Shown piece by piece: positions 1 to 64,000 of a stretch of 64,000 bases of DNA (the stretch's first letter is position 1; every line of letters begins with the position of its first letter). The translations under genes were made by a program, and so were the position numbers. The stretch is from Siphonodentalium dalli. Taxonomy: Eukaryota > Mollusca > Scaphopoda > Gadilida > Siphonodentaliidae. The DNA lies in the NCBI GenBank assembly GCA_032622095.1, contig CP136064.1, positions 43,604,989 through 43,668,988 of the forward strand. The letters run 5' to 3'. The notes beneath the pieces were generated by a model. It saw nothing but the letters and a program-made list of their open reading frames with translations. It did not search any database and was not told where the DNA came from.

Positions 1-1935
1 TCCATTAAGAAGTTATATCAGGCGGCATATGGTTGGTGTTGAGTGGAGAAAACCAATAACGTTTCTCAATGTCGTGTTTTAATCAACCATGACTCAATGA
101 CATTATTTGCACTAGCTTTTATCGAATTACATTCCTAATTCTGCAAGTAGTTACTGTGAATTTAAAGATTGACTGTGACTTTGGCTTGAATTGTGTTATT
201 AATTGGTATTTGCTCTGTATCAAATTTCTGATTCAAACAGATTTCAGAGGATGGCGGAATGAAATCATATCATGGTACTGTCATGATCACGTACACCCCG
301 AAAATTATCACATTTTGATGGAAATGATAGTAAAATATTGTAAAATATACATATAGTAACACATAGTATCGCTACATTGAAATAACCTGAGTCACCATAT
401 CACGTCGAGTTCAGAAGGTGGGAAAATGCGGGATCTCTGTCGCAGCGAGATAACGTGGAGAACGCCACACTCCACCGTATAGTGACACAAGGTTTATTAT
501 ATGACCATGTACATAAATTAATGTATCAATTTGGACTTTTATTGTAAAGCATCACCAAGGTTAGTTTTAACATGCCTAAACAACCCTTATAGTATATTGA
601 CCCCCGCATCACACAGGAAGTCAATAGAAGTCGACACACTGACGTCACTATTCCAGAATGAACATAGTTTAACGTATCCCAATGTCCAGTCTTGAATTAA
701 GAATGATGACTAAAGTACAAAAGAATTAATTCACATATTAGTATGAATCGAAATGTTGAATTGTGAAATTTTGGCTTGTATGTTGATATTTTGGGTATTT
801 TATAATAAAATCAAATCAAACGACCTATTTTTTGTTCGCGACATTTTCATTTTGGTAACCTCCAGGCGAACTGAACGGTCGTTCACCTCAAATTTGCAGG
901 CCTGCTTTAGCTACTTCGTTCAATTTGTCAGAGAGTTGTAACCATCGGTTTTCGCATAAAAAACGCACATTTGCACCATTGTTTTTACTCAAATTGACCA
1001 TTTTCAACCCAAAAGCAGAACACGACAGAGCGAATGGTAGAAGTGAGAAATATTTGAAATTGAGAGAGCGAGTAATTCTAAATCTTAAATCGATATGTGG
1101 GACTGATATAATCTTGGCCTGTTACCTATAGACCTAAATTCATATTACATTACATTCTTTGAAATCTCTTAAACTACAGGAAGACAGTCCTTGATACCAT
1201 GGCATCCCCGGTTGTATTCTTCCACTTCCGTTGTCTTCATACTTCATGTCTTCTACATTTCGTGCATTGTTAAAGAACAACGGTGTATCGCCTAATCGAT
1301 AATCAAATCAAATGAGTTTATACGACGTCGTGCCTTAATCAAAACAGTAAATCAGACAGGACTTGGGTATCGGGCACAATACCCCCGGAACGTTGATACG
1401 ACGTCGCGTCTTTAGATCAATATATCGTCCTTGTTTCGTGCACTGTCAGGATTATTACACATGTTACACAAGTGTGGAGTGCACATCATTTGCAAAGATG
1501 GGAGTCCGCGGGGTGCGCAACGATCCGCGCCTCTGTCCCACCAGCAATACAACGTCAATATCGGGCATCGCCGTTCCAACCGAGCCCGGGACAATTGAAT
1601 CTGACCTAGCAGTGGGTATAAGTACACGACCAAGTGTAAGTACGTGCGAATCGGTTGTGTTGGCTGGTGTGCTTTGCAAATCGATGTATTGTCCGCTAGA
1701 TCAAGTGCTCCTATATATACACGAAGTTTGATCCGGGCAGAACACGCACATTGACGATACATGGTTTGGAGGTAAAGATATAATTGATTATCCCCACAAC
1801 TGTTGTAACAAGCAATCTTATTGGAAACAACACCATGATCAAATCACCATGGCCTCCTGACACAGGGTCATTGGAGTTTAGAACGTGTGATGTACAAAAT
1901 ATCGGTGATATAAGAGCACAGGAAACATCGGGAGT
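1..1935. other. No recognisable gene
   Basis: I see no conserved protein motif, RNA gene or transposon end here. Open frames of about 120 codons overlap on both strands around 1363-1762 in a more GC-rich patch (about 1500-1690). Neither translation resembles a known domain, and the two-strand overlap suggests chance or repeat origin. An undetected short exon cannot be excluded. Confidence 0.5.
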
Positions 1936-1996
1936 ACAGTAATGCCCTAGTTAATCGATTTAGAGCTTTCCGATTAATGGCAACAAGCCATATTGC
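1936..1996 (+). repeat. Partial copy of the CAGTAATGCCC foldback family
   Basis: The segment begins ACAGTAATGCCCTAGTTAAT and continues into 'gctttccgattaatggcaac' followed by 'aagccatatt'. This matches the outer end and the arm-loop region of the palindromic elements at 29190-29402 and 55522-55705. The middle of the arm and the whole second arm are missing, so this is an internally deleted relic. Confidence 0.65.
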
Positions 1997-2298
1997 ACTT
2001 GCAGTTTCGACTAATCGTGAAGGTTGTTCTCGCGCGGCGTATCTGTTGTGACTTGACGTCGGATCTCTTGGTCGGCTATCGAATTATTGTGAATGAATGT
2101 GGTGATCCGATAAAAACCACACCAAATTTGAAAATGTAAGCCTATTGTCGTATGGACAAAATCGTTATATCCGGTACACCATGGGTTACGCGGCTCTCTT
2201 TCTTTCAAGGTCGGGTTAGACATATATACATGTATATAGGCAGGTATTACTTGTAAGTCCCCAATAACCCCCGATATTGCTGGAGATAAGTATAGGTT

Positions 2299-2391
2299 AT
2301 AACACGCTTGGGTATCTGTACAAGAAATATAGACCAAGGCCGCGAAGCGGCCGCGGTCTATATTTCTTGTACAGATACCCAAGCGGGTTAT
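2299..2391. repeat. 93-bp hairpin (inverted repeat)
   Basis: Two arms of about 37 bp face each other (2299-2335 and about 2355-2391), sharing CGCTTGGGTATCTGTACAAG and its complement with only about one mismatch. The loop holds a second GC-rich palindrome, GGCCGCGAAGCGGCC. No further copy was found in the window, and no transposon ends are visible beside it. Confidence 0.8.
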
Positions 2392-3081
2392 GACATATTT
2401 ATGAACCGATTCACACGTCGAGGCAAACATAATTGAGCCAGTGATTATTGTGGATTATACATTCCAAACAAATGTGGATTTCGCTCAATTAACTTCCAGT
2501 CACCCCCATGACCGATACGAATGGTACGAACCGTGTTTTAACACGAGTGACATGTGCGATCATTATCATTTTTTTGTGTATTTATCAATTAAAAGCTGAA
2601 AATGAGGGGTTAAGGAAAGGGTCATTCGGCACTTTCGAAGATCCCGTGGTTAGCCCCCCAAATCACTTCATCATGGCGCATTGTTAGAATTCACACTTTC
2701 CGCTTGTTCAGCATACTCTCCAATTAATGCCAATTTATTGGTGCACTTCAGCTCAAGTCTGTATTGTACCCCCGGCAAATACAGATTCATACAAGAAATA
2801 TTGTTCGTGGATTGGAGCGATCTGATTGGCCGAGGCGTGTGAACCGGTTTATAACTTATAATAGAAACCTTTCGTAAAATCACTATTACGATTACGGATA
2901 GGATATATTATCCTACATGTAATAGGGTGGACACCATCACAACTTACATACGCGGTGGTTATCTGGTGAGGCGGCATATGCCCCTCTACATTCAGTTACA
3001 CATGTATATTATGGAAAATGAAATGTTTGTCTCTTTCAGATCCCATGTTTCTGATCCGTGTGTTATACACCACACCGTTAA

Positions 3082-3446
3082 CCCTTTACCCAACAGAAGG
3101 GCCCTGTGCCAATGCATTCTCTTATATATGCGAGTCGACCATAGGTTGCCTCGCATATATAAGAGAATGCATTGGCTTAACACATTAAAAATTATAAAAT
3201 TGTTAAAGAATGTAAGAAAAAATGGTAAAAAGTGTTAAAAAAAGATTTTTAGGCCAATGCATTCTCTTATATATGCGAGGCGACCTATGGTCGACTCGCA
3301 TATATAAGAGAATGCATTGGCACAGGGCATAACTGTAACTATCACAATGTGGTCAAGGAGCCGGTTCCAATGATATCCATATATGTATGGTTCTATTGAG
3401 ACAGACCGAAGATATTTTAGGCTGTTGAAGCTTTATTTGGCCGGTT
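3082..3446 (+). mobile_element. piggyBac-like TTAA MITE, copy A (3' end lost)
   Basis: TTAA at 3078-3081 precedes CCCTTTACCCAACAGAAGGG, the left end of the family seen intact at 10438-10805. Two 67-bp palindromes follow in opposite orientation (3109-3175 and 3254-3320), then the family's internal 'gtggtcaaggagccggttcc' stretch. Similarity stops after 'tttatttggccggttt', so the right terminal repeat and its TTAA are missing. Confidence 0.8.
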
Positions 3447-3662
3447 TAGAGCGTCCCCAAGCAGCACCGGTGGCACATTCTTGAAACATCTGCACATAAC
3501 TAAACTGCGTTTTGTATAGGAATCAGGGAGCTAAATGTGTTCTAGAGTCGGGGAGCGAGTACACCGTGGAATGCTAAAGGTGAAGGTAACCGAAGAATGA
3601 CCTTCACCTGATACATGCGACACGTTATCAAAAAATTATTAAAATTGTAAAAAATTGTTAGG

Positions 3663-3729
3663 CCAATGCATTCTCTTATATATGCGAGGCGACCTATGGT
3701 CGACTCGCATATATAAGAGAATGCATTGG
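3663..3729 (-). repeat. 67-bp palindrome, isolated copy
   Basis: This is a full copy of the palindrome beginning CCAATGCATTCTC and ending GAGAATGCATTGG. Its context ('aaattgttagg' before, 'cacagggtaaaaaaa' after) matches one side of the long-inverted-repeat element at 22263-22730 rather than the TTAA MITEs. It is probably half of such an element. It lies inside the TIR element 2864-3801. Confidence 0.75.
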
Positions 3730-3801
3730 CACAGGGTAAAAAAAATCTGGCAGGATATTGTTCATATCCGTAATCGTAATCGTGATTTTGCGAAAGGTGT
3801 C

Positions 3802-4349
3802 TAATATTCATGACTAACTGCGGTTTAATTTGTGACACGGACATGTAAACGACTGGCAGTGATTGGAGTTGTCATGTCAATCAACATGCTGCCGATAAAT
3901 TAGTGTAGTTAATCAGCGCAGTCACGCGATTCCCAGTTGGGTCCGGTACTATCAGGGCAAATTTCCTCACCTGACCACAAATGGTAGCAATCCGTAACAT
4001 TTTGGTTTCTGCCAAAATTGCTGATAGTGAACTGCGTTGTAAACTGTACCAAGAACTCCGTCAAACAACGTCTCTATCTCGTCATTATTAGCACACGCAT
4101 GCATATATACAGCCGCCGGGGTGCGCCACGAAAAACGTACGTATAGTCTCCCACCCCATATATGAACACTATATATGACAATACACTCTCGACTCAAACA
4201 TTGCAGTTAATCCGTATGATTGACTTTCCTGCCGACGTAACCTTGTGAGGTAAAATGATTTCGTAATATTTCGAAATTATGTAAACATCTTTGTAAAATG
4301 ATTTCCTCACATTAAATTACTGCTTTCAATTCTAAACTCATGTGGAGTT
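3802..4349. other. No recognisable gene
   Basis: Unique-looking AT-rich sequence. Short open frames on the minus strand (for example about 3967-4197) show no domain. Nothing else is supported. Confidence 0.5.
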
Positions 4350-4893
4350 CAGGGCCCTTTTTCATGAAAGCAACTTATGACATAGTTGGGACTTAAGATG
4401 GTCATAAGTTCAAACTTCAGTCATAAGTGCGTTTCACGAACAAGGTCTTAACTTAAGATGGTCTTAACTTTGGTCTTAACTTTAAGACTGGTGTGAGGTG
4501 TCTTAAGATAATCTTAAAGTTAAGACCCACGTGATAAGTGGCATATCGGGCACAAATATGGCGGCCTATGTTGTTTTGCAATTACGGAGAGATCTACGAC
4601 GAATATGTAACAAAACATCTTTATTTGCATGGACAGCTTCTGTTATAGTGCCACCAGTTGATGACTGGAAAAAATAGGATTTCTTTTCGTTGCTGACATT
4701 TCGGAAGCAATGCGTCTAGTGACAATATTATCATATTCGGAATGGTTGGAACATTATCACGTGGTCCTTTTTGGACATTAAATGCCCACGCCCATGTCGT
4801 GATTTTCAAGGCTGTCCAAATTTGTTTCATGTTTTTTTTGCAGGGGTGGGATGACCATTGTACAGCATTCTGTATCTATATCTATATTTGCGA

Positions 4894-4894
4894 A

Positions 4895-4933
<39 letters not shown>
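4894..4933 (+). repeat. (TGTC)n microsatellite at the Helitron 5' end
   Basis: About ten TGTC units lie about 20 bp inside the Helitron start. Shorter versions occur at the same position in the related ends near 6770, 51668 and 53378. Confidence 0.95.
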
Positions 4934-5089
4934 GTTCTATAGAAATTCACAGGGGACCATCTAGATGATGCCAAAGGGGTCTACTAGGAGTAGCTTTTTA
5001 CGAGAAAGATAATGGTCGGGGTTAGAAATTTCTAAAGTGACGCCGTTATTGTCAGGGGCAGAAAAGGGGGAGGGGCAGAAAAAATATTT

Positions 5090-5835
5090 GTCGCCGATTG
5101 CCACAAAACTTATATATAATCATCCCCATAATATGATGAATCTAATGGTGTGGTTTAAATATGGCAAAAGTCGCGCCGTTCGCGTCAGGGGTGCCCGGAA
5201 GGGGGGGGGAGATTTTTTTTTCTTCTGTCGCCGATTGCCACGAAACTTACATATAATCATCCCCATTATATGAAGAATCCAACGGTGTGGTTTGTGACGT
5301 CGTTTGAGTCAGGGATGAACGGAAGGGGAGAGGGCACCAAAATTGATAAAACTAATTTTAGCGCCGATTTCCACCAAATTGATATATATTCTTCTTCATG
5401 ATACAAGGAATCTAATTGTGCGATTTAACAACGCCAAATTGTTGTTTTGGGTGAGAGATTGGGAGGGGGTGGGCACTAAATTTGACAATAAGTCGCCGAT
5501 TGCCACCACACTTATACAAAATCATCCCCATGGTATGAGGAGTCTAATGGTGTGGCTTTTATCTGTCAAATGTGGCCTCATTCAAGTCAGGGTTGCATTG
5601 AAAGGGACAGGGGCACCAAAATTGACGCACAATTTTTTTAGCGCCAATTTCCACCAAATTGATACACGTTCTTATCCATGATACGAGGAATCTAATCGTG
5701 ATTTAAAGACGCCATAGTGGTGCTGTTTGGGTGAGCGATGGAGAGGGGAGGGATTGGCACCAAATTTGATAAAATAAATTGTTTAGTCGCCGATTATCAC
5801 CAAACTTATAAACAATCAACTCCATGATATCAGGA
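5090..5835 (+). repeat. Tandem array of about 140-bp units in Helitron A
   Basis: Units begin near 5090, 5227, 5361, 5492, 5641 and 5786 with (g)tcgccgatt-ccaccaaactta or gcgccgatttccaccaaatt. Each continues through 'atgatatgaggaatctaat' and 'gtgtggtttaaa' and ends in a G-rich 'gagaggggcaccaaa' segment. Two unit types tend to alternate. More decayed units follow between 6440 and 7130. The arrangement recurs at 51841-52925. Confidence 0.85.
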
Positions 5836-5854
5836 GTGTAATCGTGTGGTTTAA

Positions 5855-6374
5855 AGGTGGATTATCTCTTTGTAAACATGTATTATATAGTTACCGGGGT
5901 ATAAAATATTAGATTTGAATCGAAGACTCCGGTCCGGAAATGCTTCTATCGATTAATATTAATTTTATTTCGAACATTTTCTGGTCTAAAAATGTGTGTT
6001 TGTTCAGCTAACGAACAATAGTGGTTACTGTTAACAGAGACCAGAAATTATATTGTGCAATTTTGTCACAAATAAACGTTAATTATACTCATTATCGCTT
6101 ATATCTGTGGAACAAAACAATACAAACAACCAATATGTGACATTTGACATTCGTTGCGTAGCCGTAGAAACAGCCCAGTGCTCTATATCGCAATACGGTC
6201 TCATCCAAATGGTCGGTTCTAAAAATAGTAACATAAACGGGCCCGATTTAATATTCGAAATAAAATCAATATTAATTTATAGAAGCTTTTCCGGACATAG
6301 GTCTTCAGTTCATATCTATTATTTTATACCCACGCAACTATTTAAAATTTGTTATTTAAAGAGATAATCCATCT
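5855..6374. mobile_element. TTAA-flanked TIR element (AGGTGGATTATC ends) in Helitron A
   Basis: TTAA at 5851-5854 and 6375-6378 bracket inverted ends AGGTGGATTATCTCTTT and AAAGAGATAATCCATCT. The similarity extends some 60 bp inward through 'ggtataaaatattaga' and its complement. It splits the Helitron phrase 'gtggtttaaa / gatgtc'. Ends beginning AGG with TTAA duplications fit Kolobok-type transposons. piggyBac also uses TTAA, so the superfamily is an inference. There is no transposase. Confidence 0.75.
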
Positions 6375-9300
6375 TTAAGGATGTCACAAGTGGGGCCATT
6401 CGAGTCAGTGGTGTATAGAGATGAGAGGTACAAACAAAATTATATCTATACGTTTAGTGCCGATTTCCACCAGATTGATACATATTCTTCTCCGTGATAC
6501 GAAGAATCTTATCGTGTGGTTTAGATACACCAAATTGGTGCCCTATGGGTGAGAGATATGGGGACCTTAAATTTGATACGAATTTGTATACTCGCCAATT
6601 TTCACCAATTTCATATATATGCATCTCTAATCTCTAATGAGTCTTAGTGTGTGCAGCTTGAGTCCGAAATAGGGACGGGAGGGTCACCAAAACTGATACG
6701 AAATATTTTTAGTACCAATTACCATCAAATTCAGACACGTTCTTCTCAATTGATACAAGAAATAAAATCGTGCTGTCTGTCTGTCTTTTTGTCTGTCTGT
6801 GTGCGTTCTATATATAACTTCACGCGGTACAATCGAGATGGCGCCAAGGCGTTCTGAGATGGGTAACTTTTTACAAGGAAGATAATGGTGCGGGTTAAAA
6901 TTTTCTAAAATGACGCTGTTGGTGGGAGGGGAAATTAAAAAAAAAATATGGTGAAATAGTTTTGTCGCTGATTTCCACCAAACGAATATATAATCACCTT
7001 CGCGATATGGCGTTGTTCGAGTCAGCGTTGCATCAACAATTGATTTAATAAACCAAATTCCACCAAATTCATACACGTTTTTCTCTAATGATATACCATG
7101 AATTAAATCACATTTGGTGTCGTTTGCGTCACGTATGGCGAGCGGCTATGCACTATCATTGATAAGATTGCTATTCGCTGATATCCACATATAAGTTATA
7201 TACAGTCACAAGGCCATCTCCATATCATTTTAAGTAGTTGTCGTTCACATTTCACAATCCCGACATACATGTATGGTGACCCACATAAGTCACTTGAACA
7301 ATGATATCTTCTTAACAGTCATATTTATATGGGAATGGCAATCAAGGCATTCACACAATGAGCTAGCAAAAAGAGATAACTAGAAGAAACATTAAACGTA
7401 TAGTTATCATTCTATTGAAGAGATACATATATTCGTGCAAACTGAGAGACCTCGAACCGTCATAGGATTGCATATATATAATAACAAAATTTAGTCTGTT
7501 CCATTCAATACAGTTTCCACAAAAAGTTACAATTTGTCAAGAGATATGGAAGGCCTGTTCAAAAATAGTGGTCATAGTGTGCAGTCAAATATAGTTTCTT
7601 CTGATATTCAAGAAAATGCAGTTAGTAGCACAAGACTTTTCAGGATCCTACCAATACTGACATCTGAGAAGGGTTTTATAACAGACTCATCGACTGACAT
7701 AAACAACTCAAAATCTCGCTCTGTGCGTGGCACATGTAGCTGATATATGTGCGCAGCAACATTTCGTTTAAACTAAGAATATTTAGCCAATATATAGCAC
7801 CATGAACAGAGGAGCACCTGGAAAGTTCTTTGAAACATCTGTATCTTCATGGAGATATGATAGCCAGGTGTCCTCGAGATCTTAGTCCAACCCACTAGAT
7901 TGATTGATACATCTCAATATGTAAAACCCAATAATCATCTTTTATCGAACTAATGTGTTTATGATGTTCATGTATCATATTCTAACGTCTAATGTATACA
8001 CAGTTGTAAATAAATAAATACTTCATTATTGGTGGAACGGATTAATCGCGATAAATAGAATGACAATTGACAAGGTGGGCCACTACTTATATTCCATGAC
8101 TGTAATAATCATGTTTTGTGATGCTATTTGAATATACAATTTATGAGAAAACGTATAACACTTTAAGCAAGAGCATTCTCTATTCCCAACAAATATCCAC
8201 AGCATACATTAACCTGGGCAACGCCGGGTAACCCTGCTAGTATATGATATACACACCCGTAACGATAACACCCCTTAATGCGAGTGTGCTAATGAAAACG
8301 TAGTTATATATAACCATGGTATGACAACCGATAGATATACATCTGCATAAAAATAATAAAAAAGTTGCTCTAACAAATATTTTTAATTTCCCTTTGAATC
8401 GAAAAATGACCTATGTGTGTCCTGATGACATCGCCGATTTATTTTGATTATTGCTACACGTAGATAGCGATGGTCAATAATACACGTGCTATGTCGGCTC
8501 ACCTAAAAAAATCGCCGCATGATCATTGCTCTCGTGGATTAATTCGGCGTGAATGCATGGTCGCAGTCATGGATCGTCCCATATAATCATATTGTCTGAC
8601 ACCGCCACTCACCAGTAAACGCAAAGCTCGTCATTTTAAGAGCCTGCGATGTACTCATGTTCGAATTTACGTCGTGAAACCCATGCAAGTCTAAGATCCA
8701 TATGCGAATATAAGGCCACTGCCTATAGACATTAAGATACATGCGCTGATTCGCCCACCCACACCCCAGCCGCTATCCAGCATCCCTGTCACACAATAAT
8801 TTCAATTCGGACTCGGCTCTTTCTCGATAACCTCTCAATGCCGGACATACAGATTGCACAAGCCCACATTGTTTTGTTCCTGACTGTAGAAAATTGTCGA
8901 TAACCAGTCTAAATGAGCGGGAACTTAACTTACTACTTAAGTAGGACTTAATCTTGTTTTGTGAAACGCGTTCTTGAAACGGAAAAGTTACATCATAAGA
9001 TCCACCTTAGATCTTAGATTAAGTCCATCTTAAGATAATCTTATGACCTTGCTTCACGAAACAGCGCCCAGAAAAGTATGTATTTTTATTAACCTGGTTA
9101 CGGTCATATTTGTTTACGGACTACGGCCTCGTAGTCGTCAATTCTGCGAAAAAGTTTTTGGACGGTCCAAAAAAAAATTACGACTACTAACAGCTAGTCG
9201 TAATAGTTATCCGTCGTCGGTCACTATGCAAAATGTGTCTAATGTCATAACTATTACGTGCATTCGCTAGATTTTTATTGGATCTACCGTGTTGAATTGC

Positions 9301-9416
9301 GAAGAAAGACCGGTGGTGTCGTATATAACATTAACAATAATCATCAGTCTTTCTGTGAACTATCATTCCTCAGAAAAGGCAACGAGCAATATGGATTGGG
9401 AGAACACCTTGATTAA

Positions 9417-9615
9417 AGATACGGGCCGCCTTAGGTGTGGGTATAGCTGTTAAAATAGTCACATCCGCTAAAACCGCCATAAACAGAGAGAATATTATAT
9501 AATATACAGATATTGTTCTTATACCAATCAAACATATTGCGTACAGTGCATGTTATTGTCACGTTTGAACTCTTTGTTATGTAAACGAACATAAAAAACG
9601 TTACAGAACCATTTG
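9417..9615 (-). mobile_element. Truncated copy of the AGGYACGGG TTAA family
   Basis: TTAA (9413-9416) precedes AGATACGGGCCGCCTTAGG. The next 200 bp follow the same order of blocks as the element at 50760-51253, including 'ccgccataaacagagagaat' and 'gttatgtaaacgaac'. Similarity fades near 9615 and no right end is present. Confidence 0.65.
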
Positions 9616-10433
9616 TTTATAGACAAACACTTGGAACTAACGGATCATCCAATGAAAATGTTCCGTAGCGCTGTGGGAGGCTAAGATCAAATTATTGACG
9701 TCATCAACAATCGCATTCAAATCACACGAAATTTTATTTTAAGCGACCCATTCTACCCGCTGTCAGTTCAAAATCCAACTAATCCAAAACTTGGAAATGA
9801 TCAGACAGAAAAAGTGTACATAATATAATTGTTCATGCAAAGAAATGTATATTTTTCAATCCAGTAAGTATTTTCTCCTAACCTATATATGGTAATACAT
9901 ACCAAATAAGGAATTTACTAATGATAGTATTGTGAGTTGTCGCACCAAATTATGGGTTTCACAACCGTCGTACAATGCGCGCGAATCTATTTAAGGAAAT
10001 GACGCAAGATCATCTTCAAAATGCACATTATAAAGTTGCTGCATAAAACTCCTATTAGCCGATGAAAAGGCTTGCGTGTTCGGTTAATTATATTATAGTA
10101 CCCCTAGTTAACGTAAACACTTATGACAGGAATCACCCTCGGCTGTGCAATCTGTATCAACGAATTCTCACTATTGAATAACCGTGTGCAAATTACGGCG
10201 GAGTGCACAGCTCGATCTCAACATCACGAACGTACGTGAACTAATCAAATGCGTGGGTGATATAAACACCAGTAGAATGTCTGCGCACGCGTAGCAAATG
10301 GCTTGCTTTCTGCACAAGGACGTGCATGACCAGAGGGTGGTTATGTGTCTAAATTGAAATTTCCAGCTGCACCATCACATTTGCAACGGACCGAAATGTC
10401 CAATTATGGACGTTCCATTTTGGCCCATACACC
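9616..10433. other. No recognisable gene
   Basis: No domain, RNA gene or repeat end is visible. The sequence is ordinary AT-rich intergenic DNA leading up to the MITE at 10438. Confidence 0.5.
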
Positions 10434-10437
10434 TTAA

Positions 10438-10805
10438 CCCTTTACCCAACAGAAGGGCCCTGTGCCAATGCATTCTCTTATATATGCGAGTCGACCATAG
10501 GTCGCCTCGCATATATAAGAGAATGCATTGGCTTAACACATTAAAAATGATAAAATTGTTAAAGAATGTAAGAAAAAATGGCCAATGCATTCTCTTATAT
10601 ATGCGAGGCGACCTATGGTCGACTCGCATATATAAGAGAATGCATTGGCACATGGCACATGGCATAATTGTGACTATCACAATGTGGTCAAGGAGCCGGT
10701 TCCAATGATATTCATATTTGTATGGTTCTGTTGAGACAGACCGAAGATATTTTAGGCTGTTAAAGCTTTATTTGGCCGGTTTTGGCCGGTTTGTTGGGTA
10801 AAGGG
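10438..10805 (+). mobile_element. piggyBac-like TTAA MITE, copy C (intact reference copy)
   Basis: Perfect inverted ends CCCTTTACCCAACA and TGTTGGGTAAAGGG are each flanked by TTAA (10434-10437 and 10806-10809). The TTAA duplication and CCC start are the hallmark of piggyBac-family transposons. At 368 bp with no frame for a transposase it is a MITE. It carries the 67-bp palindrome at 10465-10531 and again, inverted, at 10582-10648. An internal AT-rich spacer ('gttaaagaatgtaagaaaaa') separates them, and a 'gtggtcaaggagccggttcc' tail segment follows. Confidence 0.9.
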
Positions 10806-11751
10806 TTAATTGGGTTGGAGTTTGCCAAACACAAGATGTCCAACTGTTGGGCATTTCTCATTTGAGATACCGTATGATCCAATATGTTTGGAAATTTTAG
10901 TTGGAACAGTTTCAGCCTATCTCACAGTAACATCTAATGTTGGGTAAGGTTTGAATGTTCCGAAACTTGTGACCAAAGCTTGGAGAAACACCGAACCCCG
11001 TCCGCTGTCGCGATGTTCCTGAAGCTGAACCTGGAGGCAACGTGCATGCGTTGTAAAAGCGACATCACTTTTGTAGAAAATGCAAATCCCTTTAATTATT
11101 CAACAGTGCCTATGTACCCATTAAATATCATCGTCTGTGAAATGTATTTGTACATTTTGGATGCGCACAGCGCATAAAATGCAAAACCTAAAACATTAAA
11201 ACAAGGAGACACATTAACTAAACGGTGCAAGCATGTCTGATGTGCATGCTAATTGCATGTTTACAAATATTTAAACATGCCGTCACATATGGGTTCAATT
11301 CAATGCGTTGTGTTATTTTCGACGTTAAATTTGCTGTTATCTATTCTGGGCGCATCATTTTACGCGATGCACATTGGTATGTTTCGTTCAATACACCTTA
11401 GATTCATTTTCGGTTGCTGAATGTATACCTTAAGCGTTTCGTTTTTTGGATAAGTTCATCAAAGATACCGCGGAAACTAATACCGGTATTCCTCCGATAT
11501 CCCATTTGGGACTCTTTGGGACGTTTTTTTTATATTTCCATCGGAATTTCCGGTAGTAATCCGAAAGGAATCCCGACCAAAATCCGGACCTGAATCCCAA
11601 CAAAATCCCTATCGATTGTCAGAATGTTCCATTCAAATATGACCGGCATTGCCCAAGGATCCCATTGTGATTTTTTAAGGACGACCAGCTGGGCGCAGCC
11701 CAGCCGCGCATGTGTTGCGCAGCTTATACTAAGTTCGCTTTTCAACATGGG

Positions 11752-11812
11752 CGTCGCCATCTTGAATTTGAGGCGCCGCCATCTTGAATTTGAGGTGCCG
11801 CCATCTTGGAAA
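11752..11812 (-). promoter_or_regulatory. Three tandem GCCATCTTG (YY1-like) sites
   Basis: A unit of about 22 bp, (g)cCGCCATCTTGaatttgag, occurs three times in a row. The complement AAGATGGCG matches the binding core of the zinc-finger factor YY1, whose sites often lie just downstream of transcription starts. Whether a promoter exists here is an inference. The repeats could equally be a short tandem duplication without function. Confidence 0.35.
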
Positions 11813-12094
11813 CGTCATTGCAATTAAATTAAAACTACAATATGTTACTTTTCATATAGCTAACATAACAGTATTCATTGCGTGAAGACATAACATGGTG
11901 TATACTTTAAACAATAATCATTACTTAAATATTTGGAAAATTACGGAAATTACGTTTAACTGCACATTTTCGTTAGCCACATCGCGAAAACAACATGACT
12001 CATCTCGTAAATGTCTAAAATGTTTGTCATATCACTAAATAAACTTTTCTTTAGTTTAGTAAATTAGTAAAATCACGTTCACGTAAACTGTTAG

Positions 12095-12127
12095 GTGACG
12101 TCATATGTTGTACCCAAAGCGACGTCA
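12095..12127. promoter_or_regulatory. Two CRE-like TGACGTCA motifs
   Basis: GTGACGTCATATG at 12095 and CGACGTCATATTGG at 12120 repeat the cAMP-response-element core 25 bp apart. The spacing and shared 'gacgtcatat' are notable, but no gene start can be tied to them. Confidence 0.3.
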
Positions 12128-13387
12128 TATTGGCACGCGCATTTCCCCGCGAAAGTTATTGATGTTTTGGCAGCGACATAGCACACAAAGCAAATCGCAT
12201 TGTTAAGAAGAATGTGTAATATTTTTCTAAAGAAATTTTATCGGATTCTAATTATAAGAGCACGATTACCACTATGCCGTGGCAGAGAAATGCACATATG
12301 ATATGGTTGCCATTATTATTAAACAAATAATATGCATATATAATACCATGACTATATACGATGGGCCAACGTTGGCATAATGTCAGCAAGGTTGGCATTA
12401 GGTTTGGTTGGATTGACGTTGTTTCATAGTGCATGGTTCCGGTGGATGGGATCAAAATTACTCGTATGCTAGTATAAATGTAGCTCAATGCCGTTGTAAT
12501 CAAAATGATCAAATCTCAACCTAAATCACTATAGGATTTGTAGGAACAAACAAGAACATGTTCTTGGAAATTGAATGTTCTGCCTTACTTATATTCTAAT
12601 GATTTGGGTTGTGATTTGAAACAAACAAAGAAACCAAATTATGAGATGGGGCAAACCGAAGTTTTCACTCATCGCCGGGAACCCCAATTCCAACCAAGGC
12701 CAAGGGTGGGGGCGATTACAACTAAAATGTCATCCAAATTGAGAATGGGCATATGGGCCATCGAAAAATTGGGAGCCATTTAAAGGGTGCAAGATGTGGG
12801 TGATATTCCTTTCAATACATGCATTATACGGCCGTTTGTATACCTTCCATCCGGCAATAGAATTGGGAAGATGCAATATATACAAACAATTAACGAACTA
12901 CACGCATCTGGCGCGAAGCATTGCTTTTAGTCTGCATTAGCCGTATTGAAGACTTGTACTTTATGGATCGGTATCACGGAAGGGCAGGTCGCTAATGGGC
13001 CTGGTGTCAAAACAACTCATGTATTAAACTCAGTAAAAGCTATTCTTCATTACTGCCCTCATCGATAACAACATGTAGTCAATTATTAATGCAACCACGC
13101 CGATTGAACGATGTACATACGTGGGATAGATGGAAAATGCATGACGAACAGCGCAGGCTTTTTGCGCTTTTGTTCTCGAATGTCACCTCTAAAGTCCATA
13201 ATCGAACGGCTACGCTATATCAAAGGGATATCCCGTTGTTTTCCCGTGTTTTCATAATGTCGCCGCATCATCCATGAACTCATTTGATTTCGAACTGATG
13301 TCGCATTGCATATATACACATACTACATACAAAGTGCACGTGTGTGGTTCAGCTGACAAGGCACATAGCGCATTGTGCAATCATTGG

Positions 13388-14122
13388 CAGGGGCGTGGGA
13401 ACCGGGGGGCAAGGGGGTATTTACCCCCCCCCAATATTTTCCAAAGGTTAGTAAAAATTATTTGGCAAACTAATGAAGTATCGCCGACGATCGCGGCAAA
13501 GCGGAAAATAAATAGAAGAAGATTTGTGTTGTGATTCGAAAATAAAAACGTAACATTACCAACCACCCATAGTATCTTATGCACCGCAGGCGCTCGTATA
13601 TAGGTAGTACCCACCCACCACCCTATCCCGCCACCCATAGTATCTTATGCGCCACAGACGCTCTTATATAGGTAGTACCACCCACCACCCCATCCTGCCA
13701 CCCATAGTATCTTATGCACCACAGGCGCTCATATATAGGTAGTACCCACCCACCACCCATCCCATTACTACCTATATACGAGCGCCTGCGGTGCATAAGA
13801 TACTATGGGTGGCGGGATGGGGTGGTGGGTGGGTACTACCTATATTCCTTACACTTTCAATCGGCCTACCATTTTATGAAATTACAATTGATAAATGATA
13901 AGAATGTTGATCTAATCTATGATAATGTAGTGGGTGGGAAAATAATGTCAGATGGGTCAGAAGCCACCAGAGAGGCACTTTAACCTTCCAATGTCAGAAA
14001 ATTTCCCCCGGACCCCCCCCCCCCCCACCGAGAGGGGGCGACCCCCTCTCGTGCTCTCCCCCACCAACGCCTTGGTTATACCCCCACCCCCCCCCCAATA
14101 AATTTTGCTTGCTACGCCCCTG
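13388..14122. mobile_element. hAT-like non-autonomous element with 8-bp target duplication
   Basis: Ends CAGGGGCGTGG and GCTACGCCCCTG are imperfect inverted repeats of the common hAT terminus CAGGGGCGTAG. They are bracketed by identical 8-bp copies of ATCATTGG (13380-13387 and 14123-14130). An 8-bp duplication is diagnostic of the hAT superfamily. The 735-bp interior has no transposase frame. It contains a triple tandem plus an inverted copy of a 66-71 bp motif (13562-13842) and C-rich runs near the right end. Confidence 0.9.
13562..13842. repeat. Three tandem and one inverted copy of a ~70-bp motif
   Basis: The unit 'ccacccatagtatcttatgc' followed by 'gcgctc-tatataggtagtac' and 'ccacccaccaccc' occurs three times head to tail (about 13562, 13631 and 13699), then once inverted (about 13767-13842). 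The inverted copy lets the interior of the hAT-like element fold into a long hairpin with any one of the three direct copies. Confidence 0.85.
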
Positions 14123-14130
14123 ATCATTGG

Positions 14131-14580
14131 TCGCCCGGCCGTAGTTACCAAAACTGCATGGTTCTACTACCAACAATCGCAGCGTCCTACATGTATTTCC
14201 CGACAAGGGAGTGGGTTTGTGGATCGCCGTATACAAGCCTGTTACATACACATCTATGTTATATGAAGAATATTATAACAGATACACAGTGAGCCTTGGA
14301 ATTAAGTTGTAATAATTCACAATGTGTATCCATCATATTCTTCACAAAAAGGAAGTGTACATTTTTAAATCTAAATTATATGTAGTAATTCTCGTTCCCG
14401 AATGTTTTTCAATAGAAAGGTTTCGTAACTCACGGACAGAGAAAAGTATCAGTAAAATTAAATTCGGGCCAAAAATTTCGTTTCGCAAAACGTAACGACT
14501 ACGATTAGGATTATTAGTGTAAACAATATTGTATTTGAACAAAAGAACACAACATCACATTGACAAATTATACATAGGCA
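14131..14580. other. No gene; small imperfect inverted repeat
   Basis: Arms near 14261-14290 and 14315-14345 ('gaagaatattataacagata' against 'tatccatcatattcttcac') form a short foldback. Nothing else was recognised. Confidence 0.5.
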
Positions 14581-14584
14581 AACA

Positions 14585-15377
14585 AACATTTCACGTGAGG
14601 ATTGTATCACAAGCCTATGGCTTTTAGAAAAAAATCCTAAAGGGCTGTACGGGTCTGAACTTCTCTGGAATTTGAACCAAAAACACGTTGATCGCCTGGA
14701 ACGCACACACAGATTTTGTTTAAAGTATTACCAGGGCCTTCACCGTCGTACAAAAACGGTTATTACGCAAGGATTAGTCGGAACCTCGTCTATGGTGTCA
14801 CTTATCGAAAAACGTAAAATGTCATTCTTCGGCTCTTTGTGCAACTTAAAATCTTCTAAAACTGTGAAACAAGTATTTCTCACGCGCTTATATCAGTACA
14901 TTGTTGGCACTACATGTTCATCATCAAGTTACATGTCTGACATCATTGCCACTCTTTAACAAATATGACATGACCGAAGCTCTTGAGAACTACATCGAAA
15001 ATTCAATATTCCCTAAGAAATCCACATGGAAATGTGCCATAAACGAATCATGGTCAAAAGTTAATAGAGGATATTGGGACATGAGCGTAAATGAGGATAC
15101 TCGACTTGCCAGGTTCTCTGCCGTCCATCCAACGTTATGCATGTCCCGGCTATGGGAAAATTGTCGCATATACCCAGCCCATAAAAAATCATATCTACTT
15201 ATTGCACGCCTTATTTGTATCATGGAAACAAATGAGGAAACCTGCGTATTATGTGACAACAAACATAAAGATCTTGTAAAACATGCCTTAATCGAATGTT
15301 CTTCCATTTGCGACTATCGAAATACTTTTGAATTCGAGCTACTAAACCACCTGATACAGACCAATGTTACTCTGTAG
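14585..15377 (+). pseudogene. LINE (non-LTR retrotransposon) ORF2 C-terminal fragment, frameshifted
   Basis: The translation carries the region that follows the reverse transcriptase in many lophotrochozoan LINEs. KGLYGSELLW is followed by LERTHRFCLKYYQGL and then EKRKMSFFGSLC, in a frame that can be followed back to about 14590. The frame hits a stop at 14957-14959. The downstream frame continues with EALENYIENSIFPKKSTWK, ARFSAVHPTLCMSRLW, and a Cys-His stretch, CVLCDNKHKDLVKHALIEC, that ends at TAG 15375-15377. The two frames overlap near 14950, so a small indel broke the ORF. The reverse transcriptase and endonuclease parts are missing, which fits a 5'-truncated insertion. Family assignment rests on motif memory, not a search. 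Confidence 0.7.
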
Positions 15378-15736
15378 TAATACAAAACTATTAGTTAAAA
15401 TTCCTCAGTGATAAAGGGTATGTGGCATGCCACGCCAGCCGTTGAGGCATGCCAATATCCCATAATATGTCAAATATAGCGAATTATCGAAATATGAAAT
15501 ACCACGAAAAAGCGAAATAGGAAAATACAGTGAAATTGCGGAATAAAAAATGCATCGAAATGACGAAATAGCGCGAATTATGAAATAAGAAATTATTTTT
15601 ATTAACTAAATAACGGAGATATTTGAAGAAGTGTTTTTGACGAAATAACGGGCATATTTGGAGAAGTTTTTTAAAGAGCGTGTCTCGTATGCCTGCTTGT
15701 CTGACTGTCGTCTGTATGTCTGTAAGTACGATATGG

Positions 15737-15741
<5 letters not shown>
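15378..15741 (+). other. LINE 3' flank and low-complexity tract
   Basis: After the LINE stop the sequence degenerates into a loose tandem of 'cgaaat(a)' words between 15480 and 15660, possibly the LINE 3' tail region. A short palindrome with GGCATGCC lies near 15425-15450. Confidence 0.45.

Positions 15742-15808
<67 letters not shown>
15742..15808. repeat. (TA)n microsatellite with central GC
   Basis: Two runs of TA dinucleotides of about 17 and 15 units flank AGCT at about 15777-15780, so the whole tract is self-complementary. Confidence 0.95.
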
Positions 15809-15812
<4 letters not shown>

Positions 15813-16236
15813 GAGTGGTGCTGGGAAATGGTCGGCTCCGAGTCGGTAAGACTGCACAAAGGCATTGGCGTTTGTGGGTCTTCCAGAGAGAGAGATCCCT
15901 GAATTGGGTCCAACTCCGGCTTGGTCGTCTCGGAGTATGCTATTTCTCTCTGTATGTAAGTACGATATGGCTGCAGAATGGAATGTCTACCTTCTGTAGT
16001 GCATGAATGTGTGTATATGTGCATGTGTAGTTGGTTCATCATACATATTGAGACATGTGTTGTAGATATGTTTGTAATCTTATTTTTTTGTTATACACTG
16101 TGTTATGTACCAAATTGTGTTTGTTCTAATAATATAAACATTTATATATGAATCTCCATATATGGAGGATAATAAAGATATATATATAATAACATGGCTA
16201 AATTAACTCACAATACAGAAAACAACACAAATATAA

Positions 16237-16486
16237 GCATCACCCATCATCACCATCATCATCTCTCCATCGTCGTCGTCCCTGTTGGTATAGTATCATC
16301 GACAACAGTGTCGTCATCGTCTATGTGCTTATAATCGTCATCATCATCATCATCTTTATCATAATCAACATCAACATCACTATCATCAGTATCTCAGTCA
16401 TCATCAACATCATTATCATCATCATCATCATCATCATCAGCATTATCATTATCATCGTCACCGTCGGTATCATCGTCTTCATCGAA
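16237..16486 (-). repeat. Degenerate (ATC/GAT)n trinucleotide array
   Basis: CATCAT units mixed with single-base variants run for about 250 bp. The long Asp or Met runs that translate from it are products of the repeat, not a gene. Confidence 0.9.
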
Positions 16487-16559
16487 GCTGTATAATAACG
16501 AACCAAAGCCGGACGCTTTGGCTCGTATATAGATTCTATCTGATTTTGTGATGTCACCA

Positions 16560-16955
16560 ATTATTAACGCCCCTCGTGTGTATACCGTGGTACAGATTTT
16601 TAGAAAGCTGTCGTTCGCTGGGCATTTTATAAATAGATAATGGGTTTTTCCGGTTGTGATAATTCGCAATAGGTGGCTATTTGCGGACGTCTATTTTCGG
16701 AAGTCCCCGAATTCGCGGATGTCCCCTAAAATTGTCGAAATATGTTGATTTTAATTAGGGAACGGGTGCGTATGTCAATTGATACGTATCTTAAACAAAT
16801 AATGACACGATCATCATAATAGTGGTTTGTTCTATCAATCATATCAAAATCATCATCATCATCATAATGCGGAACAAGTATTGCGACTTTTCGTCCCAAT
16901 AACATTATTTGTAATGCTTGTTTACAAATATATATCGTCATTCGATATTTACTTG
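16560..16955 (-). repeat. Dispersed repeat R3, inverted copy
   Basis: Read in reverse, this matches 26625-27020: 'atcgaatgacgatatatatt', 'gttattgggacgaaaagtcg', a GAT tract, 'tgatagaacaaaccactatt', 'aggggacatccgcgaattcg', 'accggaaaaaccc', and an end at ttattaacgccc. Identity is high across some 350 bp. No coding capacity or clear terminal repeats were seen. Confidence 0.75.
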
Positions 16956-16984
16956 TGAGTCACTTGAACATATTACCTGTCGTC

Positions 16985-17425
16985 GAACTCGTATTTATAT
17001 AATAGAAGAATGAGTCTATGTATATTTTGAATTGATCGAGTGTTGGAGCCTCACCAGCGAAGTTCCAGCTCTTTACCACCCTCTGCGTGAAGAAATATTT
17101 TCATATGGACTTGTTAACAATGGGCATCTGTAGCTTTTTATTATGTCCTCTTGTTCTTCCCGATGAATGTCTTTCTAATAGGTCACAGGCAGTGGTATTG
17201 TAATGACCATTCAACAGTTTATACAGTACTGTATACCTCGATTAGATCTCCTCTAAATATTCGATATTTTAAAGACATCAGATTGAGTCTTATCTTTCGG
17301 TCTCGGTAGTATAGAGTTTTGATTTGGCGAATTAGTTTCGTTGCTTTTCTTTGTACTTCTCTAACAAAATTCATTGACATTTGTGATGTGAGCTCCATGC
17401 AGAGTTCGATGATAGGTCTGACCAT
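16985..17425 (-). pseudogene. LINE (CR1/Jockey-like) 3'-end fragment
   Basis: On the minus strand the frame reads MVRPIIEL, then EVQRKATKLIRQIKTL and LKYRIFRGDLIEVYSTV. This is the conserved segment just after the reverse-transcriptase palm in CR1/Jockey-type elements. Beyond a frame change near 17215, LLNGHYNTTACDLL, an S-G-R-T-R-G-H patch and FFTQRVVKSWN follow, the usual last conserved block before the ORF2 stop. At least one frameshift and one stop (near 17103) interrupt it. It faces the fragment at 14585-15377, so the two were separate insertions. Confidence 0.7.
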
Positions 17426-17429
17426 GCTT

Positions 17430-18620
17430 AAGTAGAGCGATTAGAAAGTGTCGTGAAAGTTCTGTTGACTATGCCGATGATTTGAGAAGTTTTATTATTT
17501 TAGGATATTGTAGGAAGGCTAATCTGGCCGTGTCAAATTGAACTATAGCGATGGGATTTCTCACAGGACAACACATTTCGGGTTTTCCTGGGGTGTGTAT
17601 TCGCTGGATGTCTTATAGTTGCAGTATGTAACTATTATCATCGCGTTAATTGCTTTCGATGTTTAGGTATGAACAATGGATTTGATTGTTATCATAAGTC
17701 TGCATACTTACATGCATCTGATAATCCATATATATCCTATTATCTTGAATAGAATGAAAACACATACTTATGAACAAAGCAGAAGATACAGTCAGTTCCA
17801 CGCGCATTCGGTCAATAGTGAAAGTTACACGATGACGTTGTTTGTCGACTATCGTTGAAATCGACATGTTGACATGTTATGAATGAAATGAACATCCTGG
17901 TTATCTGAAGCGGAGATCTCCCCCAACACGCTAAGTAATATAATGGTTAGTTTCAGTTCCATGCGCTCTCGACAACATATATAACTATTTATAATTATCC
18001 CACCAAACATAAGCCTTATGTATGTGAATCTTATTTGGTGGGAATCTATAAAGTGATTTTGACAAGAATAGTTTTAAACGCTACATGCAGAAACGCCTAT
18101 GTGATTGTTTTAGCTTTGATTCGTTAATTACGCTGGCGTATGATCATATTACTACTTAATGTGCTCAGTTAACTTACGGCCCTTATTCTCATACATGTTG
18201 GGAAGTTAGTTGAGCGAGTGCAGGGGTGAGGAGGAGGGAGGTGTGATAGAAAAAAGAATACATGTATTATGAAGTATGTAGAGAAAGTATGTAAGAAAGA
18301 TGTGTGATAAATGCATGGTGTAGACAATCATGCCTCATTCGGACTCGATTTATAATAATGGTGTAATGTATAATTTAAAAACAGAATTTCACTGGAAGCC
18401 AAATACTTCTTAGCGCCCAGACAAGATGATGCGTGGAACTAGGTATATATATAAATGATTGTTCTGCTGGTAATGAGTATTAATAAAGTCAAGTAAATAC
18501 ATCAGTATTAAGTCCGCCAATATGCCAATGTCATCACAGTTGCTCAATGGACAGAGAATCGCGTATGCACCAACACAACTTACGCGACTTACACATTCAT
18601 ACAAACAAGTTAATTATGCA
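17430..18620. other. No recognisable gene
   Basis: A 60-bp piece near 17625-17685 is an inverted match to 26310-26370 (attached to repeat R3). A short IR with 'atccCACCAAACATAAGcc' and 'cTTATTTGGTGGG' lies near 17997-18044. Nothing else was recognised. Confidence 0.5.
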
Positions 18621-18624
18621 CCCC

Positions 18625-18835
18625 GTGTTTACACACACACACCCCTGTTTATACACACACACCCCCTGTTTATACACACACACCCCCTGTTTATACACCC
18701 CCACCCCCTGTTTATACACACACACCCCCTGTTTATACACACACACCCCCTGTTTATACACACACCCCCCTGTTTATACACACACACCCCCTGTTTATAC
18801 ACACACACCCCCTGTTTATACACACACACCCCCTG
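18625..18835 (+). repeat. 21-bp minisatellite, about 10 copies
   Basis: The unit TGTTTATACACACACACCCC(C) repeats with single-base variants. Because 21 is a multiple of 3, all frames stay open and translate into periodic peptides that should not be read as genes. Confidence 0.95.
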
Positions 18836-18959
18836 CCCACAAAGACCACGCACGTTATGAGAATCGTCGACTTTGGAAATAAACTTTTGTACAGCTTCAA
18901 AGATTAGTGAATTTGTTTCTTCGTCGGACATGTCATAAGACCATACAATAGGACATTAA

Positions 18960-19351
18960 CCCTTTACCCAACAAACCGGCCAAAATCGGCCAAATAAAGC
19001 TTCAACAGCCTAAAATATATTCGGTCTGTCTCAATAGAACCATACACATATGGATATAATTGGAACCGGCTCCTTGACCACATTGTGATAGTTACAGTTA
19101 TGCCCTGTGTCAATGCATTCTCTTATATATGCGAGTCGACCATAGGTCGCCTCGCATATATAAGAGAATGCATTGGCCTAAAAAAAATCTTTTTTTAACA
19201 CTTTTTACCATTTTTTCTTACATTCTTTAACAATTTTATAATTTGTAATGTGTTAAGCCAATGCATTCTCTTATATATGCGAGGCGACCTATGGTCGACT
19301 CGCATATATAAGAGAATGCATTGACACAGGGCCCTTCTGTTGGGTAAAGGG
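18960..19351 (-). mobile_element. piggyBac-like TTAA MITE, copy D
   Basis: Inverted orientation relative to copy C, with intact CCCTTTACCCAACA ends and TTAA on both sides (18956-18959 and 19352-19355). Palindromes lie at 19110-19176 and 19258-19323. In both, the outermost base pair on the element's outer side has changed (TCAATGC / GCATTGA), while the inner ends are unchanged. Confidence 0.9.
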
Positions 19352-19355
19352 TTAA

Positions 19356-19955
19356 TGTCCACATGGGCTCGCGAAATATGTGGATCGGCTAACAGATCTG
19401 TTCTAACTTGACTATATTGGGGACATTGCAAAGGGAAATTATACGCGGATTCAACAACAAATTATCCACAAGGGCACACAATGTGGAATCTATTACGTAA
19501 TTCAAAACAAGATCTGTGTTCGTGACGTCACAGAGTTCAGAGAAAAAAGTCATATTGCACACTTTGGAGTCCAATATGACATTCGCGAAGTCCAATATGA
19601 CTTTTCCCCGGATTATCACGTGGCGGCTTTTGCCCAATCGGAAATACAAATGTAGTGTTAGTTAAAGGATGGATAATAAATTTATTTATGTTACTATTTG
19701 GAGGGTGGATACTTACGTGCATGTGATTATGTCGAATCGGGTGGGATCATGTTAGAAAGATAACATGGGGTCTGGTTTCTTCGCATCTTGTAACATAATA
19801 CCATTTTCTGAGTATGCCTGCTGGATGAAAGGGTTTCCCAACCGGTTTCATGTAATATGTTCCTGCCACCGACTCTTCTGGTAGCCGCGGCAATAATCAT
19901 CGCCATCTTATATTGGATATCTTCAACGTTGTCGCTCTTATAAATTGGTATATTA
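19356..19955. other. No recognisable gene
   Basis: Three short repeats of 'cCAATATGAC(T/A)TT' around 19548-19600 are visible. No domain or transposon end was recognised. Confidence 0.45.
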
Positions 19956-21918
19956 GATACCTTTCGCAAAACTCACGTTTACGATTACGGATACGGATAG
20001 GGTACTACGTCACCAACATTTGTGTACTTTCTAATCGTTGTCGTATTTTACTATCCGCAATAACGGTTACGATTTCATGGTTTCTAATAAGCTCAAATAA
20101 CACCTGAAATTTATTTTCTGCAATATATCACTTTACTCCGTTCGAGACTGTATAATTTATGTATATCATGTAAATCATCCAGTTGTATTGAGCTACGACC
20201 TCGATATGCTGTTTAGATTGGCAATCGCTGTACTCGTCGTCGTGAATCTCGAACTTCCCGCGAAATAAGATCGCTATTCACAACGAATAGTAATCGCTGG
20301 CTGCGACACAACACTTTGCAGTAATATATAGAAGTGCACTATGAAACCAGTCGCCAAAAATACACGACTGACATGGATTTGGTGGTACTAAAATAATATT
20401 TGGCACACCCACCGACATAACCGTGTCGACTTTGTTTCGATTTGATAGGACCAAATCAGAAGTGATGCACATCAGCGAGCACAGCAATCTTATGTCTGAT
20501 TTCCTAAACCCAAAGAGGTGATAGGCCTGGATAGGATAGGATAGGATATTTTATTTCCAATACACATACATAGAGACGTGGCGACAGGGGGGGGGGGTGT
20601 CTCACCCTCCAATTTTGGTCAAAACTTTCAACAGTTGGAAATTTCATACCTGACACAACATTAGTTTCACACCAACAATAGGTTGAATATGTTCTTGTAG
20701 TTTGATTTTCAAACAACTTATTGTGGGGAATTTATTGTTTTTGGACCAATATTTGCATATTTTCCTTCTTTTGATAAAAATTTTGGACTGAAATGGCCAT
20801 CAGTTAGAAATTTTCCAACCTTAGGGGTGTCAGGTTGGAAATTTCCAACACTTGGAAAGCTTGTGTCCTGGTCCCTCCCCGTGGCCAGTCAAAAACTTCT
20901 AGTTAATTTAAGAAAATAATATTGTCCTACATTTGGTCAAAATTGTCACTGGAATTGTCATCAGTTGGAAATTTCCAACTCTATGAATGCTTGAGGCTAG
21001 TCTAGATGCCAGGATTTTACGATTTTCTTGTTCACGTTTAAAATGTCCTGGTTCCTCCCCCTGGCCAATAAAAAACTGCTAATGAGTTTAAGAAAACAAT
21101 ATTTTACTACACTTGGTTAAAATCGTTGACTGAAAATTTCCAAACTAAGGGAGAGTATGAGGTTTGAAATTTCCAACACTAGGAAAGCTTGAGGTCAGTC
21201 TAGATGCTAGGATTTTGCGATTTTCTTGTTTAGTTTTCACAATTTTCTCACACCGGGCCGAACAACCATGGTCGTCCCGGTGGGTCCTGGTCTATTGCCC
21301 GTAGTCGTGTGCACACCCCAACGGAAACCCTCTAGCCACGTCCTTGCACATACATATTACATAATAATGATGACAATTATGGATGATTCTGTCGTAAATT
21401 GTGGGGGATGGCATAATCTGGCAAGACTGTCTTCCTGCCGAAATCGCATTGAAATGAAATTGCGGACTGAAAGGGCCTTGAAGTGGTGGCGTCGTGGTTG
21501 ATGTGAGGTCCAAATTTAGGAACCCCTCTCCCCCCGTCAGCATAACGTCTATCAGGTCATCCATGATAACAACGAACTGAATTTCCACCACATATGACCT
21601 GGCATTATACCTGTATTGCCATAATATACACGAGAATCCCGGGTCGTACGTTGTGACTGGTCGAATTATTGACAATATAAACAGGTCATGATTATCGCAT
21701 TGTTGCAAATGAGACGATAAGTGAAGTATTAAGGGACTGTATACCAAACACACGCTTTGAGTTGTAAAAGTGGTACGAAATAATGATGGTACGTGTTCGT
21801 CAAAACTCTTATGCGTATAGTCGTTTTGCGAAAGGACTGTTTGGCCATACGGATAGACTTACGACTACGAATAGCTATACGTATTCGTAATCGTAAACGT
21901 GAGGATGCGAAAGGTCTC
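19956..21918. mobile_element. TIR element with TA flanks, copy 2 (hosts a hAT-like insertion)
   Basis: The ends GATACCTTTCGCAAAACTCA and TGAGGATGCGAAAGGTCTC match those of 2864-3801, including the adjoining 'acgattacggata' motif. TA flanks both ends (19954-19955, 21919-21920). An extra 'gcgaaagg' plus 'acgaatagctatacg' block near 21826-21890 gives the right end a longer, partly repeated arm. Subtracting the nested element at 20571-21346 leaves about 1.2 kb with no transposase frame. Confidence 0.65.
20571..21346. mobile_element. hAT-like element, GACGTGGCGAC family, copy 1
   Basis: The element starts TAGAGACGTGG and ends CCACGTCCTTG, decayed versions of CAGGGACGTGG and its complement. Identical 8-bp CACATACA lies on both sides (20563-20570 and 21347-21354). 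Interior phrases 'ggtgtctcaccctcc', 'ttggaaatttcatacctgac' and 'catattttccttcttttg' are shared with 23484-24236. The middle shows an internal duplication in which the 'ttggaaatttccaac' block and 'ctgg-cctccccctggcca' recur. No transposase frame. Confidence 0.85.
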
Positions 21919-21920
21919 TA

Positions 21921-22262
21921 TTATTCCAAACCGGTGACGCATGTTCGAGTATGGGCATGTCTCCGAATATGATTTACACTTTTCCCGGCCTTTTCGATTA
22001 TCATTTTACATGAGTTTCCCAAGATCCGGTGTTAATTAAGAAACAGCTAACTTTTAATGAGATTTTACCTCTGTAATTTGCGATGCCACTATCGTTAATG
22101 GCGGTGGACATTAGCTTAATTCATCCTCGGTACTATTAAAGCTTCCGTTTTTAAAAGATTAAATTTTACTAACCACATTGCATATAATATTTTCAGTTAT
22201 ATCATTAATATAAATAAGATTGCATGGATCTACAACGGTATCCCTGTTGTACCCCTGCTGAT
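21921..22262. other. No recognisable gene
   Basis: AT-rich sequence between two elements. Nothing was recognised. Confidence 0.5.
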
Positions 22263-22730
22263 ATATGTGACCCGCCATATCAAATCCAGTCGGAAGTCGG
22301 GATTTTTTTTACCCTGTGCCAATGCATTCTCTTATATATGCGAGTCGACCATAGGTCGCCTCGCATATATAAGAGAATGCATTGGCCTAACATTTTTTTA
22401 CAATTTTAATAATTTGTTCTTGTATTCTTTAACAATTTTATAATTTCACCCATACAGAGCCCCAGACAAACATGAGCAGACGACACTCTTCTATGTGCTT
22501 CTATATATGTGTGGGGCTCCCTGCAGGGTAATGGATGTTTTTTTATTTTATGTCCTAAACATAGTAAGAAACATTTATTTAAAAAACATGATAAAAAATT
22601 GTTTAGCCAATGCATTCTCTTATATATGCGAGGCGACCCATGGTCGACTCGCATATATAAGAGAATGCATTGGCACAGGGTAAAAAAATCCCGACTTCCG
22701 ACTGGATTTGATATGGCGGGTCACATATAC
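22263..22730. mobile_element. Long-inverted-repeat element carrying two 67-bp palindromes
   Basis: The outer arms (about 22263-22310 and 22682-22730) are near-perfect inverted copies containing 'tgacccgccatatcaaatcc' and 'agtcggaagtcggga'. They lead directly into ACCCTGTGCC / GGCACAGGGT and the palindromes at 22319-22385 and 22607-22673. Together each arm is about 120 bp. Between them lies an AT-rich spacer and a second small hairpin (22455-22522) with 'gagccccag' / 'tggggctc' and 'gagcagacgacact', which recurs near 57884-57950. No TTAA ends are present, so this is a different vehicle from the MITEs. Confidence 0.75.
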
Positions 22731-22798
22731 ACCCCGCCATTCGGAGCTAACATTATCCATTATGACTCTTTGTTGTCTGGATTTTAAGTGTGGTTTAA

Positions 22799-23317
22799 AG
22801 CCACGGGCAGAAATATTCATATTTGTTCAAATCGCCATCAACAGAAGGAATATTAAAATATATATACATGTAGTTTTGGTCATATGACAAACATAATCAG
22901 CGCGTAAATAGTATTATTGTCGTCAAGACGTACGGTGGTGTACGTAAACAAGTGCCTGCTCGTGTTACAGACGTTGTGCTTCTGTTTACATAACACAGCG
23001 CAATTATATTGGTTAATCACTCACAAATGAAATAAACGCTCTTTATTATTTCCATATCAGGAAAACGGTAACAAATAACGCTCTTTATATTTACCACATC
23101 CGGATCTAAACAAAAGCTAGGAAACGTAAAGATTTTTGCTTTTGTTTACATAACAAAGGAAAACAAATTGACAATAACATATATACTGTTTATGCCATAT
23201 TTCTGATTAGTATAGGAACAAAGTATGTCTATATTTTACTATTCTTTCTGTTTATGGCGGTTTTTGACGGAAGTGAATATTTTAACAGCCTACCCACCGC
23301 CAACGCCGCCCGTATCT
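22799..23317 (+). mobile_element. AGGYACGGG TTAA family, full copy
   Basis: TTAA at 22795-22798 and 23318-23321 bracket AGCCACGGGCAG and CGCCCGTATCT. Internal order matches 28025-28516: 'aatattcatatttgttc', 'aaataaacgctctttatt', 'cttttgtttacataa', 'actgtttatgccatatttct', 'ttctttctgtttatggcggt'. It is 519 bp and non-coding. Confidence 0.8.
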
Positions 23318-23483
23318 TTAATCAAGTTAGATGCCTTATCATTGATATCCATTTTCGAGAGAAAGGATTATTGAACAGTTTTGTATTTTAATTTAATATA
23401 CCGATCGAGATTGCACGAACGCCAAATGAGCACTAATAATATCATCATGCAGACAGCGGACGGAGAACATGATTAATGGGATG

Positions 23484-24236
23484 CAGGGACGTGGCGACAT
23501 GGGATGGGTATGGGGTGTCTCACGCCTCCCAACTATGATATAAAATTTCAACATTTTGGAAATTTATTACCTGACGCAACATTAATTTTATATTCACACC
23601 AATATTATGTTGAAATTGTTCTCGTAGTTTATTGTTCTCGTAAGTTATTACTGTGCAATTTGTTGCTTTTAGACCAACATTTTCATATTTTCCTTCTTTT
23701 GGTCAAAATGTTGGATTGAAATTGCCATCAGTTAGATATTTTCAGGTTGGAAATTTCAAACAACTGGAAAGCTTGACGCCAGTCCAGATGCTATGATTTT
23801 GCGATATTTATATCATATCTCAAAATACCCCCCCCCCCCCCCCCCATGATCCATCACAAACTGTTAATCAATTTAAGCAAAACAAATCGGGGTATGAATT
23901 TGCCTGCCGCTAGTCCACTAGATATTAGGGTATTCCGATTTTCAAGTTCATATATCAAACTGTTTCATACTGTGCCGAACCATAGTCGACCCAGCGGATT
24001 ATATTCATCCCCTGCAAGGCTAGTGGCCACAATAATACTGATCCAGTTATAATATGCTATACCATCCAGACATGCAATGGGACTGTTGGGGAAAATCAAA
24101 GCCCAAAGAGGCAGGGTGTAAATGGAATTAAACAAACTTGTAAGTTCGGTTCGGTTGTTCAAGGAAGAGGGGCGGGGATGCAGTGGACATTCCCAATGTG
24201 GACACACCCAACGGAGACCCTCTAAACACGTCCCTG
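23484..24236. mobile_element. hAT-like element, GACGTGGCGAC family, copy 2
   Basis: Ends CAGGGACGTGGCGAC and ACACGTCCCTG are the better-preserved version of copy 1's ends. Flanking octamers ATGGGATG and GTGGGGTT agree at only 5 of 8 bases, so the target duplication has decayed or the boundary is off by a base. A long C tract sits at 23828-23845, and 'cacccaacggagaccctct' near the right end parallels copy 1. Non-coding. Confidence 0.75.
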
Positions 24237-24244
24237 GTGGGGTT

Positions 24245-25109
24245 GTTGAATATATCCCGATAAATTCGTGGGCACGTCACGTCGACCAACCTGAACGGAT
24301 TTATCAGACATAATGCACAGCATGGCATGGCTGGTAAATCGCACTCAGTGACTTTCCGCTTCACACGATCTAACACGCATATTTTGTATAACGTGATCAA
24401 TCGTCTTCTGTTTAAGCGGGCAATTGGTGATATAATAGTTGTCCGAAGCCTAATAAATGGTGGCTGTGTGACACAGCAAAACGAATTGACTGAGTGGCTG
24501 TATCTTTAGATTAGACCGAGTCTTCTCGGTACATAACAGTTTGGTGTATCGGTGCTTGGTGCTTCGCGCACATTTTCATCTTAGACAGAGCCTTTATTCA
24601 GCGGCGGCCCCTTTGTGCTTGATCCTTTAAACATTTTGATTAACATTTTGAAAATTTTTAAAAATTAACGCCGTTATAACATCCGTTGTGATACCCCGAG
24701 TCACCACGCCAAATTTTGTTGACATCTGTCCAGGGGTCTGCGAGAAATAACAGAACAGACAGATGCAGACAGACAGATCCTACTATTTTGCCTATATAAA
24801 TATAACACGCAAAACATGCATTAATTACAATTTGTAGATTTGTAAAAACAGCACATGTGTATAAATCATTTCAGCTGCACTCCGCGTTGCAAAATATGTT
24901 TATGTATACTTATCGGTCTCCAATATCGGTATATTGCTTTCTAATATCTTTTCATTGGAACACTAAAGATGGATATAAACAGATCAGTCACATCCTGAAT
25001 TTAACTAGTATAGTTATCTGTAACTATTAAAGTTAAACTTGACATTGCCAAATGCACTATTTCCTTGTTTTTTTGATCGCGCACACCAGTGCACAGCCAA
25101 ATTACACTC
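24245..25109. other. No gene; possible Helitron 5' fragment on the minus strand
   Basis: Read in reverse, 24800-24650 runs 'ggatctgtctgtctgcatct' and then 'cgcagacccctggacagatg', followed by 'aaaatttggcgtggtgactc'. This resembles the beginning of many invertebrate Helitrons, but no 3' terminus is attached. The rest was not recognised. Confidence 0.4.
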
Positions 25110-25113
25110 TTAA

Positions 25114-25579
25114 CCCTTTCAGTGCCAAGTCAGATTTTTGTATCAACCCATATACCCTGTACCAATGCATTCTCTTATATATGCGAGTCGACCATAGGTC
25201 GCCTCGCATATATAAGAGAATGTATTGGCCTAACAATTTTTCATCATTTCTTATTATTAATAATTTTTTCTTATATTCTTTAACTCTTTCAGTGCCAGAC
25301 TTATTTTGTAGGTTTAGTGCCAGGGAATCTTACGTTTTTCATGGGCATCAAAATTATTACTATGAATACTTTGTGATAGTTTTGAGTTATAACATGCCCC
25401 TGAGATTTTATCCAGTTTGTTTTTAAATTTGCTATAGCATATCCAAAAACAATTCAACCCAAAAAAAAAAATTCAACCCCAAAAAAACAAAACATTTTTT
25501 TAGGGCCGATTTTATCAGCCCTCGCACTATACAGACCGTAAATTAGGGCCGATGAGATCGGCCCGTGGCACTGAAAGGG
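25114..25579. mobile_element. TTAA element with CCCTTTCAGTGCC ends and one palindrome
   Basis: Inverted ends CCCTTTCAGTGCCA and TGGCACTGAAAGGG are flanked by TTAA (25110-25113 and 25580-25583), again piggyBac-like. The ends differ from copies A-F beyond CCCTTT. It contains a single 67-bp palindrome (25162-25228, with one G to A change in the right arm), introduced by 'taccctgt' as in the 22 kb element. A second 'ttaactctttcagtgccag' occurs internally at 25279, suggesting one copy nested in, or duplicated within, another. Confidence 0.85.
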
Positions 25580-25583
25580 TTAA

Positions 25584-26299
25584 CAATATTGCAGTAAATG
25601 AATTTACAGTCTTCCGTTCAAATTTGTTTGCAACCTTTTGCGCCGGCGTATCGTATTTTGCATCATATATTTATTGTGGCCCTCCAATATGGAGAAGAAT
25701 ATGTATAGTTAATATAAATGATACACTGTGTTTGCGGAGTGGCTCCGCCGTAATATGTTTACTGTCTCATATGTCCCATATGGCTCAAATATGTCCATTT
25801 GGATGTGTGTGAGGGCCGAGGTCGACATTCCAACGTCATGGATTAATAATGCACTTATTTTCCGCGAATCAGTTGACACAAGACGAACAGAAATGAAGTA
25901 GTGTCGATAACTATTTGTACGTTAACTATTTGGTCCATGCGTTGTGCTATTTCCACTCCAAAGAGCCCGAATTAGATTGTATGACGTCCTCACACCAAAT
26001 GGGACGTTGTGGTATGAGCACGCTATTGATCGAAACATCTCGCAGTCAAAACAAGAAAACCATAATCAGAAATGGTAACGCCCTCAAAATTATGTTATTA
26101 TGCATAAATATAAATTATAAAAAAAAATGTTAAATATATTGGTTACATGAATTCCTCAGAATTCTGTTAAAACAACTAATCCTTATTACAAAAAAATACG
26201 GCTTATTACTGCAGGTTTCTAATTCACCACACCAGAAGTCTCTAAATGCGGATCAAAAATCGGAGTCATTGTGTTCCCGCCATAAAATCTTCAACAGTG
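25584..26299. other. No gene; part of a dispersed repeat
   Basis: 'gaattagattgtatgacgtc', 'ctcacacca' and 'gacgttgtgg' at 25970-26052 recur at 41793-41876. Nothing else was recognised. Confidence 0.5.
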
Positions 26300-27021
26300 G
26301 TCCAGCCATTGTTGATATCTAAACATTGAAAGCAATTAATGCGGTCATAATAGTTACATACTGCAACTATCAATCCAGCGAATATGATATGATTGATAGA
26401 ACAAACCACTATTATGATGATCGTGTCATTATTTGTTTAAAATACGTATCAATTGACATATGCGCACCTCATTAAAATCAACATATTTCGACCATTTTAG
26501 GGGACCTCCGCGAATTCGGGGACCTCCGAAAATAGACCTCCACAAATAGGGACCTACTGCGAAATGTCACAACAGGCTATCAGTTGGTTGAATACTATTT
26601 CCCTTTTTACTAAAGTAAACAAGTAAATATCGAATGACGATACATATATTTGTAAACAAGCATTGCAAATAATGTTATTGGGACGAAAAGTCGCAAGACT
26701 TGTTCCGTATTATGATGATGATGATGATGATGATGATGATGCTATGATTGATAGAACAAACCACTATTATGATGATCGTGTCGTTATTTCTTTAAAATAC
26801 GTATCAATTGACATATACGCACCCGTTTCCTCGTTAAAATCAACATATTTCGACAATTTTAGGGGAACTCCGCGAATTCGGGGATCTCCGCAAATAAACC
26901 TCCGCAAATAGGGACCTACTGCGAATTGCCAAAACCGGAAAACCCGATTATCTATTTATAAAACGTCCACAGACACACAGCAATTTAAAATTTGGCCACC
27001 AGTATACACCCGATGGGCGTT
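26300..27021 (+). repeat. Dispersed repeat R3, tandem double copy
   Basis: Two consecutive copies occur of a block that runs from 'tgattgatagaacaaaccac' through 'aatacgtatcaattgacata' to 'cgcgaattcgggga' and 'gggacctactgcgaa' (26386-26568 and 26743-26928). A (GAT)n run at 26715-26742 precedes the second copy. The unit plus its end at 'gggcgttaataa' is inverted at 16560-16955. The block lies between two halves of the repeat found uninterrupted at 41790-41970. Confidence 0.75.
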
Positions 27022-27115
27022 AATAAGTTCCGGTTAGCGTTTCCGATGTAATCGCCGACATGCCAAGATGCGGCATTTCGAACAACAAGAAGTTCCGCCT
27101 GTGCGCTTGTTATGC
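27022..27115 (+). repeat. Second half of the dispersed repeat seen at 41.8 kb
   Basis: 'taagttccggttagcgtttc', 'catgccaagatgcggcattt' and 'cgaacaacaagaagttccgc' match 41877-41965. The first half of the same repeat lies about 1 kb upstream at 25970-26052. Confidence 0.7.
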
Positions 27116-27367
27116 CAACCCTAACTTGGTATAATCTGCCAGACCTGATACATCATACCAAGTTACCAGAAACCCTAGAAAGTAATACTGATATGCACGT
27201 CAGTCGTAGGCACGAATTGGTATATAGAGGTTCTGGATTCAACGAGATCGAGTGGGGATTCGGAGAAGAATCATTAATCGAATGAAGGCAGACCAATAAT
27301 CATGGGTGTCGAACTAATGCCACCATATCTATGGATTTATTTATGATTTGTTGCATTGGGACGTCTA

Positions 27368-27905
27368 CACTGCCAAAAATATTTTCTCAATTCAGGAAAA
27401 AAAAAATCTTGAAATGAGATATTATCTTGGGAGAATAGCTAGAAAAATAAGAAAAACATATTTTCTAGGTCAAGAAATGAAAGGGTGGGATAATTTCTTG
27501 TCTGAGAAAATTTCTTTAAGAAAACACAGTAATCTTAGTAAGAAAATCCTAGTAAAAAAATCTTAGTATAGATTTTTTTTCTTAATGTAGGAAAGATTGT
27601 TTTTCTCACATAAGTTTATTTTTCTTGAAATAAGATAAGTTTAAGATACTGCGATTATCTTGGGAGAATAGCTAGAAATTTAAGAAAGCTATACAATTAA
27701 TCTAGAACAAGAAATTATATTTTCTATAGTAAGAAATATCATCAAGATATTTTTTCTTAAGTGATGCCAATTTTTTCTAGAATGAGATTTTCTCAAGCAG
27801 GAAAATAAATCTAAGTGAGGAAAACAAGTTTTCTTAACTAGGAATATTTTCCCCAATTAGGAAAGATATATTAGAAAACAATTCTTAATTAAGAAAAACA
27901 TTTAA
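27368..27905 (+). repeat. Left arm of CACTGCCAAAAATA termini
   Basis: The arm is built of degenerate repeats of 'aagaaaatttctt'-like words. An internal duplication is evident: 'attatcttgggagaatagct' occurs at 27421 and again at about 27653. Confidence 0.75.
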
Positions 27906-28024
27906 TTTTAAATTAATATATAATTTCAATTGTGTTTTAAAATATACAATTGACATTTATTCTGAATATAAAAACTTGTAAATATCATTGTTAAATGTAT
28001 AATAGATACAATAAGGGGGCTTAA

Positions 28025-28516
28025 AGGCACGGGAGGCCTTAGTTGTCGAAAATATTCATATTTGTTTCAATCACCGTAAACAGAAAAACATTAAAACGCA
28101 TACAGTTTTGTTCATATAAACATGACCATCGCGTAAACAGCATGCTATCATAAAGACCTACTATATTTTACCTAAGCAGGAGCCTGATTGTGTTACAGAA
28201 GGCAGCACAGTGTTACTGGCTAATCACACACAAATGATATAAATGCTCTTTATTCGTTCCATATCAAAATTCAGCAACAATGAACGCTCTTTATGTTTAC
28301 CATCATAATATAAACAAACACCAGGAAAGTACCTTTTTATGCTTTTGTTTACATAAGAATGGTCAAACATATGACAATAACATACTGTTTATGCGATATT
28401 TCTTATTTGTATACGGACAAAGTCTGTCTGCATTTTAATATTCTTTCTGTTTGTGGCGGTTTTTGACCGGTGGAAATATTTTCACAGCATACCCACCGCC
28501 AAGGCCTCCCGTACCT
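28025..28516 (+). mobile_element. AGGYACGGG TTAA family, full copy
   Basis: This is the clearest copy. TTAA (28021-28024, 28517-28520) flanks AGGCACGGGAGGCC and GGCCTCCCGTACCT, a nearly perfect 14-bp inverted repeat. It is 492 bp with no coding frame of note. AGG-start ends with TTAA duplications fit Kolobok-type elements, with piggyBac the alternative. The reverse copy at 50760-51253 agrees along its whole length. Confidence 0.85.
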
Positions 28517-29189
28517 TTAAACTTTAAATATACAGTCAACAATTTCTCGTTACAGTTATGGGTTTCTAAAATTGCAAGTGGCCAAACAAGATACTGTGTA
28601 CATTCGCGAAATGAAACTATACAAAGTACCTGTATCTTGTTCTGCCTCTTAAAATTGTATAAACCTATATACGCAACAAAAAATATATTGATTGCTAATA
28701 TTACATCCCGACACATGATTTTCAATATGTTTATAGAAAGAGTTACCTCAAATCTGTCGGTTGCAAAAATAATATATAACAATTTCTGTTATTTGAGTAT
28801 CCAGTTCAAACGATAGGATAAAAAATCATCACACATGACAAAACAAGCACTGTATGTGCCTTAATAAACATCGTAACCCTGTATTTTTAAATGCACATAT
28901 TCTAGGACGGGTGATGTGTAATAAACACAGAAAGACACTTGTATTAATGGATTTGTTGATACAGCACTTGTGCCATTGAGGAAAGATAGAACTCTAGGGT
29001 GTGCTGTTCATTCCGTCATTGTGCGCTAGCACTCGTGTCATATCAACAAACCCATAAACAAAATTGTGTAATTCTAAGTATATACAGCATGGTTTCAATA
29101 GCTGTTTCATGAATCATGCAGATTGCAGGTTTACTGTTCAGGTACTAGCCCAAGTCTTTTCGGTATGCAACAGCTTGAGATATCGAATA

Positions 29190-29402
29190 CAGTAATGCCC
29201 AGAGTATAATCGACTCCTTAAACACAGTAGAATTATGGGTAACTTTTCAGGATTTAGTCGGAAATATGGCTTGTTGCCATTTATCAGAAAGCTCTCTGAG
29301 AGCTTTCCGATGAATGGCAACAAGCCATATTTCCAACTAAATCCTGAAAAGTTACCCATAATTCTGCTGTGGTTAAGGAGTTGATTACTTAGAGCATTAC
29401 TG
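29190..29402. mobile_element. CAGTAATGCCC foldback element, copy 1
   Basis: The element is one long palindrome. Arms of about 100 bp contain 'gggtaacttttcaggattta' and 'gaaatatggcttgttgccat' and meet at a short AGCTCTCTGAGAGCT centre. TA precedes the left end (29188-29189). The right end is CATTACTGCAG. Only the arms exist, so it depends on an outside transposase. TA-flanked CAGT ends suggest the Tc1/mariner group. Confidence 0.8.
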
Positions 29403-29459
29403 CAGTTGAAACTGTTTTGGATCGAGTCCTGTCCGGCTACTATTCTATAACCTCTCAAG

Positions 29460-31054
29460 ATTTTGAAGTGTTGAATGGGTCACCATGAATCGCTCAATTA
29501 AACAATCGCAACGGTGTTGAGTCTTTTGCTTATCGCTCACTATTTACTGCTGTATATAAACAAACGATTGACTCACACAAAGTGTGTTTTGTGGATAATA
29601 ACGCATTCATATGAACATTATCCTATACTATTAGTATATTCTTGGGAAACTTTTTGTAAATGTTATTTATAAATTATAACCTATAACGAAGGCCATCCAT
29701 TCCTTTAAGTTCCAAAGATATAAGGAGAATCACTGCATTTTAATTGCATACCGCATCCATCGTGGTGCTGTTTTGTGTTTAAGTGACAACCTTACCATGG
29801 TGTTGGAAATTACTGCAGTGTAATACCACAGCATTACCTGGGTAACACCACGTTAGAGATGGTCAATTACTTTAAGTATATGCAGGTTTGAAATCATCAC
29901 GCTTGGGAAAGGCTGCCCTCTATGTTCTTATAAAAAAGCGTCACTTTGACCTAATCTGACGAAATACTGGTAGTGCTACAATCAAGATAACTTCAACCCA
30001 CAATTCTGGGCGTAAAGTCCATTATAGAAGAGTATCGGGATGGGACTCGGTCCAAAACAGCATCAACCCAACCGATACCACAAGTTGTGGACAGGGAAAA
30101 CTTGGTCTAAACAGGTACTAGTACATGCATGTATTACAAGCATTAAAGGGTAATCTAAATCGGGCCATTTATGAGACCATCTCCTTGTATACTCAACAGA
30201 ATATATGCAACAAATGAATGTGCTCTATGTCTTAGCCACATTAAGCTCCTTGTACAGATTACTTGGTGATACAGCAGGTTGACAAAGATAAAGGAACATC
30301 AGAATATTTTTATTCTGTGATGGATTTTAAGGCCTGTATGTGTGTACATGTACATGAATCTGATTATATTGACATGCTGCAATAATGTGTCACTTGAAGT
30401 GATGTGAAACACTCCAATAGGGTGATAAAATATAAATGGAGAATAATCTTGTTAAAAGTAGTACTTTTTACAAACATTATATCCAAATTAACAACACACA
30501 CCATCATTCGTATACATAATTAAATGCAGTAACTATCAAAGGCGAACTCGTTTTCGTTATATTATCGCCGATAGATGCGCCCCGAATCGAGTAGTAAATA
30601 TTCACAATTGAGCGTAGTTCAGACAATGTTTTCTATGGAGTATTACGGTTGATTTGCTTTCGATTTTCGGCTATGTTAGTAGAATGCTACCTTATTCCAG
30701 TTGGCATAGCGCCTCGGTACTAACTGATCAGTTTCACGCACCAGAACAAGTGCATAATATATCTTTAAAAGTTCATATCCTTCAGACAAGCTCAGAAACA
30801 AGGCTTGAGACTGATCCATGGGTACTGTTGTGCTTTGTGTAGAGATATGAAACTGGTACACCTCCAAATTCTGGTCAATGTAGTATGAAGTACGGTATAA
30901 CAAAGGTTATGCATACACTGGATGCCATAGTGCACATTTTCTGAGACTCATACAGGTACATACAGAAGCATACAGGTACATGTATGTTGTAGAATTGAAT
31001 TCACTAACTTCACTTGCCAAGATTTTCACCACTAAGTCTGATAAAATGTAGACG
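29460..31054. other. No recognisable gene
   Basis: No domain, RNA gene, transposon end or tandem array was seen. Weak open frames near 30654-30903 overlap on opposite strands and have no known motif. Confidence 0.45.
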
Positions 31055-31381
31055 TCACTGATCGGTCTCCATCATGGAAGGAATTGATGTGTCATTTTTG
31101 CCTTTGATGAAGACATTGGTCATCATTTGGTTATATATTAAAGCCTCCCCTTCGCTGCACAGTACTGGATTCAGTGCATACCGTCCATTGGCATACATAT
31201 GGTACATGTATATAGCCAGGACTGTCACAAAGCAACAACTCACATTATGTCATGCATGGACGAATACCGATAACATCTAGATTACATGTATCCGTTACAT
31301 GTACACCGAATAACATTTGAAATCCTTCCTCATCCAGTCCTGGACAGAATTAATAATATTGGTATCAAGGGTAATCATTAT
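31055..31381 (-). CDS. Possible last two exons of an unrecognised spliced gene
   Basis: On the minus strand a pyrimidine-rich acceptor (tgtttcttgcag) precedes 31381. The exon 31381-31315 reads ITLDTNIINSVQDWMRKDFK in one open frame and ends at aaat|gttatt. A second acceptor (ttgctttgtgacag) leads into 31221-31055, which reads LAIYMYHMYANGRYALNPV and then EGEALIYNQMMTNVFIKGKN before TGA. The 93-bp intron leaves one base that joins two bases of the next exon, so the phase fits. The amino-acid composition looks like real protein, but I recognise no family. The possible first exon at 33595-33832 is on the same strand. Chance is a real alternative. Confidence 0.35.
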
Positions 31382-32025
31382 CTGCAAGAAACACTCAGGA
31401 AACATGATTCTATGATTGGTTGTCAGATATCATGCCTTGAATGAAATGTGTATGTCTCAATCCAGTCAGGCAGCTCCTCCTGTCTGAAAAATAAGATTTG
31501 AATGCTTGTAATGACATCAGAAAAGCGGAATGACTAATCATGTACATATTATTAAGATGTACGGTCCAAATTAATCACCCGGGGGGGGGGGGGGGGAGGG
31601 GCAGTTATAACAGTAATGTTATCCATTCAAACGCTGCATGTTGGTCAGAATCAGCTACAAATACATATATTTACATACTAAGTGTTGTCATCACTAAATC
31701 CAGCATACTGATTGGTCGGCGCCCACGTGGCTAGTTGCAGTTATTTCTCGGTGAATGCGCAACGGCTCATAACACCAAGCTCACAACACCATACATACGT
31801 CATTGGGTTTGGAAAGACGAACGCGTAATGTTTTGGGAGCATTTGGACTCGCGCAGGATTGACTTAATACATCATCTGGTTGCAATATGAAGAGAAATTG
31901 TTCCTATTAACTTTTGCCAAGGGTGCTATTGGGTACTTTGGGCTGTTTTTTGTCACGATACACTATTCAATTTAAATACATTTACAAAAGTGGCTTTTTC
32001 GCTAAATGTATATAAATATAAGGAT

Positions 32026-32170
32026 TAACTGTCATGTGGACTATTTTAATGGAGATGTAACCGTGAGGAAAGTGGTCATAACTTGTATGTAAAACCCTTT
32101 GGGTTTTACACAAGTTATGTCCACTTACCTCACGGTTACATCTCCATAAAAACAGTCCACATGACAGTTA
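32026..32170. repeat. 145-bp foldback
   Basis: Arms share 'taactgtcatgtggact', 'atggagatgtaaccgtgag' and 'ataacttg' with their complements, meeting at AACCCTTTGGGTT. The left arm has a few extra bases. No other copy was seen in the window, and no target duplication is obvious. Confidence 0.8.
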
Positions 32171-32426
32171 ATACTTATGTACATATACTAGTAGCATATA
32201 CCGTTGTAACAGGATACCTCCCCTTAAATATCTCCCCACTAACAATACCCACATGAATGACTAAAATAAAATTTCACTCATTTGATATGTTACTTGAACA
32301 AACAAAATTAAATAAAAAACAAACGTAAATCTCATAAAACATCTTTTTCGGGCCATTTCATGGTCAAATGATATCAAAAGGGTGAATTTTCTTTTAGTCA
32401 AAGATTGGGGGAATGTCAGGGAATTA

Positions 32427-32625
32427 CAGTAATGCCCAAAGTAAGTGACCACTTAACCTCAGGATTGTGGGTAATTTTTCAGGATTTATTCAGAAATATG
32501 GCTTGTGTGGTCTCACACCAGAAACTTCTAACACAAGCCCTGTTCCATGTGTGAGGTATGGCTACATGTATACTCAAAGTAATTGGCCACCTCTTAGTAT
32601 AGTGCCCCCGTTAATACTGCAGTAT
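32427..32625 (+). repeat. Degenerate copy of the CAGTAATGCCC foldback family
   Basis: ACAGTAATGCCC is followed by 'ggtaatttttcaggattta' and 'agaaatatggcttg', matching one arm of 29190-29402. The expected mirror arm has been replaced by other sequence, although 'ctcaaagtaattggccacc' near 32572 repeats the outer arm directly. Confidence 0.55.
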
Positions 32626-32703
32626 TAAAGATATATAAAGCACAGTAACCTCCAACACCTCATTATGGTTACTAGTACAGTTTCAACGTTGCATATACCA
32701 CAG

Positions 32704-32868
32704 TTACACCCCATATGCATGTTGTCATGTCACACCCCATATGCATGTTGTCATGTTACACCCCATATGCATGTTGTCATGTTACACCCCATATGCATGT
32801 TGTCATGTTACACCCCATATGGCATATGCATGTTGTCATGTTACACCCCATATGCATGTTGTCATGTT
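32704..32868 (+). repeat. 26-bp minisatellite, about 6 copies
   Basis: The unit 'ttacaccccatatgcatgtt' plus 'gtcatg' repeats, with a 6-bp 'catatg' duplication in the penultimate copy. Confidence 0.95.
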
Positions 32869-33594
32869 TCGCATGCATGAAAATAAAATGCAGTGTTTTT
32901 CCTCCTATCTGTGGAACGGATGGCCTTCGTTACATGTACATGTATATATTATTCCAAATATAGGACATGGGAACGCTGATAGAAAAATTGTATTGTATAT
33001 ACGGGAGTTAAATGTAGCACATAATGAACTTTTAAGTTGCCAACATTGTTTAGGCTGTCAATTTATAAACTCCACCCATCCATGTTGTCAGGCTGCATTG
33101 ATTGGCATTACACAAACAAGCATGAAAAGATAATTTAGTGATTCATCTTATTCATGCATATATAAGTTCATTGAACAAGATCCATGTGGCTGTTTTAATT
33201 TTCAACTTTTGGTGTGATATTTGTTGGTGTATCATAACTGCATGGTGCTCCACAACAGTAATCGACTTGATACCGTGGTGGATATCATATACTGCCCGTA
33301 TATACTGCGATCATTACCAGGTATCCCCCCCGGAAAACAACTGCGGGACACAACGTACCGGGGGGTGGGGTGGTACTTAGGCGTAAAAAATTTACACGTA
33401 ATTTTGTTCCTTATTCATTTAGGGGGGGGGGGTTGTCGGAAAAAATTTGCATGTAATATTTTTCCAAATATGTATTTTCAGACTCACAACTTCAATTTTC
33501 TCTCATTTTATAGAATATGGATTAACCTTAATATCCAAATCATATATACATGAGTAATACAATCCACATAAAACAATTTTGGATAACCACTGTC

Positions 33595-33832
33595 TTGGTG
33601 TACATGTGATATTGACCCCATTAACCCTCTTAATAATGCCAACTATGTCAGTGTCTACCAGTCGATTGCAGAATTCTACCCTGCGATCGCTTATCTGGCA
33701 AATTTTTACTGCAGAACTATCCCATGTATTAAACAATTTCTCCTCCAATGGTATCAGAAAACAGTTATATGCTGGTATCTCACTCATCTCATTTGCATCT
33801 TTTTCAAAGTCGAGGTAATGACTAGTTGTCAT
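33595..33832 (-). CDS. Possible first coding exon, unrecognised protein
   Basis: Reading the minus strand from ATG at 33832 (context aaaaaATGac), an uninterrupted frame gives MTTSHYLDFEKDANEMSEIP, then CFLIPLEEKLFNTWDSSAV, and RRVEFCNRLVDTDIVGIIKR. The pattern of a hydrophobic strand 'VDTDIVGIIKRVNG' resembles the first strand of OB-fold proteins, but that is only a visual impression. The frame stays open to 33503 (109 codons). The last part loses protein-like character, so the exon probably ends near 33595, with no clear donor fixed. It might connect to the exons at 31055-31381. Confidence 0.35.
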
Positions 33833-35327
33833 TTTTTAAAGTGCATACATAGCGTTGCGATCACCAATATACATGTTTGTACATGTCATGACATCACGAG
33901 GTACAAATCTGCGTTCTACTAGTAGACAATGACCATTTTAGTCACAATAATCTAAACTAAGTTAACAAGCACCTTCTCGTGAATTGTATGCTCCGGTGTT
34001 TTTTTCGCTTTCCGGTCAAACCGAGTTGTTGTCCGGCTGCGGTAGATTTGATTTGGGGGGGGGGCGGGCAAATGGTCAGTGGAAAAAAAACTGCAGTTTT
34101 TGCTGTTTTGGGGGGGGGGGGATACCCAAACCGAAGAAAACAGTTTTTTCCATCTGTGTCTGCAGTTTTTTTCCGCCCCCCTGCCCCCCCCATTTTTAAG
34201 GTCCATAATTTTGAGGATAGCAGTATATACATGTATTGGTGACAATGTACAAATATTCATCTGCATGGTAGCTATACATGTAGATTATAAACTCACCACT
34301 GGTATTTTGGCGAACAGACTTCCAGTAATATTTCACCTGTCATTTGTTCATTGCCACGTGTCTAGCTAGACAGGACCGACGCTTAGACTAATCATGGGCG
34401 AAATCAATCTTCATATGTTGAAGATGAGAGGGCATGATGCCGCATCCACCATGGCTAATGAATCTGGTATTTCTGTAATTGAAGAAAAAATACATGTACA
34501 TGTATGCTGCATATATATGTATGTGATATGGATGCATGTATTTTCATAATTTGCAAACATATTCAAAAACCAAGTGTAAAGTTCATTCTTCCAACAATAT
34601 TAGCATTTTCGGCGATTCAGATGTCAGAAGACCATAATTCAATCGTAAGTGGAGGAATCGGGCCTGACAAAATCATGGATAGTTTGTTACGATGTCATCG
34701 CAGATGAGAATATTTAATATCGGTGGTTAACCACGTGATTAACTATCCTATGATATTTCTATTTACTTTGTACGATTTTTACGTACACGCAAATTTCACC
34801 AAGTGGAGGTAACCAAGGATACGTCACAATTTTTGCAAATTTGCATTGATATAACTCGTGATCATGTCGTGAGCATGCGCAGTCCAACTATCGGTTATTA
34901 CCCAAGATGGGAATCTGTCCACTTACAATTGAATCGTAGTCATATGAATCATGAATGTTCACTCAGTGAACGTACAGATGAAAGATATAATCTTAAGTGG
35001 AGGAACCGGGATCGACGAGATCGTGGATAGTTTGTTCACACGATTACGATGTCGTACATGATGAAATCACAGTTTTTTTGTAAAGCATGTGATTGACTAT
35101 CATGCGATCCTTCAGGCCACACTTTTTACATACACATGACTGATTAGTGATTACGTCGCAAATGGGGATAACCAAGGATACGCCACAATTTCGCTTTTAA
35201 ATAAAACAGTGCATGATATTATTTTTTACCTACTTACAATTGTATCGTGGTAATCTGAACGTTCACTTAGTGTTAAATTGGCCATGGCATGACAATATTA
35301 AAGAGATTGTGGGAATTCTATCAGATT
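33833..35327. other. No gene; G/C homopolymer runs and local repeats
   Basis: Runs of 9-11 G or C occur at about 34056, 34112 and 34183. A block near 34660-34720 ('ggaggaatcgggcctgacaa') and its relative near 34998-35050 ('ggaggaaccgggatcgacga') are diverged direct copies, together with 'acaattgaatcgta' and 'acaattgtatcgtg'. No coding feature is supported. Confidence 0.45.
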
Positions 35328-35735
35328 GACTATCTATCTATCTACTCGATACTCCATCGCCCTCAATGTGCTGAGGATTATGTGGAGGTCCAGGTGCTAC
35401 CACGGCCGAGTAACTTTATAACCCTGTGGTGACTCCAGTAGCGTTCTTTAACGTGCACACACTGAGGCGTGTACACGGGTCAGCCATTAATGTCCGCGTC
35501 CGATCGGACAGCGTACTGAACCCACGACAACATACCTGGACAAGTGTTGTAATGGGGGGAAGTCGGCATTTTTGCATTCGGATCTTTATTCAGTGATCTC
35601 GAATGAGACTTTTCAGCCTGACAAACTTGTATCTGACCGAGTTCTGATTTTTGTCAGAATACCCTGACCACGTTACGATCCCCGGTCCGATAGCACGAGA
35701 GACCAGTACGCTACCTGTCGGCCACCGACTTCCCT
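35328..35735 (-). mobile_element. tRNA-derived SINE
   Basis: On the minus strand the 5' part (about 35735-35670) reads GTGGCCGACAGGTAGCGTAC, then TGGTCTCTCGTGCTA and GGACCGGGGATCG. This resembles the A- and B-box region of tRNA-headed SINEs. The body has GTGTGTGCACGTTAAAGAAC, a motif common in molluscan SINE central domains, and the element ends in a (GATA)n tail with a further 'gtcaatctgatag'. The roughly 400-bp length fits. The SINE superfamily is not settled from sequence alone. Confidence 0.6.
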
Positions 35736-36580
35736 TGACATTTGTTAGAATAATGGTATGAAGTATAACTGATCATAACTGACAATTTCCTTATAAGCTA
35801 CATGTATATTTTCAATAAATGGGACCTTTTTATTTTCCAACTATTGTCATATTAATGTCGACCGATAATACACTGCATTTATGGCAGAATTTGATTTTGC
35901 AGACGAAAATAGCCATTCCCGGATAGTTTTTCTTTTTATGTAGCATAAAATTTAGGCCAATTTATAATTCATTAAAAATCGTTTTTGCAGTTGGGAACGC
36001 AGTTGGGAATATTGTGTAGGGCTACCTTTATATATGAATCATAAATGCCATATAATCATAGTCCGTCAGAAGTTACTATTTTGACCAAAAAAATGTTCAT
36101 TTATCAATGACGGATTCCATTTTCTGAAATATTACACGGAAACAAAATTAGGCCGATTTACTATCAAATTTCATTTGAATAAAATGGATAATTCGTGCCC
36201 TTTTAATTGTAGTTCGATTAAATATTTTACTAGTAACAGTCTGTTCATAATGAGAAATCACTTCAATTGATTACTAATTAGTTTCACTTACCTAAAATCC
36301 GATCAATTTGTATCCTATGAAAACGTAAGATGGACGTAGTTTTTTATCCACGAAGCCTCGATCTGAGCCGGTAGGTAAAACAATAGGAATGCTTTTGCCC
36401 CTGTTGTAAAGTGGAACGAAATTACACGCTCAAATTTGTAATAATAAAAGTTCAACGAAGCAATAGATTGATAAGGCCACCACCAACAGGAACGTGGAGA
36501 CAGGGTGATTGGGGTGTATATATCCCAAACAGTTCTAATAATTAAAAATTTCATGACTGCCACATTAGTTGTAAACTTCA
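35736..36580. other. No recognisable gene
   Basis: AT-rich sequence without domain, RNA gene or repeat end that I can name. Confidence 0.5.
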
Positions 36581-36589
36581 CACCATATA

Positions 36590-36960
36590 AGAGCACCCCC
36601 ACCCCCTGGAATACGGAATAATACCACTTAACACAGAGGGTGGAATACGAAATACCAGTTAACAGCCATATGGATAAATTCTCTATTGTCGTACGAACGC
36701 AGGTCATAATGTCCATGTCTAAAATGATATAAATTGATGATCGACGATCTGTATGTCAAACCGTGCATTTATTGTGACAAACATCGCATTTATATTATTC
36801 TTATGATCATTTTTTTTGGAAGGTTGGAATACGAATACCGGTATTTTTGGAATACCGAATACCTCCTAACAGAGGGGCCGGAATATGTCGTACCTCGTAA
36901 CAGGGCATGGAATACGGCGTACGAAATGGGGGGGGGGGGGGCTCTTATACCGGGTATGAC
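36590..36960. repeat. Imperfect inverted repeat with 'ggaatacg' words
   Basis: 'ataagagcaccccc' with 'ggaatacggaataa' and 'acacagagggtggaatacg' (36590-36655) are mirrored near 36830-36950 by 'ggaatacggcgtac' and 'ggggggctcttata'. Both sides include long G or C runs. It may be a foldback relic. Confidence 0.45.
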
Positions 36961-37059
36961 ATACATAAAAAACACACTCACCGCGCTGTTGAAGGGGGGG
37001 GGGGGGTGTCTGTGCAACCTTTGTTTATTAATTTAACCCTTTCATAACGGGAGTTAGGC

Positions 37060-39330
37060 TGGTGCAGCATTAAGGACGCTGTTTGTATTAAACATTTATC
37101 ATGGTCAGTGTATGCATTTTAAAACACAGGGCAAGTTAGATTACATCATTTAATTGATATTCTAGTTAAAATAGTCTGTGAAACTACTTTAAAACCACAT
37201 GTTATGCACCCTGTTTTGCCAACCAAACTATGAAATATAGATATGTTATTTGTTTTATTATCAGAGAAAAGCATTCTGCAAAGATATGGCCTTATACATG
37301 TTATAAACATGCAAATAGTGGCTTCATTTGGCCTTTCTACCATCATTTAGAGAGTCAAATCTGAAGAAATTCCCTTAGTTTGATATTTATGATTCCATAA
37401 TCCCATGAAATGGTATTTAAAACCTCAAATGTCAGTATTTCCTATCAGATGGACATATCAACTAATAAATTAAACATTTCCCATGGTCATTACATGCATT
37501 TTTAATATACAAGGCAATGTAGAAAACATCATTTGATGGATATTTTACTTAAAATAGTCAGTGGAAACTACATAAAAGCAATATTGTATGCATCCCTGTA
37601 TAGCCAAATCAAATTAAACTATGGATATTGTATTGTTTATTTCATCTGAGACATGTATTCTGTTCAGATATATCCTTATATATGTTATAAAGATGCCAAT
37701 AATGGCATAATTTAGGCTTTTTTTCCATAATTTAGAGGGTCAAAGCTGAATAAATTCCCTTATTTCAAATTTGTAAGATGCCAAGCCAGCTGAAATGGTA
37801 TATCAAACCTCAAATGGCAGTATTTCTTATCAGATGGACGTCTCTACCAATAAATTAAACATTTTTCATGGTCATTGCATGCATTTTAATATACAGGACA
37901 AGGCAGAAAACATCATTTGATGGATATTTTACTTAAAATAGTCTGTGGAAACAACCTAAAAGCCATGTTGTATGCATCCCTGTATAGCCAAAACAAATTA
38001 AACTATGGATATTTTATTGTTGATTTCATCAGAGACATGTATTCTGTTCAGATATAGCCTTATATATGTTATAAAGATGCCAATAATGGCATAATTTAGG
38101 CTTTTTTTCCATAATTTAGAGGGTCAAAGCTGAATAAATTCCCTTATTTCAAATTTGTAAGATGCCAAGCCAGCTGAAATGGTGTATCAAACCTCAAATG
38201 GCAGTATTTCTTATCAGATGGACATCTCTACCAATAAATTAAACATTTTTCATGGTCATTGCATGCATTTTAATATACAGGACAAGGCAGAAAACATCAT
38301 TTGATGGATATTTTACTTAAAATAGTCTGTGGAAACAACCTAAAAGCCATGTTGTATGCATCCCTGTATAGCCAAAACAAATTAAACTATGGATATTTTA
38401 TTGTTGATTTCATCAGAGACATGTATTCTGTTGAGATATAGCCTTATACATGTCATTAACATGCAAATAGTGGCTTCATTTTGGCTTTCTTCCATTATTT
38501 AGAGAGTCAAATCTGAAGGAATTCCCTTAGTTTGATATTTATGATCCCATAATCCCATGAAATGGTATTTTAAACCTCAATTGTCAGTATTTCTTATCAG
38601 ATGGACATATCAACTAATGAATTAAACATTTCCCATGATCACTACAAGCATTTTAATATACAAGGCTATGTAGAAAACATCATTTGATGGATATTTTACT
38701 TAAAATGGTCTGTGGAAACTACATAAAACCAATATTGTATGCATCCCTCTATAGCCAAATGCAATTGAACTATGGATATTTTATTGTGCATTTTATCAGA
38801 GACATGTATTCTGTTGAGATATAGCCTTATACATGTTACTAACATGCAAATAGTGGCTTCATTTGGGCTTTCTTCCATAATTTAGAGGGTCAAAGCTGAA
38901 TAAATTTCCTTAGGTTTCAAATTTAAAAGATGCCAAGCCAGCTGAAATGGTGTATCAAACCTAAAATGTCAGTATTTCTTATCAGATTGACATATCTACC
39001 TATAAATTAAGCATTTATCATGGCCATTGCATGCATTTTAATATATAGGACAAGGCAGAACACATCACTTGATGGATATTTTACTTAAAATACTTTGTGG
39101 AAACTACATAAAAGCCACATTGTATGCTTTCCTATATAGCCAAATGAAATTCAACTATGGATAAATTGGATATTTTATTGTTTGTATCATCAGAGACATG
39201 CATTCTGCTAAGATATAGTCTTTTGTGTATTATAAACATACAATAGGTGCATGGCCTCATTGGGCTTGCTTTCATAATACAAGAGAGTCAACTCTGAAGA
39301 AATACCATCGGTTTGAAATTGGTAGCATCT
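37060..39330. repeat. Satellite array, ~384-bp unit, six copies
   Basis: The landmark 'taaacattt..catggtcat' recurs at 37090, 37472, 37857, 38241, 38624 and 39009, giving periods of 382-385 bp. Each unit also holds 'catttgatggatattttact', 'tgtatgcatccctgtatagc', 'cagagacatgtattctgtt' and 'cttatcagatgg'. The units starting 37857 and 38241 are almost identical over most of their length, while the outer ones are more diverged. No open frame is conserved between units. Confidence 0.9.
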
Positions 39331-39617
39331 TCCATCCTTATATAAGAGGGGTATATACCAGCTTGAAGTACCTGTTTAATTAATAGGTTCAATGCAAGGG
39401 GCCACCAGAGAGGTTTGTCTAGTTCGGGATGGTGTGGCAAACCACCAACTGGAGATTTCAAGGGAGGCCTCCTCAATGGCGACCCACTATATTGTGCAAA
39501 CAAAATTTTATTAAAATTGTATAAAGGTCAGCAATCCCTAAGAGCATTGAGAAATAGATAAAAACACTTACTGACAGATTGCCAATAACAAAATTACAGC
39601 TGTTGAAACTATTGTCA

Positions 39618-39886
39618 TGTAAACAAAACTGTTACAGTGATTTGTCAACAAATATATAATTCTAGCTGTATTATTAGTTCAAATATTTAACTATGAATAA
39701 CATTTTCAGAATATTTAATCAACAGGTTGGACCTTTTCCAATGTTATGTAAACAAAACTGTTACAGTGAGTGACTTGTCAACAATTATATAATCCTATAG
39801 CTGTAGTATTACATGTAGTTCAAATATTTAAGTATGAATATGAATTTCAGAATATTTAATCAACAGGTTGGACCTTTTCAATGTTT
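39618..39886 (+). repeat. Tandem duplication of ~130 bp
   Basis: 'atgtaaacaaaactgttaca' through 'atttaatcaacaggttggac' occurs twice (from 39618 and from 39746), with small indels. Confidence 0.9.
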
Positions 39887-39959
39887 ACCATAACATTTTT
39901 ATCACAATTTTGCTATCGTTGGACTTTTACAGTTATTCCATTACAGCAGTAATTTGTAC

Positions 39960-40271
39960 ATAACAATTAATTCTTGGTTTAGAAATATTTTCTTTAAGTA
40001 TTTCTTAACTTAGAAAAAAAATCTTGAAACAAGAAATATATATTTAATTTTTGAAGCCATTTTCTTAGTAAGGAAATTGTTTCTTGTTTCAAGACTAAAA
40101 TCTATCTTATTTGAGAAAACTATCTCTTGACTGGTGGGAGTTTCTTAAATTTTCTTGATGTAGCAGACTTGGGGGTATATTTCCCAAAATAAGATTTATT
40201 TTCCTGTTTCAGGAAATAGTTTTTCTTGTTTCAAGATATTTTATCTTATTAAGAAATTATTTTTGGCAGTG
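39960..40271 (-). repeat. Right arm of CACTGCCAAAAATA termini
   Basis: Degenerate 'tttcttgtttcaagat' words fill this arm, ending AAATTATTTTTGGCAGTG next to TA. It mirrors the left arm at 27368-27905 in character and exactly at the tip. Confidence 0.7.
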
Positions 40272-41790
40272 TACTGTACGCATAATTTACCAATAGTAAA
40301 TGCGATAAGTTGTGTTATGTCCCATAGAAGCCCACTATTTACTTATATACCACATTTTATTTACACAAAGAGTCGTGTTATATACTTTTTAATGTTTAAC
40401 ATGTTGCCATGAACTGACTTTGTCTAAAGCCTCTCAACATTATTGTTAACACATACATGCCAAAATTTAGCTGTTCTTACTATTAGTAAAATCATACTTC
40501 TTACTTGGATAATTCAATTGCGCAGGTATGTACACAAACTGAGATATTACATTACATAACATGTTATCGAGACAACGCTTTGTTTAAAACCTTTAATATA
40601 TTAGCACATACAACACATTGAGTCAATGGCTAATCACCATAAGTAGGATAACTTGTTGAGTTTGATAGTGAATTTATAAGTCTTTAGAATTCCTCAAATA
40701 TATCGCATGCAGGGTTTTAGTACATGGTACTGTGTCTTTAAATTCGTAGAAAATTATTTCCGACAGATATCCCCTTTCTTGGCGCCAAAACACAGCAACA
40801 CTATTCCCGAGGCGATAGAGTTTCTGAAAACAAGATGGTGGATAAGCACCTGATATTGATTGCATATTGGGTCACTTACCTAATATGGGTTCATATGCCG
40901 TCACTATTTATCGACGCTGATTGGCTAATCGCAAGAGCTGACATAATAAAGGACATTATCAGTGTGTTCGTGTTATTTGTGAATGTGACTACATTTGTTA
41001 CGTGGGGGTATAATTAAAGATATAAAAATAGGGTTACAGGGGGTAACATGAATGGTCAACGGCTGGATCTCGACAATAATAACTTGCTGATATACCAGAA
41101 AGACACGTTAATACCTTAATAAAAACTGAAAGCGATGACGTTAGCCCATCGAATGGTCACCATGCAGTGTTCTATTTTCGTAACATAAATTTGTTTTCAC
41201 AATAACAGTGAAAACAACCAAACGCGGATGAGCACTCAAAATTCAACCAGCATCAATTTGAAGAAGCGAACACTGGCACTGCCATTTCAGAGAACACAAT
41301 GTTTGAATTACGTACAAATGTAAATATATTACTATTTTATTCGGGACGAATTACTGGGCATAAACATTACGGCGATGATTCCGCTGATAATTGTCGTTGT
41401 GTTTAATTTGCTTATAACAATGACGGTATTTTCTGCCTATTTTGAAATCAAATCTATGAAAATAACTTAATTTATGACTCTTCCTTATTCCGTCCTGAAA
41501 ACTTCAGTGGGGTGTTTGACATCACTTTAAAATCTAATGGTCGGAATATCATATACCGCATTAATGAACACGATTTATATACATGTATATCTGGTGAATG
41601 ATGGAACATATTGACCCCAAATGTGTTTATACCGTTAACTGATTTTACGAAAACCTATCTCTCTGATGCATGTATAGAATACATATTGGTCGTTAATTAT
41701 GCCACTCGTTGCAACCAGGAGGAAATTTGCCACCCCTGCTCCGGAATTCTCTTGCCGAAGGGAATGGTATCCTCACTCCACACAAAGAGG
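40272..41790. other. No clear gene; one short hydrophobic open frame
   Basis: A 60-codon frame at 40835-41017 (+) starts at ATG in the context 'aaacaagATGGTGG' and encodes hydrophobic stretches (LILIAYWVTYLIWVHM and IISVFVLFVNVTTFVTW). Composition alone cannot separate a tiny membrane peptide or first exon from chance. The rest is unrecognised. Confidence 0.35.
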
Positions 41791-41970
41791 CCGAATTCGA
41801 TTGTATGACGTCCTCACACCACATGAGACGTTGTGGTACGGGCATGCCATTGATCGAAATATCGCGCAGTCAAAATAAGTTCCCGTTAGCGTTTCCGGTG
41901 TGATCGCCAACATGCCAATATGCGGCATTTCGAACAACAAGAAGTTCCGCCTGTGCTCTTGTTATACAGC
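41791..41970 (+). repeat. Uninterrupted copy of a dispersed repeat
   Basis: This matches 25970-26052 followed directly by 27022-27115, without the R3 material that separates them there. It therefore represents the pre-insertion arrangement of the other locus. Confidence 0.75.
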
Positions 41971-42892
41971 GAATAGCAAACACCATATTCCTGACGAATG
42001 AGATAAAAAGAAAAACAAGTATCATCACAGACACAATTTTCGATCGATTTGACTTTGAAGCGAGAGAACAAACGAAACGTGTTGAATACTTTGACAAGAC
42101 AAGAGAAATTTCAGAGAAGGAATTCGATTTTGATAAGGTTGCATAAATGATATTTGAACATTATCTCAATAGACGAACCCACCTATCGGTCCAAAAATAA
42201 AAATTTAAACGAATTCGATAATAAACTTTAATCACGAGACCTAAGAACTATTGTGCTAGAATCGAGTTGGCAAGTGGTGGTCCTAATAATTTAATACCAT
42301 GCAGTGAACGTTATTTGTTACCTCCTTTTCCATTTTCATCGAAGATAAACAAGTTACCTTCTGAAATTTCGCCAAAATATCTTTCTTAATGATGTATTTA
42401 TATAGATACATTTATGAATGGTGAAGATATACTGTTGGATGTAACAAATATCATAGTTATCCTTCCCTGACATCGTCAAAAGATTGTCGCAAATTGTAAA
42501 ATATGAGTCCGATTTCCAGAAGTCACGGTATACAAAAATGTGACAAAATCAGACACAGAAATTAAATTGTGTAAGAATTAACATCAATGTTCGATGTGAT
42601 ATGGCATGCGGCTCGTGGACCAATTCCTCCTCTCTGACCAATATTTTGGCACAGTCAACTCCAAGCCATGCATTATCTATATAATAGTCAACTCCAAGCC
42701 ATGCATTATCTATACAATATGTTTAAAAATCCACAGGCCGATTTGACACTTTAAGATTATACCATTGGTACACATTTGTTAGGCACGATAAATTAGAATG
42801 GTCGCCAAGATATAGAGCGCCCAGGCTTCAGTTTCACAAACGCGGTAGAAAATAATGAGCGTTCTCAATTATGATTTTTAGGAGTCGTTTTC
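41971..42892. other. No gene; one 32-bp tandem duplication
   Basis: 'agtcaactccaagccatgca' with 'ttatctata' is repeated head to tail at 42653-42717. Nothing else was recognised. Confidence 0.5.
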
Positions 42893-43355
42893 TACATATT
42901 ACTGATACATATTACTGATACATATTACTGATACACATTACTGATTACTGATACATATTACTGATTACTGATAAATGTTACTGATATATTACTGATTACT
43001 GATACATATTACTGATTACTGATACATATTACTGATTTCTGAACTGATTACAGATACATATTACTGATACATATTACTGATACATATTACTGATACTGAT
43101 TACTGATACATATTACTGATTACTGATACATATTACTGATACATATTACTGATACATATTACTGATTACTGATACATATTACTGATTACTGATACATATT
43201 ACTGATACATATTACTGATACATATTACTGATTACTGATACATATTACTGATACATATTACTGTTACATATTACTGATTACTGATACATATTACTGATTA
43301 CTGATACATATTACTTATTAATATTCCTGATACATATTACTGATACATATTACTG
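42893..43355 (+). repeat. Minisatellite of 'acatattactgat' and 'tactgattactgat' units
   Basis: Some 35 short units of 13-21 bp alternate irregularly, built from 'catattactgata' with or without an extra 'ttactga'. Confidence 0.95.
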
Positions 43356-44499
43356 TTTGGATTTTCCCGACGCATGTGTAATATACATGTATGCGTGGTT
43401 GTGATTACAAGTATTTTAATTGTTCTTATGTCTGAAAAACGGTTAAATGACTTTGGAATGTTTTAATAATATGGTGCTAAATCGATCAGTGTATCTTTAA
43501 AACTTACTCATTAAATATCGGTTAGACATGTTAAATACCAGAACAAATTGAAATATTTTTCAGTGTTGAATTACCTACTGGAAATGCGTCAATCATTACG
43601 GTTTAACTGTCATGGCTTATGTCAGCAATGATAGCCAAGACAAATTAAAAACAAAATCGCCCACCAACTCAGCTACTTTCAAACAAGTGGGTTCATTGAA
43701 AAGCAGTATATTGTTTTTGTTTCTGTGTAAAACGATGATGGCGCGATCTTCCCGTTTTTCAAGAGAAGGATAGCTTTATTCCCTGTAAAAGGAATTCAGT
43801 TTTGAATTTCCAGAAACTGAGATTTCTGCGACGGTTCCGGCACAGCTTAAATTGTTTTCCTTGGTTGTTTTTAATTGAAGGAGTTTCATTTGTACACATT
43901 TGTAGTATATTGTTAAATAATAAACAAAATGACGTACAAGTAATTAGACATAGTGTTCAGGTGCAGCATGGCCACGATTTATCGTTTTCATGCTTCCCAT
44001 ATCAAGATGTTATCAACCAAGAATGGCCGATGATTTTAAAGATGAATCTAAATAAATGTTCAGGGTTCAATACCTCAAGTCACAACAATATGTTTCATTA
44101 AGTCTTGTTTAACCATGTCTCTACTAAATGCTCACTGGTGAGTAGTTCCCATATGAAATGTTCAGATAACAAGTCTAATATATTTCCAAACGAGTTCCCT
44201 CCAATGAATATTAATTCTTCTGCACTTATGTTATATTTTCATTTGTCTGTCGTCTGCTGTTATTAATTGAACACTTCTTAAAATGAATAATAGACTGTTC
44301 CAATGTATAATTTTATAACTGAATGGGAGAATCCATTTAGCATAAGACAAGGTTAACAATGCCAGTAGCTTAGTGCTGCTAAAAAGGATTATTAGAGATT
44401 TACTATTTACTAGAGTAAAAACACGACGCATCATCACCACGTTCTAAATGTTCCGAACATATGTGTTTCTGTCAATTTAATTGTCCATTAACCCCTTAT
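43356..44499. other. No recognisable gene
   Basis: A frame of about 99 codons near 43802-44101 has no ATG at its start and no known motif. Other frames are shorter. Confidence 0.45.
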
Positions 44500-44503
44500 T
44501 TAA

Positions 44504-44959
44504 CCCTTTACCCAACAAACCGGACAAAAACGCCCAAATAAAGCTTCAACAGCCTAAAATACTGTCTGTCTCAATAACACCATACAAATATGGATATCAT
44601 TGGAACCGGTTCAATGACCACATTGTGATGGTTACATATATGCCATGTGCCAATGCATTCTATTATATATGCGAGTCGACCATAGGTCGCCTCGTATATA
44701 TAAGAGAATGCATTGGCCTAAACAAAATTATTTTTTAACACTTTTTACCATTTTTCTTACATTCTTTAACAATTTTATAATTTTTTCTTACATTTTTTAA
44801 CAATTTTTATAATATTTTTCTACATTCTTTTACAATTTTATCATTTTTAATATGTGTTAAGCCAATGCATTTCTTATATATGCGAGGCGACCTATGGTCG
44901 ACTCGCATATATAAGAGAATGCATTGGCACAGTGGCGTTCTGTTATGTTGGGTAAAGGG
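44504..44959 (-). mobile_element. piggyBac-like TTAA MITE, copy E
   Basis: Ends CCCTTTACCCAACA and TGTTGGGTAAAGGG with TTAA at 44500-44503 and 44960-44963. Palindromes are at 44650-44716 and 44862-44927. Both have lost perfection through changes in one arm only (for example a missing 'ctc' block near 44870). The AT-rich spacer is about twice that of copy C because 'ttttttcttacattctttaa' words have been repeated. Confidence 0.9.
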
Positions 44960-44963
44960 TTAA

Positions 44964-45453
44964 TTAATCCGTTAAATAACACCAAATGAATTCTAGAATT
45001 GAAGGAATATCTTCCCGAGCTTGAGTGTGTTCATTTGTGCATTATAGTTTATGGTTTATGTGTATATGAAAGCAAGAAGGGTTCTACATTATCAATAACC
45101 CTGAATGCATATGAGTTTGTCAAATAAATACATTCTGCGATAATGGCACACTAGACTTCGTGTGTCCGTTTCAGAAGGAATAAATATGGAAAACAGATAA
45201 AAACGTTGCACATCCCACTCCTCTCTTATGTAACCACGTTTTGCATACGAGGAAACGTCTCAGTGCACGATGAGTACATCGTCTGATGCGCGGACTGCGC
45301 ATGGCGGCGATTTAACCACCCTTGGTTAAGTGGCCCTGTTAATGTTCTATGATGCTGGTGATGAAACATGATGCTGTTAAGAACAGTTACCGTTATTTTA
45401 TTCAACAGTTTTCACTTTGGCGGCCTTTTGACAATCTGAACGAATGGAATAAC
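44964..45453. other. No recognisable gene
   Basis: No domain or repeat end was seen before the minisatellite. Confidence 0.5.
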
Positions 45454-46123
45454 TCCCATTATTAGTAAGAAGCATTAAAAAACCCATTATTAGTATGAAG
45501 CATTAAAACACCCATTATTAGTATGAGCATTCAAAAACCCATTATTAGTGTAAAGCATTCAAAAACCCATTATTAGTGTGAAGCATTCAAAAACCCATAT
45601 TAGTATGAAGCATTCAAAAACCCATTATTAGTATGAATCATTCAAAAACCCATTATTAGTGTGAAGCATTCAAAAACCCATTATTAGTGTGAAGCATTCA
45701 AAAACCCATTATTAGTGTGAAGCATTCAAAATCCCATTATTAGTATGAAGCATTCAAAACCCCGTTATTAGTGTGAAGCATTCAAAAACCCATTATTAGT
45801 GTGAAGCATTCAAAAACCCATTATTAGTATGAAGCATTCAAAAACCCATTATTAGTATGAGCATTCAAAAACACATTATTAGTGTAAAGCATTCAAAAAC
45901 CCATTATTAGTGTGAAGCATTCAAAAACCCATTATTAGTGTGAAGCATTCAAAATCCCATTATTAGTATGAAGCATTCAAAAACCCATTATTAGTGTGAA
46001 GCATTCAAAAACCCATTATTAGTGTGAAGCATTCAAAAACCCATTATTAGTATGAAGCATTCAAAAACCCATTATTAGTATGAATCAGTCAAAAACCCAT
46101 TATTAGTACGAAGCATTCAAAAA
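45454..46123 (+). repeat. 28-bp minisatellite, about 24 copies
   Basis: The unit CCCATTATTAGTGTGAAGCA plus TTCAAAAA repeats, with GTGTGAAG, GTATGAAG and GTAAAG variants arranged in higher-order runs. The block from about 45530 is partly echoed from about 45870. Confidence 0.95.
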
Positions 46124-47264
46124 CATACATATTATTACCTACATGTATTGTAATGATGGCACGTATTGTTGGACATCCACTATACGCACGATGACTATTC
46201 CTGTCGTTTTAAAAACACCAGATCAGCCATGATTTATATATATATCTGGGTTAGCCAAACACCGCGAAAACGACAACTTCAGAAATATAACACAATAATA
46301 ATAATTTTTCTCCACTAATATCATAGTAATTCAGCAGGACCCACAAGCGTTACAGCAAATTAGTATGACAACTTAATCAAGAATGGTGCCCATGCACTGG
46401 AAGAGAAAGCTCCACTCTGCGTACTTTCGATTTGAAATTAGAGTTGTCAAGAATAGCATCGACAGTATCCTTGAATGTGCCTAATGGGACACACGCACGG
46501 GTCTGTGACACAATTTAATCCCCAACAAATGGATGAGCAGAGCATGACACCAAATGCAGTCGTGACGGGTCAAACAGTTGAATGCAACTTTCCAGAGTTC
46601 ATAATTAATTCATGACCTGACTTGCGAAATGCTATGAACATGCGCAAAAAACATATAGCGTAGTGTTGAAACTGGCTCCTGTTCTTTTTCAGTCTAATTG
46701 CCACTATTCAGTCGAACTGTTTAATTTGTCCATTAACAACTCTCTCTGTGGACTCCCCAGACTGGAAATACGGGTCACCCGGTGATAACGGCGCGTCGGG
46801 CTTTAAATCTTCAAACAATGTCCAGTGACGGCCCAGCTGGGGAGATCGCGTCTACGATGCTTGTCGTGGGTCGTTTTCATTTCCATGGTAACGATTTGGC
46901 ATTGGAATTAATAATCTGTGTAACCTTTCGTCGGCCATGGAACTTACACTCCCGTGATATATGAGATGTATGAAGATATTGAGGCATTCGGAGAGAAGGT
47001 GAATTCTCCTAATCGAATCGGACCGTGATTGAAATTTTCATAAGCAACAACAGTCAAATTCACTAAATTACGACTATTTAATAAACCAGGTTGTTTATTT
47101 CATATTGGCTCAACACAATGGTGTTTGCGGGGGATAACGGTTACCCTTTACAGCGGCACACATATTTGTAAAATGTCCCTGGTAGGATAATCTTACCGCT
47201 GCAATGCATATCTTATCAACCACACCCAGCATACACCACATGCAATATATGTTCAAGATTTTAT
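46124..47264. other. No recognisable gene
   Basis: No conserved protein motif or repeat end was recognised. Short open frames only. Confidence 0.5.
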
Positions 47265-47545
47265 CAACCATGTGGCTAATATTGAGAAACCATGTGGTTT
47301 GTATTGAGAAAACATGTGATTGTATTGATAAACCATGTGTATGTTGATAAACCATATGGTTTATATTGACGAACCAGGTGGTTCATATTGAGAAACCATG
47401 TGGTTTATATTGAGAAGCCATGTGATTTTATTGATAAACCATGTCTTTATATTGATAAACCATATGGTTTATATTGACGAACCAGATGGTTTATATTGAT
47501 ATACCAGGTGGTTTATATTGATATATCAGGTGGTTCATATTAATA
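47265..47545 (+). repeat. Irregular tandem repeat of 'aaccatgtggtttatattga'
   Basis: About eleven units of 20-27 bp share 'accatgtggttt' or its variant CCATATGG palindrome, followed by 'atattga(g/t)'. Confidence 0.9.
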
Positions 47546-49127
47546 GAAGCGAATGCTTTGTACTGTATGCGGCTCAATACCGAAGGTTAGAAGTCGGCGC
47601 GGCATCGGGTTATCCAATCAATGATATTTGGCAATTTGTGCCACAATGAACGCTATCGAAGGTAGCAGATTCTCTTATGAGTGATGGCTTATGAAATAGA
47701 TCAATCTGGTCACTGTTCGTATTGGCCGGATAATTCTGTTGACAAATTTGTTGGGCTATTTCTGATATTTTTGGCCATTTTTCGAAAACCTAAACTAAAA
47801 CAAAAGTATAAAGAAACACGCACGAAAATACAACTTGCGTTTGACTAAAGAGATTAGGAAATGTGCACCGATGGGAACAACACACAACATTTATCAACAT
47901 ACATGAGCAATGATTCGCCAGGTTGTCTCCTTATACAAAGTAATATACTGTATTGTCACTTGATTAAGAAAGAGCACCCTAGAAGAACACATATCCCACT
48001 GCCTCAAGGAACTAGTACTATATTCTGCGAAGTTCCTGTACGTTCTCATCACAATGATCAGGAATGGCGTTCAGCAACCCGTGTCACGTCCATTGTAATT
48101 ATCTTCTCAACACCCACGCATGTTGTAACGACTAACTTTCATATCTATTGGACAAATCAGATTTTCCTGCAACAAAAGCTCTAGTGAACTTTCAAGTGCA
48201 CATATGCTTCACTCTCGTGGTTTCCAACACCTCCCCATACTTGTACATAACGGCCCATCACACTGACCAGGGGAGCCCACTTTAATCCAACTGTAATTAT
48301 ATGTCATGTATATCGATCTCTCCTATACTTGGAGGTAATAACGATATCCCTCTAGCAGCTAATCTTCAATGTTTTGACAAGCAATTATGTGTGACTTTGG
48401 ATAAATTGTTATTCGTACACAGGCGAGCAACTGTTAATTACATCCTTAACAAACTAAGGATGTCACGGAGATCAATTCAATTCAATTTAGTTTATCCTCA
48501 GCGTCAAGCTTAGGCATTACAGATAGATGTGCATATAAACATACAATATATGTCAATATAAATATACATGTATATATTATATGTGACATAAAGATAAAAA
48601 ATAGAAAAGGGTGTGGTTAATATTTGGTAGTTGCACCCTCTCAGTTCGCCAGGCAGGATGGTTTTAAGCCTCAGTTGGGTCTAATTATTTCAAAAACCTT
48701 CTTAATAAATATTGACAGATATTAACAGTCTTCTGATTTCGAGAGTTAAAAAGAGCGGCTAATTTATATTACTAAGTTATTTCTTTTGTACAGTAGAGAT
48801 TCATATGTTTTATTCTAAATTCGTTAAGTTCCCCACATTTCAGTATACCATGTTGTATTCATCGCCGATTTCAAGATTACAGAGTGCGCAAATTCGTGGA
48901 AATATATGATGATGATTTAAGAGGTGATTGTCAACTATATATAGATTTGAAACCTTTTTTCCAAAGAGTAAGGCCAAATGAATCTCTGGTCATTTCTAAA
49001 CAAATTTGCCAATTTGGTCCACCGACAGCGTGAATCACGCCCCTGTTGAATATGACTACATGCGCTTCACAAATTTGGAAGGACTCAAATTGCGTGAAAT
49101 ATCTCACATATATACCTTTTTATTTCC
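47546..49127. other. No recognisable gene; upstream region of the receptor
   Basis: Frames near 47861-48184 (107 codons) have no known motif. Upstream UTR exons or the promoter of the receptor gene could lie here, but I could not place them. Confidence 0.45.
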
Positions 49128-49129
49128 AG
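49116..49129 (+). other. Putative 3' splice acceptor in the receptor 5' UTR
   Basis: A pyrimidine-rich tract 'ccttttt-atttccag' ends in AG at 49128-49129, 33 bases before the receptor ATG. The receptor coding region itself shows no intron, so an intron in the 5' UTR is a reasonable reading. Confidence 0.5.
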
Positions 49130-49162
49130 GTGAAGTGGTAAGCTCTGTAACACAAATCGAAG

Positions 49163-50455
49163 ATGGCGGACGACCCGGACGACATGGGCGATCTGCTGGA
49201 CATCGTCATATGTATGTTGGCCATCTTTTCCTTCGTTGGGAGCATTGGAAACGCATTGGTGTTGTACATATTCTACAACCTAAAGAACAAACTCACCTCC
49301 ACTATATTCATTCTCGCTTTGGCAGGGTTTGATTTTACTACATGCATAATAACGATGCCATTCACAATAGTTGTGGAATATTACACGTTTAAAGTCCCTG
49401 GAGGATTCTGTCAACTGTACCACTTCTTCATGAGTGCACCGGTCTGTTTTTCTGCCATATGCATGGTCGGGATAGCTTTAGACAGGTACTTGTGCATATG
49501 TCATCCATTTAAACACGCGATGACGACACAACGTGCACAATTCACCGTTTTATTTATGGTTGCCCTTGCCATGACAATTGGTGTGATAACTTGTCTATTT
49601 CATGGAGTGAGGATACCACCACCAACTCCGGATTCAGCTGTCAATTCGACAATAAACCTAACAGACATATTTCTCAATGACACTGATTTTGATCAGATGA
49701 CCACTCTTCCATTGGTCGGTTATGAATATGGATTTAGTACTCTCGACAACTATACGTCAACTACGTCTCCAGAAAATGTAACAAGAAACGAAACTCAAAT
49801 GGACGCCATGTGCATGGAATCGTTTGACATTTTCAGCAAAGGATTTTTCAAGGTATTTCAGAAGATCTATTCATCCATTTTTCTTGTTTCTTGTATCGTT
49901 GTGGCGGTGTTATACGCACTGATATACCGATCAGTTATCAACCAAAGGAACAAGAAACTCAAAATGACAAGCGCAGATGATAATTGTTGTGTTTTCTTCC
50001 CGTCAAGTTTATCTTCCGACGGTGGATTCGAAAACACGGAAATATCTACAATGATCGCCGACGAACAAACGGAGCAGACGACAATGGAACATAAAGAGCT
50101 AATGGTCAATAACTCGTCCGTTCCCAATTCCACTTCGCAGAAAAAGCAGAAACAGAATAAGAGTGATAAACGATGTAAAAACAAGGCCATGAGGCAGGGT
50201 TCGATATCGAAAAAGGCACGAGTGGAGAAAATGAGAATGGCGAACATTAGAACTGCAATAATGTTATCTGTGGTGACATTGGTTTTCATTATTGCTTTCT
50301 TGCCAGCTTGGCTAATGGCGCTTGGATTAATTGATTTAAACCTTATAGTGTTTTATATGTATTTTTTGTACAACGTGGCTAATCCTTTCATCTACGCCTT
50401 CATGAACCAGACTTTTAGAAACCAACTTGTTGCGCTATTTCGATGCAGGGCGTGA
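49163..50455 (+). CDS. Class A (rhodopsin-like) G-protein-coupled receptor, orphan
   Basis: A complete 430-residue seven-helix receptor in one exon, expected at the plasma membrane. TM1 holds GN (N30). TM2 has LALAGFD (D57). C83 precedes TM3, and DRY is at 107-109. TM4 is about 126-147. TM5 is about 235-256. TM6 is about 364-387 with P381. TM7 is about 394-412 with NPFIY at 407-411, then a short helix-8 tail ending in C428 R A. The N-terminus is only about a dozen residues. Extracellular loop 2 is unusually long (about 149-220), with N-glycosylation sites at N161, N165, N172, N196, N205 and N209, and C217 available to pair with C83. Loop 3 is about 105 residues and very basic near TM6. The usual CWxP of TM6 is AFLP here (F379 replaces Trp). 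Family features suggest a peptide or small-molecule receptor, but the ligand is unknown. The ATG follows AAG within 'aagATGGCGG'. An ATTAAA at 50493 could serve polyadenylation. Confidence 0.9.
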   Translation: MADDPDDMGDLLDIVICMLAIFSFVGSIGNALVLYIFYNLKNKLTSTIFILALAGFDFTTCIITMPFTIVVEYYTFKVPGGFCQLYHFFMSAPVCFSAICMVGIALDRYLCICHPFKHAMTTQRAQFTVLFMVALAMTIGVITCLFHGVRIPPPTPDSAVNSTINLTDIFLNDTDFDQMTTLPLVGYEYGFSTLDNYTSTTSPENVTRNETQMDAMCMESFDIFSKGFFKVFQKIYSSIFLVSCIVVAVLYALIYRSVINQRNKKLKMTSADDNCCVFFPSSLSSDGGFENTEISTMIADEQTEQTTMEHKELMVNNSSVPNSTSQKKQKQNKSDKRCKNKAMRQGSISKKARVEKMRMANIRTAIMLSVVTLVFIIAFLPAWLMALGLIDLNLIVFYMYFLYNVANPFIYAFMNQTFRNQLVALFRCRA

Positions 50456-50759
50456 CAGACTCATTTTCGATGTGAATTTCCTGGAGATAGCCATTAAAAT
50501 TATGTGTTTATTATGTTCTTGATCAACACATTTGGGTGACATTCAACTGAACGGATAGAGTATTACCTGTTATGTGCACAGCTAATTTAGGATTCTTTGC
50601 AGGACACTGAATTCGCTGGCCTGTATCACACCTGGTTAAGAGGCCAGGCATGCTAATATGTTCCGATGTTGGTGGATACTCCTAACTGGAACTACTCTGA
50701 AACGGCAGCATGATACTGTTATGTTATCTAATGTTGTCATTTTCACTGTGTTTGGTTAA

Positions 50760-51253
50760 AGGTACGGTTGGCCTTGGCGGTGGGTATCCTGTGAAAATAT
50801 TTCCACCCGTCAAAAACCGCCACAAACAGAAAGAACATCAAAATGTAGACAGACTTTGTCCGTTTATAAATAAGAAATATCGCATAAACAGTATGTTATT
50901 CTCATATGTTTAACCATTGTTATGTAAACAAAAGCATAAAAAGTAACTTTTCTGGTGTTTGTTTATATTATGATGGTAAACATAAAGAGCGTTCTTTGTT
51001 GGTGAATTCCTGATATGGAACTAATAAAGAGCGTTTATGCCATTTGTGTGTGATTAGCCAGTAGCACTGTGCTGTCCTCTGTAACCCAATCAGGCTCTTG
51101 CTTAGGTAAAATATAATAGGTATTTATGATAACATGCTGTTTACGCCATGGTCATGGTATATATGAACGAAACTGTATGCGTTTTAATGTTTTTCTGTTT
51201 ACGGTGTTTGGAACAAATATGAATATTTTCGACAATTATGGCCTCACGTGCCT
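50760..51253 (-). mobile_element. AGGYACGGG TTAA family, full copy downstream of the receptor
   Basis: TTAA at 50756-50759 and 51254-51257 flank AGGTACGGTTGGCC and CTCACGTGCCT. The interior is the reverse of 28025-28516 along its whole length. It starts about 300 bp after the receptor stop codon, so the receptor's 3' UTR may extend into it. Confidence 0.85.
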
Positions 51254-51840
51254 TTAATGCAAATGAATCGATGAAGATGTATAAACATTCCATATCATAA
51301 ATTGTGCAGATTATTTTTATAATGTCAGTTTTGGCGGTTGCAAGCCAACGAAATTGTAATCAAGATAAATATTCCTGTCGTGTTACAAGTATACCAAATA
51401 ACAAATAACGGTATGTGTTCTTGACAGTATCTGTTTGCCCCACAAGTAAAATGTAAAACACTTCAGCAGGACCCATCGCCGACATCGTAGCAAATTAGCA
51501 AGAACTCCTGCATGGGGTGTGTGCACATGCATGTATATATATGTCGCATTCAGGCCGGGCTTATTTGCACTTTAGACGTGAAACAATCAATTTATAATAT
51601 AGGTACATTATTGGTTGATAAATACACGAAATACAGGGATATTGACATTATATCAATATTTGCGAATGTCTGCCTGTCTGTCTGTCTGTGTTCTATATAC
51701 ATTCACGGGAGATCATCTAATAGTACCGAAGGGTTCCAACAGGGGTAACTTTTTACGAGGAAGATAATGGTGCGTGTTAGAATTTTCTAAAGTGACGCCG
51801 TTGTTGTCAGGGATAGAAAAAGGGAGGGGCACAAAAATAT

Positions 51841-52925
51841 GTCGCCGATTTCCACCAAACTTATACACAATCATCCCCATGATATGATAAATATAATGGT
51901 GTGGCGTAAGATGTCAAAAGTGGCGCCGTTCGTGTCAGTGGGTACACGGAAGGTAAGAGGGGCACCAAAATTGATAAAATATTTTTAGCGCCCATTTCCA
52001 CCAAATTGATACACATTCCTCTCCATGGTATAAGGAATTTAATAGCGTGATCTAAAGACGCCAAATTAGCGACGTTTGGATGAGAGATGGGGGGCACCAA
52101 ATTTGATAAGAATTGGTTTAGTCGCCGATTACCACCAAACTTATACATAATCATCTTCATGATATCAGGAGTCTAATGGTGTTGTTTAAATATGTCAAGA
52201 GTGGCGTCATTCGAGTCATGGTTGCACTGAAGGGGAGAGGGGCACCAACATTGATACACACAATTTAGCGCCGATTTCCACCAAATTGTACAGATTCTTC
52301 TCATGATACGAGGAATCTAACCGTGTGATTTAAAGACGCCAAGTCGATGCCGTATGGTTGAGAGATTGGGGGGGGGGGCACTAAATTTGATAATAATTTG
52401 TTTAGTCGCCGATTACCACCAAATGTATACATAATCATCTCCAATATATCAGAAGTCTGATGGTGTGGCTTAAAGCTGCCAAAGGTGGCGTCATTTGAGT
52501 CAGGAGTGCACTGAAGTGGATATGGGCACATTAAAACATTTATAGCACCAGTTTCCACCAACTTGGTACACATACTTCTCCACGGTACGGGCAATCTAAT
52601 CGTGTGATTTAAAGAAGCACAAATTGTGCCGTCTATCTGAGAGATGGGGGCGGCACGAACATTGCTAAGCATTTGTTTAGTCGGCGATTTCCACCAATTT
52701 TAGATATAGTCATCTTCATATGAGTCTAATTGTGTGGTTTAAAGATGTCAAACGTGGCGTCGCTTGATTTAGGGATAGGGAGGGGAGAGCCACCAAAACT
52801 CATAAAATATGTTTAGCTCCAATTTCCACCATATTAACACACGTTCTTTTTCAACGGTCCGAGGAATCAAATCGTGTGGGTTAAAGACGCCACATTCGGT
52901 GCCATTCTCGAAGACTAAGCCATTT
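51841..52925 (+). repeat. Tandem ~140-bp units in Helitron B
   Basis: Units begin near 51841, 51988, 52121, 52268, 52405, 52544, 52680 and 52814 with tcgccgatt or gcgccgatt plus 'tccaccaaa'. The two types alternate as in locus A. Further units run from about 53550 to 54110. Confidence 0.85.
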
Positions 52926-54290
52926 CCGCAATGAGGAAATAACCTCTTCCATAAATAGAAATATTTTACGGTATATTTCAATCACATGATTTACCATGCG
53001 CATACCACCGGTAAATACGTTTGTTGGCTAGGAGACTCGTCTGTTAAGTTTGAACTAATTATTGCTAATTATTACTATTTATCACTATTTAATTCATGAC
53101 CATGTGTGGTACTGGCATACGCTGAATTGATTCTTCTGAGACTGCTCCGTTCGCATCTATGCGACGAGTCAAGATCATCACCTTATAACCAGGGTCGTAT
53201 ATTGTAGCATTCGGCGAATACTCGTGGTTTCTATTTATGGAAGAGGTTATTCCCAGGGCAGTATATTGTAGCATTGTGCGTGTATGCATGGTTTTTATTT
53301 ATGGAAGATGTTACTTCCTCAGCTAAGCTGAAATGGCCGAGTCGTTGAGAATGTATGTGGTGCCTATATTTGCGAATGACTGTCTGTGTTCTATATAACT
53401 TGACGGGGCCACCTAGATGGCAAAAGGGGTCTAACAGTGGTAACTTTTTACGAGGAAGATAATTGTGCTGGTTACAATATCTAAAGTAACGATGTTGGTG
53501 TCCGGGGCAGAACAGTGGGAGGGGCGCCACAAATGATGAAATATTTTTGTTGCCGATTTAAACTTATACATAATTATCTCCATGATATAGCGCCGAGTCA
53601 GGGTTGGAGGGGAGAGAAAAGGGCACAAATATTGATAACAAAAAATATTTTAGCGCCGATTTCCACCAAATTGATACATCATTATTCTTCTCCCTGATGC
53701 GAGGAATCTAATCGTGTGATTTTAAGACTCCAGGTCGGTGCCGTTTTGGTGAGAGATGGGGGGGGGCACTAAATTTGATAAGAATTCGTTTAGTTGCCGA
53801 TTATCGCCAAACTTATACATAATAATCTCCAAGGTATCAAAAGACTAATGGACGTAGTTTAAATATGCCAAACGTGGCGGTGTTCGAGTCATGGATGGGG
53901 AGAGGCATCAAAGCTGACAAAAATAAGTTTAGCACCATAATTTCCACCAAATGCATACAAGTTCTTCTTCGATGATACGAGGAAACAAAGTATGCGGGTT
54001 AAAAACGCCACATTTGGTGTCGTCTGTTTGGGTGAGGGATGGAGAGAGGAGAGGCACGAACATTGATAAGAATGTTTTAGTCGTCGTTATACATCAAAGG
54101 TACATATACAGTCATCTCCATAATTCGTTCTAAGGAGTTTTTGGCGTTCAAATCTCACAACCACGATAAATGGTGACCGAATTAAATCACTTGAACATTT
54201 ATATTATCTCAACTGTCATATGTAGACGGGACGGAAATCACGGCATAGATAGTCATCAAGCAAAAATAGATACATAGAAGAAAGCATTAA

Positions 54291-54732
54291 CCCTTTACCC
54301 AACAAAGCGGCCAAAAACGGTCAAATGAAGCTGCAACAGCCTAAATTATCTTTGGTCTGTCTCAATAACACCATACAAATATGGATATCATTAGAACCGA
54401 TTCATTGACCACATTGTGATGGTTACAGGTATGCCCTGTGCCAATGCATTCTCTTATATATGCGAGTCGACCATAGGTCGCCTCGCATATATAAGAGAAT
54501 GCATTGGCCTAAAACACTTTTTACCATTTTTTCTTACATTCTTTAACAATTTTATAATTTTTTCTTACATTTTTTAACAATTTTTATAATATTGTTCTAC
54601 ATTCTTTGACAATTTTATCATTTTTAATATGTGTTAAGCCAATGCATTCTCTTATATATGCGAGGCAATCTATGGTCGACTCGCATATATAAGAGAATGC
54701 ATTGGCACAGGGCCGTTCTGTTGGGTAAAGGG
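54291..54732 (-). mobile_element. piggyBac-like TTAA MITE, copy F, inside Helitron B
   Basis: Intact ends and TTAA on both sides (54287-54290, 54733-54736). Palindromes are at 54441-54507 and 54639-54705, the latter with two changes in one arm only. Helitron A at 7381-7410 reads 'agaagaaacaTTAAacgtat', the matching uninterrupted site with a single TTAA. Confidence 0.92.
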
Positions 54733-55521
54733 TTAAAAGTATATGTATCATTATATTTAAGAGATACACTTATTCTTGCAACACGAGGGACCTTAAACTG
54801 CCAGAGAATGGCAATTTAGAACGGCTTATGTATTATAACACAATTGAGCCTGTCCCATTATAATTCAAGAGAGTTTCCACAAAAAGAATTTTTTTTCGAG
54901 AGAGATGGAAATGTATATATAAAGAAGGCCTGTTAAAATAGTGGTCACAGTGTGCAGTCAGATAGCTTCTCCGGAGATAAAAGAAAACAGTTAGTAGCAC
55001 GCGACTTTTCGGGATCATCCAATACTGGCATCTGACAAGGGTACATCTGCCCGATACAGTGGATTTCTTTAATTTTTTAGAAATAATTTAAATCTCGCTG
55101 TGTCGGGCACATGTAGCTGATATATGGCAACATTTCTTTTAAACTGATACAAATTAGCCAGTATAGCACCATGAATATATGAGCATCTGCATGGACATTT
55201 CTACAAACTATCTGCATCTTCGTGGAGATAACCAGGTGTCCTCAAAACTTTAGTCCAATCAACTAGATTGATTTGTACTTCTCTATATGTAAAATCCAAT
55301 TGTCGTCTTTTATTTTTGCGAAGTAACGTGTTTGTGATGTTCATGTTTTGGTCACAATAAAAAATATTTAAAAAAAAAACAATGTCAATTCCAATCACGT
55401 CGACTGTTTACGATTTAACAAAAATGATAACGTCTGAAGTACACGCAGCTGTATATAACTACTTCTTTATTGGTGGAACGAATTAATCGCGATAAACAAA
55501 ATAAGAATCACTTGGACAAGC

Positions 55522-55705
55522 TATAGTAATGCCCTAATTAATCGACTCCTTTAACCACAGCAGACTTATGGGTAACTTTTCAGGATTTAGTCGGAAATAT
55601 GGCTTGTTGCCATTCATCGGAAAGCCATATTTCCGACTAAATCCTGAAAAGTTACCCATAAATCTGCTGTGGTTAAAGGAGTCGATTAATTGGGGCATTA
55701 CTGTA
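55522..55705. mobile_element. CAGTAATGCCC foldback element, copy 2, inside Helitron B
   Basis: Arms of about 80 bp with 'gactcctttaaccacagcag' and 'gtaacttttcaggatttagt' are nearly perfect complements around a short 'gttgccattcatcggaaagc' centre. TA is present at each border. The matching part of Helitron A near 8070-8090 ('gacaaggtgggccac') lacks it. Confidence 0.85.
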
Positions 55706-55889
55706 GGTGAGCCACATCTTATAATCCATGTGTAATAATGACGTTGTTTGATGCCATTTGGAAATACAATTTATGAGAATACGTGTAACACTTTGAGCAA
55801 GAGTTTTCTCTATTCCCACAAAATGTCCACATCAGAGGGTTTCACATCACTTTATCCTGGGCAACGCCGGGTAACCCTGCTGGTACTCA

Positions 55890-57719
55890 ATATATACTGA
55901 CAAACAAACTTACAAAGCCATAGACATTTTCCAGCAGTTTTATATTTTATGCACACAAATTAGGCATTGGCTGCGGACACAAGTACCACAGTAGCGATGA
56001 CAGTAGGTGTGACATCTTAATATGGTGGTTTGGTTGCAATTGGTCGCCATAATTACGATGCCATAGCTAAACATGTCGCCCGCTGCGTTTTCGCACAATG
56101 AGTCTATACTGGATCAATCAATCCATCATGTCTCACCAAGGTTTATCTCTAATTACTCATTACGTATAGCCATATTGTATTCTTCTCTATGATATATATA
56201 GTTGCACGATCATTCATAATTGTATTTGACCATGGTAATCCCCCATTCACTCACATGTAAGTAGTCCGTTTAATTGGTATGAACTTAATGCACGTGTATC
56301 CACTTATACATTAATTTCATGCTGATTAAGACAGGTCACCAATTGCGTTATTTTATTTTGCGACGTTTAGTTTTACACATAATTCCTCTAAAATGTAGAC
56401 AGATGAAGCTCTGTCGGAACTGTTGGAGGAAATGCAATTCATTGGTTTTGTCCGGCACTTATAAATACGATTTATATGTCGTTTTGTTTGTTCCAATTCT
56501 CCCAACAGTAACGTGCGCAGACCCGAACGTATCATAATTCGACCGTACATGTGTATGAACTCGAGATAACAATAACATACAACTGATCGCAATGTTTGAA
56601 CTTCGACTTTGATTAACTTATACATGTATATGCTGAGAAATTACACGGTCGATATTTCTTAGTAAGAAAATTCATGCTTGTTGACAGAAAGGGGTTATTC
56701 ATTAAGTTACCAAGTGGACTTCTGTGACAATATTGGGGGTACCAGTTACATGTATACCAACACGGATAATGAATTGGGACGAACACTACATCTATTGTTA
56801 TCTAGTTATGAACGACATATATACATAATCGCCACCTTCCCATGGTCACGAACCTTCAGAGTTGATGGATGATGTGGCTATCTAGCATGGGTATATAACG
56901 TGTGCAAATCAACAACCAGTCAGAGAGGAATTGAGAGTTCAGCTCAGTTGGAGTTCAGTTCGGAGTTCAGTTCGGAGCACGGAGCTCGGCCAGTCAGATA
57001 TACACGATGCCAGAGAATAGTCCGGGAATAGACTTATAATATACAACGAGAGAAACGACGACGCTACAACTTGCCTAGATATAAATTGTTGTTACATGTA
57101 AACTTCATATGGTTTAATAAGTATGTATTAAATTGTAACGCAATCAACGGCCAAAGTCAATCTCGATACATGACCATGGTATTGGTACACTTGTGTGTGA
57201 GCTTGAAAAATATAACACTGCGTGTTGAGTAAAGATCAACAGCCGCACGACATTCAGGTAGATACATCCTTGAGTGATCGACCGCGACGCTGAAGAGCTT
57301 GGCAGACCAATTGTGTGAAAACGCAGCCGGCGACATGGCTAAAAATGGCATAGTAATTAGGGTGACCAATTGTCACCAAACTCCACCATAATAAGATGTC
57401 ACACTACTATGCCATCGCTAGTGTGGTCCACAGCCATTCCCGATATTGTCACGAGATAAGATAAGTTTAGGTGGCAAAACATCCTTACGTGAACATAATA
57501 TATAAATGTAAATTGTGTAGTGAACATAATAATAAATGATATTAATATAAGGTAATGTAAGTATAACCTCAGACAAGCTGATGATCGTCTCGTCTGTATC
57601 TATTTATTGATTTATGATACGATGTTCATCGCGTGTGGAGCATACTATTCGGATCATATGACAAATCGAAGTGCATGTATTTAATATATTATTGGATAAG
57701 ATTTTGTGAGGTTAATGAA
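55890..57719. other. No clear gene; possible promoter-like patch
   Basis: Near 56891 'gtatataac' is followed by 'cagtcagagaggaattgaga' and tandem 'gttcagttcggagttcagtt' (56935-56985). This resembles the TATA and leader layout of some LTR retrotransposons, but no LTR pair was found. Open frames near 56319-56625 on both strands carry no known motif. Confidence 0.35.
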
Positions 57720-57720
57720 A

Positions 57721-57965
57721 CCCTGTGCCAATGCATTCTCTTATATATGCGAGTCGACCATATGTCGCCTCGCATATATAAGAGAATGCATTGGCCTAAC
57801 AAATTTTATATTATTTTTATAACTGCTAAAAAATGTAAAAAAAATGAACATATCGTTATTTTATAGAATCTAATTACCCTTATGGAGCCTCTCACAGACG
57901 TGAGCAGACGACACTCAGCTATACAAGCTGCCACCTGTATGGGGCTCCCTACGGGGTTTTTACAT
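57721..57965. repeat. Single-palindrome element
   Basis: 'aaaccctgtg' leads into the palindrome at 57728-57794 (one central change, CATATG for CATAGG). Further on comes a second small hairpin (57884-57950) with 'ggagcctc' / 'ggggctcc' and the 'gagcagacgacact' word shared with 22455-22522. 'ccctacggggttt' may be the other end. It lacks TTAA ends and a second 67-bp palindrome. Confidence 0.65.
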
Positions 57966-58149
57966 CAATCATTGCACGGAGTTGGACTCCTATTTTTACC
58001 GCTGTCCAAACTAAACACTAATTCGGTAAAAGTACACGATGGTAGTGCATTGTCACCAATACAGTTTTAATCAACCTGTCACAATGAATGAGCCGTCACA
58101 AAAACGACCACTCAGAGTTGAATATAGACCAGAAATTTAAACTTACAAA

Positions 58150-58393
58150 GGAATCCAGTCTATACCAAAGACAACAAGAGCTCAGCATCAAATATGTCAA
58201 ATCTACAGCATGTATTGTGCTGTTCAGTTCTGGTCATGGTTTCGAAGTCTGCGAAATGAGTCTTCATAAGGTTTATGAGCTCAATACGTGGTGTGCGGTA
58301 AGCGCTGCATTCTAAAAGAAAGTGGGTTTCGTCTTCTATCGAACATCGGAACAAAATATACAAATGCTTTAATTGTTTCAATGCCAATGTCAT
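58150..58393 (-). pseudogene. LINE C-terminal zinc-knuckle-like fragment
   Basis: The minus-strand frame reads LKHLYILFRCSIEDETHFLL, then ECSAYRTPRIELINLMKTHF, before a stop at about 58160. A Cys, 'E-D-E-x-H-F-L', Cys spacing followed by a Tyr-x-x-x-R patch is typical of the very end of ORF2 in invertebrate LINEs. Only about 77 codons remain, and the rest of the element is absent. It is unrelated in sequence to the fragments near 15 and 17 kb. Confidence 0.6.
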
Positions 58394-58399
58394 ATCAGG

Positions 58400-59979
58400 A
58401 ATACATTAACAATGAACGATCTTTACTGTTCCATGCTGTATAAACAGTTCTATGTTCTGTGACTTCAGTAGGTCTTTCTGTGCTATATACATATGTATAT
58501 CACGCATAAACTCATTTCACGTATTTGTCGAGATATTTTGGTCCCCGAACCCATACCGGTGGGTGGCACAAACGAGCATGATGTATTCCTTTTATATACG
58601 GTCAGGTTCACGATTCGTGTGTGATATATATAGGAAGAGTGTGTGGGAAGCCGTATACTGCCATTTCCATCAGAGATTCATTGGAGTAGGGTTATTATGG
58701 TCGTGGACCATGTTCCAAGCCCACTCGCCAATTCTATCAGGAGATAGCAATTCGAGATTGATCATTTTCCACTGCACTGACTACATTCACTTTGCTGTAT
58801 GAGTCTTAACTTTGTAATATCGTTATCTATAACGCAGTCTGAACGAACCCAGACTACTGGACAGCTACGGGTTCGATCAGACTGTGTTACAAGCGACTAT
58901 AACTTGAAGTCACGTGATTCCCAGATTATATCCATAGCAGGCTTCACATATATTATAAACTAAAGTCCCATGGCGGTTTGGATCTCCTGAACAGTGAAGA
59001 CTTTATTATTACCCATGTGTGAAGGAATATGTTTAAAAAGGGAACATGTTGAGAGAATGAGAGCGGACGTGAACGATTTTGTCACTTAATGCCACATTAA
59101 GCAACAGAGGTTTCGTAACTTGGCGCAATATATACCCCCTCTTATTTTATGTCGAACATGACACTTGAAACGAAATGCCATGGGGCATAGCTGCGCGTTA
59201 TTCTAAAGTATAGTTCAAATATTTGTGTCGCTATGAAGCCAATGCCATCAGTATCGGGCTCTGAAGTATCAGTCAAATATTTGTGTCGCTATGAAGCTAG
59301 TTTCATCAGTAACGGTCTGTGTTGTTCTCATCGATTATAGTTTTATCGGCGGAAATATGGAGAACATGCGAAATATGCAGAAGTCTAAGCAATGAATTGA
59401 TATGAAGTCAATCGCATTACATCATGCACCGAATCAAACCGTTGTACGCAACTATGAGTTGTGCATATTCTGTGTTTATAATGTCAAAAGCAGTCACGTT
59501 CACCCGCTGGGTTTATTTGATATATATCTCAGATTTAAGAAGGCACTGCCTCATTAGGTGTTCCGAATTCCTTATGTGGGCTATATTAGGGTTATTAGCG
59601 AACGACAGGTCACCAAGATCGAATACGCGACATGTTTACAAGACCGAATACCGCGAACACGATGCGAACGGGTTATTTGCGATTCGAACATCCGAGAATA
59701 GGTCATGAATTCAGATCATGCATTTTTTCAACGCTTTCAAGTAATTATATTATTGATCTACGTCATCAAGCAGACCAGATATTCAGTCGTAGTTGTGTCA
59801 TGTTTTGACTGTTTCGTTTCGTTTCATGATCTATTGTTGATTCCAAAGTATACATGTAACCTTGGTGGAATCCGGAGGTGATTAAGGATTATGGGATACG
59901 GAATAAAACGTGCTAAATATTATATCAATAGTTTATCGTATTTACCCATTAAAATCGACATAAATCTAACTATTTCACA
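58400..59979. other. No recognisable gene; one 57-bp tandem duplication
   Basis: 'caaatatttgtgtcgctatg' with flanks is repeated at 59208-59264 and 59265-59321. A 'gaacgaacccagactactgg' and 'cgggttcgatcagact' inverted pair lies near 58842-58885. The last part could hold the 5' LTR of the retrotransposon, including AATAAA at 59902. Confidence 0.4.
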
Positions 59980-59990
59980 ATGGCGACGAG
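59977..59990 (+). other. Possible LTR end and primer-binding site
   Basis: 'tttcaca' followed by ATGGCGACGAG could be an LTR ending in CA next to a primer-binding site starting TGGCGACGAG, since such sites begin TGG to pair with tRNA CCA. It overlaps the first Gag codon. No LTR pair is available to confirm it because the 3' part is missing. Confidence 0.3.
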
Positions 59991-62031
59991 TATGATAGCG
60001 AACGTAAACTATCCAAGGTTCGATTGCACGTCGGATGGCGTTTATTTAAGATGGCAAAAGTGGATTAGACGCCTAAATGACAATGTATTCGCCGGCTACA
60101 GAATCGATGGTGCAGGGCAAAAGAAGGCTCTGATGATAACCTTTGGCGGAGACGAACTCAACGACATATACGATAGTTTGCCGCCTGACCCAAACCCACC
60201 GGATGGTGCTAATCCTGTTTATGTGTTCACTCAAGCAGTCATGAAATTATCGAACTATTTCAACCCCAAACAAAATGTGGAAATCAATAAATTTCAGTTC
60301 CGAAAAGCAAAACAAACTGATATCGAAACGTTCACACAGTTTCATTCTAGGCTTCATCAAATGGCGAACACATGTGGCTTTGCAGACAGCGATGGTGAGG
60401 TAAAGTCACAAGTCATCGCAGGATGCTGCAATGACAAAGTCACAAAACGTGGACTGGGTGACCCCACATTAACCCTTGATCAATTCGTGACTTACGCTCG
60501 TTCTTTGGAATTGACGGAAGAAAACACTAAACACATGAAAGAAAGTCAACAAGCCTATAGCGTAAAGGAAAAGTCCAAGTTTTCCAACGACGCCCAAGGT
60601 TGCAGTGACAATTTTAAGTCATCTGATAACCCAGTACAATATCTTTCGGCAAACATACAGTGTTTCAGCTGTGGTGGCGAATGGCCACACAGGGGAGGTC
60701 GAAGGTCATGTCCCGCTATTACTAGTAATACCAGGTGTTCGGTATGTTCGGGGCGACATTTTACCAGGTTATGCAAAAACAGACAATCTTCAAACCAGAA
60801 TTATGATTCGAGATTCGCAAATCCACAAAGTCGTGAAATAAAAACACCTGCGAACTATAATTATCAGCGATCAAGAGGTGCACAATCTAAAAATTTCCAA
60901 CAAAGACGTTTCAACACGAACAATGTCACTGCCGACTCAAACAGTGACTCGGACGAATACGTATTTTCATGCGGGATTACATCAGACATTGTTGTTCATC
61001 CTGTGTTCGCAGTCGAGGTCAACCAGTGCAAAATAACAGCCACTGCCGATTCAGGAGCATCCTGTTGTTTGATGAACTATGACACATATAAGAAACTTTC
61101 ACCCCTACCAAAATTGTCTATGACGTCAAAACAAGTGAGCGCCTATGGCTCCAACCAACTACCAATCATCGGAAAATTTGATTGTGTTGTAACACTTAAG
61201 GATCAATCCGTGCCTACAATATTCTTGGTTATCGAGAGAGGGAAATGTACACTCCTAGGTTGTACACTATCACAGCAGCTTGGTTTGATAACCATTTGTC
61301 TTGACATTGCTGGTGAAATCAAATCTACTTCATGTTGTTCACAGGAAGCTGACATAGTATATGCTCCAAATGCTGATGTTGTCGAAACTGAGTCTAATTC
61401 ATTTGAAACTTCAGATAATTTGCATAAACCTGATGATTATGATTCCAGCGTTGTTGATCACGCCGAAAGGCCAAAAACTGCAAAAAAATTGCACACGCCT
61501 ATTGATACATGTGTTGTTGATCATGCTGAATTTGCAGACAATCTGCATAAACCGATTGATACATCATGTATTGTTGGTGACAAAATTGAATATGCTAATA
61601 CATGCAAGGTGAATGATGTTGATATTGCAAAATATGTTGAGAAACACCCACAATTGTTTGATGGTGTTGGAAAATATTCCAAATGTAAAGTAAAGCTTTG
61701 TGTTGACCCCAATGTTAGCCCTATTTTGCAGCAATGTAGAATGATACCGTTCCACACTAGGAAAAAGGTTGATTTAGAATTGGACTCCTTACTTAAGGAC
61801 GGTATCATTGAATCTGTAAATGAACCCACAGATTGGATAAGCCCAGTTGTCATCGTGCCAAAACCTCACGACCCGGAAAATGTCCACATTTGTGTAGACA
61901 TGAGAGTCCCCAATACTGCCATAAAGCGCGAGCGACATATCACTCCAACGGTGGATGATATAGTACATAAATTAAATGGAGCGAAGGTTTTCTCTAAGAT
62001 CGATCTCAGAATTTTTTTTCACCAATTTTAG
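59980..62031 (+). pseudogene. Gag-protease-RT (N-terminal part) of the gypsy element
   Basis: This 683-codon frame encodes a Gag capsid-like region (residues about 10-200) and two zinc knuckles. The first, at 228-244, is CFSCGGEWPHRGGRRSC, with His at an unusual spacing. The second, at 253-265, is CSVCSGRHFTRLC, one residue shorter than the usual CX2CX4HX4C. An aspartic protease follows, with DSGA at 357-360 and a downstream LLGC. A linker of about 120 residues shows imperfect internal repeats of 'DNLHKPxD' and 'VVDHAE'. The reverse transcriptase begins near 560 and includes the first catalytic Asp (FSKIDL, D675). It stops at TAG 62029-62031, inside the RT domain. Confidence 0.85.
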
Positions 62032-62604
62032 CTTGATGAGGAATCAAGACAAGTCACTTCTGTTATTACACACAAAGGTATATATCGTTACAAACGATTA
62101 TTTTTCGGGGTCAACACAGCTTCAGAGATATCTCAGAAACACATGCAACAAGTATTGGAATCAATTCCGGCAGCAATCAATTTCTCAGATGATATTCTTG
62201 TGTTCTCAGATTGTGAGGCCCAACATAACATTGATCTCATTAAAACATTTGAATGTTTGAGACAGAATGGATTCACTGTCAATTTACCAAAATGCTCATT
62301 CAAACAGTCTTCAATAGATTTTTATGGCTTACATTTTTCCTCAAATGGCATGTCAATGGACAAACGCAAAATAGAAGCCATTAAATCTCTCTCGAGTCCA
62401 AAGTCACGTCAAGAGGTCCAAAGTGTGTTGGGAATGTTAAATTTTTGTGCAAGATGTATTCCAAACTTCTCCACATTAACTGCTCCACTGAGAAATTTGA
62501 CGCACAAAAATGTGGAGTTCGAGTGGACTAAATCACACGAGTTAGCATTTTCCCAAATAAAATCTCATGTGACTAGTCCAACTACATTGTCATATTTGAT
62601 GTAA
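62032..62604 (+). pseudogene. RT core of the gypsy element after the stop codon
   Basis: The same frame continues past the TAG with the RT fingers/palm, including the catalytic pair as FSDDILVF (DD at 62188-62193). The thumb and connection segment then read LPKCSF, GLHFSSNGMSM, VQSVLGMLNFCARCIPNFS. The frame ends at TAA 62602-62604 because of a shift near 62585-62600. All catalytic aspartates are present, so the damage is a stop and an indel rather than active-site loss. Confidence 0.85.
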
Positions 62605-63302
62605 ATAAGGCAACTGAAGTATATGTGGATGCATCGCCAGTGGGAGTAGCTGGAATCCTTGTGCAATCAGATAAAATAATTTCGTACGGCAGTCGATCCC
62701 TCACCCCTACTGAGCAGAGATACAGTCAGCTAGAACGTGAAGGATTAGCTGTAGTATGGGGTCTAGAACATTTTTCGTTGTATGTTGTCGGCAACTCAGT
62801 TACTGTTTTTACAGATCATAAACCCCTTTTGGGACTTTTTGGTAACGTACAAGCTAAATTACCAGCCATATTTGAGCGTTGGTCTCTTAGGCTACAAGCT
62901 TTTCAATTCACACTCAAGTACCAGAAAGGCATCAATAACCCTGCCGACTACATGTCAAGACATCCTTTAAAGTCGACATGTTCTCCAGTTAGTCGGACAG
63001 AAGAGTACATAAATAAAATTATTTCAGATGCTGTTCCTAAAGCCCTTACTCTTTCTGAAATTCAAATAGAAACTGTAAAAGATGAGGTATTAAGTCAAGT
63101 AATTAATGCTTATCATGCTGGTAACTGGCACCAGGCCTCTGGAGAAATTATGCCATACAGAAAAATACATACAGAACGTTCTCTTCACAATGAAAGTGTT
63201 TTGTTAAAGGGCAGTAAAATTGTGTTACCCCAGTCACTACACGAAAAAGCTGTATCTCTTGCTAATGAGGGCCACCAGGGAATAAATAAGAATGCCGGCT
63301 GA
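62605..63302 (+). pseudogene. RNase H and truncated integrase of the gypsy element
   Basis: In a shifted frame the RNase H domain reads VDASPVGVAGILVQ, YSQLEREGLAVVWGLEHF and FTDHKPLL, supplying the D, E and D catalytic residues. A chromo-linker-like stretch and the start of the integrase zinc-binding domain follow (LHEKAVSLANEGHQG). Coding similarity ends at about 63298, where the foldback begins, before the Cys pair of the zinc finger and the integrase core. No ATG starts this segment. Confidence 0.85.
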
Positions 63303-64000
63303 TACGGACGCTGGCTCTTACGGACCCTAGCTCATACGGACCCTGGCTCATACGGACCTCCGGCTGATACGGACCCTGGCTTATACGGACCCTCGGCTTA
63401 TACGGACCCTGGCTCATACGGACCTCAATTAAAATATACAATTTTATTGTTTATGTTTATTTAAATTAATTCAAATACTGACAACATACTTACTGAGATA
63501 ACACAAATATGATGATAACAAAAATGGAACAACGTTACATCAGACGAACATTATTTAAGCTGTGGCGTACAGCTTGGCGGCTTCTTTCAGTAGTTTGCTG
63601 GCAGTTACCCTCATCGACGAGTAGTCTATGCATGACGAAGCCGAATGGTATCTCCACATGAAGCACAGTTAGACGTTGTGGAATTATGCCAGTCAACAAT
63701 AAATCAGTTGAATATATACCAGTTGTGTTTTTACTAACATGTTTTCATAACAAATCAAACTCAGTGGATTCATCCTGATCACCATTCACTGACCATTCAT
63801 CATCGCGTGTCTGTTTATAAAACAATATAAAGGGATCACACACGAGTGTTTATACAACGGACAATAAATCAGTTGAAACAAGTAACTGAGGTCCGTATGA
63901 GCCGGGGTCCGTATAAGCCAGGGTCCGTATCAACCGGTGGTCCGTAAAAGCCAGGGTCCGTAAGAGCCAGGGTCCATAAGAGCCAGGGTCCGTATAAGCC
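63299..64000. mobile_element. Foldback element with tandem-repeat arms, cut by the window end
   Basis: The left arm (63299-63427) is a run of about seven units of 16-20 bp resembling 'GGCTCATACGGACCCT'. The right arm (63888-64000, continuing past the end) is the same unit inverted, 'AGGGTCCGTATAAGCC'. Tandem units within inverted arms are typical of FB-type foldback elements. The 460-bp centre has, on the minus strand, a frame of about 36 codons ending at 63555 (ASKLLKEAAKLYATA, stop). AATAAA-type signals follow near 63462 and 63445, so it may contain the 3' end of a transcribed sequence. Confidence 0.7.

Follow-up and report, generated by a model that had tools for sequence, protein, structure and literature searches.

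The 15 copies of one palindrome found in the window, i.e., the whole 64,000-nucleotide (nt) stretch of DNA that was analyzed, are tentatively read here as a subterminal cis-acting transposase-binding site, similar to that of piggyBac but longer, which would have been kept while the tips of the elements carrying it (the vehicles) were exchanged. Based on this one DNA stretch, the palindrome is most likely a landing site for a mobilizing protein, where we infer both the binding and the identity of the protein. An earlier note had listed 15 palindromes, and all 15 positions were correct. The palindrome measures 67 nt in 14 copies and 66 nt in the copy at 44862, which has one base deleted, and departures from a single consensus add up to 11 over the 15 copies. 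A 67-mer profile, built from the very copies that it recovered, returned the same 15 in the window, each with an E value of at most 1e-23; opposite-strand readings aside, the next match had an E value of 0.52, so that no further copy, and no decayed or half-decayed one, was detected by this search. Allowing 3 mismatches or fewer, a 13-mer half-arm matched the window 50 times, compared to 23.3 expected by chance (standard deviation, 4.9); the 15 palindromes account for 30 of these matches through their arms, and the remaining 20 are close to the chance level. In the consensus, the arms are perfect over 26 nt, T27 and C41 form a fixed mismatch, and the loop is ATA. Correction of one arm by the other was rejected because the mismatch survives in 15/15 copies. 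Half of the independent changes fall within the central 15 nt (5/10, P = 0.051), a small count from which no excess is claimed. The arms also contain TATATAAG, which might conceivably act as a TATA box directed outward.

The palindrome is asymmetric at its center and faces the same way in all 15 copies. On its outer side stands CCCTGTG, exact in 11 copies and with one mismatch in 4, and together with 7 inner bases this makes up an 81-nt core. Taking one copy for each of the five vehicles, six of the seven outer bases are identical in 10/10 vehicle pairs, while farther outward the bases match in 6/10 pairs at position −8 and in 1 to 6 of the 10 at positions −9 to −25. The outer border is thus sharp at −7 or −8, except for a patch shared by element D and the long-inverted-repeat element (LIR). 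In contrast, the inner border is loose, the 7 inner bases matching in 54 to 100% of 54 cross-vehicle pairs when all copies are compared (the copy at 44862 was omitted from this profile on account of its deletion). In all six elements with two copies, these are inverted and lie on both arms (Table 1).

Table 1. Window coordinates of the cores and of the elements that carry them
Feature	Position	Strand	Remarks
MITE A1	3078..3447	+	TTAA, left tip CCCTTTACCCAACA; lacks right tip; lies within element D
Core, short side of MITE A1	3102..3182	+	Palindrome 3109-3175
Core, long side of MITE A1	3247..3327	-	Palindrome 3254-3320
Element D	2858..3807	.	Terminal inverted repeats of ~57 bp; palindrome patch in right arm only
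Patch in D	3630..3747	-	118 bp, 98.3% identical to 22301-22418 of LIR; ends abrupt
Core, right arm of element D	3656..3736	-	Palindrome 3663-3729
MITE A2	10434..10809	+	TTAA at both ends
Core, short side of MITE A2	10458..10538	+	Palindrome 10465-10531
Core, long side of MITE A2	10575..10655	-	Palindrome 10582-10648; inner flank altered after deletion
MITE A3	18956..19355	-	TTAA at both ends
Core, long side of MITE A3	19103..19183	+	Palindrome 19110-19176; private T at position 1
Core, short side of MITE A3	19251..19331	-	Palindrome 19258-19324; same private T at position 1
LIR	22262..22729	.	Outer 48 nt of arms 100% complementary
Core, left arm of LIR	22312..22392	+	Palindrome 22319-22385
LIR interior segment GAGCCCC...GAGCAGACGACACTC...GGGGCTC	22448..22529	+	Related to 57876-57957 in E, 61/80
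Core, right arm of LIR	22600..22680	-	Palindrome 22607-22673
Element C	25110..25583	+	TTAACCCTTTCAGTGCC tip, palindrome, T-rich tract to 25283, then second unit
Core, element C	25155..25235	+	Palindrome 25162-25228
MITE A4	44500..44963	-	TTAA at both ends
Core, long side of MITE A4	44643..44723	+	Palindrome 44650-44716
Core, short side of MITE A4	44855..44934	-	66-nt palindrome 44862-44927, one base deleted
MITE A5	54287..54736	-	TTAA at both ends
Core, long side of MITE A5	54434..54514	+	Palindrome 54441-54507
Core, short side of MITE A5	54632..54712	-	Palindrome 54639-54705
Core, copy E	57721..57801	+	Palindrome 57728-57794

Ten of the palindromes do belong to five MITEs (A1 to A5), as had been noted, but only 9 of the 10 expected CCCTTTACCCAACA tips are present, the right one of A1 being missing. 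TTAA adjoins 9/9 of these tips, consistent with a piggyBac-type target duplication, and all nine are CCC rather than 5′-RR tips, CCC being expected for piggyBac. The four complete copies measure 376 to 464 bp overall. From tip to core, the distance is 20 to 25 bp on the short side (5/5) and 139 to 150 bp on the long side, as measured in the 4 copies that have the tip there, so that the MITEs show the palindromic repeat at both ends with unequal spacing that characterizes piggyBac, at 67 instead of 19 nt. As given in the excerpt available, Kolobok tips are 5′-RR (PMC9587614). No transposase was recognized among the window open reading frames (ORFs) examined. The ORFs of the window include a rhodopsin-type receptor and retrotransposon ORFs, which point to an animal host.

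The remaining vehicles are built differently. The LIR was correctly described as devoid of TTAA: its ends read TATATGTGACCC..., and neither tip has the TTAA of a piggyBac element, while its arms continue through the palindrome. The element around the copy at 25162 is composite, with a third CCCTTTCAGTGCC-type tip (one mismatch) at 25284. Its second tip-bounded unit (25280-25583) is plausibly nested in the T-rich tract of element C, as TTAACAAT, also present in the MITE interior, follows on the far side. The copy at 3663, thought to stand in a fragment, lies instead in element D, which has its own terminal inverted repeats (86% alike). The tips of this element read TAGANACCTTTCG after an AT-rich stretch, with no piggyBac-like TTAA beside them, and its family has a second member at 19949-21926 that is without the palindrome. 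C, D, and E each carry a single copy, and three of the five vehicles have one end only.

The tips truly differ between vehicles, except for TTAACCCTTT, common to the short side of A and to C (a likeness equaled by 0/4,000 random window pieces). However, the AT-rich interiors are related in 14/30 comparisons, which together link all vehicles. Beyond position +7, the AT-rich DNA on the inner side of A (long side), LIR (left), C, and D is related in every pairing, each being equaled in 0 to 5 of 1,000 shuffles, and the vehicles thus appear to have a single interior in common, with ends that differ. A candidate homology between the outer flanks of the non-MITE vehicles (GATTTT...ACCCTGTG) was weak and is not claimed, as 15 pairs were tested and the fraction of random window pieces scoring as well was 0.0105 for D-LIR, 0.024 for C-D, and 0.07 for LIR-C. 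The proposal that a module had moved between vehicles is well supported for one transfer, the D-LIR patch, but the palindrome did not travel alone, given that outer flank and orientation are kept in 15/15 copies and that interiors are related.

We then compared the palindrome with its surroundings, which the earlier note had considered less conserved. Between vehicles, this was borne out: in six author-selected pairs, the palindrome shows 0 to 1 differences compared to 4 to 19 in homologous flanks. Palindrome and inner flank agree at 67/67 versus 56/65, 66/67 versus 42/54, 67/67 versus 32/36, 67/67 versus 51/62, and 66/67 versus 38/57 sites in the five significant pairs (P = 7e-7 to 0.013), and at 66/67 versus 45/50 in the sixth (P = 0.08). 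Likewise, the non-repetitive interiors of LIR and E agree at 61/80 sites compared to 66/67 for their palindromes (P = 5e-5). Among the five MITEs, the claim holds only in part. Counting only columns that are filled in 4/5 copies or more and masking the A1 tail past column 450, 6/134 palindrome columns are variable versus 28/154 in the long outer arm (P = 0.0004), but the palindrome is not slower than the inner DNA (3/66, P = 1) or the short outer arm (3/31); compared with everything outside it, P is below 0.05 in 6/10 copy pairs. Equal divergence of palindrome and flanks, which would speak against the reading in the earlier note, thus receives a mixed answer, the palindrome being slower in 5/6 cross-vehicle pairs. 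That it has no special role and is simply the least drifted part of one recently expanded element family would fit the MITE inner flank and short arm, which are no more variable than the palindrome; yet this is very unlikely considering that E and LIR are unlike at 19/80 aligned sites of their interiors compared to 1/67 in their palindromes, and that tips other than TTAACCCTTT differ between vehicles.

A small transposon in its own right would also produce a sharp outer border, beyond which the DNA of the vehicles compared is unrelated, together with related interiors. Such a unit would run from CCCTGTG to CACAGGG, its terminal inverted repeat would contain the palindrome, and the vehicles would have carried it along after its insertion into them. 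TA flanks this unit on both sides in the LIR and precedes the core in elements C and D. We nevertheless consider such an origin unlikely: the MITEs show no target-site duplication (GAAGGG/CATAAC), in the MITE short arm, the LIR, and D the unit directly adjoins the inner end of the host terminal repeat and not some random site, and a single end is found in three of five vehicles. Moreover, in D the sequence shared with the LIR reaches 11 bases farther outward, indicating that this copy arrived as a patch. This patch, the private T common to both palindromes of MITE A3, and the lack of half-decayed copies in the window are in turn what would be expected if hairpin-prone palindromes broke and were repaired from other copies, i.e., if gene conversion homogenized them without functional selection. 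Three results make this rather improbable. The T27/C41 mismatch, kept in 15/15 copies, shows that one arm is not corrected by the other, pairs within an element are not significantly closer (six pairs, 7 versus 8.6 differences, fraction 0.18), and random tracts are not expected to share an outer stop, whereas the border, the D-LIR patch excepted, lies at −7 or −8.

The palindrome could also yield a hairpin RNA, microRNA-like or siRNA, useful to the element or the host. Folded as RNA, the copy at 10465 forms a near-perfect hairpin of 31 pairs (−50.9 kcal/mol, z = −13.9), but such folding is common to any long palindrome, and 0/31 pairs are changed on both sides among the 14 full-length copies, 8 of them distinct and varying little. 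No Rfam family, those of microRNAs included, reached its gathering score in the window. Two short stretches gave many sub-threshold matches to microRNA and other Rfam families (E values down to 5e-6; best match, 45.8 bits compared to a gathering score of 140), which any long hairpin could produce. We regard this role as highly improbable. Of the alternatives raised earlier, a functional core fits better than a free module, without support for hairpin RNA in particular.

The vehicles form a group of non-autonomous DNA transposons that share an AT-rich interior flanked by inverted, palindrome-bearing units of ~81 nt, strict on their outer side. If the palindrome is a transposase-binding site, a transposase dimer or higher oligomer would sit on it. 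Selection during transposition could then preserve the unit while the interior drifts and tips are exchanged, perhaps by template switching at T-runs. In piggyBac, according to the excerpts available, the ends carry identical 19-bp palindromic internal repeats that are asymmetrically placed and bound by a transposase dimer through its cysteine-rich domain (CRD). Several points weigh against the binding-site reading: 67 bp far exceeds 19 bp, the MITE inner flank is conserved as well as the palindrome, and T-rich flanks may simply mutate faster. In addition, LIR and D are without TTAA tips, and one piggyBac-type transposase thus cannot account for all vehicles as they stand. A doubtful extension is that the palindromic unit acts as a portable cis-acting “ticket” for transposons of different superfamilies, with TTAA and non-TTAA tips; it would be the shared binding site of one protein working with several transposases, the ticket being kept as tips are swapped. 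The origin and partner change of MITE families are poorly known, and a palindrome that stays invariant while the tips differ would reveal which MITE parts are needed for mobility and which are exchangeable. It also offers a single short candidate sequence for binding. If the binding-site reading is true, the piggyBac palindromic-repeat principle would extend to a site of three to four times the length.

Exact searches for the arm 26-mer, a 20-mer, the central 25-mer, and the 18-nt MITE tip gave 0 matches in IMG/VR contigs; a 24-mer and a 19-mer gave 0 in GTDB genome contigs, and six exact strings gave 0 in 5.39 million papers searched as full text. Literature on palindromes in MITEs and on piggyBac ends, as excerpted, describes related elements, none with this arrangement among the matches listed. 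HINEs, the non-autonomous elements of bivalve Helentrons, are similarly modular, abundant, non-coding, and palindrome-bearing, with internal repeated units; in the excerpts of their description, however, the palindrome is short and confined to the 3′ end, with subterminal repeats and a microsatellite (PMC7492417). Membership in Helentron/HINE was rejected given the two inverted palindromes, the TTAA tips of A, and the long inverted repeats of the LIR. Pearl-type DTC84 of Donax is also a modular MITE with a palindrome near a repeat junction, kept in all copies examined; the passages available do not mention several tip types sharing it, and the likeness is one of description (PMC5139131). For Galileo, a P-superfamily element with dynamic terminal repeats, template switching and ectopic exchange are named as sources of structural variants, although the excerpts concern variants of one element, and the palindrome there is a target motif of 15 bp outside the element (PMC4168063). 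As in piggyBac, as far as its excerpted descriptions go, the same palindrome stands inverted on both arms at unequal distances from TTAA tips; unlike in piggyBac, it spans 67 nt instead of 19, has a fixed T/C mismatch near its center, and also occurs behind non-TTAA tips.

All 15 palindromes that an earlier note had placed in the window were found at their positions. A search with half-arms returned 50 matches, 30 of which are palindrome arms and the remaining 20 of which lie at chance level, and a 67-mer profile search recovered the same 15 copies, along with their opposite-strand readings. Half-decayed palindromes were not detected in the window, the next match to the 67-mer profile appearing only at an E value of 0.52. 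The palindrome is 67 nt long in 14 copies and 66 nt in one, and the 15 copies carry 11 changes from the consensus (10 when a T common to 19110 and 19258 is scored once); the 64-kb window itself has 33 to 41% G+C per 4-kb block and, given its rhodopsin-type receptor and retrotransposon ORFs, is very likely of animal origin. Perfect 26-nt arms surround the center, TCGACC-ATA-GGTCGC, with one extra pair formed by a G preceding and a C following the palindrome. A T27/C41 mismatch is retained in all copies, which rules out arm-to-arm repair of the palindrome.

When copies are oriented by their central asymmetry, the outer flank reads CCCTGTG exactly in 11/15 and with one mismatch in the other four; palindrome and outer flank thus move as one. 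We compared one copy from each vehicle, i.e., each type of element bearing the palindrome: the A MITEs (short side, with the palindrome near the tip), the long-inverted-repeat element LIR (left copy), C, D, and E. All ten vehicle pairs shared CCCTGT within the outer seven bases and C-TAACA within the inner seven (six identical positions on each side), with agreement in 6/10 at position -8 and in 1 to 6 of 10 at -9 and further out. Across 54 cross-vehicle pairs from all copies except 44862, the outer border was equally sharp (six bases agreeing in 81 to 100%, the seventh in 76%), whereas the inner seven bases were looser (54 to 100%) because the MITE long side, with the palindrome far from the tip, carries CCTAAAA or similar. 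Given this agreement at both borders, the conserved unit spans about 81 nt, with a strict outer border and a looser inner one.

Palindrome-bearing elements and other features of the window
Feature	Position	Description
A (A1 to A5)		Five MITEs: four complete (376-464 bp), one without right tip
LIR	22262-22729	Inverted arms extend through palindrome; outer 48 nt 100% complementary
D	2858-3807	~57-bp inverted ends, 86% alike; palindrome in right arm only
D-type ends	19949-21926	2-kb element without palindrome; 188-aa ORF (21292-21858, minus) without Pfam match
C	25110-25583	TTAACCCTTTCAGTGCC tip, then palindrome
E	57728	Ends not recognised; interior 57876-57957 related to LIR 22448-22529
Receptor ORF	49151-50455	Open, 434 aa, rhodopsin type; best solved-structure matches neuropeptide Y/FF, apelin, and cholecystokinin receptors
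Retrotransposon ORFs	59953-63302	62577-63302 with RNase H-like domain of reverse transcriptase; 59953-62031 ORF without Pfam match
Tandem array	37087-39243	~384-bp unit, about six copies
Minisatellite	45442-46195	28-nt unit, many copies
Further arrays	42847-43383; 18598-18856; 47234-47579	13/20-nt; 21-nt; 22-nt
Degenerate tandem repeat	5077-7009; 51828-53866	~135-150 bp (GTCGCCGATTTCCACCAAACTTATACA...), two clusters ~45 kb apart

TTAA adjoins all nine A tips found and is absent from the LIR tips. The distance from A tip to conserved core is 20 to 25 bp on one side (five copies) and 139 to 150 bp on the other (four copies), and all six two-copy elements carry the palindrome inverted on both arms. 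C is a composite or nested element, since a second tip-bounded unit begins at 25280 within its T-rich tract. The related hairpin-like segments of LIR and E share an identical TGAGCAGACGACACTC; folded as RNA with short flanks, they gave z values of -4.7 (+) and -2.4 (-) for E and -1.8 (+) and -3.2 (-) for LIR.

The palindrome had been described as better conserved than its surroundings, which held between vehicles: in six cross-vehicle pairs that we chose, it shows 0 to 1 differences versus 4 to 19 in the aligned inner flank (p of 0.013 or less in five pairs, 0.08 in one). LIR against E, the cleanest pair, in nonrepetitive DNA (61/80 versus 66/67 in the palindrome, p = 5e-5), weighs most because T-rich tracts may drift fast for reasons of their own. 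The claim was weaker within the five MITEs. Here 6/134 palindrome columns vary, compared with 3/31 short-arm, 3/66 interior, and 28/154 long-arm columns, and of these regions the long arm alone differs significantly from the palindrome (p = 0.0004). Pooled outside columns (34/251) give p = 0.005, and 6/10 MITE copy pairs reach p < 0.05 for palindrome versus outside.

Inner flanks past +7 were compared against 1,000 dinucleotide shuffles, and 14 of 30 comparisons reached 5 or fewer. Every pairing among the T-rich flanks of LIR left, C, D, and the A long side falls at 0 to 5 shuffles. The A short side and E are likewise alike, at 0, and LIR right resembles C, at 1, but not A, D, E, or LIR left. 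Against the rest, E is at best marginal (D-E 46, A1 long-E 54). At a tolerance of up to 7 mismatches, the window contains ten copies of a 30-nt AT-rich unit, none farther than 104 bp from the start of a palindrome. Because of these related flanks and this 30-nt unit, the vehicles appear from sequence to be different tips on a related interior bordered by palindromes, not independent bearers of a bare palindrome. D and LIR also have 118 bp in common at 98.3%, with T-runs at both limits and no likeness outside this patch in that comparison, a clear sign at sequence level of one transfer between vehicles. The proposal of a module moving between vehicles was therefore half right, capturing this transfer but not the related interiors. 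Template switching in gap repair, named in a passage of PMC4168063 as a source of variant copies of another element, would be consistent with the T-run borders.

That the unit is a mobile cassette of its own within the vehicles would account for the sharp outer border, but seems doubtful given the absence of target duplications in the MITEs and its exact position behind the terminal repeats. Gene conversion keeping the palindromes alike would explain the T common to both A3 palindromes; within-element pairs are nevertheless not significantly closer than random pairs, and we regard it as unlikely. A hairpin RNA is energetically possible, as is a DNA hairpin, yet compensatory changes are lacking among the copies and no Rfam family reaches gathering score in the window, making this reading highly improbable.

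By analogy, the palindrome, seen in one 64-kb window, is probably a long version of the subterminal palindromes already known to serve transposases. A protein-binding footprint on the unit would produce the sharp outer border, fixed orientation, inverted copies on both arms (6/6), and slow change. We infer the binding and the protein involved, as well as a possible use by LIR and D, both without TTAA; if non-TTAA elements truly use the palindrome too, this would be the more surprising outcome. According to PMC7351741 and PMC11707139, piggyBac transposase integrates at TTAA, and a dimer of its cysteine-rich domain binds to a 19-bp palindromic internal repeat that each end carries, at a different distance from its tip. 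Compared with that description, the A MITEs follow the same plan (TTAA, both-arm palindromes, unequal tip distances), although their palindrome is much longer than the 19 bp of piggyBac.
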